From an uncultured Lentisphaerota bacterium (GTDB lineage Bacteria > Verrucomicrobiota > Kiritimatiellia > RFP12 > UBA1067), in NCBI GenBank assembly GCA_900320225.1, contig ONRL01000050.1:1-44609 (forward strand): a DNA stretch of 44,609 nt. Direction: 5' to 3'. Positions 1 to 44,609 of the stretch are shown piece after piece (the stretch's first letter is position 1; each line of letters opens with the position of its first letter). The notes under the pieces were generated by a model. The model saw only the letters and a list, made by a program, of their open reading frames with translations, made no database searches and was not told the origin of the DNA. A program made the position numbers and the translations under genes.

Positions 1-2
1 CG

Positions 3-1349
3 CAGACGCGGCGTGCGTTCATCGGGCAGGGCGCGCTCGCGTTCCTGGCGGCGGCGGGAATGGGGCACCGCGCGTTCGGCGCGACGGGTCCGGCGCGGCT
101 CCGGTTCGGCGCGCTCTCCGACATCCACATCACGCGCGGAAAGGGCTCGTGCGACATCTTCGAGAAGGCCCTCGCGTACTTCCGCGACCAGAAGGTGGAC
201 GCCGTGCTGATCGCGGGCGACATGGCCGACAGCGGACTCGACTCGCAGCTGCGCCGCGTGGGCGAGACGTGGCGGCGCGTGTTCCCCGGCGACAAGCGCC
301 CTGACGGCGAGCACGTCGAGAAGATCTTCGTGACGGGCAACCACGACATCGACGGCTGGCACTACGGCCCCGCGCGGAAGTTCGGCATCACGAAGGAGAA
401 GCACGGCGACGACATCCTCTCGCTGCACGTGGCCGAGGGCTGGAAGCGCGTGTTCGACGAAGACTATTCGCCTATGTACGTGAAGACCGTGAAGGGCTAC
501 AAGTTCGTGGGCGTCCATTACGACCACGACAACGGCTACCTGAAGGAGGGCGCGATCGCCGCGTTCCTCGAGAGCCACCGCGGCGAGCTGGCAGGTACGA
601 AGCCGTTCTTCTACACGCAGCACTTCCATCCGAAGGGCACGTGCTCCGCGCCGTGGGCGTGGGGCGAGGACAAGGGCTACTCCACCGCCGCGCTGAGCGC
701 GTTCCCGAACGCGGTGGCCTTCACGGGCCACTCGCACACGCCGCTCGAGCGGGACAACGATTTCCAGCAGATGCCGGCGCTCACCGGACGCGACGCGCAG
801 CACGGCCAGCTGGTGACGGTCTACGACGACCGCATCGTGCTTGAGCGCCGCGACTTCGCGAACGACCTGCCGCTGGGCCCGGACTGGATCGTGCCGCTGC
901 CCGCATACGCCAGCTCCTTCGCCGAGCGCGCGAAGAATGCGCCCGTGCCCGAGTTCGCCGCCGGAGCGGAGGTGACGTGCGAGCGCCGGAAGGGCAGGAA
1001 CCGCGCCAAGAAGGAGACGGACCAGATCGTCGTGACCTTCCCGAACGTGAAGGGCCTCGAGGGCGGCGCGCACGCGTTCGACTTCCAGGTGACGGTGGAG
1101 GCGGAGGATGCGGACCGGTCGAAGATCTGGACGACGAAGCGCGTCTACTCGCCGCACTTCTACTGGGCGCCGGAGAAGGACGACGACACGGTGTCGTGCG
1201 TGTTCGCCTGCTCGGAGCTGCCTCCGCCGAACAAGGTGCCCACGGTGCGGGGGCGTCGCTTCCGCTTCGCCGTCTCGCCGGCCAACAGCTTCGGCGGACA
1301 CGGCGCGGCCATCCGGTCGGACTGGCTGACGGGCGACTTCGGCGCATAG
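3..1349 (+). CDS. Tat-exported calcineurin-like metallophosphoesterase (5' partial)
   Basis: The frame is open to the left edge, so the true start lies outside the window. The first visible residues (QTRRAFIGQGALAFLAAAG) are a twin-arginine export signal followed by a hydrophobic stretch, which is why an internal ATG at 60 is unlikely to be the start. The metal-binding motifs of calcineurin-like phosphoesterases follow in order: LSDIHIT, AGDMADSG, GNHDIDG, TQHFHP and GHSHTP. These residues normally coordinate a two-metal centre that hydrolyses phosphoester bonds. The last 150 or so residues form an extra domain of unknown role. The protein is expected in the periplasm; its substrate cannot be read from sequence. 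It is one of three such Tat-exported phosphoesterases in the window. Confidence 0.85.
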   Translation, partial: QTRRAFIGQGALAFLAAAGMGHRAFGATGPARLRFGALSDIHITRGKGSCDIFEKALAYFRDQKVDAVLIAGDMADSGLDSQLRRVGETWRRVFPGDKRPDGEHVEKIFVTGNHDIDGWHYGPARKFGITKEKHGDDILSLHVAEGWKRVFDEDYSPMYVKTVKGYKFVGVHYDHDNGYLKEGAIAAFLESHRGELAGTKPFFYTQHFHPKGTCSAPWAWGEDKGYSTAALSAFPNAVAFTGHSHTPLERDNDFQQMPALTGRDAQHGQLVTVYDDRIVLERRDFANDLPLGPDWIVPLPAYASSFAERAKNAPVPEFAAGAEVTCERRKGRNRAKKETDQIVVTFPNVKGLEGGAHAFDFQVTVEAEDADRSKIWTTKRVYSPHFYWAPEKDDDTVSCVFACSELPPPNKVPTVRGRRFRFAVSPANSFGGHGAAIRSDWLTGDFGA

Positions 1350-1369
1350 CTCCAGCTCCTTGTTTGCGC

Positions 1370-1399
1370 TTGTGGCATGGGGGCCGATTGTGGTAGAAT
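1370..1399 (+). promoter_or_regulatory. sigma70-type promoter before the PATR surface protein
   Basis: TTGTGG (1370-1375), an 18-base spacer and TAGAAT (1394-1399). The -10 box ends 6 bases before an ATG at 1406, so transcription should start on or next to that ATG. Confidence 0.55.
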
Positions 1400-1405
1400 G
1401 GCGGC

Positions 1406-1432
1406 ATGACAACGAGGAGAACCATGCGATGA
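1406..1432 (+). CDS. possible leaderless 8-codon upstream ORF overlapping the next start
   Basis: An ATG placed where the transcript is predicted to begin opens an eight-residue ORF (MTTRRTMR). Its TGA stop (1430-1432) overlaps the ATG of the surface-protein gene (1429-1431) in an ATGA arrangement. The Shine-Dalgarno-like GAGGAG (1414-1419) of the main gene lies inside this ORF. Translation is not proven. The same layout recurs at 14382-14411. Confidence 0.35.
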   Translation: MTTRRTMR

Positions 1433-4308
1433 CAAGAGAAAGACACAGCATGAGGACGATTCCCTTTGGAATCGCCGTGGCGGCGGCGTGCCTGGCGGGC
1501 GCGACGGCGTTTGGCGCGGAGCGCACGCTGAGCGCGGACGGCAAGACGCTGACGTTCGACGTCCCCGCCGACGCCGTGTACACGAACACCGTGCCCATCG
1601 AGACGACTGTGACGAACATCGTCAAGGTCGGCGGCGGCGAGGCGTGCTTCGTGCCGCAGACGAACGACGTCTACACGGGCGGCATCCAGATCCGCGAAGG
1701 CTTCCTCTCCGGCCTCCAGCGCTCCTTCGGCAAGCCCGCGGCCATCACGGTCGAGAGCGACCCCGCGACCGGCGTGGGCGGCGCGATCGTGTTCCTCGAC
1801 CTCCTCCCGGGAACTCTCACCACCACGCAGTCCCCGTTCTGGAACACGAAGTGGCACGTCTCCGGCGCCGGCCCCGACGGCACGGGGGCGATCCAGCGTC
1901 CCGTCACGCACTGCGACCACGTCGTCAACGGCCTCATGAAGGAGATCTGGCTGGACGGCGACACCACGATCAACTGCGGCTCGCGGTGGGGGTTCACGTA
2001 CACGACGCTGTACATGAACAACCACAAGCTGACGCTCACCGCGTCGCGCACGACGTGGCCCGGCAGCGCCACCAAGCACGATGCCAATTATTCGCGCATC
2101 TTCCAGTTCGCGCGCTCCGGCGACCTGGCGATCAAGGATCCGGGCGAGGTGTTCCTGACGGGGAACTGCCGCCTGCTCATTGAGGGGTCCGTTAAGGTCA
2201 AGGACGCGGCCGGGTCGAACGGCAGCGTCTCGAACATGCTGGTGACGGTCGACAGGAACTGCGAACTGCGCATCTTCAGCGTCAACCAAGCCAGCGCGCC
2301 GACCTTCCGCACGCACTTCCTCGACGGCAGCGCGTTCAACGTGAACGGCGGCGGGCACTACAAAGGCGCCATCACGCTCGAGGGTCCGTCGGTCACGCTC
2401 CACCAGTACAGCGCCTCGGCGCACGCCTACCTCTACGGCGGCATGACGGGGCCGGCACGCGTCATGCACGAGATTCTCGCCAAATACGATTTCCTCGACA
2501 GCGGCACGAACTACGTGAACGGCATCACCCAGAGAAGCGGGCTGATGACCTTCGGCGGCGACACCACGTTCTACGTGACGAACAGTTTTTACATCGGGAG
2601 CACGACACTGGACGTCCCCGCGGAGGTCAACGTCGTCGGCAACGCCCGCCTCCTCGCCTGCGACGGGATGCGCAAGAGGGGGGAAGAGCGGCGGATACTC
2701 GTCGGGGCGTACTGGGCCGGCGACGCGAAGACGTACGGCATCCTGCGCATCGGCGACAACGCCGTCGTGTCGAACCAGGTCGCGATCGGCTCCTACGGGC
2801 GCGGGGCGGTGTACCTTTCGGGAAACGCCGAGCTCGACTTCTGCGACGGATTTTCGGACAACAACGCGCACATCACGGGCAGCCAGGGCACGAACGGCGA
2901 ACACGCCTACGGCTATCTGGGGATGCTGGGCGGGCTCGCCCGCCAGAACTTCTGGTTCAACATCGGCGGCAACGGCAACACGCGCGCGTTCGTGGTGCAG
3001 CGCGGCGGGCGCTTCGAGCACAACGGCCTCAACGAGCCGGTCCGCTTCGGCTTCAGCGGCGCGAGCCACTGCGCCTACGCCCAGCTGGGCGGGACGTCCA
3101 CGTGGAAGAACGTCGCCACGTTCGGGTTCGCCAACTACACGCCCACATGCGTGAATTCCGTCGGGTCGCTCACCGTCGCGGGCGAGGGGACGCTGATGGA
3201 CATGTCGCCGTCCGCGAACGCGTCGTATCCCGGCATCCTCTGCTGCGCGAACACGAACGCCGCCGCGCCGAACACGGCCAACGTCAACGTCAACGACGGC
3301 GGCACGCTGTACGTGCCGCGGATCTGGCGCGGGCAGGTCAACAGCAGCTCAACGCCGGCGTGGGCGTCGATCACGAGCCTCGTCGCGGCCGGCTCGCAGT
3401 ACTACCTCAACTTCAACGGCGGCATCCTCAAGACGGCGAAGGCGGGCGAGTTCTTCGGCTCCTCCGCCACCGACTCCGTCCGCGAGCTGACGCGCGCGAC
3501 CGTCTACGAGAAGGGCGCGACGATCGACACGGACGGCAAGGACGTGACCTGGCGCATGGCGCTCGAGAAGCCGTACGGCCTCGGCATCCAGTCCGTGGCG
3601 CTTCCGGCGGAGGTGCTGGCCACGACGGCCACGAACCTCTTCATCGGGCCGACGCGTCCGGTGGTGGACGGCCTTTCCAAGCACGGCCGCACGACGGACC
3701 TGTTGCTCGACTTCGACGACACGACGCGCCGCGTGACGAACGTGATCGTGAACGCGCGCGGGTTCGGCTTCACGTCCGCGCCCACCGTCACGTTCGAGAA
3801 GGGAGACGCGAGCGCGACCTGGTCCTGCACGCCCACGATGGTGGACTTCGACGACCCCTCCTTCGCGCACGGCGGCCTCACGAAGCGCGGCGCGGGCAAG
3901 CTCACGCTCACGCGCGCCAACACCTACGGCGGCGCGACGCGCCTGGAGGGCGGCACGCTCATGTTCTCGCACCGGCTGGGCTATCCGGGCGGCGACCTGG
4001 AGCTGCCGGCGGCGGCGGTCTCCGCCCTGACGGCGTCTTCCGAGCCTCTCCTGATGGCCCACACGCTCGCGTTCGCGGCGGGGAAGGGCGTGCGCGTGAC
4101 GGAGGCGGACACGCTCGACGACGAGACCTTCGGCCGGGTCAAGACGGTGGCGACGTTCGCGACGCCGCTGACGGCCGTGCCTTCGCTCACGCTCGTGGCG
4201 AGGGACGGCACGCCCATCTCCAGCCAGCTCTGGAAGCTGAGCCTTGCCGACGGCGGGATGGCCCTGAAGTTCGGCCCCGCGCGCGGCACGGTCATCATCT
4301 TGAGGTAG
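1429..4308 (+). CDS. secreted autotransporter-like PATR beta-strand surface protein
   Basis: This 959-residue protein has an N-terminal signal peptide (hydrophobic IPFGIAVAAACLAGATAFGA after a short basic head). The start at 1429 has GAGGAG at 1414-1419, eight bases upstream; an ATG at 1450 is an alternative. The body is rich in Gly, Asn, Thr and short repeated strands, typical of a right-handed beta-helix. Near residues 815-848 a passenger-associated repeat is recognisable (KRGAGKLTLTRANTYGGATR, then LEGGTLMFS). No outer-membrane beta-barrel domain follows; instead the protein ends in a short hydrophobic tail, GTVIILR. It is probably a cell-surface or secreted structural or adhesive protein. 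The exact function is unknown. Confidence 0.8.
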   Translation: MTRERHSMRTIPFGIAVAAACLAGATAFGAERTLSADGKTLTFDVPADAVYTNTVPIETTVTNIVKVGGGEACFVPQTNDVYTGGIQIREGFLSGLQRSFGKPAAITVESDPATGVGGAIVFLDLLPGTLTTTQSPFWNTKWHVSGAGPDGTGAIQRPVTHCDHVVNGLMKEIWLDGDTTINCGSRWGFTYTTLYMNNHKLTLTASRTTWPGSATKHDANYSRIFQFARSGDLAIKDPGEVFLTGNCRLLIEGSVKVKDAAGSNGSVSNMLVTVDRNCELRIFSVNQASAPTFRTHFLDGSAFNVNGGGHYKGAITLEGPSVTLHQYSASAHAYLYGGMTGPARVMHEILAKYDFLDSGTNYVNGITQRSGLMTFGGDTTFYVTNSFYIGSTTLDVPAEVNVVGNARLLACDGMRKRGEERRILVGAYWAGDAKTYGILRIGDNAVVSNQVAIGSYGRGAVYLSGNAELDFCDGFSDNNAHITGSQGTNGEHAYGYLGMLGGLARQNFWFNIGGNGNTRAFVVQRGGRFEHNGLNEPVRFGFSGASHCAYAQLGGTSTWKNVATFGFANYTPTCVNSVGSLTVAGEGTLMDMSPSANASYPGILCCANTNAAAPNTANVNVNDGGTLYVPRIWRGQVNSSSTPAWASITSLVAAGSQYYLNFNGGILKTAKAGEFFGSSATDSVRELTRATVYEKGATIDTDGKDVTWRMALEKPYGLGIQSVALPAEVLATTATNLFIGPTRPVVDGLSKHGRTTDLLLDFDDTTRRVTNVIVNARGFGFTSAPTVTFEKGDASATWSCTPTMVDFDDPSFAHGGLTKRGAGKLTLTRANTYGGATRLEGGTLMFSHRLGYPGGDLELPAAAVSALTASSEPLLMAHTLAFAAGKGVRVTEADTLDDETFGRVKTVATFATPLTAVPSLTLVARDGTPISSQLWKLSLADGGMALKFGPARGTVIILR

Positions 4309-4480
4309 AGCCTCGGTGGAGACGGACGTGGCGGGCTCGTTCGACATGCCCGCGACGTTGGACGGCTGGACGGCCACGCCTGCGCTCGCCGAAGGGCAGG
4401 GCGAGCCGAAGCTTGTGGTGGAGGACGGCAAGCTGATGCTCAAGATGGGCATCGCGCCAATGATCATTATTATCCGCTAA
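4304..4480 (+). pseudogene. C-terminal remnant of a related secreted protein
   Basis: Directly after the PATR gene a different frame stays open from 4304 to a TAA at 4478-4480. Its end (LVVEDGKLMLKMGIAPMIIIIR) resembles the end of the preceding protein (LADGGMALKFGPARGTVIILR), including the hydrophobic run closed by Arg-stop. No signal peptide, ribosome binding site or convincing start is present; a GTG at 4316 is the only candidate. It looks like the leftover 3' end of a paralogue. Confidence 0.5.
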
Positions 4481-4526
4481 CAGCACGCGCCTTGCGTCCA
4501 GCACGGCGCCGTCGCTCGCGTTCGAC

Positions 4527-5033
4527 GTGATCGAGATGACCGGGTCCTGGCAACTCGGCACCGACAACTGGAGCAACAGCGAGTTCTCGCGCGAGGTGGC
4601 GGTGCCGACCGCATTCTACGTCGGCGACTGGAACTACGCCGGCGTGCAGCGGGGCTGTCCCATGGGCGTCAAGGATATGCATCTGCGCTTCTGGATGCCG
4701 GAGCGGATCGCCGCGCGGCACGCGTTCACGTTTACCGGCCGCGTCGTCGCCCAGGGGGCCGGCAACTATGCGACGCTGACCAACGAGCTGGGCTACGTGA
4801 AAGACCAGTGGCCGTTCTCCGTGCACCTCAACGGCGTGCAGAAGTTCACGACGGGCGGCTTGAAGAACGGAACGGCCTATGCCTTAGCCGTCGACCCCGG
4901 CGAGCTCAAGCCGGGATGGAACGTCATCACGCACCGCAACGACGTGACGGGTGGCGGATGCTGGTTGTGCTGGGATTTCCATCGGCTGAACCTCGTGCCG
5001 ATTCCCTCCGGCACGATGGTGATCCTGCGCTGA
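4527..5033 (+). CDS. C-terminal beta-sandwich fragment ending in the GTMVILR tail
   Basis: The first possible start is the GTG at 4527, but protein-like sequence in the same frame continues upstream to 4464 without a start, ribosome binding site or signal peptide, so this is probably a 5'-truncated gene. The 168 residues contain a pattern like a galactose-binding or carbohydrate-binding beta-sandwich: LRFWMPERIAARHAFTF, FSVHLNGV, then GELKPGWNVITHRN and CWDFHRLNLV. It closes with PSGTMVILR, the same tail seen on the large secreted proteins. It may be what remains of a polysaccharide lyase or hydrolase-associated domain; that assignment is tentative. Confidence 0.5.
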   Translation: MIEMTGSWQLGTDNWSNSEFSREVAVPTAFYVGDWNYAGVQRGCPMGVKDMHLRFWMPERIAARHAFTFTGRVVAQGAGNYATLTNELGYVKDQWPFSVHLNGVQKFTTGGLKNGTAYALAVDPGELKPGWNVITHRNDVTGGGCWLCWDFHRLNLVPIPSGTMVILR

Positions 5034-5093
5034 GGCAAGCACATCGCGATGCTCATCTTCCGTTGGTCGCCGGATGTTGGGACAACGGGCATC

Positions 5094-5122
5094 TTCCCGT
5101 TTCTGCGGCGGTTTGCTATAAT
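5094..5122 (+). promoter_or_regulatory. extended -10 promoter of the rhamnosidase gene
   Basis: TGCTATAAT, with the consensus TATAAT at 5117-5122, and a weak -35 (TTCCCG, 5094-5099) 17 bases upstream. Only seven bases separate the -10 box from the ATG at 5130, which predicts a leaderless mRNA. Confidence 0.6.
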
Positions 5123-5129
5123 AACGCCC

Positions 5130-8100
5130 ATGAAAACCAGAACACTGTTTGCCCTTGTCTGCGCGGCGGCCCTGGAAGGACTGTGCGCGCCCACCTGCAC
5201 TGCGCCGGCCGCCTCTTCGCGTCCGTTCGGCCTCACGGTGGAATGGCGCGTCAACCCCTGCGGAATCGACGTCCCCGCCCCGCGCCTCGCGTGGAAGCAG
5301 GGGCAGGGTCTCCGCAAGGGCGCGAAGGACGTGACGACCGCCGCATGGCGTGTGCTTGCGGCGTCCTCGCGCGCGAAGCTCGACGCCGACCAGGGCGACC
5401 TGTGGGATTCCGGGAAGGTCGCGGGCGCGCAGTCCGTGGGCGTCCCCTACGCCGGCGCGCCGCTCGCCACGTCGCAGCGCGTGTTCTGGAAGGTCAAGAC
5501 CTGGTGCAACTATGGCAAGGAGAGCGACTGGTCGGAGCCGGCCGAGTTCACGATGGGCGTGATGAAGCCGTCCGACTGGTCCGCGAAGTGGATCGGCCCC
5601 GCGCCCGAGACGCGTCCGGACGCCGACCTCACCGGCGCGCAGTGGATCACGGCGCCGAAGGGCAAGAAAGGCGCGGTGACCCTGCGCAAGACTTTCACGT
5701 TCGCCGGCGCGAAGCCGGGCGAGTACGTGGAGATGGTGCATGCCGCCGTGCCGCAGCACGTCGTGCGCGTCAATGGCAAGTCCTGCCATCTCCACAGCGG
5801 CCACATCCACAACTGGCGCTACCTGCGTTTCCGCGACATCACGCCGTGGCTCGTGGTGGGCGAGAACACGATCGAGGTTGAGATCGTGCGTGACAACTTC
5901 AACCCGTCCGTGAAGGAACCGTATGCGTTCCTCGCGCGCTTCAATCTGCCGGGTGGCAAGTCGTTCGGCACGGACACCACCTGGACCTCGCCCGACGGCG
6001 CCGTCTCCGCGCTCGGCGCGGCGAAGGAGCCCGCGTTCGCGAAGGGGCTCGTCACGCGCTGCGAGAACGCCTCGCCCGCGTTCGAGAAGACCTTCACCGT
6101 GTCGAAGCCCGTCGCCTCCGCCGTTCTGCACGTGACGGGCGTGGGCTTCTACGAGGCGTCCCTCAACGGCACGAAGATCGGCACGAAGGTGCTCGACCCC
6201 TCGCCCACGATGTTCGACCACCGCGTCCTCTACTCCACCTATCGCCTCGACGGCGACCTCAAGTCCGGCGCAAACACGCTGCGGATCCTCGTGGGCCACG
6301 GCTGGTACGACGTGCGCTCCATCGCCACGTGGAACTTCGACGTGGCGCCGTGGCGCGACTTCCCGCGCGCGATCGCCCAGCTGGAGATCACGTATGCCGA
6401 CGGCACGCGCGAGACGGTGGCGACCGACGGCTCGTGGCGTCAGGTGGCGAGCCCGGTGGGCTACGACTGCATCCGCGAGGGCGAGGTGATCGGCGGGCGC
6501 GACCCGTCGATGCCCGACCTCGACGGCCGTGTGGTGCGCGCGGTCGAGGTGCCGGGCCCGAAGGGCGCGCTCATGGCCGAGAACTGCCCCGGCGCCGAGG
6601 TGATGCGCACGCTCAAGCCGCGTTCCGTCAAGGACCTCGGCGGCGGCGCGTACATGGTCACGTTCCCCGAGAACATGGCCGGGTGGGTGCGCCTTACGCT
6701 GCGCGGGCAGCAGAAGGGCGACGTGGTGTCGATCCGCTATGACGAGCGCGCGAACGCGGACGGCACGCCCGCCGCGGGATCCGTGCGCGACGGCCTGCAC
6801 GACAAGGCGCCGGAAGGCCGGGAAACCCGCATGATCGACCACCATTTCCGCTATCCCGCCTCGCAGCGCGTCTGCGCGCAGGACGCCGCGTTCCAGACGG
6901 ACCGCTACGTCTGCTCCGGCCGCGACGGGGAGGTGTACGAGCCGCGCTTCACCTACAACGGCTTCCAGTACGTCCTCATCAAGGGCCTCCGCCGGGCGCC
7001 GGCCGCGGAGGACGTGACGGCGTGCATCGTGCACACCGCGTTCTCCACGATCGCTTCCTTCGCCTGCTCGGACGAGACGTTCAACACGCTCATGCGCATG
7101 GGCGACCGCGCCTACCGCTCGAACTTCGTCGATGGCTATCCCACGGACTGCCCGCACCGCGAGAAGAACGGCTGGACGGGCGACGCGTCGATCGCGAGCG
7201 AGCTCGCGCAGTACTGCTTCGAGAACACGGCCGCCTACGAGAAGTGGCTGCGCGACATCTGCGACACGCAGCTTGCGAACGGCGACATCTGCTGCATCGT
7301 GCCCACGTCGGGCTGGGGGTTCGTGTGGGGCAACGGCCCCGCGTGGGACAGCGCGCTCCCCGTGATCGCGTGGACGCTCTGGACATACCGCGACGACCGC
7401 CACGTGCTCGACGCCATCTATCCCACGCTCAAGCGCTACCTCGCCTACACGGCGACGCGTGCGGACGGCGACGGGCTCGTGAAGCACGGACTCGGCGACT
7501 GGGTTCCCGTCGACCGCAAGTACTTTCCCTCCACGGGGCTGACAAGCTCCTGCTATTACTACCAGGCGCTGCGGATCGCGTCCGAGATCGCCGCCGTCAA
7601 GGGGCTTTCCGCGGAGTCCGCGGCCTACGCGGCGGCGGCCGCGCGCACGCGCGCCGGCATCAACAAGAAGTTCTACAAGGGCGACGGCGTGTACGACAAC
7701 GGCGGACAGACCGCGCAGGCGTTCCCGATCGCGTACGGCGTGGTCGAGGAAACCCAGCGCGCCGCCACGGCCGCGAAGCTCGTCGCGAGCGTGGAGAGCA
7801 TGGACCGCCACGTGAACATGGGACTGCTCGGCACGAAGCACGTGTTCCGCGCGCTCTCCCGCATCGGCCGCACCGACCTCGCGTTCAAGATGCTCGTGAA
7901 CCCCACGAAGCCCTCGATGGTGGAGTGGATCCAGAAGGGCGGCACCACGCTCTGGGAGGACTGGAACAACGGCTCGAGCCGCAACCACATCATGTTCGGC
8001 GACTTCATGGGCCGTGCCGGTGGTGAAGGCGCGCAGCTTCAAGGAACTCGTGATCGCGCCGCAGGTCATCGAGGATCTGACGTGGGTGAAGGCGTCCGTC

Positions 8101-8270
8101 AACGGCCCCTACGGCAAGATCGTCAGCGCGTGGAAGCGCGACGGCAAGAAGGTGACGCTCGACGTGACGATTCCTCCCAACACGACGGCCACGGTGAAGC
8201 TGCCCGGAAACGCGCCAACGCGCGCGGGGTCGGGTACGTATTCGTTCACGGCCACGTTGCCGTGACGTGA
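5130..8270 (+). CDS. alpha-L-rhamnosidase, GH78 (C-terminus frameshifted)
   Basis: A signal peptide (MKTRTLFALVCAAALEG) indicates export. The protein then follows the GH78 architecture: an N-terminal Ig-like and lectin-like region (residues ~30-500) and an (alpha/alpha)6 catalytic barrel with DCPHREKNGWTGDA near residues 673-686, which carries the general-acid region. GH78 enzymes release L-rhamnose from plant glycans such as rhamnogalacturonan and flavonoid glycosides. Around 8010-8016, just after SRNHIMFGDFM, the reading frame changes: the family's C-terminal beta-sandwich continues in the +1 frame (see 8014-8265), and about ten expected residues seem to be missing. The frame annotated here ends in about 85 unrelated residues. 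No Shine-Dalgarno precedes the ATG. Confidence 0.8.
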   Translation: MKTRTLFALVCAAALEGLCAPTCTAPAASSRPFGLTVEWRVNPCGIDVPAPRLAWKQGQGLRKGAKDVTTAAWRVLAASSRAKLDADQGDLWDSGKVAGAQSVGVPYAGAPLATSQRVFWKVKTWCNYGKESDWSEPAEFTMGVMKPSDWSAKWIGPAPETRPDADLTGAQWITAPKGKKGAVTLRKTFTFAGAKPGEYVEMVHAAVPQHVVRVNGKSCHLHSGHIHNWRYLRFRDITPWLVVGENTIEVEIVRDNFNPSVKEPYAFLARFNLPGGKSFGTDTTWTSPDGAVSALGAAKEPAFAKGLVTRCENASPAFEKTFTVSKPVASAVLHVTGVGFYEASLNGTKIGTKVLDPSPTMFDHRVLYSTYRLDGDLKSGANTLRILVGHGWYDVRSIATWNFDVAPWRDFPRAIAQLEITYADGTRETVATDGSWRQVASPVGYDCIREGEVIGGRDPSMPDLDGRVVRAVEVPGPKGALMAENCPGAEVMRTLKPRSVKDLGGGAYMVTFPENMAGWVRLTLRGQQKGDVVSIRYDERANADGTPAAGSVRDGLHDKAPEGRETRMIDHHFRYPASQRVCAQDAAFQTDRYVCSGRDGEVYEPRFTYNGFQYVLIKGLRRAPAAEDVTACIVHTAFSTIASFACSDETFNTLMRMGDRAYRSNFVDGYPTDCPHREKNGWTGDASIASELAQYCFENTAAYEKWLRDICDTQLANGDICCIVPTSGWGFVWGNGPAWDSALPVIAWTLWTYRDDRHVLDAIYPTLKRYLAYTATRADGDGLVKHGLGDWVPVDRKYFPSTGLTSSCYYYQALRIASEIAAVKGLSAESAAYAAAAARTRAGINKKFYKGDGVYDNGGQTAQAFPIAYGVVEETQRAATAAKLVASVESMDRHVNMGLLGTKHVFRALSRIGRTDLAFKMLVNPTKPSMVEWIQKGGTTLWEDWNNGSSRNHIMFGDFMGRAGGEGAQLQGTRDRAAGHRGSDVGEGVRQRPLRQDRQRVEARRQEGDARRDDSSQHDGHGEAARKRANARGVGYVFVHGHVAVT
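8014..8265 (+). pseudogene. out-of-frame C-terminal domain of the GH78 rhamnosidase
   Basis: This frame encodes the expected GH78 C-terminal sandwich: KELVIAPQVIEDLTWVKASV, GPYGKIVSAWKRDGKKVTLD, then IPPNTTATVKLPG. It is continuous in family logic with the catalytic domain encoded upstream but lies one frame away. It has no start signal of its own. Either the genome carries a small out-of-frame deletion near 8012 or the assembly is wrong at that point. Confidence 0.75.
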
Positions 8271-8287
8271 CAGATGGAGATGCGGCG

Positions 8288-9223
8288 GTGGGTGTTTCAC
8301 GGCGGAGATTTCTCGGATGCTTTGGTTCGGCGGTGGCCGTGCCGCGGCTGTTTGCCAAGGCACCAGGGGATTTCGACGCCGATCTTACCGTTCTGCTGAG
8401 CGACCTGCACGTGAACGGCATCTCGAATTCGCACCAGCTTGGAAGGCTGGAGCGCGCCGTGGGCGAGATCCTCGCGCTCAATCCGCTGCCGGCGCGGGCC
8501 GTCGTGTTTGGCGACATCGCCTGCATGTACGGGCGCAAGGAAGACTATGCGCGGGCGGCGGCACCGCTCAAGCGCCTCGAGGACGCGGGTGTCTCCGTGA
8601 CGCTGGGCGTCGGCAACCACGACCGGCGATCGACGTTTCTCGAGGCATATCCCTCATACGCAACGAACACGAAAGTGCCCGGGCGTATTGTCTCCGTGTG
8701 CGATGCAGGTGCCGTCGATTTCATTATGCTCGATGGGCTTCAAGGCACAGATGACCGCGCCTTGAACGACAGTGGACCCAACAACGGACAGCTTGACAAG
8801 GACCAGCAGGACTGGTTTGCGTCGGCGCTTCCCGCGTGGAAAAAGCCCGTGTTCGTGTGTTCGCACTTTCCTGTCGGCGACCTGTCAGTGTGCGGCAAGC
8901 CGCTTGCGTACCTTCTTGTACGTACGCCGTCCGTGGTTGGATACATCCACGGGCACGACCATCGCTGGTACACGCGTGAGGTACGCGAGGCCTGGTCTAA
9001 GGCTGCGCCCAAGCGGAGTCTCTGCTTGCCGTCCACGGGCGCCTGGGGAGACATAGGTTACGCGCTCCTGCGCACGTCCAAGGGACGCGCCGTTGCCTCG
9101 CTCGTGCAGCGCGAGTTCTTCTACCCGAAGCCGCCGAAGCCAGACGCACCCGTGCTGCGGCTCTGGAACGCCATCGTGGAGGCGAACCGGAGCCAGTCCT
9201 GCGCCTTCACGTGGACGCCATAG
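8288..9223 (+). CDS. Tat-exported calcineurin-like metallophosphoesterase
   Basis: The GTG at 8288 is preferred because GGAG lies eight bases upstream (8276-8279) and it begins right at the Tat signal (VGVSRRRFLGCFGSAVAV). A GTG at 8267 is the longer alternative. The 311-residue protein shows the metallophosphoesterase motif series: LLSDLHV, VVFGDIAC, GVGNHDRR, CSHFPVGD and GYIHGHDH. It is expected to be periplasmic; the substrate is unknown. It directly follows the rhamnosidase and may be cotranscribed with it. Its stop is followed, in the same frame, by a short coding-like stretch ending in the GTMVIVR tail. Confidence 0.85.
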   Translation: MGVSRRRFLGCFGSAVAVPRLFAKAPGDFDADLTVLLSDLHVNGISNSHQLGRLERAVGEILALNPLPARAVVFGDIACMYGRKEDYARAAAPLKRLEDAGVSVTLGVGNHDRRSTFLEAYPSYATNTKVPGRIVSVCDAGAVDFIMLDGLQGTDDRALNDSGPNNGQLDKDQQDWFASALPAWKKPVFVCSHFPVGDLSVCGKPLAYLLVRTPSVVGYIHGHDHRWYTREVREAWSKAAPKRSLCLPSTGAWGDIGYALLRTSKGRAVASLVQREFFYPKPPKPDAPVLRLWNAIVEANRSQSCAFTWTP

Positions 9224-9286
9224 CCCTCAGTTCGTCAATTAGAGCGTGCGCGTGACGAATCGGGCACGATGGTGATTGTGCGGTAG
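9224..9286 (+). pseudogene. orphan GTMVIVR tail in frame after the phosphoesterase stop
   Basis: Between the TAG at 9221-9223 and a second in-frame TAG at 9284-9286 there are 20 sense codons ending ESGTMVIVR. This is the same C-terminal tail found on the secreted proteins of this window. It could be a remnant of a lost gene, or a tail reached only by stop readthrough. It has no start signal. Confidence 0.4.
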
Positions 9287-9290
9287 TGCC

Positions 9291-9319
9291 TTGTGCGCCG
9301 GGGCGTGCTGTGGTATACT
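9291..9319 (+). promoter_or_regulatory. sigma70-type promoter of the MFS gene
   Basis: TTGTGC (9291-9296), a 17-base spacer and TATACT (9314-9319). Unlike several other promoters here it leaves a leader of about 15 bases that carries a GAAGAGG ribosome binding site. Confidence 0.65.
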
Positions 9320-9340
9320 TTTTGCCGCGAAGAGGCGAAA

Positions 9341-10633
9341 ATGAAAAAGATCGACTACAAATGGTTCGCGCTGGCCCTCCTGTGGGTGGCGTTTTTCCTG
9401 CAACAGGGCACGCGGCAGGTCTACGGGCCGCTTCTCGGCTCCATCCAGGGCGCGGTCGGCGCAACGGACGTGCAGCTCGGGCTGGTGAGTACGGTGTTCA
9501 CGCTCGTCTACGGGATTACAATTCCCTTTGCCGGATTCGCGGCAGACCTCTTCAGCCGCAAGTGGATGGTCGTGATCGGCGTCGCGATTTTCAGCGCGGG
9601 CATCCTCACGTCCGGCTTCGTGACGTGTATCGGCGCGCTCGTCGTGACGTACGGCTTCATCAACGGATTCGGGCAACCGTTCTACTACCCGTCGTCCACG
9701 TCGCTCATCTCGCAGCTCCATGCCGACTCCAAGGCCACGGCGCTTTCGCTTTTGCAGCTCGGCATGTACGGCGGCGTGATTGGATGCAGCTGGCTCGCCG
9801 GATGGTTCGCGGGACTGGGCACGGAAGGGTGGCGCCTGCCGTTCAAGGTGCTCGGCGCATTGGGCCTCTGCTGGGCGGCCGTTCTTGCGTTTACGCTCCG
9901 CAACACGGGAACTTCGCGCTCCCGCGCGACCGAAAACACGGGAGGGGCGCAACTTGGTGCGGCCGATGCGGCGGACGCGCGGGAGCGCGTCCCTCCCGTG
10001 ACGATCGGCGGCGCGCTGAAGGCGATGTTCTCGAAACCGGCGGCCGTGTTGATCGCGCTGGCTCTCGGCATGGAGGTGTACGTGGACGTGGGGTTCAAGA
10101 CGTGGATGCCGAACTACCTCTCCGAGACGTTCCACGTGAGCAAGGCGTCCGCCGGGCTCAACGCCGTCCTGTGGCATTACCTCGGCGCGGCTCTCGGCAT
10201 CGTCATCGGATCCCGCGTCGGCGACAGGTTCGTCAAGCGGTGCCCGACGATCCGGTTCTGGGTGATCGGCGGCGGGCTGCTTCTGGGCGCGCCGTTCATC
10301 TTCCTGATGTCGCAGGCCACGACCTACCTGACGTGCTGCATCGCGATGTTCCTCTTCGGCGTGTTCCGCGGCGCCTACGACTCCAACAATTTCGCCGCGT
10401 TCTTCGACGTGGTGGAGCCGCGCTACCATGCCTCGGCGGCGGGCTTCAACCTGATGATCGCGTTCCTGTTCGGATGCTTCTCGCCTACCGTGCTCGGCTG
10501 GACAAAGGCGCACTATTCGATGGCGACGGGGCTGGCTTCCCTTGCGGTTGCCTACCTCGTGGGCGTGGCGTTGCTCACGGTCGGCGGGCGGGTGTTTTCG
10601 CGCTCCCACAGAAATGGGTGCCCGCTTCAGTGA
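9341..10633 (+). CDS. major facilitator superfamily transporter
   Basis: The ATG at 9341 follows GAAGAGG at a good spacing. The 430-residue protein has about twelve hydrophobic segments and MFS hallmarks: an N-terminal half with GFAADLFSRKW, the loop 2-3 signature region, and a second half opening near GGALKAMFSKPA. It resembles organic-anion or sugar-phosphate type symporters, but the substrate cannot be assigned. The central cytoplasmic loop carries an unusual insertion of about 30 residues encoded by a palindromic repeat (9915-9999). The 3' end overlaps the convergent hrpA gene by 59 bases. Confidence 0.85.
   Translation: MKKIDYKWFALALLWVAFFLQQGTRQVYGPLLGSIQGAVGATDVQLGLVSTVFTLVYGITIPFAGFAADLFSRKWMVVIGVAIFSAGILTSGFVTCIGALVVTYGFINGFGQPFYYPSSTSLISQLHADSKATALSLLQLGMYGGVIGCSWLAGWFAGLGTEGWRLPFKVLGALGLCWAAVLAFTLRNTGTSRSRATENTGGAQLGAADAADARERVPPVTIGGALKAMFSKPAAVLIALALGMEVYVDVGFKTWMPNYLSETFHVSKASAGLNAVLWHYLGAALGIVIGSRVGDRFVKRCPTIRFWVIGGGLLLGAPFIFLMSQATTYLTCCIAMFLFGVFRGAYDSNNFAAFFDVVEPRYHASAAGFNLMIAFLFGCFSPTVLGWTKAHYSMATGLASLAVAYLVGVALLTVGGRVFSRSHRNGCPLQ
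9915..9989. repeat. 14-bp perfect inverted repeat inside the MFS gene
   Basis: CGCGCTCCCGCGCG at 9915-9928 is the exact reverse complement of 9976-9989. The arms are 47 bases apart and both lie in the coding region for the central loop of the transporter. Confidence 0.7.
9973..9999 (+). repeat. 27-bp REP-like palindromic element, copy 1 (inside MFS gene)
   Basis: GGACGCGC, a GGGA loop and GCGCGTCC form a perfect eight-base-pair hairpin, followed by CTCCCGT. A copy differing only in the first loop base lies at 11487-11513 inside hrpA. Here the element encodes part of the linker between the two transporter halves without breaking the frame. Confidence 0.75.
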
Positions 10634-13600
10634 AGAGGGCGTCGAGGCGCTTGGGACTGACGGGCTGGGGCGTGTGCAGTTCCTGCGCGAAGAGCGAGAC
10701 GCGGTACTCCTCCACCATCCAGCGATACTCCGCGAGGGCGACGGCGTCGTACGTCCCTGACTTGTCGCTCACGGCCCCTTGGTAGCGCTGCCAGTAGGGC
10801 GCGAGGCGTTCTTCTTTCGCGCGGTCGCCAGACGGGTTCGTGCGGGCGCGCTCAAGGCGAATCGCCGCGCCTTTGAGGTAACGCGCGTAATGGCGCAGTT
10901 GCGCGAGCGGCACCACGCGCGGGAAACCACGGAAAAGCAACCAGGCGAGTTGGGTCTGGATGGAATCCGTCGTTTCCATGGGAAGGCGGGACGCAGGAGA
11001 TTCCAGCGTTTCAACGATCTGTGCGGCGGACGCGGCCGATTCCGCGACGATCCGCATGATTTCATCCTGTGCGAGGTTCAGCGCCGTGCGGCGTTCGCGG
11101 AGGCGCTGCTCGAACGTGGCCGCGTCACGGACCGGCGGCTGGTCCCGCACGAACGCCTCGCGTACCGCGCCGGCGAGAATGTCGTCGGCGATGCGGTCGT
11201 CGTCGTAGTTGAGGTCGCGCAGGTACACGGCCGCGCCGAACGGAAGCTTGTTGCGTCGGAACGGGATACGTGCGTGCGGGCCGAGCGCGAGCAGGAAGAG
11301 ACGCGCCACGCCGTTCGCGTGTGCGGTTGTTGCTGCTGCGGCGCTGCCGAAGAGACGCAGTGAAACGCCTGTGCCTTCGTCCTGGAGGGCGGGGAAGTGT
11401 TCGAGTTTCCAGCCCGCATGGCCGTTGCTGGTCTTTTCGGGGATTGTGCCGAAGGTCCAGGTGGTGGAGGGGGCAGGTGCTGGGGCGGACGCGCAGGAGC
11501 GCGTCCCTCCCGTTGTGGCCATGGCCGCGAAGATTTCGTCGAGGCTGCGGGATGTGGCGAGGACACGGCCCGTGGCGTCGTCGACCACGCGGTAGCGCAC
11601 GCGGAGGTGGTTGGGGATGCGCGCGGCGTCGAAGGCCTCGGCGGGGATGCGGAAGCCCCACTGTTCGTAGATCGTGCGACGAACGGCGTCGAGCAGCGGT
11701 TCGGTGCCGGGCTTGAGGTGCGCGAGCAGACCGGCCACCGTGTCCGAGATCGGTGAAAGCACGCGGCGGAACGAGGAGGGGAGCGCCGAGAGGAGGCAGG
11801 TCAGCTTCTCGGGCAGGAGACCCGGCACGAGCCAGTCAGCGCGCCAGAGGCGGAGCGCGTGGGCACGCGAGGCGCGGACGGTGCAGGTGATGCCGTCGTC
11901 TTCCTCGCCGGGCGCGTTGCGGTAGACGAGCGCCATCTTCACGTCGCCGATGCGGATGGTATCAGGAAAATCATGCGAGGCGATGTCGTCGGACGGCCAC
12001 CAGTCGGTCTTCTTCAGGTGGAACTTGCCGAGCTGGACGGGCGTTGCGCGTGCGAGCCATTTGCGGAGGGCGTCGGCGGAGGCGACGTCGGCGGGGACGA
12101 TCTTGTCGAAGTGCGCCTCGAGGCGGGCGGCGTCGAAGATCTCGGGACGGCGCAGTTTCTCCGCGCGACGGCGGAGGGCGTCGAGAAGGGCGTTGTTCTC
12201 GCGGACGGGCGGGGGCGGACGCGGGAAGTCGCCGTCCACAAGCCCGCGCCGGATGAAGATCTCGCGCGCGAGGGCGGGGTTGAGGCGCGTGAGGTCGCGT
12301 CGGCGCGCGGGGACGATGACGAGTCCGTAGAGCGTAACCTGTTCCGTCACGCGCACGAAGCCGGACTGCGCATCCCACTCGGGCGAATGCCAATGGCGCT
12401 TGCAGAGGTCACCGGCGACAGGTTCAATCCAGGTGGGATCCAGCGTGGCGGCGGTACGCGCGAAGAGACGCGCCGTGTCCACGAGCTCACCGGCGAAGAT
12501 CCAGGGTGGCGTGGCTTTCTTCAGGGCGGATGCCGGATGTGGTACGAAACGGAGTCCGTGCGCGCCCCGGTAGTCGTGCGTTTCCTCGTCGAACTTTCCG
12601 ATGCGGCCGAGGAGTCCGGCGAGGAGGGAACGGTGGAGCGCGGCGGATGTCTCCTCTTCTTTGCGTCCGGTTGGTTCGGCGAAGGAGAAACCGAGGCGTT
12701 TCGCAAGGTTTTCGAGCTGGCGGGCGAGGTCGCGCCATTCGCGCATCTTCGGATAGGAGAGGTAATTGGACGTGGCGAGTTTACGCGCCTTGGCCTGCGA
12801 GAGGTCGCGCGTTTCGTTTCCCCACCAGTCCCAGAGCTTCCGCATGCCGAGGAAGTCGGAGCCGGGCACGCGGAACTTCGCGTGCTGCTGGTCGGCCTGC
12901 TGCTTCGCGTCGATGGGACGGCGGCGCGGATCGTCGCACGCAAGCGCCGCCACCACGGGGAGGACCGTGGGCAGGACGGCGTTTTCGGACGCGGCGAGGA
13001 GCATGCGCGCGAGGCGGGGCTCCACGGGGATCTGCGCGAGTTTGCGTCCGATGTCCGTGAGGGCGGGGCCGCCTTCGGGCGCGTGGCAGATGGCGCCGAG
13101 CTCGAGCAGTTCGCGGAGTCCTTCGCGGACCATAACGGGCTTGGGCGGGTCGATGAACGGGAACCGCTCGATGTCGCCGAGGCGGAGGTCGAGCATCGTG
13201 AGGATCACGCCGGCGAGGGAGGAGCGCAGGATCTCGGGGGGCGTGTAGGCGTCGCGGGCGTTGAAATCCTCTTCGGAGTAGAGACGGATGCAGGTGCCGG
13301 GGCCGATGCGTCCGCAGCGTCCCGCGCGCTGGCGTGCGGAGGCCTGCGAGACGGGCTCGATCTGGAGACGCTGCACCTGTGTGCGGTGGATGTAGCGCGA
13401 GATGCGCGCGAGGCCGGTGTCGACGACGGCGCGAATGCCGGGAATGGTGACGGAGGTTTCGGCCACGTTCGTGGCGAGGATGATGCGGCGGCGTGCGGAG
13501 AGACGGAACGCACGCTGCTGCTCGCCGGCGGGGAGCGAGGCGAGAAGGGGGATGATGTCGTCCTCGCCGTGCCGCACGCGCGCGAGGTGGTCGGCCGTCT

Positions 13601-14297
13601 CGCGGATGTCGCGCTCGCCGGGGAGGAACACGAGGATGTCTTCGGACGGTGGCAGCTCGGCGACGGCGGCGGCGATGTCTCGGGGGAGGTCGAGTTCCTC
13701 GCCGTCTTCCGGCGGGCGGTAGCGGACCTCGATGGGGAAGAGGCGTCCGGGCACGGAGACGACGGGCGCGCCGTCGAAGAAGGCGGCGAAGCGGCTCGTG
13801 TCGAGCGTGGCGGACGAGACGACCACCTTCAGGTCGCGTCGGCGCGCGAGGACGCGCTTGAGGATGCCGAGGAGGAAGTCGATGTTGAGGGATCGCTCGT
13901 GGGCTTCGTCGATGATGATGCAGTCGTAGGCGCGCAGAAGCGGGTCGGCGCGCGTCTCGGCGAGCAGCACGCCGTCGGTCATGAACTTGATGCGCGTGTC
14001 TTTCGAGACGTTCCGGGAGAAGCGGTGCTGGTAGCCGACGAGTCCGCCTACGGGCGTCTGGAGTTCGTTCGCGACGCGCTCGGCCATCGTGACGGCGGCG
14101 AGGCGACGCGGCTGCGTGCAGGCAATGCGCCGTCCCTTCGCGGCGAGGCCGAGTTCGAGGGCCATCTTCGGGAGCTGGGTTGTCTTGCCGCTTCCGGTGT
14201 CGCCGCACACCACGACGACCGGATGCGCGCGGAGCGCCGCGAGGATTTCCCCGCGGTGCGCGCAGATGGGCAGCTCGTCTGGATAGTGCAAGTTCAC
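10575..14297 (-). CDS. hrpA: ATP-dependent DEAH-box RNA helicase HrpA
   Basis: The 1240-residue protein contains the DEAH helicase motifs in order: Walker A GDTGSGKTTQ (~33-42), QPRR, DEAH with IIIDEAHERS, SAT, then the RAGRCGR motif VI, followed by the helicase-associated, OB-fold and long C-terminal (DUF3418-like) regions of HrpA. Length matches the family (about 1300). HrpA acts in the cytoplasm on RNA and is linked to ribosome rescue and mRNA processing in other bacteria. It starts with GTG at 14297; TATAAT ends six bases upstream, so the mRNA should be leaderless. A 27-bp palindromic repeat lies in frame in the C-terminal part (11487-11513). The 3' end overlaps the MFS gene. Confidence 0.93.
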   Translation of the reverse strand: MNLHYPDELPICAHRGEILAALRAHPVVVVCGDTGSGKTTQLPKMALELGLAAKGRRIACTQPRRLAAVTMAERVANELQTPVGGLVGYQHRFSRNVSKDTRIKFMTDGVLLAETRADPLLRAYDCIIIDEAHERSLNIDFLLGILKRVLARRRDLKVVVSSATLDTSRFAAFFDGAPVVSVPGRLFPIEVRYRPPEDGEELDLPRDIAAAVAELPPSEDILVFLPGERDIRETADHLARVRHGEDDIIPLLASLPAGEQQRAFRLSARRRIILATNVAETSVTIPGIRAVVDTGLARISRYIHRTQVQRLQIEPVSQASARQRAGRCGRIGPGTCIRLYSEEDFNARDAYTPPEILRSSLAGVILTMLDLRLGDIERFPFIDPPKPVMVREGLRELLELGAICHAPEGGPALTDIGRKLAQIPVEPRLARMLLAASENAVLPTVLPVVAALACDDPRRRPIDAKQQADQQHAKFRVPGSDFLGMRKLWDWWGNETRDLSQAKARKLATSNYLSYPKMREWRDLARQLENLAKRLGFSFAEPTGRKEEETSAALHRSLLAGLLGRIGKFDEETHDYRGAHGLRFVPHPASALKKATPPWIFAGELVDTARLFARTAATLDPTWIEPVAGDLCKRHWHSPEWDAQSGFVRVTEQVTLYGLVIVPARRRDLTRLNPALAREIFIRRGLVDGDFPRPPPPVRENNALLDALRRRAEKLRRPEIFDAARLEAHFDKIVPADVASADALRKWLARATPVQLGKFHLKKTDWWPSDDIASHDFPDTIRIGDVKMALVYRNAPGEEDDGITCTVRASRAHALRLWRADWLVPGLLPEKLTCLLSALPSSFRRVLSPISDTVAGLLAHLKPGTEPLLDAVRRTIYEQWGFRIPAEAFDAARIPNHLRVRYRVVDDATGRVLATSRSLDEIFAAMATTGGTRSCASAPAPAPSTTWTFGTIPEKTSNGHAGWKLEHFPALQDEGTGVSLRLFGSAAAATTAHANGVARLFLLALGPHARIPFRRNKLPFGAAVYLRDLNYDDDRIADDILAGAVREAFVRDQPPVRDAATFEQRLRERRTALNLAQDEIMRIVAESAASAAQIVETLESPASRLPMETTDSIQTQLAWLLFRGFPRVVPLAQLRHYARYLKGAAIRLERARTNPSGDRAKEERLAPYWQRYQGAVSDKSGTYDAVALAEYRWMVEEYRVSLFAQELHTPQPVSPKRLDALFTEAGTHFCGSAKTPARRP
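11487..11513 (+). repeat. 27-bp REP-like palindromic element, copy 2 (inside hrpA)
   Basis: GGACGCGC, loop AGGA, GCGCGTCC, then CTCCCGT; identical to 9973-9999 except for one loop base. It lies antisense to the coding strand of hrpA and encodes a small, Ala/Pro/Ser/Thr-rich segment there, so the similarity is at DNA level and not at protein level. Confidence 0.75.
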
Positions 14298-14303
14298 CGC
14301 AAG

Positions 14304-14332
14304 ATTATACCACTTATTCCGCCGACGTGAAA
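14304..14332 (-). promoter_or_regulatory. promoter of hrpA (leaderless)
   Basis: On the minus strand TATAAT (14309-14304) ends six bases before the GTG start at 14297. A weak -35 (TTTCAC, 14332-14327) lies 17 bases upstream. Confidence 0.6.
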
Positions 14333-14343
14333 CTGGTTAGCAC

Positions 14344-14374
14344 TTCCCGTTAAAGGATCTCAGTATGCTATAAT
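14344..14374 (+). promoter_or_regulatory. extended -10 promoter of the esterase gene
   Basis: TGCTATAAT with TATAAT at 14369-14374; a weak TTCCCG (14344-14349) is 19 bases upstream. An ATG seven bases downstream (14382) opens a short ORF before the main gene. Confidence 0.55.
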
Positions 14375-14381
14375 ATGCGCA

Positions 14382-14411
14382 ATGGAAAACAGGAACGAAA
14401 CACGAACATGA
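14382..14411 (+). CDS. possible leaderless 9-codon upstream ORF overlapping the esterase start
   Basis: The predicted transcription start falls on or beside this ATG. The ORF encodes MENRNETRT, and its TGA (14409-14411) overlaps the ATG of the esterase (14408-14410) as ATGA. The layout copies that at 1406-1432, with a similar length but a different sequence. Translation is a prediction only. Confidence 0.35.
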   Translation: MENRNETRT

Positions 14412-15523
14412 AAAGCAAGTTTTTCGGTGCGGTAATTGCCGCGTGCTGCGCGGCGCTGGCGCTTGCGAAGGAGCAGGTGGCGCCGCTGCGGCTGGAACCG
14501 AAGCGGGCGTCGTGGTTTTCCCGCGTCAAAGTCTGCCGGAACCTCGCCTACGGTCCGCGGCAGCTCGGCGCCGGAGCCGCACATGCGGACGTCGCGCAGA
14601 CGTACGACCTGTACCTGCCTGCGCCGCTTGGCAAGATCCCCAAGACGGCGCCGTTCTTCCTCTGCATCCACGGCGGCGCCTGGATGTATGGCAACAAGGA
14701 CGGCCCGCTTGGGTTCTTCGAGGGTTTTGTGAAGCAGGGCTTCGTCGTCGCGTCCATGAACTACGCGCTCTGCAACAAAGGCCGGGGCGGCGACCACACC
14801 TTCGCTGACATGCTGGCGGACGTCGACGCGATGGTCTCGCATCTGCCGCAGCTCGCCGCCGCGCTCGGAATCGACATCGACCGAATCGTCCTCGGCGGCA
14901 GTTCGGCGGGCGGACACCTCGCGCTCCTCTACGCTTACGACGGCGCCAAGCCGTCCGCGCTCGGTCTCAACTTCGCGCACGCGGTGCCCGTGGCGTGCGT
15001 GTTCAGCGACTGCGGCCCCACCGATCTCTCCAGCCCGGAGTTCGGCGTGGCGGGCATGGGGGCCACGAAAAGCGAGTTTGCGACATGGAACGGGAACTTC
15101 GGCGCGCTCTCCGGCGCGGGACGCGACTACGGCGCGTTCACGAATCTCGTCAGCCATCTCGCCCGCTACTCGCCGGTCAACCTCGTGTGCGCCGAGTCGC
15201 CGCCGACGATCTGCCTCTACGGCGACATCGGGACGGTCCCGACGTCGAACACGTTCGCTCCCGTGCCGGGCGGGGAGAGGCGCCCGTTCGCGGAGCTCTG
15301 GAAAATGGCCGGCTCTGCCGTCCCGCCGCCTGCGGCCGTGGGCACGGACGGGATCGTCGCCACGCAGAACTACGAGGCGCTGACGAACCGTCTCGTGCAG
15401 GCGGGCGTTCCGTACGCGGCGCGCCTTGAAAAGGCCGGGCATTGCCAGATCCTCTTCCGCAAGCCAAAGACGCGCCCTTGGCTCTTCGAGAACATGAAGA
15501 AATTCCTGGCTGTCGACCGATGA
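14408..15523 (+). CDS. secreted alpha/beta-hydrolase (esterase/lipase-like)
   Basis: The start at 14408 begins a clean signal peptide (MKSKFFGAVIAACCAALALA). An ATG at 14375 touches the -10 box and is unlikely to be used. The 371-residue protein has the oxyanion-hole motif CIHGGAWMYG and the nucleophile elbow GGSSAGGH, with a plausible catalytic His near KAGHCQILF. These are marks of the BD-FAE/hormone-sensitive-lipase-like esterases that often deacetylate or deferuloylate plant polysaccharides, or cleave small esters. Its substrate is not determined. The promoter and the overlapping short ORF upstream suggest coupled translation. metF follows from its own promoter. Confidence 0.8.
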   Translation: MKSKFFGAVIAACCAALALAKEQVAPLRLEPKRASWFSRVKVCRNLAYGPRQLGAGAAHADVAQTYDLYLPAPLGKIPKTAPFFLCIHGGAWMYGNKDGPLGFFEGFVKQGFVVASMNYALCNKGRGGDHTFADMLADVDAMVSHLPQLAAALGIDIDRIVLGGSSAGGHLALLYAYDGAKPSALGLNFAHAVPVACVFSDCGPTDLSSPEFGVAGMGATKSEFATWNGNFGALSGAGRDYGAFTNLVSHLARYSPVNLVCAESPPTICLYGDIGTVPTSNTFAPVPGGERRPFAELWKMAGSAVPPPAAVGTDGIVATQNYEALTNRLVQAGVPYAARLEKAGHCQILFRKPKTRPWLFENMKKFLAVDR

Positions 15524-15536
15524 CCATTTGTTGCCA

Positions 15537-15566
15537 TTGCCACATGTTGGGGAGATGTGATAAACT
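15537..15566 (+). promoter_or_regulatory. promoter of metF
   Basis: TTGCCA (15537-15542), an 18-base spacer and TAAACT (15561-15566). An in-frame ATG at 15572 lies five bases after the -10 box; the conserved metF start is nine codons further on. Confidence 0.5.
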
Positions 15567-15598
15567 ATTCCATGTTTGCTGATTCTCAATACAGAACT

Positions 15599-16459
15599 AT
15601 GAAAATCAAACAACTCCTTTCGTCAGGTCATCCCTCCGTCTCGTTCGAGGTTTTCCCGCCGAAGGCTGACGCCTCGTTCGAGCCGATCCGCGCGGCCGTG
15701 GTGCGCCTCGCCGAGCAGCGCCCGTCGTTCATGTCCGTCACCTACGGCGCCTCCGGCAACGCGCAGGCGAACACGGCCGAGGTGGCCGCGTTCGTGCAGA
15801 GCCTCGGCGTGCCCGCGCTCGCGCACCTCACGTGCGTGGCGGCGTCGCGCGACAAGATCGCGGAGGAGACCGCCGCGCTCCGCGCCGCGGGCATCGAGAA
15901 CATCCTCTGCCTGCGCGGCGACCTGCCGCGCGACCTCGCGGAGCCGCCGCCCGGACACTTCGCGCACGCGGTCGATCTCGTGCGCGCCCTCCAATCAAGT
16001 GGCTTCTGCCTCGGCGGCGCCTGCTACCCGGAGTGCCATCCCGACTGCGCGCACATGGACGACGACATCGAGTACCTCAAGCAGAAGGTGGACGCCGGAC
16101 TCGACTTCGTGACGACGCAGATGTTCTTCGACAACAACATCTTCTACCGCTATCTCGCGAAGCTGCGCACGCGCGGCGTGACCGTGCCCGTGATCGCGGG
16201 CATCATGCCGGTCGCGAACGGCAAGCAGATCGCGCGCATCTGCCGTCTCTCCGGCACCTACCTGCCGAGCCGCTTCAAGGCGATCGTCGACCGCTTCGGG
16301 GACCATCCCGGCGCGATGCTCGACGCGGGCGTCGCCTACGCGACGGAGCAGATCATCGACCTCTTCGCCAACGGCGTCCTCGCGGTGCACGTCTACACGA
16401 TGAACCGTCCCGAGGTGGCCGAGCGCATCATGGCGAACCTCCGCGGAATCGTGGGCTAA
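15599..16459 (+). CDS. metF: methylenetetrahydrofolate reductase
   Basis: The protein reduces 5,10-methylene-THF to 5-methyl-THF, supplying the methyl group for methionine. The 286 residues match the family over its whole length: VSFEVFPPK with the catalytic Glu, SVTYGASGN, the LRGD element, the QKVDAGLDFVTTQMFFDN strand-helix and AGIMP. The start at 15599 gives the typical MKIKQLLSSGHPSVSFEV. A leaderless start at 15572 would add nine residues in frame; neither has a Shine-Dalgarno. The enzyme is a cytoplasmic flavoprotein. The presence of sahH and trmO elsewhere in the window gives a loose methionine/SAM theme but no shared operon. Confidence 0.92.
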   Translation: MKIKQLLSSGHPSVSFEVFPPKADASFEPIRAAVVRLAEQRPSFMSVTYGASGNAQANTAEVAAFVQSLGVPALAHLTCVAASRDKIAEETAALRAAGIENILCLRGDLPRDLAEPPPGHFAHAVDLVRALQSSGFCLGGACYPECHPDCAHMDDDIEYLKQKVDAGLDFVTTQMFFDNNIFYRYLAKLRTRGVTVPVIAGIMPVANGKQIARICRLSGTYLPSRFKAIVDRFGDHPGAMLDAGVAYATEQIIDLFANGVLAVHVYTMNRPEVAERIMANLRGIVG

Positions 16460-16477
16460 ACGAGAAAGGGAAACACG

Positions 16478-18013
16478 ATGAGGAGAAGGGATTTCATTGG
16501 TGGGTCCGCCGTTCTGGCGGCGGGGATGGCGCTGCCGTCCGTGGCGGCGGAGAAGGCCGGCGGCGCGACGTTGCAGCCGGGCGGCGAGTACGTGCAGCAG
16601 GTGCGCGCGAAGGTGCTGGAGCCCGTGGACGTGGTGGTCGCGGGCGGCGGCACGGCCGGCGTGATCGCCGCGCTCGCGGCGGCGCGGGGCGGCGCGAAGA
16701 CGATGCTCATCGAGGGGCGCGGGTTCCTGGGCGGGATGCTCACGGACGGCAACGCGGGCATCACGATGTTCCAGAAGTTCTCGGGCAAGCCCGAGGAGCA
16801 CGCGAAGGACCTGGAGACGCTCGCGAAGGATCCCGACGCGCTGCACGTGGCAAAAGGCATCCCGATGGAGATCGCGAAGCGCCTGCTCACGAAGAAGTAC
16901 GCGCTCGGCAACGAAGGAACCGTGGGCGCCTATCTCTTCACGAGCAGCGAAAACTTCAAGCGCGTCCTCGTGGAGATGATGGAGGAGGCGAAGGTGAAGC
17001 TGCGCTTCTACTCGATGATCGTGGACGTCGTGAAGGACGGCGCCGTCGTGAAGGGCGTGGTGATGGAGTCGAAGTCGGGGCGCGAGGTCGTGCCGGCGAA
17101 GATGTTCATCGACTGCACGGGCGACGGCGACCTGTGCGTGCGCGCCGGCGCGGAGTACACGGTGGGCGTCACGAAGCGGGACGTCTGTGCCGCGCAGGCG
17201 AAGATCGGGCAGATGCATCCCATGGGCGTGATGTTCAAGGTGGGCAACGTCGATTTCGACCGGCTCTTCGGCTATTTGGGCGAACACAGGGAATTCTTCG
17301 CCAAGCAGCCGTTCGCCCGGTTTACGTACGAGGAGGCGTTCGCGCGCTACAAGAAGGGCGAGATGGCCGTGTTCAACCTGCGGCGCAAGGGGAAGAACCC
17401 CGGCAACGTGCAGGTGTACAACCTGCCGGACAAGGGCGTCGCCTGCCTCGGGTGTCCCAGCATCGCGGGCAAGGACGGCTGCAACGCCGACGACGTGACG
17501 GCGGCGGAGTGCGAGCTCGCGAAGATCATCGGACGCTGGATGGACAGCGTCCGCGAGTTCCCGGGCTTCGAGAAGGCGTTCCTCCTGCAGGTGCCGCAGA
17601 TGGGCATCCGCGAGACGCGGCACATCCAGGGCGACTACGTGCTGGAGCTGATGGACATCTACAAGCAGCGGACGTTCGACGACTGCATCGGCTTCGGCGC
17701 GCACCCGATCGACACGACGCCGCGTCCGGCCTGGCTGAAAGACCCCGAGACGAGCTATCCGCCCCGGTGGAACTTCCAGATCCCGTTCCGCTCGCTCGTC
17801 GTGAAGGGCCTGGAGAACACGCTCGTGGCGGGACGCTGCATCTCCGCGACGCACGAGGCGTTCGGCTGCATCCGTCCGACCGTGCAGTGCATGGTGATCG
17901 GCGAGGCGGCCGGCACGGCGGCGGCGCTCGCGTTGAAGAAGGGCGTGTCCCTGCGCGGGCTCGACCACGGCGAGCTGCGCAAGGAGCTGAAGAAGAACGG
18001 CGTCCGCTGCTAG
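16478..18013 (+). CDS. Tat-exported FAD-dependent oxidoreductase
   Basis: A Tat signal (MRRRDFIGGSAVLAAGMALP) precedes a dinucleotide-binding fold: VDVVVAGGGTAGVIAALAAA near residues 50-70 holds the GxGxxG FAD motif. Further family landmarks are FLGGMLTDG and DCTGDGDL, and near the C-terminus VAGRCISATHEAFGCIR. This is the PF12831-type oxidoreductase that is abundant in PVC and Bacteroidota glycan-degrading bacteria; the substrate is generally unknown. Length is 511 residues. AAAGGG upstream of the ATG is the ribosome binding site. It lies 18 bases after metF and may read through from it. The PHP-like gene downstream is probably in the same transcript. Confidence 0.85.
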   Translation: MRRRDFIGGSAVLAAGMALPSVAAEKAGGATLQPGGEYVQQVRAKVLEPVDVVVAGGGTAGVIAALAAARGGAKTMLIEGRGFLGGMLTDGNAGITMFQKFSGKPEEHAKDLETLAKDPDALHVAKGIPMEIAKRLLTKKYALGNEGTVGAYLFTSSENFKRVLVEMMEEAKVKLRFYSMIVDVVKDGAVVKGVVMESKSGREVVPAKMFIDCTGDGDLCVRAGAEYTVGVTKRDVCAAQAKIGQMHPMGVMFKVGNVDFDRLFGYLGEHREFFAKQPFARFTYEEAFARYKKGEMAVFNLRRKGKNPGNVQVYNLPDKGVACLGCPSIAGKDGCNADDVTAAECELAKIIGRWMDSVREFPGFEKAFLLQVPQMGIRETRHIQGDYVLELMDIYKQRTFDDCIGFGAHPIDTTPRPAWLKDPETSYPPRWNFQIPFRSLVVKGLENTLVAGRCISATHEAFGCIRPTVQCMVIGEAAGTAAALALKKGVSLRGLDHGELRKELKKNGVRC

Positions 18014-18056
18014 GCGCGCACGGTCCAGGTTTTATATTAAATCAAGGAGATAATCG

Positions 18057-19331
18057 ATGACACGAAAAGAGTTCCTGAATGCCACGGTGGCGCTGGCGGC
18101 GGCGTCCGCCGCGCCGGCGGCGCGCGCGCAGTCCGCCGCTCCGGGCGCGGACGCCAAGGCGCCCTGTACGACGCCCCGCAACCGCAATCCCTACAAAGGC
18201 GTCGACTGGGCCACGGCGCTGCAGATACGCGGCACGACCCACGTGCACTGCAAGACGCAGGAGGACCTTGAGACGATCCTGAAGCGGATCGAGTTCATCA
18301 CGCTCTCCAACTACTATCCGAGCGCGCCGTGGTGGCCGCTTGCGAAGATGACGGAGAACTACTACCGCGTGCACCACGACTTCCCGGTGATGGTGAACGA
18401 CAAGCGCGTGGACGGTCCGTTCGACTGGAACAAGATCGTCGGGCAGTGGATCAAGGAGCTGCCGGCGGAGCTGCAGGCGGAATATCCGTTCAAGGAGGGC
18501 GGCAAGATCTTCAAGCCGCTGCCGGAAGGCATCCTCGAGGCGCCGAACGCCGAGCACCACGCCTTCAGGTACGAGAACGGCCACGGGATCCCGTGTCTGC
18601 ACATGAACGCGCCGGGCTCGACGTTCGCCTCCGGCACGTTCGACCAGTGGCAGAAGCGCCGGTTCCAGACGGGCGTGCGCGGCGGGTACAACTTCGGCTC
18701 GGGCGAACTCTGGAGCACGGCCATCGACCGGATGATCGCGGGGCTGATCTATCCCGACGGCGGCGGCGTGACGATCAACCACCCCGTGTGGTCGTCGTAC
18801 GACAGGATGTTCCTCCTGAAGCTGCTCGACCACGATCCGCGCGTGCTCGGCATGGAGGTGATCGAGGGCGGCGCGGGCAACGGCGAGAGGTACTGGGACT
18901 GGGTGCTCGCGACGGGGCGGCAGTGCTTCGGTTTCTTCGTGCCCGACCACAGCATCCGCCGCAAGGACGGCTCGTTCGGCGTGAGCGTGCTCCTGACGCC
19001 GGAGCGCAGCGTCCAGGCCTGCCTGAAGGCCTACCGGGACGGAAACTTCTACGGCGCGAAGCGCGGCCTCCGCGAACTGAACTTCACGCGCATTTCCTTC
19101 CACGAGACGACGGTGGAGGCCGAGACCGACAAGCCGGCCCGCTTCGAGGTGATCACGGGCCTGGGCGTCGTGAAGACCGTGAAGAAGGGTACCGGCGTCA
19201 AGTGGACGATGGAGGGGGTGTATTCCTCCAGCGCACCGCGCAACAAGGCGCACATCTTCGCGCGCATCAAGGCGTACGCCCTGGACGGCTCGGGCGAGGA
19301 GCTCTTCTCACAACCCTACATGCTCGTGTAG
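18057..19331 (+). CDS. exported PHP-like putative metal-dependent hydrolase
   Basis: A strong AAGGAG precedes the ATG. The N-terminus (MTRKEFLNATVALAAASAAP) resembles a Tat signal with Arg-Lys in place of Arg-Arg, then an Ala-rich cleavage region. THVHC near residue 60 and GGGVTINHPVW near residue 240 look like the metal-binding His clusters of PHP-domain phosphoesterases. The remaining metal ligands are less clear. The protein has 424 residues. It follows the FAD oxidoreductase and may act in the same periplasmic pathway. The enzymatic activity is not known; the PHP assignment is by motif pattern only. Confidence 0.6.
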   Translation: MTRKEFLNATVALAAASAAPAARAQSAAPGADAKAPCTTPRNRNPYKGVDWATALQIRGTTHVHCKTQEDLETILKRIEFITLSNYYPSAPWWPLAKMTENYYRVHHDFPVMVNDKRVDGPFDWNKIVGQWIKELPAELQAEYPFKEGGKIFKPLPEGILEAPNAEHHAFRYENGHGIPCLHMNAPGSTFASGTFDQWQKRRFQTGVRGGYNFGSGELWSTAIDRMIAGLIYPDGGGVTINHPVWSSYDRMFLLKLLDHDPRVLGMEVIEGGAGNGERYWDWVLATGRQCFGFFVPDHSIRRKDGSFGVSVLLTPERSVQACLKAYRDGNFYGAKRGLRELNFTRISFHETTVEAETDKPARFEVITGLGVVKTVKKGTGVKWTMEGVYSSSAPRNKAHIFARIKAYALDGSGEELFSQPYMLV

Positions 19332-19357
19332 AGTTGGCTAAGTGGCGTGCGTGACGC

Positions 19358-19380
19358 GGCCGGAGGCTTCACTCCGGGCC
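19358..19380. repeat. small GC-rich inverted repeat
   Basis: GGCCGGAG, a loop and CTCCGGGCC can fold with one bulged G. It lies just after the PHP-like gene and just before the larger hairpin at 19388-19427. Confidence 0.4.
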
Positions 19381-19387
19381 CCTTAGT

Positions 19388-19427
19388 CTGCGGAACGCGG
19401 GGCGCTTACGCGCCCCGCGTTCCGCAG
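19388..19427. repeat. perfect 18-bp hairpin between genes
   Basis: The arm 19388-19405 (CTGCGGAACGCGGGGCGC) is exactly complementary to 19410-19427 around a TTAC loop. There is no T-run on either side, so it is not a classical terminator, although it may still stop transcription or protect the 3' end of the upstream mRNA. The rest of the 190-base gap holds no coding signal apart from the promoter of the next gene. Confidence 0.75.
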
Positions 19428-19488
19428 CCCGCATTCCCGAAGCGAACCTCCGCTCCGCGCCCCGCACGCCCAGACCCCGGTTCAAGGC

Positions 19489-19517
19489 TTTCCGCCAAGG
19501 GCTAAATGTGATACAAT
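19489..19517 (+). promoter_or_regulatory. promoter of the tannase-family gene (leaderless)
   Basis: TTTCCG (19489-19494), a 17-base spacer and TACAAT (19512-19517). Seven bases separate the -10 box from the ATG at 19525. An ATG at 19516 overlaps the -10 box and cannot be the start. Confidence 0.55.
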
Positions 19518-19524
19518 GGAGTGC

Positions 19525-21006
19525 ATGAAAACAAAAACGATTGTTGGTGCTGTGGCCGTGTGCGCGGTCCTATCGCTTTACGGTGCGAACGGCCTGGCGG
19601 GCGTCAAGTCGGTTGGAGATTCGGTCTGCTCGGTTTCCGATTCCGTGGTGATGTCCAACGGTATCGCGATTGTGGACTATGTGCTGAAGCCGGAGACGGA
19701 GAGCCACATCGGGTGCAGGATTGCGTTGCCGCCTCCCGAGAAATGGAACGGTGAGTTCTGGGGCATTGGAAACAGCAGCTTCGGCGGCGTGTTGCCGGAC
19801 ACCTACGGGCTTTCAGTGGCGATGAACGCCGCGGCGGCCACCACGGACCTCGGGACTTCCGCCTATGTTTCCAGAAACGGGCGTAAGAAGGACGTCCCGC
19901 CGGCGGTCCTGCGTGACTACGCCTGGCGCGCGACGCACCTCATGACCGTCTACGGGAAGCGCATCGTGAAGGCGTTTTACGGACGAGACGCGCGGCATGC
20001 CTATTTCCGCGGCGGATCGTGCGGAGGCCGCCAGGGGCTGACCGAGGTGATGCGCTTCCCGGCCGACTACGACGGCGTCCTCTCGTCCATTCCCGCCGCG
20101 TTTTCCACGGTGAGCAGTGCGCAGTTCGTGAACCTGTACGGCCAGACGCACGACGACCAGGGGCGGGCCCTCTTCACCCGCGAGCAGCTGCGCGTCGTGG
20201 CCGACGCGCCCATCGAATACATGAAGGACCGCGACCCGAAGCCGTATGCGGGGAAGGTGCTCGCCAATCCGTTCCTTTCGGAGCGTGACATCGAGGGCTT
20301 CCTCGCGCTCGCGGCGAAGAAGGATCCGTCGCTCGCGGACTCCGATCTGCAGCGACGGCTCAAGAACGTCTTCATGGGCGTCTCGCGCAACGGAAAGACC
20401 GTCTGCCACGGCATGCTGCCGGGCGCGTTCTTCGGCTTCACGCGGGGGCGCGACTTCGAGTGCAAGGGCGGTTCCCTCGGGGATTTGAGGCGGAGGCGGC
20501 TGGGCGTGGACAAGGCCCTGACCTGGGACGAATACGACGAGGAGGTCGCGCGTAACGGAAGCCTCTTGAACGCCTGCTCCACCGACTTGAGCGCCTTCCG
20601 CGACCGCGGCGGGAAGCTGATCGTCCTGTGCGGCTGGGAGGACCAGACGACGCCGAGTCCGGAGACCGTGGCCTGGTACGAGATGCTCGCCGAACGGAAC
20701 GGCGGTTACGACAAGACCGGCGCGTTCTGCCGGCTCTTTGCCTTGCCCGGCCATGCACACGGCGGCGGGAAGGGACGCATCAGCACGGCGGGTGGCTACA
20801 CGATCAAGCACCTCGACCTGCTTCGCAAGTGGGTCGAGGAGGGGACGGCGCCGGAAACCTATCCGCAGCTCTGGAAGGAGATGAACCTGACGATTCCCAA
20901 TCCTCCGTATCCGTTCATGTGCTACCAGGACGAAAGCGGCAACTGGCAGACGAAACGCTATCCCGAGGGCATGGTGCGGCGTCCTGATCCGGCGTACATG
21001 CCCTGA
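19525..21006 (+). CDS. tannase/feruloyl esterase family protein
   Basis: A signal peptide (MKTKTIVGAVAVCAVLSLYG) is followed by the tannase family fold: IALPPPEKWNGEFWGIGNSS, the nucleophile motif YFRGGSCGGRQG with Ser near residue 165, and a C-terminal catalytic region with LIVLCGWEDQTTPSPETVAW (Asp) and LPGHAHGG (His). These enzymes hydrolyse ester bonds of gallate or ferulate attached to plant polymers and act outside the cytoplasm. Length is 493 residues, normal for the family. Together with the rhamnosidase and mannosidase it points to use of plant cell-wall or tannin-linked material. The ATG at 19525 is chosen from the promoter position and the signal peptide. Confidence 0.82.
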   Translation: MKTKTIVGAVAVCAVLSLYGANGLAGVKSVGDSVCSVSDSVVMSNGIAIVDYVLKPETESHIGCRIALPPPEKWNGEFWGIGNSSFGGVLPDTYGLSVAMNAAAATTDLGTSAYVSRNGRKKDVPPAVLRDYAWRATHLMTVYGKRIVKAFYGRDARHAYFRGGSCGGRQGLTEVMRFPADYDGVLSSIPAAFSTVSSAQFVNLYGQTHDDQGRALFTREQLRVVADAPIEYMKDRDPKPYAGKVLANPFLSERDIEGFLALAAKKDPSLADSDLQRRLKNVFMGVSRNGKTVCHGMLPGAFFGFTRGRDFECKGGSLGDLRRRRLGVDKALTWDEYDEEVARNGSLLNACSTDLSAFRDRGGKLIVLCGWEDQTTPSPETVAWYEMLAERNGGYDKTGAFCRLFALPGHAHGGGKGRISTAGGYTIKHLDLLRKWVEEGTAPETYPQLWKEMNLTIPNPPYPFMCYQDESGNWQTKRYPEGMVRRPDPAYMP

Positions 21007-21010
21007 GCGC

Positions 21011-21041
21011 GTGATTGGCCGCGCCTGTCGCGGCCAATCAC
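21011..21041. terminator. 13-bp perfect hairpin after the tannase-family gene
   Basis: GTGATTGGCCGCG, loop CCTGT, CGCGGCCAATCAC. The stem is perfect but lacks a U-tract, so it is a possible, not certain, terminator. A smaller TGCC/GGCA stem follows. Confidence 0.45.
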
Positions 21042-21155
21042 TGCCTTGCGGGCAGCGACGCTGGCGGTGTGGCGGCGACGATACGGGTCTGGACGAAGGA
21101 GCCTGCGGACGACGGGACGAAGCCCGCCGCGACGGAGCTCGAACAGCTTTCGTGA

Positions 21156-21185
21156 TTGACAGTCGGGGCCGTGCCGTGCTAAACT
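21156..21185 (+). promoter_or_regulatory. consensus promoter of the LamG/PATR protein (leaderless)
   Basis: Perfect TTGACA (21156-21161), an 18-base spacer and TAAACT (21180-21185). Six bases separate the -10 box from the ATG at 21192, so the transcript should begin at the start codon. Confidence 0.7.
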
Positions 21186-21191
21186 TACGGC

Positions 21192-24100
21192 ATGAAATCA
21201 CATGTTTTCCACTTTCTTGTGGTTGTCGCGGCTTGCGCGACCCTTCCGGCGCGGGCGGCGCTGACGGTGACGGCGACGAACGGCGTGGAGTCGCTCACGC
21301 TCGCGTTCGACGCGGCGGCGGGCGCGCGCGAGCTGTGGTGCGCGTGGGACGACGCCGACAAGGGCGCGGGTTTCGCCGACTGGGCGGAGAGCGAGCGCGT
21401 GGCGATCGTCGCGGCCGACGAGACCGCGCTCACAGTCGCGCTCCCGAACAACGCGCGGCGCGCGGCCTTCGCGCGGTTCTTCCTCTTCGCGGGCGGTGCG
21501 TCGTATCCCTGCGCGTTCATCCGTACAGGTTACTTCGTGGGACCGAACAGCGCCGTGAGCGTGGACTACGTGATGGAGGACGTCGTCACGCTCCAGCAGC
21601 GCCCGTTCGGCGCGAGCGGCAGCACGTTCGTGATCTCCGCCTACATCAACAGCGCCGCATCCTGGAGCTGGGCGTTCACCGACGGCGCGACCGGGAACTG
21701 GACGAACACGAACCTCGACTTCCAGAAGAGGCGCACCATCTTCACCATCGACGGGCCGAACGACCGCATCTCGCTTGCGTACGACGGCGTGGAGGCGTAC
21801 TCCGGCAGCATGTCGGCCGCCGTCCCGCTCGAGAAGCGCACGCAGACATGCGACGTGCCGCTCAGTCTCTGCGCGAACGGCAACACGACCGGCGCCAGCG
21901 ACTTCGCCACGATGAGGCTCTACGGGGCGACGATCGACGAGGCGGGCGTGCGCCAGCACACCTTCGCGCCGTACGTCTCGGCGGGCGTGGCGGGCGTGTA
22001 CGACAGCACGGCGGATGCCTTCTTCGGCAACGCGGGCACAGGCGCGTTTACGCCGTGCGGACGCGGCGGGGACGTCTCGGGCGCAGAGGCGGGCGAGGCG
22101 CTCGACCTCGACGCGGTGCGGGGCGGCCCGGTCGGGCCGGAGACGGTCTACGTGAACGTCGGGAAGACAAAGACGGTGACGTTCGACGGACCGGCGACGA
22201 TCGACTACAGGCTGGTGAAGATCGGCGAAGGCACGCTCGTCCTGGAGGGGACGCGCACGTTCAACGAGGACGTGATCATCTCCAACGGCATCCTGCGCGC
22301 GAACTGGGCGACGAGCGGCCTCGCCGGCACGCACCTCGGAATCTGCAACGCCGGCTCGAATGCCAATCTCTGCTATTTCCAGGAGACGAGCGATTCGTTC
22401 ACGGCGCCAGTGGCGGCGAGCGGTCGGGGCACCGTGGAACTGTACGGCTATTCGGGCGTCATTCCGTTCCGGCAGGACCTCACCGTCAACTTCGGCGGCG
22501 ACGGGCGGACGGTGACGTGCCGCGTGAACGGGTTCAACACCACCAGCTTCTGGCTGACCCACGACAGCTCGACGAACAGCACGACGTTCCTGAACAACAT
22601 CGACTTCGCGGGCAAGAACCTCGAGAGCAAGGGCAGTGGCAGCGGTACGGCGTATTACACCGGATACATCACGAACTCGACTCCGTCGGCTGAAGGCACC
22701 TGGAACTTCTGGGGCGGCAAGCAGGTGCTCGTAGGTACGCGGGGAACCGCGAACGCGCGCGTGGATTTCTTCGGTTACCGCATCTCCAACAATGCATCAA
22801 CGCTCATCTTATCCAACGCCATCATACGTACGTCCAACGACTTTATCGGCGGAAGCGCGTATAATCATGTTTGCCACACGACGCTCGCGAACTGCGACAA
22901 GAACTCCACCGGCGGCTGGGACTACGGCGGAGCCGGTTATACGAATACGACGTTCACCATTATCGGCGGCACGTTCGCGCGGTCGGGCGGCCACCTGAAT
23001 TGCGGATATACAGGCAACCGCGTGGGAACATGCGTCGTTACGAACGGCGCGACTGTAACCTCTCCCACGCTCCGCACGTATCCAGGCGGCGTCTATCGCC
23101 AGTTCGACGGAACTTCCACGTTCAATCAGCTGTTGCAGTACGGCGGGCTTGCGGAAATGCGCGGTGGCCGGATGAACCTGACGTCGGGCGAACAGCACAT
23201 CGGTTCTTCCGGCCCGCTCGGCCCGTCGTCGTTTGCAATGTATGGCGGTACGCTGTATGTCTCTGACGGACAGAACATGCAGATCGGTTCCTACTCGAAG
23301 GGATGGTTCCACCAGGAGGGCGGGGAAGTGTCCGTTCCTAACTATTTCGCAGTGGGCCGGTACGGCGCCGGTGTCGGGTTGCTGGACGTCCACGGTGGCA
23401 CGTTCACGCACCGCGCCCAGAACTACCTTCGCATCGCCGAGGACGGCACGGGCACCGTGTCCGTGGCGAACGGCGGCACGTTCGTTGACCTTGCCGCCTA
23501 CTCGCCGATCTCGCAGAACGCCGCCGGCAAGGGAACAGCCATCCTCTCGCCCGACGGCACGTTCGAGACTCCGCAGTTCAGGGCCGGTGCGGCGGGACGC
23601 AACAGCAGCGTCGTGTTCAACGGCGGCACGATGAAGTTGCGCACGAACGGCTATCCTTCGAGCTTCCTCGACAGCACGATCTCGCGCGTGACGGTGTCGC
23701 CTTACGGCGGCGCGATCGACACGAACGGGCAAGGCGACTTCACGCTGAACCGCGCGCTCGGACCGACGACGGACGCGGGCGACCTCTCGGAGGCGCTGGC
23801 GCACCGCTGGAGCTTCAAGAGCGGTTCGCTCGCGGACAGCGTCGGCGGCTTGACGGCGACGGTGAACGGCACCGTGGACCTGGAGGACGGCGCGGTGCGC
23901 CTGAAGGGACTCGCCAGAGGCCAGAGCTGCGTCAACCTCGGCACGGACCTGCTGCCGACGGACGGGCGCGGCGCGACGATCGAAGTGTGGGTGACGCCGC
24001 TTTCGTTCAAGAGCTGGTCGCGCGTGGTCGACTTCGGCACGGGGAGCGAGGGGACGGGCAAGGACTTCTACTTCTCGTTCAACGACGGAAACAACAACGC

Positions 24101-25025
24101 CTCCGCCCGGACGCATTTCCGCGCCATCGGCACGTCCTTGGACTGCTACATCTCGACCGCGCTGACGCCGGGCAAGACCTACCACCTTGCGCTCGTGTTC
24201 GCCCCGCAGCCTGACGGCGCCTTCCTCAACACGGCTTATATCCACGATGCGACGACGGGCGAACTGCTGAACGTCGGGCAGGGCAAGTGCGCCGTTGGCT
24301 GGACGCTGGGCGACATCCCGCAGACGAACGGCTGCTGGCTGGGCCATTCGAGCTATGCCAGCAACAACGACCCCGACGCGCGCTACCACGAGGTGCGCAT
24401 CCACCACCGCCCGATGTCGGCCGCGCAGGCAGAGGCGAGCTGCCTCGCGGGTCCTGACGCCGTGTACTACTTCCGCAAGAAAGGCGAGGGCACGCTCACG
24501 ATGACGGGCGCGAACACGTACGCGACCGGCACGGCCGTAGATGGCGGGACACTGAAGCTCGCGAGCGGCGCGACGCTGCCGACGACAGAGATGTGGACGA
24601 GTTCTGGCGCGACGCTCGATCTCAACGGCACGTCGCAGACGGCCCGCGAGTTGGGCGGCACGGGCACAATCAAGGGCGGCACGCTCGCCGTGACGGACAC
24701 GATCCAGCCGGGCGGACGCAAGACCGTCGGCACGCTCACGGTGGACGGCACGACGCTCACGTCCGGCACGCTCGTTGTGGATATCGGCGCGAATGGCGCG
24801 AGCGACTGCCTCGCGGCGACGGGCACGCTCGACCTCTCGAACCTCTCGCTCGCGCTCAGCGATGTGACGGCGCTCGACGAAACGAAGGTCTACACGATTG
24901 CCACGGCAACGGAGGTGACGGGAACCTTTGCGCACGCGGACATCCCGAAAAAGTGGAGGGTATCCGTCCTCGGATCGCAGGTGAAGCTCGGTTACGCCAA
25001 CGGCACGGTGCTGTTTTTCAGGTAG
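21192..25025 (+). CDS. large secreted PATR/LamG surface protein
   Basis: The 1277-residue protein starts with a signal peptide (MKSHVFHFLVVVAACATLPA). Residues ~100-300 form a domain also repeated in the next gene (GVYDSTADAFFG is its closing motif). A beta-helix passenger region with repeats such as KIGEGTLVLEGTRTFNEDV follows. A LamG/concanavalin-like domain is at ~866-1086 (HRWSFKSGSL, ATIEVWVTPLSF, YHLALVF). A PATR repeat is near 1096-1130 (KKGEGTLTMTGANTYATGT). The end, VKLGYANGTVLFFR, is the shared C-terminal tail. No beta-barrel translocator is present. It is probably displayed on or released from the cell surface and may bind carbohydrate; the role is unknown. Confidence 0.8.
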   Translation: MKSHVFHFLVVVAACATLPARAALTVTATNGVESLTLAFDAAAGARELWCAWDDADKGAGFADWAESERVAIVAADETALTVALPNNARRAAFARFFLFAGGASYPCAFIRTGYFVGPNSAVSVDYVMEDVVTLQQRPFGASGSTFVISAYINSAASWSWAFTDGATGNWTNTNLDFQKRRTIFTIDGPNDRISLAYDGVEAYSGSMSAAVPLEKRTQTCDVPLSLCANGNTTGASDFATMRLYGATIDEAGVRQHTFAPYVSAGVAGVYDSTADAFFGNAGTGAFTPCGRGGDVSGAEAGEALDLDAVRGGPVGPETVYVNVGKTKTVTFDGPATIDYRLVKIGEGTLVLEGTRTFNEDVIISNGILRANWATSGLAGTHLGICNAGSNANLCYFQETSDSFTAPVAASGRGTVELYGYSGVIPFRQDLTVNFGGDGRTVTCRVNGFNTTSFWLTHDSSTNSTTFLNNIDFAGKNLESKGSGSGTAYYTGYITNSTPSAEGTWNFWGGKQVLVGTRGTANARVDFFGYRISNNASTLILSNAIIRTSNDFIGGSAYNHVCHTTLANCDKNSTGGWDYGGAGYTNTTFTIIGGTFARSGGHLNCGYTGNRVGTCVVTNGATVTSPTLRTYPGGVYRQFDGTSTFNQLLQYGGLAEMRGGRMNLTSGEQHIGSSGPLGPSSFAMYGGTLYVSDGQNMQIGSYSKGWFHQEGGEVSVPNYFAVGRYGAGVGLLDVHGGTFTHRAQNYLRIAEDGTGTVSVANGGTFVDLAAYSPISQNAAGKGTAILSPDGTFETPQFRAGAAGRNSSVVFNGGTMKLRTNGYPSSFLDSTISRVTVSPYGGAIDTNGQGDFTLNRALGPTTDAGDLSEALAHRWSFKSGSLADSVGGLTATVNGTVDLEDGAVRLKGLARGQSCVNLGTDLLPTDGRGATIEVWVTPLSFKSWSRVVDFGTGSEGTGKDFYFSFNDGNNNASARTHFRAIGTSLDCYISTALTPGKTYHLALVFAPQPDGAFLNTAYIHDATTGELLNVGQGKCAVGWTLGDIPQTNGCWLGHSSYASNNDPDARYHEVRIHHRPMSAAQAEASCLAGPDAVYYFRKKGEGTLTMTGANTYATGTAVDGGTLKLASGATLPTTEMWTSSGATLDLNGTSQTARELGGTGTIKGGTLAVTDTIQPGGRKTVGTLTVDGTTLTSGTLVVDIGANGASDCLAATGTLDLSNLSLALSDVTALDETKVYTIATATEVTGTFAHADIPKKWRVSVLGSQVKLGYANGTVLFFR

Positions 25026-25067
25026 AGTCATTGTTCCAGTAGAGGTATCGCACGAGAGGAGTCAACC

Positions 25068-27302
25068 ATGCTTAAGCATATTCTTGCCGCAAGGAAACAT
25101 GTCGCGATCGGGCTTGCCGTCGGACTGGCGGCGCTCGCCACGGGCGCGTTCGCGGACGCTGCCACGGGCCGCGTCCGGCACATGGCGGACACGTACCTGC
25201 AAAGCGACGGCACGCAGATCATCGACACGGGCTTCATCGCCACCACGAACATGCGCGTGGAGGTGGTGTTCGAGCCGATCAACCCTGACTTTACGAAGTA
25301 TACGCGGTACGTGTGGGGATCCAATGCCAGCGCCTCCAGCAGCGGAGCTGCGCAGATGCGTTTTTCGACATACGTCCAGAACAATGATGCCGCAAAACGT
25401 TACGGCGGAGTCATGTTCATCTCCGGCGCATCGTCGAATACAACGTGGCAAGGAGGAATCTCGGCCACGCGCTCGCGCATCAAGGCCGTCTTGGACTACA
25501 GGAACCGGGTGATTGAGCAGTGGTCGGGGGACGTCAAGTGCTGGAACGGCACGCCGAACAACCCAGGCTTCGAGTCGGCGGGATTCCCCGTGGTTCTTTT
25601 CGGCGCGTGCCAAAATGCGAATGCGGCTCCGACTCCGTCGTTCATCGGGCGGATCTATTCTTTTGCGATTTACGACAAGGGCGTGCTCGTGCGCGACATG
25701 GTTCCGTACGGGCGCGGGGCTGTGACGGGAATGCTCGACCGTTGCTCGGGAAAGGTCTACACCAAGACGCGCGGCAACGCGTTCGTCCTCGGCACGGACG
25801 ACGGCTACGTGCGGAGCGACCGCGCGAAACTTGGCGGCGGGCAGTGGCTTGATACCGGATTCTATGCCGATCCGCAGACGAAGATCGAGGTCGATTTCCG
25901 CTTCATGGATCCGTCAACCAAGCAGCAGCGCGTGTTTGGCGTGGACCAAGGACCGTTTGTATGCGTCCTCTACATCAACGGCAGCGGGAGTTTGGCGTGG
26001 GGCTTGCAGGACGACGTCGGCAACTGGCAGCCGATGATCGCGGCCGACACCGCTCGGCACACGTTCACGCTCGACGGCCCGAACTCGACAATCAGGCTCG
26101 CCGGGTCAGACGGCACGGTACAGTGGGAGGGGACGGTCGGGACGACGCGCACCAAGACGACATGCGCGCCGATCACGGTGTTCGGCGGAACCAGCACGAA
26201 CGGAACGGGGGCGGCGATCCTGACCAATCCGGGTTCCGTCTGCATCTACGGGATGAAGATCTGGAACGGCGCGACGCTCGTGCGCGACTACGTGCCGCGC
26301 GTAGTCGACGGCGTGGAAGGTCTGTACGACAGGGAGAACGGAACTTTCGTTACGGTCGATACGACGAAGTCGCGTGCCCGCTTGTCCTCTGGCGGAGACG
26401 TGGAGTGCGTCGCGACATCCGGTACGCTTGCCGACAGCATGGACGCCTACCTCATGGACGTTGGCGGGCAAGCCATCGAACCGGGCTACACCGTCGCTCG
26501 CAACATGCGCTTCGAGATCGATTTCGCGATGGACTGCTTCCACGGCACGCAGTACCTGTACGGCACGGACATGAACGGCATCTACTACCAGCTAAGCAGT
26601 GGCAGCCGCAACGTAAGCGGCAAGGTTCGCAACGCTTCCGGTGGCACGAGCTGGCTCTGGCTCAACGACGGGAAAGCGACGCCGTCCCGCTACAGGGTCA
26701 CGGTCGACTACAAGAATTCGAAGATTCAATTCAAGTACCCTGACGGAACGATCAAGGATACGGCGATGACGCTCCCTTCCGAGTTCCCTGCCGCCCAGCA
26801 GACGATGCTGATCATGCACACGCGCGCGGGCGGCGGCGGATCTCTGGCGCGCGTCTATTCCTTTGCCGTGTACGAGGACGACGTGCTGACGCACCGCTAC
26901 ACGCCGTGCGTGGAGAACGGCGTCGCGGGCATGTGGGACAGCGTCGGCAAGCGATTCCTCGGCAATTCCAAGACGGCCGACGGGAAGGGTTTCACGTTCC
27001 ACGGCGCGGGCATGGACGGCGGCGGCATGGCGTTCACCGAGCATCCGCAGGGCGGCCGCCTCTCGCGCGGGCATACGCTCACGCTGACGGCCTTCGCGCC
27101 GGGCGCGGTTGGCTACCAGTGGCTCAAGAACGGCGCGATCGTCGAAGGCGCGACCGGCCGGACGCTGGAGGTGGCGTACGGCGAGGGTGGCACGACGGAC
27201 ACGTACCAGTGCGTCTCGCACTACGAGCTTTTCGGCTACGGCGTCTCGGAAGTGGCGCAGGTCGAGAACCTGCCCAGCGGCACGGCGGTGATCATACGCT
27301 AG
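25068..27302 (+). CDS. secreted protein with three tandem LamG-like repeats and an Ig-like domain
   Basis: GAGAGGAG lies at proper spacing before the ATG, and the gene follows its neighbour by 42 bases, so the two are probably cotranscribed. After a signal peptide (residues ~1-30) come three repeats of about 200 residues (~42-243, ~245-455, ~460-650). Each opens with a strand such as IIDTGF, WLDTGF or AIEPGY, and closes with a recurring pattern (VTGMLDRCSGKVY, VEGLYDRENGTFV, VAGMWDSVGKRFL). An Ig-like domain follows (~655-737, GYQWLKNGAIVEGATGRTL). The final residues are PSGTAVIIR, the shared tail. The architecture suggests an adhesin or glycan-binding surface protein. The ligand is unknown. 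Confidence 0.78.
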   Translation: MLKHILAARKHVAIGLAVGLAALATGAFADAATGRVRHMADTYLQSDGTQIIDTGFIATTNMRVEVVFEPINPDFTKYTRYVWGSNASASSSGAAQMRFSTYVQNNDAAKRYGGVMFISGASSNTTWQGGISATRSRIKAVLDYRNRVIEQWSGDVKCWNGTPNNPGFESAGFPVVLFGACQNANAAPTPSFIGRIYSFAIYDKGVLVRDMVPYGRGAVTGMLDRCSGKVYTKTRGNAFVLGTDDGYVRSDRAKLGGGQWLDTGFYADPQTKIEVDFRFMDPSTKQQRVFGVDQGPFVCVLYINGSGSLAWGLQDDVGNWQPMIAADTARHTFTLDGPNSTIRLAGSDGTVQWEGTVGTTRTKTTCAPITVFGGTSTNGTGAAILTNPGSVCIYGMKIWNGATLVRDYVPRVVDGVEGLYDRENGTFVTVDTTKSRARLSSGGDVECVATSGTLADSMDAYLMDVGGQAIEPGYTVARNMRFEIDFAMDCFHGTQYLYGTDMNGIYYQLSSGSRNVSGKVRNASGGTSWLWLNDGKATPSRYRVTVDYKNSKIQFKYPDGTIKDTAMTLPSEFPAAQQTMLIMHTRAGGGGSLARVYSFAVYEDDVLTHRYTPCVENGVAGMWDSVGKRFLGNSKTADGKGFTFHGAGMDGGGMAFTEHPQGGRLSRGHTLTLTAFAPGAVGYQWLKNGAIVEGATGRTLEVAYGEGGTTDTYQCVSHYELFGYGVSEVAQVENLPSGTAVIIR

Positions 27303-27303
27303 A

Positions 27304-27423
27304 GCCCAATACGGTGGCGGCGGACGGCGATGGAACGCAGCCTACCAGAATAAGGCGCACCGTCCCGCCGCCGACTGGGAGTCGGTGTCCCTCCTCAACG
27401 CCGAGCGCCTCCTCGGTCTGTGA
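27304..27423 (+). pseudogene. possible C-terminal remnant of an unidentified gene
   Basis: After the LamG-repeat gene a different frame reads AQYGGGGRRWNAAYQNKAHR and onward through ADWESVSLLNAERLLGL to a stop at 27421-27423. It has protein-like composition but no start or ribosome binding site. The family is not recognised. The promoter of the next gene begins eight bases later. Confidence 0.3.
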
Positions 27424-27430
27424 TAACGGA

Positions 27431-27460
27431 TTGACAGGCGGCGCATGCGCGTGTTAGACT
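27431..27460 (+). promoter_or_regulatory. consensus promoter of the GH2 gene (leaderless)
   Basis: Perfect TTGACA (27431-27436), an 18-base spacer and TAGACT (27455-27460). Six bases separate it from the ATG at 27467. The geometry is the same as at 21156-21192. Confidence 0.7.
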
Positions 27461-27466
27461 TTCGCC

Positions 27467-27586
27467 ATGCAAAAGAAATCGTTTTCATTCGCGGCCGCAT
27501 TGGCCTGTTTCGCCGTTTTCGCCGGCGACTCGGTTTCCCTCGACGGGGACTGGGAACTCTCCTGGCGCCACGTTCGTCGCGCTTGA
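27467..27586 (+). pseudogene. N-terminal fragment of the GH2 beta-mannosidase
   Basis: It encodes a signal peptide (MQKKSFSFAAALACFAVFAG) and the first GH2 strand (SLDGDWELSWRH), then runs into TGA at 27584-27586. The family sequence resumes in another frame from about 27567 (ATFVALERAGLLPDL). About 15-20 expected residues between these points seem to be missing, consistent with an out-of-frame deletion near 27568. Confidence 0.7.
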
Positions 27587-27626
27587 ACGCGCGGGGCTGC
27601 TCCCCGATCTCACCGTAGGCACGAAC

Positions 27627-29735
27627 GTGTGGGCGGCCTTCCCCTGGGAACAGTGCGAGTGGCGCTACGCGCGCACCTTCGCCGCGCCGCGCGTCGAGTC
27701 TGGCGAGCGCATGCGTCTGCGCTTCGATGGCGTGGACACGCGCGCCGAGTATTTCCTCAACGGCGCGCGCCTCGGTGCGTCCGACAACATGTTCGTGCCC
27801 GTCTCCTTCGACGTGACGGACCACCTGCGCGCGACGAACCGCCTCGAGGTGACGCTCCATTCGCCGCTGGGGCGTCCGATCCTCGGCGTGCTGGGACGCA
27901 GCCGCGTGGGCGGGACGGACGTGGAGGGCATCCGCAAGGCGCAGCACGCGTTCGGCTGGGACATCATGCCGCGCATCGTCTCGTGCGGCATCTGGCGGGG
28001 CGTGTTCCTCGACCGCGTGCCGCCCGTCCGCTTCGGTGACGTCCACTGGATGGTGCGCTCGGCCAATCATCAGGCACGCACAGCATCCGGCTTGGTGGAC
28101 TGCCAGATCCTCGCGCCGCTCCGCTACCTCCACCGCGCGCGGCTGCGCCTTTCCCTCTCGCGCGGCGGACGCGTCGCGTGGCGCACCGAGCACGTGGTGC
28201 GCTACTACCAGACACGCGACGGGTTCGGCGTGCGCAACGCAGACCTCTGGTGGCCGCGCGACGCGGGCGAGCCCGCGCTCTACGATGCCGTCGCCGAGTT
28301 CGTGGACGCCGACGGCACGGTGCTCGCGCGCGACGTCCGGAAGGTAGGCCTGCGCACGGTGCGCCTCGAGCGCGCGGACTGGTACTCGGAGGCGGACCCC
28401 GGCACGTTCCGCTTCCTCGTGAACGGCGTGCCGATCTACATGCACGGCACGGACTGGACGCCGATGGACGCGCTCCACTCCCGCGACGGCGCGCACCTTG
28501 CGCGCTGCCTCGACATGCTCGTGGACCTCAACTGCAACATGATCCGCATCTGGGGCGGCGGCGTGTACGAGCCGGACGCGCTCTACGACTTCTGCGACGC
28601 GAACGGCATCTGCGTGTGGCAGGACTTCATGATGGGCAACGTGGAGCCGGAGCAGAACGACGAGTTCGCCGCGCGGATCGCGTTCGAGGCGAAGGACGTG
28701 GTGCTGCGCCTGCGCTCGCATCCCTGCCTCGCGCTCTGGTGCGCGAACAACGAGATCGACCGCAGCGTGGCGAGCAACTGGGGCGCGTGGACGCCCGATC
28801 CGGCCGGCGAGCGCATCAGCCGCGAGACGCTGCCGCGCGTCCTGCGCGACTTCGACCCGCTCACGCCGTACATCCCGTCTTCCCCGTGGTGGACGCCCGA
28901 CGTGGTATCCGGCCGCGCGAAGCTCTCGCAGGACCACCTCTGGGGTCCGCGCCAGCGGTTCTTCAAGGACCCGTTCTGGACGAACGCCACGCCCGCGTTC
29001 GTGAGCGAGACGGGCTACCACGGCTGCCCGAACGTCGATTCGCTCCGCCGCATGATGACGCCGGCGAACGTCTACCCGTGGCCCGACCCCGCGAATCCGT
29101 TCCGCTTCAACGACGAGTGGAACTGCAAGGCCGTGACCTCGTGGCCGGAACAGCTCGACGGCATGGGCAACGGGCGCAACTGCCTGATGCCCAATCAGGT
29201 GAAGAACTTCTTCGGCAGCATCTCCACGAACCTCGAGGAGTTCGCCGACCAGAGCCAGTTCGCGCAGGCCGAGGCGCTCCACTACTGGATCGCGCGTTCA
29301 CGCGCGCGGAAAGGGCGCACGTGGGGGATGCTCTGGTGGAACCTCCGCGACGGTTGGCCGGTCATTTCCGACGGTGTGGTGGACTACTACTACGGCAAGA
29401 AACGCGCATATAACGTCATCAAGTCCATCCAGCAGCCGCAACTCGCCACGCTCGTCGACTACGGACAGCTCGTCGCCGTGAACGACCGGCTGTATCCCGT
29501 GAAGGGACACGTGAAGGCCACGGACCTCGTCTCGGGGAAGGTCTTGTATGATTCCGCCGCCGAAGTGCCCGCAAACGCCACGCGCACGCTCGCGGAGAAC
29601 CTGCCGCTGGGCGCGCAGGGGTGTCTGCGCGTGGATTACACATTCGAGGACACGCCGCGCGTGAACCTCTGCCTCTACGGCGCCCCGCCGTTCGACTACG
29701 CGCAGGTGAAGGCCTGGTTCAACGGCGTCCAGTAA
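27627..29735 (+). CDS. beta-mannosidase-like glycoside hydrolase, GH2 (5' disrupted)
   Basis: The frame encodes nearly all of a GH2 beta-mannosidase: a sugar-binding jelly roll (WEQCEWRYARTFAAP, FDGVDTRAEYFLNG), an Ig-like domain, and a TIM barrel with VNGVPIYMHGTDWTPMDAL and NMIRIWGGGVYE. The acid/base Glu is in CANNEID (residue 376 counted from 27627) and the nucleophile Glu in FVSETGYHG (residue 461). The start at 27627 is only the first GTG in the open frame; homologous sequence extends upstream to about 27567 without a start, and the true 5' end lies in another frame (27467-27586). As it stands the enzyme would lack its signal peptide. The gene may be a pseudogene, or the break may be an assembly error. 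Confidence 0.8.
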   Translation: MWAAFPWEQCEWRYARTFAAPRVESGERMRLRFDGVDTRAEYFLNGARLGASDNMFVPVSFDVTDHLRATNRLEVTLHSPLGRPILGVLGRSRVGGTDVEGIRKAQHAFGWDIMPRIVSCGIWRGVFLDRVPPVRFGDVHWMVRSANHQARTASGLVDCQILAPLRYLHRARLRLSLSRGGRVAWRTEHVVRYYQTRDGFGVRNADLWWPRDAGEPALYDAVAEFVDADGTVLARDVRKVGLRTVRLERADWYSEADPGTFRFLVNGVPIYMHGTDWTPMDALHSRDGAHLARCLDMLVDLNCNMIRIWGGGVYEPDALYDFCDANGICVWQDFMMGNVEPEQNDEFAARIAFEAKDVVLRLRSHPCLALWCANNEIDRSVASNWGAWTPDPAGERISRETLPRVLRDFDPLTPYIPSSPWWTPDVVSGRAKLSQDHLWGPRQRFFKDPFWTNATPAFVSETGYHGCPNVDSLRRMMTPANVYPWPDPANPFRFNDEWNCKAVTSWPEQLDGMGNGRNCLMPNQVKNFFGSISTNLEEFADQSQFAQAEALHYWIARSRARKGRTWGMLWWNLRDGWPVISDGVVDYYYGKKRAYNVIKSIQQPQLATLVDYGQLVAVNDRLYPVKGHVKATDLVSGKVLYDSAAEVPANATRTLAENLPLGAQGCLRVDYTFEDTPRVNLCLYGAPPFDYAQVKAWFNGVQ

Positions 29736-29746
29736 GGAGTCTCGCT

Positions 29747-31195
29747 ATGCTGTCTCGCCGTTCTTTCATCCTTTCCGCTGCTGCTGTAGGCGCGTTGCCA
29801 TTCCACTCCGCCTTCGGTGCGGTCAACCGCAAGCCCGCCCTGGCGCTCATCGGTCGCGGCAAGCAGGGACGCGACCTCCTGCACCAGTTCCTCGGACAGG
29901 ACGTGGTGGTGCGCGCCGTGTGCGACGTGGACGCGGACCGGCTCGCCGACGCGCTCAAGGTCGTGCGCGACTACTACGCCGCGCATCCGCAGCTCGGCAT
30001 CCCGCCCGATTCCTGCCGGGCGTTCACCGACTTCCGCGAAGTGCTCGCCGACGTGTCCGTGGACATGGTGGCCATCGCGACGCCCGACCACTGGCACGCC
30101 TACATGGCCGTGGCGGCGCTGAAGGCGGGGAAGGACGTCTACTGCGAGACGCCGCTTACGTACAGCGTGGCGGAGTCGAAGGCGGTGCTGGAGGCGGCGA
30201 AGGCGTCGGACCGCATCGTGCAGGTCGGCGGACAGCTGCGTTCGGGCGTGGAGTTTCGTACGGCGGCGATGCTCTGCCGCAACGGCGCAATCGGGAAGGT
30301 GCGTTGCGTGGACTGCCACTTCGGCGGACCGTCGCGTCCGCACCGTGATTTCCTCGATCCCGCGAACGCGGCGGCGGAGGGCGCGCCGAACCCGCGCGTG
30401 GATTTCGACCTCTGGCTCGGCGGCGCGCCCGTGGCGCCGTATTCGGACCAGCTTTCGCCGCGTGGCGTGCACGACTTCTTCCCGTCGTTCTGGCGGTTTG
30501 ACGACAACTACGCGAACGGCGCGTGCGGCGACGATGGCGTACACCACCTCGACATTGCGCAGTGGGGACTTGACCTTGACGCATCGGGTCCCGTGAAGGT
30601 CGTGAAGTCCGAGGTGCCGGTATCGTCCGACAAGACGCTGGGCGGCCGCCGACAGTCAGGCGTCGAGCTTCACTGCGCGGACGGCGCGGTGATCCGCCAC
30701 AACCCGCCGGGACGCTGGGGGACCGTGTTCTACGGCACCGACGGCATCGTCGCGGTGAACCGGGGCGCGTTTGCGCTCTGGACGGGGAAGGGCGGGATGC
30801 CGGACGCGTCCGTACGCGCCGCCGTGGAGAAGGGCGCACCCGACGGGATGTCGCGCGTGTCGCTCTGGTACGAGGGCGCGGCGGGTGCGAACAAGTCGCT
30901 TCTCGACGCGGTCAACAAGGCTGTGAAGGCGTTCAAGCTGAAGAAGGCGCCCGTGCAGCTCTACAAGTCGCTCAACCACGTGGCGGATTTCGTCGCGTGC
31001 TGTGCAGCGCGCAAGGCGCCGTGCTCGCCGGCGGAGGTCGGCGCGCGCGCCGCGATCCTTGCCCAGCTGTGCAACGTCAGCTATGTGCATGACGCGGGCT
31101 TCGACTGGGATCCTGCGGCAAACGCCTGCGGGGCGGGAGCCGACGTCTCCTGGTTCGCGCGTCCCGTCTACCGCAACGGCTGGACAGTTCGCTAG
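29747..31195 (+). CDS. Tat-exported Gfo/Idh/MocA family oxidoreductase
   Basis: AAGGAG (29734-29739) lies seven bases before the ATG and overlaps the stop of the GH2 gene, so the two form an operon. The Tat signal is [18 protein letters not shown] Rossmann region follows ([18 protein letters not shown]), then [20 protein letters not shown], and the characteristic EKP motif appears as CETPLTYS, with Thr where the catalytic Lys usually lies. The C-terminal alpha/beta domain includes [20 protein letters not shown]. Length is 482 residues. Such exported members can act on glycosides by NAD-dependent redox chemistry, but the changed motif makes the activity uncertain. Its stop overlaps the stop of an opposing upp fragment. 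Confidence 0.85.
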
Positions 31196-31419
31196 AGCGT
31201 TCCGAAGATGCGGTCGCCCGCGTCGCCGAGGCCCGGCACGATGTAGAAGTGGGAGTTGAGGCGTTCGTCCACCACGCCCGTGAACACGGGCACGTCGGGA
31301 TGTTCGCGCTCGGACTTGGCGATGCCCTCGGGCGCGGAGATGAGATTCAGGAACTTGATGCGCGCGTAGCCGAGCTTCTTGAGCTGCGCGACGGCGTCGC
31401 AGGCGGAGCCGCCCGTGGC
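31192..31419 (-). pseudogene. upp: truncated uracil phosphoribosyltransferase (C-terminal third)
   Basis: Read on the minus strand, 75 codons encode the end of Upp: [40 protein letters not shown], then the hallmark [16 protein letters not shown] and stop. About 130 N-terminal residues, including the start, are absent. The similarity ends next to a short tandem repeat (AATTCGGCA twice, 31423-31440). Intact Upp salvages uracil to UMP. This fragment cannot be functional. Its stop codon shares CTA/TAG bases with the stop of the opposing Gfo/Idh/MocA gene. Confidence 0.8.
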
Positions 31420-31440
31420 GCGAATTCGGCAAATTCGGCA

Positions 31441-31469
31441 TTGACGGTGGGAGAGGGGTTTGATATACT
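31441..31469 (+). promoter_or_regulatory. promoter of the tRNA gene
   Basis: TTGACG (31441-31446), a 17-base spacer and TATACT (31464-31469), twelve bases before the tRNA 5' end. This is one of the clearest promoters in the window. Confidence 0.75.
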
Positions 31470-31481
31470 AAACGCCCATCA

Positions 31482-31556
31482 GGCGAGATAGCTCAATGGT
31501 AGAGCGACAGAATCATAATCTGCTGGTTGCGGGTTCGAGTCCCTCTCTCGCCACCA
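31482..31556 (+). tRNA. tRNA-Met (anticodon CAT)
   Basis: The acceptor arms GGCGAGA and TCTCGCC pair perfectly. The D-arm is GCTC/GAGC, the anticodon loop is ATCATAA with CAT, and the T-loop is TTCGAGT. The discriminator is A, and CCA is encoded (31554-31556). The paired first acceptor base argues against initiator tRNA. CAT could also belong to an Ile tRNA whose C34 is modified to lysidine; identity elements cannot settle this here. The anticodon and T stems each carry one mismatch. Confidence 0.9.
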
Positions 31557-31562
31557 TTAACG

Positions 31563-31591
31563 GCCACCGCGTGCGCGGTGGCTTTTGTTTT
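31563..31591 (+). terminator. Rho-independent terminator of the tRNA
   Basis: GCCACCGC, loop GTGC, GCGGTGGC, then TTTTGTTTT. It ends just before the Shine-Dalgarno of trmO. Confidence 0.9.
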
Positions 31592-31605
31592 CTCGGGAGG
31601 AAGGC

Positions 31606-32391
31606 ATGACGTTCGATCCCATCGGCGTGTTCCGCGGCGACGCGGCGTACAAGTACGAGGTGCCGCGCCAAGGCGTGTTCGCGGGGGGCGCGGGACGCGT
31701 GGAATTCGCGTCGGGGCAGAATTTCGAGACGGCGCTGCGGGGACTGGAGGGGTTCGAGCGCATTTGGCTCGTATTCGTGTTCGACCGCAACGCGGGGGCC
31801 TGGCGGCCCACCACGCGTCCGCCCGTGCCCGTGCCGGGCCTCGACCGCGTGGGTACCTTCGCCTCGCGCGCGCCGTACCGTCCCAATCCGATCGGACTTT
31901 CCTGCGTGCGGCTCGTCGGCGTGCGGGGGCGCGTGATCGACGTGGAGGAGGCGGATCTCCTCGACGGTACGCCGATCCTCGACGTGAAGCCGTACGTGCC
32001 GGCGGCGGACGCCTTCCCGGAGGCGCGGGCGGGTTGGCTCGAGCGCGGCGCAGAAGAGCCGTGGCGCGTGGAGACGGCGCCGGCGTTTGACGCGGCGGCG
32101 GCGTTTGTGCTGTCGGCGGGCGGACCCGACCTCGCGCGCACGGCGCGTCTGCAGCTTGCGCGCGCGCCGTTCGACGGCTCGCGCAAGCGCGTGGCGCGCA
32201 CGGGGGAGGGCGAGGGCACGCTCTCCCTGCGCATGTTCCGCATCGACTTCGAGGCCGACGTTGCACGGCGTGTGGTGACGCTATGCGGTATCCGCAGCGG
32301 CTACGCGCCGGAGGAGCTGGCGCGCGCGGACGATCCCTATTTCGACAAAGACTTGCACCGCGCCTTCGCGGCGTGCGAATTTATGGTATAA
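31606..32391 (+). CDS. trmO: tRNA (N6-threonylcarbamoyladenosine 37-N6)-methyltransferase, TrmO/TsaA family
   Basis: GGGAGGAAGG precedes the ATG at 31606. The N-terminal ~150 residues match the UPF0066/YaeB beta-barrel domain: the strands [17 protein letters not shown], the segment [20 protein letters not shown] and the active-site-like [18 protein letters not shown]. TrmO uses SAM to methylate t6A at position 37 of tRNAs. The C-terminal ~100 residues form the helix-rich end found in long family members. Length is 261 residues. The gene starts 50 bases after the tRNA gene and its terminator, so another promoter or readthrough must supply it. It ends inside the promoter region of sahH. Confidence 0.85.
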
Positions 32392-32392
32392 T
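32387..32392 (+). promoter_or_regulatory. -10 box before sahH
   Basis: A perfect TATAAT overlaps the last codons of trmO and lies ten bases before the sahH ATG. No good -35 was found. The leader would be about four bases long. Confidence 0.5.
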
Positions 32393-32402
32393 AAGACCAC
32401 TT

Positions 32403-33800
32403 ATGCGCTACAAAGTCAGAGACATCAAGTTGGCCGACCTCGGCCGCCGTATGATCACGCTCGAGGAGCACGAGATGCCCGGGCTCATGTCCGTCAGGGC
32501 GAAGTACGGTCCGAAGAAACCCCTTGCCGGCGCCCGCGTGGCGGGTTCGCTGCACATGACCGTGGAGACGGCGATCCTCATCGAGACCCTGCGTGAGCTG
32601 GGAGCGGACGTGCGCTGGGCGAGTTGCAACATCTTCTCGACGAACGACGCGGCGGCGGCGGCGATCGCGAAGTCCGGCGTGCCCGTGTTCGCGTGGAAGG
32701 GCGAGACGCTCGAGGAGTACTGGTGGTGCACGAAGCAGGCGCTTACGTGGCCGGACGGTTCGGGCCCCGACCTCATCGTGGACGATGGCGGTGACGCGAC
32801 GCTTCTCCTGCATCTCGGCGTGGCGGCGGAGTCCGACCGCTCCGTGATCGCGAAGCCGGAGAGCGCCGAACAGAAGGCTCTGTTCGCCACGATCGCGGAG
32901 ACGCTCAAGAAGAGTCCGCGTTGGTTCTCGAAGGCCGCGGCGCGCGTGAAGGGCGTCTCGGAGGAGACGACCACCGGCGTGCACCGCCTCTACCAGCTCG
33001 AGAAGGAGGGCAAGCTCCTCTTCCCGGCGGTGAACGTGAACGACAGCGTCACGAAGAGCAAGTTCGACAACATCTACGGCTGCCGCGAGTCGCTCGTGGA
33101 CGGCATCAAGCGCGCGCTGGACGTGATGCTCGCGGGCAAGAACGCATTCGTGTGCGGCTACGGCGACGTGGGGAAGGGCTGCGCGGAGAGCCTGCGCGAG
33201 AACCACTGCCGCGTGCGCGTGTCGGAGGCGGACCCCATCTGCGCGCTCCAGGCGTGCATGGCGGGCTTCCAGGTGGGCACGGTGGAGGACGCTCTCGGCT
33301 GGGCGAACCTCTTCGTGACGTGCACGGGCAACCTCGACGTGATCACCGCCGAGCACATGTCGAAGATGCGCGACCAGGCGATCGTGTGCAACATCGGCCA
33401 CTTCGATGACGAGATCCAGGTGGCGCGGCTCATGTCCTGGCCGGGCGTGAAGCGCACGACGATCAAGCCGCAGGTGGACATGTTCACGTACCCCGACGGC
33501 CACTCGATCTACCTGCTCGCGGAGGGACGCCTCGTGAACCTCGGCTGCGCCACGGGCCATCCGGCGTTCGTGATGTCCAGCAGCTTCACGAACCAGTGCC
33601 TCGCGCAGATGAAGCTCTGGCGCGAGCGCGCCGGCGCGAAGCCGCACGTGGAGCGTCTGCCGAAGGAACTGGACGAGGAGGTCGCGCGCCTGCACCTCGC
33701 CGCCTGCGGCGCGAAGCTCACGAAGCTCACGAAGCGCCAGGCCGCCTACATCGGCGTGGACGTGAAGGGCCCCTACAAGCCCGATTACTACCGCTACTGA
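32403..33800 (+). CDS. sahH: adenosylhomocysteinase (S-adenosylhomocysteine hydrolase)
   Basis: The enzyme splits S-adenosylhomocysteine, the product of SAM-dependent methylation, into adenosine and homocysteine. The 465 residues include [42 protein letters not shown] with the catalytic Lys region, the NAD-binding [13 protein letters not shown], and the diagnostic C-terminus [10 protein letters not shown] that binds the NAD of the neighbouring subunit. The start at 32403 fits the conserved N-terminus [15 protein letters not shown]. It is cytoplasmic and tetrameric in known cases. The gene heads a tightly packed series extending to about 44.2 kb. Confidence 0.96.
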
Positions 33801-33825
33801 AACGACTCGCGAGGGCCAAGCCACC

Positions 33826-35478
33826 ATGGACGCGTTCTTCCACTCAATACCCGCATTGCTCATCTTCCCGACGCTGGCCGCGCTGACCTGGATCCGCGGC
33901 GGAACGCAGGGCGACCTGCTCGTGCCGACAGTCCCCTGGTTGCTCACGCTCGTCTTCGAGGTGTTGATCTGCTTCCCGCAACGGCACTTCGGCGAAGACG
34001 CGGTGCAGGCGCGGCAGCGCTGCTGGAGGCGGCTGGGGCACGACCCGCTTTTCTTCCTCACGCTTCTCTTTCTGGTCGTCGTGCTCGGCATCCCGTTTTT
34101 GAACAAGGGCATGTGCCCCACGTGCGACTACGGCGCGATCCTGGCGAACCTGACGCCGTCGGAATTCGAGCAGATGCCCGCGATCCTGGACGAGAAGGCG
34201 CCGAATCCGCCCATCCCGTTCGCCCCGTTCTGCGTGAACCTCCGCCAGCATTTCGAGGTCCTGATGTGGTTTCTCCCCGCGCTTGTCGCGATGCTGGCGG
34301 CGCGGCACGCGCTGTTGCGCCACGGCAAGCGCCTTCTGGTCGAGATGCTCGTGTGGAACGCCGCCGCGCTGGCCGTGTTCGGGTTCGTGGAACGGGCCAC
34401 GGGCGCGAAGTTCGTGATGATGTGGGACCAGGCCGAGTACGACGCCTTTGTCCGCGCGATCCGCACCGCCACGGGAATCTCCTACGCACGGCCCGATCCC
34501 GATTTCTTCGCCACGTTCGGCTATCCGAACATGGGCGGCAGCTTCTTCATGCTGGCGTTCGCGCTGTCGATCGGCGTGTGGATGACGCACGTCCGCGAGG
34601 TGGAGGCCGAGCCGCGGTCCGAGAAGGTGGAGATCGCCCGGCAGCGGCTCCTCCTCCGCTTCATTCGCGCCCACTACGCGCTCGTGCCGGCCGTGCTCAA
34701 CTTCCTGGCCGTTCTCTTCACGTTCTGCCGTGCGGCCATCATCATGTCGCTGGGGCTTGCCGGCCTCGCGTTCTTCTACCACATTCTCCGGTTGCTCCTT
34801 GCACGGGCGGACCGGGCGCGCCAGGTCAAGCGCGCGGCCGTCAACTTCGTCGGCGCCGTCCTGCTGCTGGTGGTCGGCGTCGTGTTCGCGCCGGACCGAA
34901 AGGGCTTCTCCGTCTCGTCCAATTCGGCCCGCACCGTGTCCGGCGAACTGAACACGGTCACGACCTTCGGCCTGCTCGACCGCGTTACGGGCAAGAACAC
35001 GCATCATTCGCGCGTCGCCATGGAACTCGTCAAGAAGTACCCTCTTTTCGGCTGCGGCGGCTGGGGATACAAGCACCTGAGCCTCAACCTGATGGAGCCG
35101 GACGAGCTGAGGACGCCGCTCGCCATCGGCTCCGCGAACGTGCACAACGACTACTTGCAGTTCCTCTGCGAACACGGCGCCATTGGTCTGGGCTGCCTCG
35201 TCGGGATATTCTTCTGCCTCGTCGTGCCGCTCTTCCGCGACTGGGGCCGGCTCTACCGCGCGGCGCGCTTCCTGGCGCCCGAGAACGCGCCGTCCAGCCC
35301 CCGCGCCATCTACTGCTACCCGCCCGGCGCCTTCTGGATCCTGATGGGCACCTTCGCCGTCGCCTTCCACGCCGTCGCCGACGCCCCCTTGCGCTCGGGA
35401 GCGGTGCTGAGTCTTTTCTTCGTGTCCCTCGCCTGTGCGGACGGCTACATGCCGCCCCAGCTGGAGACGCGCAGATGA
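33826..35478 (+). CDS. O-antigen ligase/polymerase family membrane protein
   Basis: The 550-residue protein has about ten hydrophobic segments. It also has the large periplasmic loop typical of the Wzy_C/O-antigen ligase family, ending in SANVHNDYLQFLCEHGAIGLG, where the HNDYL His is conserved. Such proteins join or polymerise undecaprenyl-linked glycans at the outer face of the inner membrane. It follows sahH by 25 bases with only a weak ribosome binding site and overlaps the next gene by ATGA. Two extended soluble segments (near residues 95-150 and 200-290) are longer than in simple ligases. The substrate cannot be predicted. Confidence 0.8.
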   Translation: MDAFFHSIPALLIFPTLAALTWIRGGTQGDLLVPTVPWLLTLVFEVLICFPQRHFGEDAVQARQRCWRRLGHDPLFFLTLLFLVVVLGIPFLNKGMCPTCDYGAILANLTPSEFEQMPAILDEKAPNPPIPFAPFCVNLRQHFEVLMWFLPALVAMLAARHALLRHGKRLLVEMLVWNAAALAVFGFVERATGAKFVMMWDQAEYDAFVRAIRTATGISYARPDPDFFATFGYPNMGGSFFMLAFALSIGVWMTHVREVEAEPRSEKVEIARQRLLLRFIRAHYALVPAVLNFLAVLFTFCRAAIIMSLGLAGLAFFYHILRLLLARADRARQVKRAAVNFVGAVLLLVVGVVFAPDRKGFSVSSNSARTVSGELNTVTTFGLLDRVTGKNTHHSRVAMELVKKYPLFGCGGWGYKHLSLNLMEPDELRTPLAIGSANVHNDYLQFLCEHGAIGLGCLVGIFFCLVVPLFRDWGRLYRAARFLAPENAPSSPRAIYCYPPGAFWILMGTFAVAFHAVADAPLRSGAVLSLFFVSLACADGYMPPQLETRR

Positions 35479-36821
35479 ACCGTCGTTCCTTTTTCGCCGC
35501 GCTCGTGAATCCGCCGTCCTCCGCGGAGGCGGGTTCCGGCGCGATGACGGTGCGGACGGGCGGGCACGGCGAGCGGATCAGTCTGCTCGGCTACGGTGCG
35601 ATGCGCTATCCCACGGTCGACGGCAGCCACGCCAACGCCCACCGCGGCGGTTCCAACGCCCCCATCGACACGGAGCTCGTCCAGCGCCAGATCGACTACT
35701 GCATCGCCCATGGCGTCAACTACTTCGACACGTCTCCCGCCTATTGCCGGGGCGAGAGCGAGAAAGTGCTCGGCGACGCGCTGGCGAAACATCCCCGCGA
35801 CGCGTGGTTCGTGGCCACGAAGCTCTCCAACTTCAATCCCAAGACGCACTCTTTCGAGGCCTCGCGCGAAATGTATGAGACGTCGAAACGCCTGCTGCGC
35901 ACGGACCATCTCGATTTCTACCTCCTCCATTCCATCGGCGGCGGCTCCACGCAGGCGAAGGCGCTGAAGCTGTTCGACACGCGTTTCATCGACAACGGCA
36001 TGCTCGATTTCCTCCTCAAGGAACGCGCGGCCGGACGCATCCGCAACCTGGGCTTTTCCTTCCACGGCAACGAGGCCGTGTTCCGCCACGCCCTGACGCT
36101 GCACGACAAGGTCCACTGGGATTTCGTGCAGATCCAGCTCAACTGGGTGGACTGGCACCACGCCCAGGAGGTCAACGCGCGCAACGTCAACGCGGAGACG
36201 CTCTACAACCTTCTCGACGAACGCGCCATCCCCGTCGTCGTCATGGAGCCGCTGCTCGGCGGACGTCTCGCGAAGGTGAACGAACGCGTGATGCGCAAGC
36301 TCGCGCCGCTCGATCCAGCGGCCACGCCCGCACGGTGGTCGTTCCGCTTCGCGGGATCGCTCCCGCGCGTCCTCACCGTCTTGAGCGGCATGACCTACCT
36401 CGAGCACATCCAGGAGAACGTCAAGACCTATTCGCCGCTCCGTCCGCTGGAACGCCGCGAGTTCGACACGCTCGAACGCGCCGCGCGCGCCTTCCTGTCC
36501 GACGACACGATTCCCTGCACCGGGTGTGACTACTGCATGCCCTGCCCCTACGGACTCGACATACCCGGCCTGTTCCGCTTCTGGGAGGACGCCCTCGTCG
36601 CGAACCGCCTGCCCGACGATCCATCCGACCCCGCCTATGCCGCGAACCGCCGTCGTTTCCTCGTCGACTACGAGCGCACGTTCCACAAACTCCGCCGCGC
36701 CGAGCGCTGCACGGGGTGCGGACGCTGCGCGCCGCATTGCCCGCAGGCGATCGACATCCCCGCGATGATCCGCAAGGTGGACCGTTTCGTGGAAACCCTC
36801 AGGAGGAACGGCCGTGCGTAG
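35475..36821 (+). CDS. aldo/keto reductase with C-terminal 4Fe-4S clusters
   Basis: The start overlaps the previous stop as ATGA. The N-terminus (MNRRSFFAALV) looks like a short or vestigial Tat motif. The aldo/keto reductase barrel follows with its tetrad in NYFDTSPAY (Asp and Tyr), FVATKLSNF (Lys) and YLLHSIGG (His). The last 120 residues add two ferredoxin-like motifs, CTGCDYCMPCPYGLDIP and CTGCGRCAPHCPQAIDIP. Length is 448 residues. Such Fe-S aldo/keto reductases probably pass electrons between NADPH chemistry and ferredoxin-like partners. The two genes that follow encode iron-sulfur proteins, which supports a shared electron-transfer role. Confidence 0.88.
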   Translation: MNRRSFFAALVNPPSSAEAGSGAMTVRTGGHGERISLLGYGAMRYPTVDGSHANAHRGGSNAPIDTELVQRQIDYCIAHGVNYFDTSPAYCRGESEKVLGDALAKHPRDAWFVATKLSNFNPKTHSFEASREMYETSKRLLRTDHLDFYLLHSIGGGSTQAKALKLFDTRFIDNGMLDFLLKERAAGRIRNLGFSFHGNEAVFRHALTLHDKVHWDFVQIQLNWVDWHHAQEVNARNVNAETLYNLLDERAIPVVVMEPLLGGRLAKVNERVMRKLAPLDPAATPARWSFRFAGSLPRVLTVLSGMTYLEHIQENVKTYSPLRPLERREFDTLERAARAFLSDDTIPCTGCDYCMPCPYGLDIPGLFRFWEDALVANRLPDDPSDPAYAANRRRFLVDYERTFHKLRRAERCTGCGRCAPHCPQAIDIPAMIRKVDRFVETLRRNGRA

Positions 36822-37671
36822 GAACTTCTTCCGTTTTCTGTCCGGACTGCGCCTCGTGCTGGGCGTGTTCGTCCTGTTGGCGCTCACCGCCACGTTCCTC
36901 GACTTCACCGGCACGTTCGCCGGCTGGTTCCCGTGGCTGCGCGAGGTGCAGTTCATGCCGGCCGTTCTTGCCGGATCGGCATTTGCCCTCGTCTTCCTGC
37001 TTGTGGCCACGCTTCTCGTCGGTCGCGTCTACTGTTCCGTGCTCTGTCCGCTCGGCGTCTTGCAGGACCTTGTGCGCCTCGTCACGTTCGGACGCCTGCG
37101 CGACCTAAAGTCCAAGGCGAAACCCGGCGGCCCCGTGCGTTCGGCCGTCCAGGGATGGACGCGACTCGGATTCCTCTTCGCGTTCACCGGCGGCGGATTC
37201 CTCGGACTTCACTTCGCGTGGCTCGACCCATACGCAATCTACGGGCGGTTCGTGTCGTTCTGCCTCACGCCCCTCGTCAAGGCCAGCCGCCATGCGGACG
37301 CGTTTGCCGCGTGGGCGGACGGCGCGGAGGGGGGATTTGCGCGCGTGGCGGAGGTCGTGGTGCCCGCGTCCGGTTTCGCGTTGGTCGCGGCGGGCGTCGT
37401 GGCGTTCATCGCGGCACTCGCCGCGTGGCGCGGACGCGCCTGGTGCAACACGGTGTGTCCCGTGGGGACCGTCCTCGGCGCGGTCGCGAAGTTCGCCTGG
37501 TTGCGTCCGAACATCTCCGCCTCGGCGTGCGTCGGCTGCCGTGCCTGCGAACGGATCTGCCGCGCGCACTGCATCCACGTCGACGCGAAGGCGGTCGACC
37601 ACACCAAATGCGTGAGCTGCTTTGACTGTTCCGCCGTCTGTCCGAAAGGGGCCATCACATGGAAACGGTAA
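36814..37671 (+). CDS. NapH/MauN-like polyferredoxin membrane protein
   Basis: It starts with GTG at 36814, eight bases inside the preceding gene, with AGGAGG just upstream. Four or five transmembrane segments carry the NapH-type motifs YCSVLCPLG and CNTVCPVG, one in each half. Two ferredoxin motifs follow at the C-terminus, CVGCRACERICRAHC and CVSCFDCSAVCPKG. Proteins of this type take electrons from menaquinol or pass them through the inner membrane to partner ferredoxins. Length is 285 residues. No nap or nos catalytic genes are near, so the partner is more likely the ferredoxin-DUF1893 protein encoded next, which overlaps by 13 bases. Confidence 0.87.
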   Translation: MRRNFFRFLSGLRLVLGVFVLLALTATFLDFTGTFAGWFPWLREVQFMPAVLAGSAFALVFLLVATLLVGRVYCSVLCPLGVLQDLVRLVTFGRLRDLKSKAKPGGPVRSAVQGWTRLGFLFAFTGGGFLGLHFAWLDPYAIYGRFVSFCLTPLVKASRHADAFAAWADGAEGGFARVAEVVVPASGFALVAAGVVAFIAALAAWRGRAWCNTVCPVGTVLGAVAKFAWLRPNISASACVGCRACERICRAHCIHVDAKAVDHTKCVSCFDCSAVCPKGAITWKR

Positions 37672-38747
37672 CCCGTCGCGGATTTCTCGTCGCCGCGGGC
37701 TCGGGCGCCGTGCTCGGCGCCGTGCCCAAAAAGGACGCGGACGACAAACTCACGGACGGCGGCATCGCCGACGTCACACCGCCCGGCGCCGTGGCGCGCG
37801 AGACGCGCGTCGTGCCGCCGGGCGCCGGCGGCCACCGCAACTTCTCCACGCGCTGCGTGGGGTGCCAGCTCTGCGTGGACGCATGCCCGAACAATGTGCT
37901 GCGTCCGTCGAAAGACCCAAGGCACCTCTTCCAGCCGGAGATGGGCTTTGAACACGGCTATTGCCGTCCCGAATGCGCCAAATGCGGCGAGGTGTGTCCG
38001 GCTGGCGCCATCCGGCGCGTCACACCGGCGGAGAAGAAGACGATCCATGTCGGGCAGGCCGTGTGGCATTCCGACCGTTGCATTGCCGCCGAGGAGGGCG
38101 TGAACTGTTCGGCGTGCGAGGCGCACTGCCCGGTGCGGGCCATCGTGCGCGTGCCGATGAACGAGAAAGACGAGAAATCGCCCAAAATCCCGGTCGTCGA
38201 CAAGGAACTCTGCATTGGATGCGGCGCCTGCGAGCATCTCTGCCCCGCGCGTCCGCTGCCGGCCATGACCGTGGAGGGATTGGAACGGCACCGCGAGGTG
38301 CGGCCGATGTCCGAAGCGGACGTGCTGGCCGAGGCGGCGCGTCTCATCCGCGAAGGCCGCGCGGGCGCCGTGCTCGTGAAGGATGGCGTGATCGTGGCCG
38401 TCGAGCCGAACGGTCCGGGCGTGAAGCCGCTCCTGCGTCTCCATGATCTCCGCGCGGACGTTCTGAAGGGCGCCTGGGTGGTCGACAAGGTGGTGGGCCG
38501 CGCCGCGGCGGCCATCGCCCTCGACGGAGGCGCCGCGCGCGTGCACGGCCTCCTCATGAGCGAGGCGGCGAAGGCGCTCCTGGGCGAGCACGGCGTACCC
38601 GCTTCCGCCGATGAGACGGTGCCACAGATCCTCAACCGCAATCGCGACGGCCTGTGTCCGCTGGAGGACGCCGTCAAGGGGCAGGACGTCCCCGCGAAGA
38701 TGGTCAAGGCAATCCGTTCACGCATCAAGAAGCTCATGTCAAAATGA
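37659..38747 (+). CDS. Tat-exported 4Fe-4S ferredoxin fused to a DUF1893 domain
   Basis: The Tat signal is VTRRGFLVAAGSGAVLGAV. Four cysteine clusters follow: C66/69/72/76, C102/106/109/113, C141/150/153/157 and C185/188/191/195, a NapG-like polyferredoxin. From about residue 219 to 341 comes a domain matching the DUF1893 pattern: AVLVKDGVIV, GVKPLL, GAWVVDKVVGRAAA and NRNRDGLCPLE. DUF1893 has a cytidine-deaminase-like fold in a solved relative but no known function. Its export as part of a ferredoxin is unusual. The gene overlaps both neighbours and probably forms an electron-transfer unit with the NapH-like protein and the Fe-S aldo/keto reductase. Confidence 0.85.
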   Translation: METVTRRGFLVAAGSGAVLGAVPKKDADDKLTDGGIADVTPPGAVARETRVVPPGAGGHRNFSTRCVGCQLCVDACPNNVLRPSKDPRHLFQPEMGFEHGYCRPECAKCGEVCPAGAIRRVTPAEKKTIHVGQAVWHSDRCIAAEEGVNCSACEAHCPVRAIVRVPMNEKDEKSPKIPVVDKELCIGCGACEHLCPARPLPAMTVEGLERHREVRPMSEADVLAEAARLIREGRAGAVLVKDGVIVAVEPNGPGVKPLLRLHDLRADVLKGAWVVDKVVGRAAAAIALDGGAARVHGLLMSEAAKALLGEHGVPASADETVPQILNRNRDGLCPLEDAVKGQDVPAKMVKAIRSRIKKLMSK

Positions 38748-39826
38748 ACTACGAACAACCCAGGTTCCCGCATCCTCGTCCTCAACCGCCGGCTCAGCCT
38801 CCGCAACGGGCCGACGCGGGTGCCGACCCCGCTGCGGCCATCGCCGCGCGTACGGCCGCCGTCGCGCGGAACCGGCAGAAGTCCGAGCGCGCCGCGCTCA
38901 TACACGACATGCTGCGCATCGTCTGCGTGGCCGTGCTCATCGGCGGCGTCTGCCTGTATGCGTACCTGAAGCACCGGCAGAACATGGCAGAGGAACGGCA
39001 ACGCGCCGAACAGGCCCGCGAGGAACGGGTCGCCCGCGAAAAGGCCCGCGAGGCGGACGCGGCGCGCCGGAAGCAGGAACAGGACGCCCTGAAGGCCGCT
39101 GCCGCGGAGGAACGCGCGCGCAAAGACAAACTTCGCGAGGAGGCGGCGCGGAAAGCCGAGGCGGCGCGAGCCAAAAACGCCAACGTCGACCGCTGCCGGG
39201 CCGCACGGGAGCGGTTCCGCGGCACGGCGCTCGACTTGATCTCGGCGGCTCCGGAATCGGACATTCCCGCGAAAGTCGCGACGGAGACCTGGTTCTCGTG
39301 CATCGTGCCGGGCAGTCAGCGCAACTTGACGCTCTATGAAATCCAGGCTTTGCCGGGCCGTGAAATCCACGTCACGTTGCTGGGTGCCGATGGCCAGGTG
39401 GAGGAAATCCCGCTTGACGAGTTCAACCGTCGCGTGTCAAAGAGTCCCTATCTTCTGGCCAAGGGGGCCCGGTGCTATTACCGCTCCGCCGTGAAGGGCG
39501 TTTGGAAGCTGGATGTTCCCGTTCCGGACGAAGGAGAGCGGATCGACCCTTCGCTTGAGGACTTCCGCGACCTCTATGCGTTCGTCCGGCAGCAGTGCAG
39601 CAAGACGGCGTCGGTTTCTTACGAAGTTTTTTTCCGCGATGTCGGCGGTGCCGAGACGCGCGTGCGCGTGGTGCCGTTCGGAGAGGTCGTGCGGCGCAAG
39701 GATGTCGTGGAGGGCCTCAAGGCCGCAGGGGGGGCGCACGCCTCGCGCATGTCCAACGCGGCCGCCTTGAAGGCGCGCCTGAACGAGGGGCGCCTCGTCA
39801 TCCGGCGGAAAGGCGGTGCCCGGTGA
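38744..39826 (+). CDS. single-pass membrane protein with coiled coil, unknown function
   Basis: The ATG at 38744 overlaps the previous stop (ATGA); there is no clear ribosome binding site, so translation is probably coupled. The layout is a Pro-rich cytoplasmic N-terminus (~1-45), one membrane helix (~52-71, MLRIVCVAVLIGGVCLYAYL), a charged Glu/Arg/Ala coiled coil (~72-150), and a C-terminal soluble region (~155-360) containing two similar strands-rich parts. No family was recognised. The stop overlaps the start of the PilT-like ATPase (GTGA), so a role at the envelope together with type IV pili or another PilT-driven machine is possible, but this is inference from position only. Confidence 0.7.
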   Translation: MNYEQPRFPHPRPQPPAQPPQRADAGADPAAAIAARTAAVARNRQKSERAALIHDMLRIVCVAVLIGGVCLYAYLKHRQNMAEERQRAEQAREERVAREKAREADAARRKQEQDALKAAAAEERARKDKLREEAARKAEAARAKNANVDRCRAARERFRGTALDLISAAPESDIPAKVATETWFSCIVPGSQRNLTLYEIQALPGREIHVTLLGADGQVEEIPLDEFNRRVSKSPYLLAKGARCYYRSAVKGVWKLDVPVPDEGERIDPSLEDFRDLYAFVRQQCSKTASVSYEVFFRDVGGAETRVRVVPFGEVVRRKDVVEGLKAAGGAHASRMSNAAALKARLNEGRLVIRRKGGAR

Positions 39827-40932
39827 TCGCCATCCTCGACAGCCTCTTCGAGCATTGCGCGGAACTGGGCGCAAGCGACATCCATCTGTCGGTGGACGAA
39901 CCGCCGCGTTTCCGCGTCCAGGGACGGCTCGCGCCGCGTCCGGAGTTCGCGGTATTCGACGCGCGCACGGTCGATGACATCGCGATGGAACTGGGGCTCT
40001 ACACGCTGCCGCTGGGATGTCCGGACGGCACGGAACTCGTGCGCAAGACGCTCGTGCGCGACGGGTCGATCGACGGCGCCGTGACGGCAGCCGACGGCAG
40101 CCGGTACAGGTTCAACCTCTTTCGCCAGCAAGGCCGCACGTCCGTGGCGCTCCGTCGGCTTGATTCCGAATTCCGCTCTTTGCCCGAGCTCGGCCTTCCG
40201 CCGCAAATCGCCGATTTCTGCCAGGAACGCGACGGGCTCGTGATCGTGACCGGTCCGACCGGCAGCGGGAAGTCCACCACGCTCGCCACGCTCATCGACT
40301 GCATCAACACGACCCGCGAGGGATTCGTCGTGACGATCGAGGATCCCATCGAGTTCGAACACGTGTCGCGCCGCTCGCTCATCAACCAGCGCCAGGTCGG
40401 ACGCGACGCGCGCAGTTTCAACGACGCCCTCGTGGAGGCGATGCGGCAGGACCCCGACGTGATTCTCGTGGGCGAGATCCGCGATACGGAGACCGTGCGC
40501 ACCGCGCTGCGCGCCGCCGAGACGGGGCATCTGGTCTTCACCACGCTCCACGCGGGCGACTGCGCCGGTGCCATCGAACGCATCGTCTCGGTTTTTCCCG
40601 CCGACGAACAGAATTCCGTGCGCCACCAGCTGGCGATGGTGTTGCGGGGCATCGTGGCGCAGCACCTCCCGGCTTCCGCCGACGGCACGTGCCGCCACGT
40701 GGTTGCCGAGGTGCTGGTCAACACGACGGGCGTCTCGAACCTGATCGCGACCGGACGCACGGCCCAGATCCCCTCTGCAATCGAGACGGGCGCAAACGTG
40801 GGCATGCGTTCGCTTGAGGAGTCGCTCGCCGAATTGCTCCGGGCCGGCGCCATCGACGAACGCACCGCGTTCCTGCTCACCCGCAATCCCGAGACGCTCC
40901 AGCGTCGCCTTTACGGCGACGACGCGTCATAA
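39823..40932 (+). CDS. PilT-type twitching/retraction ATPase
   Basis: It starts with GTG at 39823, overlapping the preceding stop. The 369-residue length is normal for PilT/PilU. Key motifs are the N-terminal ASDIHLSVDEPPRFRVQG, Walker A GPTGSGKST, the Asp box FVVTIEDPIEFEH, Walker B DPDVILVGEIRDTET and the His box TGHLVFTTLHAGD. PilT hexamers power retraction of type IV pili at the inner membrane. No pilin or assembly genes are visible in this window. The last residues do not match the AIRNLIREGK-like end of well-known PilT proteins closely, so PilU or a PilT paralogue is possible. Confidence 0.9.
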   Translation: MIAILDSLFEHCAELGASDIHLSVDEPPRFRVQGRLAPRPEFAVFDARTVDDIAMELGLYTLPLGCPDGTELVRKTLVRDGSIDGAVTAADGSRYRFNLFRQQGRTSVALRRLDSEFRSLPELGLPPQIADFCQERDGLVIVTGPTGSGKSTTLATLIDCINTTREGFVVTIEDPIEFEHVSRRSLINQRQVGRDARSFNDALVEAMRQDPDVILVGEIRDTETVRTALRAAETGHLVFTTLHAGDCAGAIERIVSVFPADEQNSVRHQLAMVLRGIVAQHLPASADGTCRHVVAEVLVNTTGVSNLIATGRTAQIPSAIETGANVGMRSLEESLAELLRAGAIDERTAFLLTRNPETLQRRLYGDDAS

Positions 40933-40959
40933 GCTTCCAGAAAGGACGAAGAAAGACAG

Positions 40960-41868
40960 ATGAAACAGGCGTATGTGAACGGCGAACCCATCCCCCGCGA
41001 GGCGATTCAATTCGAGTTGGACCGGTTGGTGAAGTTCTATGTGTCGCACGGCATGAGCCATGAGGAGATCAAGAAGAACCTCGAGAAACTCATGGAGCGC
41101 GCGCAGGAGCAGGCGATTGGAGCCAAGTTGCTTCTTGCGCGCGCGGAACAGCTTGACCTGCCCGTGGATGAGAAGGCCGTGGACGCGCAGGTGGCGAACG
41201 TGATCCGCCAGCTCGGCGGACGCGAGAACTACCTCAAGGCGCTCGCGCAGCAGAAGATGGGCGAGGACGATTTCCGGAAGGAGCTCGCGAAGGGCTGCCG
41301 CGTGGACGCGCTCGTGCAGCAGGCGTGCAGCGGCGTGCCGGAGCCAACCGAGGAGGAGGTGGCGGCGTACTATGAGGCGAACCGCGAGGCGTTCGTCACT
41401 TCCCCGCAGGTGCTGGCGCAGCACATCCTCGTGAAGACCGAGGGGCTGGACGCCGCGGACAAAGTGCAGGCGCTCGACAAAATCAAGGCCCTTCGCGCGC
41501 GCGTGCTCGCGGCCGGTCACGGCAACCCCGGCGAGACCGGCCAGGCGTTCACCAGGGCCGCGCAGGAGCACAGCGATTGCCCCAGCGCGCAGAACGGCGG
41601 CTCGCTCGGCTGGTTCGGTCGCGGCATGATGGTGCCGGAGTTCGACCATGCGGCTTTCTCGATGAAATGCGGCGAGGTGTCCGACGTGATCGAGACGCAG
41701 TTCGGCTACCACATCATCCTCAAGACGGACGAGAAGCCGGGCGGGCAGCAGACGCTCGTGGACGTGGCCGACATGATCCGCGACCGCTTGCGCCATGAGG
41801 CGCGTGGCCGCGCCACGGAGGCGTTCGTGGCCGAGTTGCGCGAAAAGGCGAAAATCGAATACCGTTGA
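40960..41868 (+). CDS. parvulin-type peptidyl-prolyl isomerase
   Basis: GAAAGGA precedes the ATG. Residues ~1-140 form a SurA-N-like helical region (MSHEEIKKNLEKLMERAQEQ). Residues ~145-260 form a rotamase domain with VLAQHILVKTE, GGSLGWFGRGMMVPEFDHAA and FGYHIILKTDE. Parvulins catalyse cis-trans isomerisation of prolyl bonds and help proteins fold. Unlike PrsA or SurA, the protein has no signal peptide or membrane anchor at this start, so it may act in the cytoplasm or the true start may be missed. Length is 302 residues. It sits between pilT and a Tat-exported phosphoesterase. Confidence 0.9.
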   Translation: MKQAYVNGEPIPREAIQFELDRLVKFYVSHGMSHEEIKKNLEKLMERAQEQAIGAKLLLARAEQLDLPVDEKAVDAQVANVIRQLGGRENYLKALAQQKMGEDDFRKELAKGCRVDALVQQACSGVPEPTEEEVAAYYEANREAFVTSPQVLAQHILVKTEGLDAADKVQALDKIKALRARVLAAGHGNPGETGQAFTRAAQEHSDCPSAQNGGSLGWFGRGMMVPEFDHAAFSMKCGEVSDVIETQFGYHIILKTDEKPGGQQTLVDVADMIRDRLRHEARGRATEAFVAELREKAKIEYR

Positions 41869-41872
41869 CGAC

Positions 41873-43006
41873 ATGACGACGCGGCGCAATTTTCTCGCGG
41901 GCGGATCCGCGTTCGGCATCGCTTTGGCGGGAGGGGCGCGCTCCTGCGCGACTGCGGACTCCTATTCGATCTCCATCCTCGGCGATACGCACTTCGACGC
42001 CGCGCCCACGAGCCTCTACCACGGCAAGTGGGTGCCGCGCCACCAGAACGACTGGCGCGACCGGCAGAACGAGTTCAAGCGCAACCAGGACATGTGGGCC
42101 ACGCGCCTGCCGCGCCTGATCGCCGCCGCCGCCAAGACGCGCCGTCCCGACACGGCCTACCTCTTCCAGATGGGCGACCTCATCCAGGGCGACTGCACCG
42201 ACTTCGAGACGCACCTCCGCTTCTTCAAGGACGCCCAGGCCGCCTGCTCGAAGGGGTTCGGCGACCTGCCGTTCCTCACCGTCTGCGGCAACCACGACAT
42301 CCGCGGCGGCGGCGACAAGGCGTTCGACGCCTACATTCTGCCCATCGCGGCGAAGGCGATCGGGAAGCCCGTCACCAGCGCCAACTTCCTCTTCTTCCAC
42401 GGCCCCGACGCCTTCATCTTCGTGGACTTCATGCGTCCCGATGCGGCGAAGATCGACGCGATGCTGACTGCGAGCGAAGGCGCGCGCCACACGTTCTTCG
42501 TGCTGCATTCGCCCATCGGTCCGTACGACGGCTGGGGCGCGTACTGGTTCCTCTTCGGGAAGCCGGCTGACGCGGAGAAGCGCCGGGCGCTGTTCGCGCG
42601 GCTCCTCAAGCGTCGCGCGATCGTGCTGTGCGGACACATCCACCGCACGCAGATCCGCCGCTGGGTGCGTCCGGAAGGGGAGCTTGTGGAGTTCTCGGCG
42701 AACAGCGTGTGGCGTCCGCAGGAGGACACGCCCAAGGTCCTCTTCGATTCGCCCGCGCGTTTCGGCGAGTACGTGAAGGCGCATCCCGCGCGCATGGACG
42801 AGGACCACGACGGTTGCCTCCAGAAACGCACGGTGCCCGAACTCCTTGCGCTTGTGGAGGAGTATCGCCCAGGGCTCGTCGAATACCGCCAGACGCAGTC
42901 GGCCGGTCACTACCTCCTCCATGTCTCCGAAAAGGAGGTCACAATCGATTTCTACTCCTGCGACTCCCTCGTGCCGCATGAGACATTTATCCTTCAAAAG
43001 AAATAG
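41873..43006 (+). CDS. Tat-exported calcineurin-like metallophosphoesterase
   Basis: The ATG at 41873 starts a Tat signal (MTTRRNFLAGGSAFGIALAG), four bases after the parvulin stop. The motif series is complete: SILGDTHFD, FQMGDLIQGD, VCGNHDIRGG, VLHSPIGPYDG and LCGHIHRTQI. Length is 377 residues. It resembles the exported phosphoesterases at 3-1349 and 8288-9223 in overall plan, but with little detailed sequence identity. Substrate unknown; periplasmic location expected. The downstream Gfo/Idh/MocA gene starts twelve bases after its stop and is probably cotranscribed. Confidence 0.87.
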   Translation: MTTRRNFLAGGSAFGIALAGGARSCATADSYSISILGDTHFDAAPTSLYHGKWVPRHQNDWRDRQNEFKRNQDMWATRLPRLIAAAAKTRRPDTAYLFQMGDLIQGDCTDFETHLRFFKDAQAACSKGFGDLPFLTVCGNHDIRGGGDKAFDAYILPIAAKAIGKPVTSANFLFFHGPDAFIFVDFMRPDAAKIDAMLTASEGARHTFFVLHSPIGPYDGWGAYWFLFGKPADAEKRRALFARLLKRRAIVLCGHIHRTQIRRWVRPEGELVEFSANSVWRPQEDTPKVLFDSPARFGEYVKAHPARMDEDHDGCLQKRTVPELLALVEEYRPGLVEYRQTQSAGHYLLHVSEKEVTIDFYSCDSLVPHETFILQKK

Positions 43007-43018
43007 GGAGTGCCAAAC

Positions 43019-44251
43019 ATGAAACTCACCAGAAAGAACTTCGTCATCGGAACATTCGCAGCGGCGGCGGGTCTCAAAATCTCCGCCGCGCAGGCGCCCG
43101 CGAAGAAGATCCAGGGCTTCGACGAGACGAACGCCGGCAAGCTCGCCGCGCAGGCGTGGACGCCGTTCTCCGACAAGAAGGTGCGCGTGGGCATCGCCGG
43201 CGAGGGCTACTGCTCGTTTGGATCGGCGTTCGGGTACCAGAACCATCCCAACGTGGAGGTGGTGTCCTGCACGGACCTCGACGCCGGGCGCTGCAAGCTC
43301 CTCCAGGATCGCGTCAAGGCGCCGAAGACGTATCCCAGCTGCGAGGAGATGATCAAGCACGCCGCGGAGGACAAGCTCGAGGCCGTCTACATCGCCACCG
43401 ACGCGGCGAGCCACGTGCGCCTCGCGATCATGGCGCTTGAGCACGGCCTCAACGTCGCCACGGCCGTGCCGGCGTTCCTCGGCAAGGACCAGCTTGAGTT
43501 CGTGCCGCGTCTCCTCGACGCCGTGAAGCGCAGCGGGAAGGTCTACCAGATGAACGAGACGACGGCGTTCCGCGCGTCCTGCTACGCCATGCGCAAGCTC
43601 TACGAGGCCGGGAAGCTCGGCGCGATCACCTACACCGAGGGCGAGTACTTCCATCCCGGTTCGAACAACATCACCGACACGTCCAACAACAACAGCTACA
43701 ACGGCTGGCGGTACGGCCTGCCGCCGCAGTACTATCCTACGCACTCCAACGGCTACTACACGTGCGTGACGCACAAGCGGTTCGTGAAGGTGTCGTGCAC
43801 GGGCATTCCGTCGCTCAAGTACAAGTACGCGAAGGGCAATCCCTACAACAATCCCTACGGGAGCGAATACGCGATGTTCACGTGCGAGGACGGCTCGGCC
43901 GCGCGCATGCTCGTGTCGTGGGACGTGCCGTCGTACGGCGGCGAGGACGGGCGCATCTGGGGACAGAAGGGCTGCTACGTGCCGGAGAAGGGCGGCTACC
44001 GTGGCTGGTTCGACGCCGAGGTCAAGAAGATGGCGATTGCGAAGCCGCAGCTCCCGCCCGGCATGCCCGCCGGCGGACACGGCGGCTCGCACGGCTATCT
44101 CACGGACGACTTCATCCGCTCGATCGTCTTGCCCGGCCACACGCCGTGCGTGGACGTGAAGACCGCGCTCGACACGACGATCGCGGGCGTCTACGCGCAC
44201 CTCTCGGCCATGAAGGACGGGGAAATGCTGTCCGTTCCGGCGGTCGTGTAG
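43019..44251 (+). CDS. exported Gfo/Idh/MocA family oxidoreductase
   Basis: AGGGAG lies eight bases before the ATG at 43019; a GTG at 43010 would extend it slightly. The N-terminus (LTRKNFVIGTFAAAAGL) is Tat-like with Arg-Lys in place of Arg-Arg. A Rossmann fold (VRVGIAGEGYCSFGSAFGYQ) follows, then VYIATDAASHVRLAIMALEHG. The usual CEKP motif is replaced by NVATAVPAFL, a variant known in some PVC homologues. The C-terminal domain includes GEYFHPGSNN and YYPTHSNGYYTCVT. Length is 410 residues. The activity is probably sugar or glycoside redox chemistry, but the missing Lys makes this uncertain. The carB promoter begins directly after it. Confidence 0.85.
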   Translation: MKLTRKNFVIGTFAAAAGLKISAAQAPAKKIQGFDETNAGKLAAQAWTPFSDKKVRVGIAGEGYCSFGSAFGYQNHPNVEVVSCTDLDAGRCKLLQDRVKAPKTYPSCEEMIKHAAEDKLEAVYIATDAASHVRLAIMALEHGLNVATAVPAFLGKDQLEFVPRLLDAVKRSGKVYQMNETTAFRASCYAMRKLYEAGKLGAITYTEGEYFHPGSNNITDTSNNNSYNGWRYGLPPQYYPTHSNGYYTCVTHKRFVKVSCTGIPSLKYKYAKGNPYNNPYGSEYAMFTCEDGSAARMLVSWDVPSYGGEDGRIWGQKGCYVPEKGGYRGWFDAEVKKMAIAKPQLPPGMPAGGHGGSHGYLTDDFIRSIVLPGHTPCVDVKTALDTTIAGVYAHLSAMKDGEMLSVPAVV

Positions 44252-44262
44252 TGATTTGCGGC

Positions 44263-44291
44263 TTGCGGGTCGGGGGGGATTTCGGTATAAT
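44263..44291 (+). promoter_or_regulatory. promoter of carB
   Basis: TTGCGG (44263-44268), a 17-base spacer and TATAAT (44286-44291). The leader of about 45 bases carries AAGGA before the ATG at 44343. Confidence 0.7.
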
Positions 44292-44342
44292 ACTAGCCCG
44301 GTTGCGGGTATCAGAAGAAGCCCGGCCAGATAAGGAAAAAAG

Positions 44343-44609
44343 ATGAAGCGAGCTGACGTGGACAAGGTGCTGATCATCGGATCGGGGCCTATCGTGATTG
44401 GACAGGCGTGCGAGTTCGACTACTCGGGCACGCAGGCGTGCAAGGCCCTTCGGGCCTGCGGGTACAAGGTGGTATTGGTGAACTCCAACCCGGCCACCAT
44501 CATGACGGACCCGGTGATGGCGGACGCCACGTACATCGAGCCGCTCAACGAGGAACGTCTCGAGCAGATCATCGCGAAGGAGAGGCCGGATGCCATTTTG
44601 CCGAATCTC
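44343..44609 (+). CDS. carB: carbamoyl-phosphate synthase large subunit (3' partial)
   Basis: Only the first 89 residues are in the window; the gene runs off the right edge. The start ATG follows AAGGAAAAAAG. The sequence opens with the first ATP-grasp pre-domain of Car[41 protein letters not shown] and NPATIMTDP. CarB joins ammonia from the small subunit with bicarbonate and two ATP to make carbamoyl phosphate for pyrimidine and arginine synthesis. No carA was seen upstream. It has its own promoter, separate from the preceding operon. Confidence 0.95.

Follow-up and report, generated by a model that had tools for sequence, protein, structure and literature searches.

A seven-residue C-terminal tail, probably a sorting signal, on predicted surface proteins of a rumen Kiritimatiellae bacterium

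Introduction

Why should proteins with unlike C-terminal domains finish in the same few residues? The question is raised by a 44,609-nucleotide stretch of DNA from an uncultured Lentisphaerota bacterium (the window, meaning here the whole stretch that was analysed), in which four tails of the form G-T-x-φφφ-R (φ, hydrophobic) lie exactly at stop codons: GTVIILR at 4285-4308, GTMVILR at 5010-5033, GTVLFFR at 25002-25025 and GTAVIIR at 27279-27302. All four had been placed correctly by a first-pass annotation of the sequence. The window has two more, both likewise followed by a stop: PMIIIIR at 4457-4480, which is a variant, and GTMVIVR at 9263-9286, which stands isolated. The AdoHcyase of the window has 92% identity to that of a Kiritimatiellae metagenome-assembled genome from dairy cattle rumen, and the genome to which the window belongs (G000; 5.2 Mb in 351 contigs) is that of a rumen member of the Kiritimatiellae.

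About 100 predicted exported surface proteins of this bacterium end in the seven-residue tag. The motif [P]-x-G-T-x-φφφ-(R/K)-COOH is, to judge from sequence comparisons, most likely a C-terminal sorting signal of exported beta-rich surface proteins that replaces PEP-CTERM in part of the Kiritimatiellae. Known signals of this kind have led to whole envelope systems, namely those of sortase, exosortase, type IX secretion (T9SS), rhombosortase and myxosortase; the GT tail is shorter than the signals of all five, lacks a membrane helix and stands in for PEP-CTERM on homologous proteins.

A fixed-length peptide motif at the chain end

The genome scan with a C-terminal pattern that the first-pass annotation had proposed was run on G000 at the DNA level (GGN ACN NNN NTN NTN NTN MGN TRR), with the same pattern reversed as control. 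G-T-x-φφφ-R-stop gave 92 matches and the reversed pattern two, while a pattern one residue shorter gave one match against one in its control, which indicates that the spacing matters. In approximately 1.06 Mb taken around the tail sites, with genes called by a codon-bias script, tails stood at 69 of 558 complete C-termini, and a single internal copy was present in 294,374 residues. When the number of hydrophobic residues in GT-x-φ(n)-[RK]-stop was varied over 4,311 open reading frame ends, n = 3 returned 82 ends, n = 1, 2, 4, 5 or 6 none, and n = 0 four. The residue that follows GT-x-φφφ was Arg in 76 cases, Lys in six and Gln in one. Gly occupied position -7 in 98 of 112 genes ending in three hydrophobic residues plus Arg or Lys, with GT not required, compared with 11% of internal sites. 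The resulting consensus is P-x-G-T-[MVT]-[ILV]-I-F-R-stop, with Pro at -9 in 27 of 100 tails and often a short hydrophobic strand in the preceding residues. A chance origin of the pattern is excluded.

The tail codons differ at their wobble positions, the tails make use of all three stop codons, and none of the 60 bases after the stops carries more than 0.12 bit. The variation of the codons and the flat downstream DNA imply that selection acts on the peptide, and that the tail is a peptide motif. The same observations were the main ground for rejecting the reading of the tail as a DNA or translation-termination element; such an element would fit a few orphan tails that are not part of intact genes, two of which are separated by 61 bp, but we regard it as scarcely credible.

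Unrelated carriers with predicted signal peptides

The first-pass annotation had held that the tail is not part of one fold, and had named as an alternative the last strand of one homologous domain. When the 98 tail genes that encode 100 amino acids or more were sorted by BLAST, they formed approximately 38 groups, of up to 26 members, between which no homology extended to the C-terminus, which bears out the former claim and speaks against the latter. A single old domain, shared by descent but diverged beyond the reach of BLAST and kept for folding, is in our estimate very improbable. It would account for the many beta-helix and PATR (passenger-associated transport repeat) carriers, for the group of 26 and for the hydrophobic strand before the tail, but tails also follow LamG, Ig-like, choice-of-anchor Q, F5/8 and other ends, exact spacing with a terminal Arg or Lys and a free upstream sequence is atypical of a folding core, and the same LamG end carries PEP-CTERM in related genomes. 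Of 76 homologues of tail proteins whose alignment runs to the very last residues, the tail is present in 68 and a near variant in the other eight, such as ATMLLVK, ATFLFVR, GTVVVFQ or STVLFIR. AlphaFold models of two tail domains, computed from single sequences, had pLDDT values of 36 and 29 and were unusable.

Signal peptides were called by a strict scripted heuristic with a false rate of 1.5%, measured on internal segments. They were detected in 51 of 75 tail genes as against 140 of 360 other genes on the same contigs. Of 143 genes in 285 kb selected without regard to tails, 37 (26%) had a signal peptide and none had the tail. The enrichment for which a test had been suggested was thus found (51/75 versus 37/143; odds ratio 6.1, p = 3e-9). 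For roughly one quarter to one third of the tail genes the heuristic detected no signal peptide, and many of these are truncated or frame-disrupted. Together with the unrelated C-terminal groups, the enrichment supports the first-pass proposal of a short recognition or anchoring signal, a function that would still be one predicted from sequence.

Pfam domains in 58 tail proteins comprised PATR (20 proteins), LamG, Chlamydia PMP repeats, beta-helix, F5/8, PA14, GLEYA and BspA-type LRR, and one endonuclease/phosphatase-type domain, whereas 60 tail-less signal-peptide proteins contained mainly enzymes (GFO/IDH/MocA, metallophosphatases, GH2, GH5, GH28, GH92 and FAD oxidoreductases). The tail therefore divides the exported proteome between adhesin- or lectin-like proteins, which have it, and proteins that are mostly enzymes, which do not. 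Choice-of-anchor domains, in NCBI naming, are domain families whose C-terminal anchor differs by lineage. Types Q, C and J (NF041518, TIGR04362 and NF038128) were found in tail proteins and adjoin the tail in separate families, so that the GT tail takes the position of the anchor here; the difference from other such proteins is that no known sorting-signal model matched the tail proteins among the NCBIfam matches listed. The Q-type end (VDIGCYE) leads straight into a GT tail in G000 and in a second genome (G166), and a similar end does likewise in G110.

Distribution and relation to PEP-CTERM

Among 289 genomes of the phylum, the tail stood clearly above the reversed control within this class only; the genomes of the clade are apparently all metagenome assemblies, with some genes frame-disrupted. 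It is carried by many genera of the window's own family (f1), by families f3 and f4, which belong to the same order, and elsewhere in the class by f15, f20, f26 and, weakly, f23; in the same scan, family f2 was at the level of the reversed control. In f1 and f26 the form that ends in Lys is common. Representative ends, each followed by a stop, are DGTLMLLK and GTVLIVR (G101), PGGTLIIVR (G110), GTLIMVR (G260), GTMFIFR (G166), GTILIVR (G193) and GTMVLVR (G202).

The counts of tails were compared with those of PEP-CTERM proteins (PF07589, E up to 0.1). PEP-CTERM proteins numbered at most eight in all 19 genomes with at least five net tails, with one to eight true ones persisting in tail-rich genomes, and reached 92 in tail-less genomes. 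Over 80 genomes the two counts were inversely related (Spearman -0.45, p = 3e-5, uncorrected for phylogeny), and averaging over 32 families, the sole phylogenetic correction applied, gave -0.42 (p = 0.017). A few families carry neither signal.

The relation extends to individual proteins. PATR proteins end in classical PEP-CTERM sequences (IPEPSTILLTMILLGSALLLGRRSK) in G015, a tail-less genome of the same class, and in GT tails in G000 and G101. Similar LamG ends carry a GT tail in G260 and PEP-CTERM in G207, and a homologous LamG end of G000, FDELRVSEGVLPVSAFLRAQPNGTMVIVR followed by a stop, aligns with one of G093, IDEVRVSDNVLSSSELMVVPEPSSLVLILMSAGVFVLGLRRRG followed by a stop (E = 1e-4). 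The GT tail and PEP-CTERM thus occupy the same junction on homologous LamG domains. The G000/G093 pair is the most direct evidence, at the level of sequence, that the one may have replaced the other. The first-pass comparison of the logic of the tail with that of PEP-CTERM is strengthened by the shared junction and by the anticorrelation across genomes.

The two signals are nevertheless distinct in composition. PEP-CTERM with its exosortase (Haft et al. 2006, PMC1569441) likewise marks many unrelated signal-peptide proteins, dozens of them in a genome, with a short C-terminal signal; in relatives it is found on the same classes of protein and at the same junction. However, the GT tail has no Pro-Glu-Pro motif, no membrane helix and, in place of a basic cluster, a single terminal Arg or Lys. 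The best 15-residue hydropathy had a median of 1.0 in tail proteins versus 2.4 in PEP-CTERM proteins, and a value of at least 1.6 was reached by 15 of 97 of the former and by 32 of 32 of the latter. Lacking a helix, the tail cannot be a membrane anchor. These checks agree with the first-pass statements that there is neither a PEP motif nor a long membrane helix and that the tail is too short to span a membrane.

That the tail is a degenerate PEP-CTERM still processed by exosortase is extremely improbable. Exosortase is present, and Pro at -9 with GT-φ recalls P-E-P-G-T-L-L; however, the absence of PEP, the lack in most tails of a helix of PEP-CTERM strength, the persistence of true PEP-CTERM proteins beside the tails and the absence of PEP-CTERM from the NCBIfam matches listed all count against it. 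Furthermore, exosortase was found in 22 of 22 Kiritimatiellae genomes searched, with or without tails and even where PEP-CTERM proteins are few, and thus seems not to track the GT tail. Processing of the tail by exosortase is unlikely, and descent of the tail from a truncated PEP-CTERM is possible. The single exosortase of G000 (C328, L256:5933-7717) has a weak EpsI-like C-terminal part, and its gene adjoins housekeeping genes and a gene resembling WecA/EPS sugar transferases (lipid-linked sugar transferase).

Candidate machinery

The first-pass annotation had suggested a search for a co-occurring protease or translocon, and no dedicated one was found. The T9SS translocon SprA was absent from all 11 Kiritimatiellae genomes searched, with three of three Bacteroidota controls strongly positive. 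Strong Omp85 matches are single-copy in tail genomes, with no expansion, and secretins occur in every genome searched and do not discriminate. Among the NCBIfam matches listed for tail proteins there was no T9SS model, nor any match to LPXTG/sortase, GlyGly-CTERM or MYXO-CTERM, and the tails are mostly without a helix.

Two further readings were considered. The BAM beta-signal has the consensus zeta-x-G-x-x-[aromatic/hydrophobic]-x-[aromatic/hydrophobic] at the end of the barrel (PMC10945584), and BamA might read the tail in the same way, the strand docking at the BamA gate so that barrel-less beta-solenoids reach or cross the outer membrane. The two share a C-terminal strand, a Gly and spaced hydrophobic residues: the Gly, the hydrophobic residue at +3 and the frequent Phe at +5 fit GxxΦxΦ (PMC10945584), and BamA is present in all tail genomes. 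On the other hand, the polar first position of the consensus is not conserved, the three hydrophobic residues are consecutive rather than alternating, an extra Arg or Lys closes the chain, and no barrel precedes the tail as judged by Pfam. BamA itself ends in GFE or GYGF and is present also in PEP-CTERM genomes of the same class that have no tail, and we consider recognition by BamA quite unlikely. The BamA ends read IGFE, with an acidic last residue, in the tail-bearing G260, G202 and G231, and VGYGF in G110.

Alternatively, the tail could serve docking or self-assembly in place of export, as a donor strand that fits into a groove on a shared scaffold or on the following subunit. A short, strongly beta-forming segment that is conserved over unrelated domains and confined to adhesin- or lectin-like proteins would suit this role, but the tail sits at the junction used by PEP-CTERM and varies inversely with it, both of which favour sorting, and no scaffold was identified; a donor strand is therefore an unlikely, if somewhat less strained, explanation.

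Proposed role of the tail

What marks a C-terminal sorting signal in general, a motif tied to the C-terminus of many unrelated proteins with N-terminal signal peptides, is seen here. The fixed length, the unrelated adhesive carriers with signal peptides, the inverse distribution of PEP-CTERM and the shared junction all lead to the sorting-signal reading. The tail is probably a so far undescribed cell-surface address label; a literature search, with most subscription journals outside its coverage, returned no published description of it.

The composition of the tail is beta-forming, the chain end is required, and either Arg or Lys is accepted. A tail protein would cross the inner membrane by Sec, after which the tail would form a short hydrophobic beta-strand closed by the positive residue at the chain end. 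There the tail would be read by a receptor of the periplasm or outer membrane, much as T9SS reads the C-terminal strand of its cargo, and the receptor would then deliver or anchor the protein at the surface. The existence of the signal is well supported, and we infer the receptor and the strand-docking step. More tentatively, and with rather less confidence than in the signal itself, the GT tail may label an undescribed outer-membrane export or anchoring system of the Kiritimatiellae with a receptor of its own, displacing PEP-CTERM and derived perhaps from a truncated PEP-CTERM (PEP-GTLMLL to GTLMLLK).

The closest working analogy is the C-terminal domain of type IX secretion, in which the last hydrophobic strand ('motif C-t.'), with basic residues at its end, is essential for export, and in which removal of two residues from RgpB stops export (PMC11285876). 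Ends of the KLIKK type resemble the tail, but tail proteins have approximately 38 unrelated ends in place of a conserved Ig-like domain of 70-80 residues, and SprA is absent. The replacement of PEP-CTERM means that related genomes offer a natural before-and-after comparison for a receptor search, and the tail would allow the surface proteome to be predicted for a group of rumen bacteria of which little has been cultured.

Tail genes in the window and isolated tails

All tail features of the window lie on the forward strand. Three are genes with a predicted signal peptide: a PATR beta-solenoid protein (1429-4308; PATR 34.7 bits) ending in GTVIILR, a PATR/LamG protein (21192-25025) ending in GTVLFFR, and a protein with LamG-like repeats and an Ig-like end (25068-27302) ending in GTAVIIR, whose domains were assigned by eye and which had no match in a Pfam search. 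Right after the first gene, an open stretch without a start (4310-4480), for which a homology search returned nothing, ends in the tail variant APMIIIIR and is probably a remnant. It is followed by a start-less C-terminal domain (4485-5033) ending in GTMVILR, which matches the C-terminal domain of another G000 protein, of 900 aa, at 37% identity and a 607-aa tail protein at 29%. The first-pass annotation had taken this beta-sandwich fragment (4527-5033) for a secreted protein; its tail stands, but with no credible start or signal peptide it is better described as the end of a broken gene of a secreted protein. The isolated GTMVIVR belongs to an open stretch of 20 codons downstream of a metallophosphatase gene and is a probable remnant. 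Between these features, 5049-8270 encodes a large secreted enzyme, by eye an alpha-rhamnosidase, whose charged, low-complexity last residues suggest a frameshift near the 3' end of the gene.

Short or start-less stretches with orphan tails occur elsewhere in G000, at C14:2170, C189:877, C274:9720, C325:1470, C326:6438 and C326:6499, the last two in different frames. Their appearance suggests 3' gene ends that have decayed or recombined, or frameshifts in the assembly; this reading was preferred to one of functional cassettes for the stretches that end in a tail but lack a start. In G000, several tail genes follow one another on the same strand at C246:285-17430, and three of them form a local paralogue group ending in GTM[LI]LLK, with Lys for Arg. 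In G101, C66:230001-280000 contains near-tandem PATR genes of 2,600-2,900 codons, each ending in DGT[LI]MLLK, and the same genome also holds a 6,459-codon open frame with PATR repeats.
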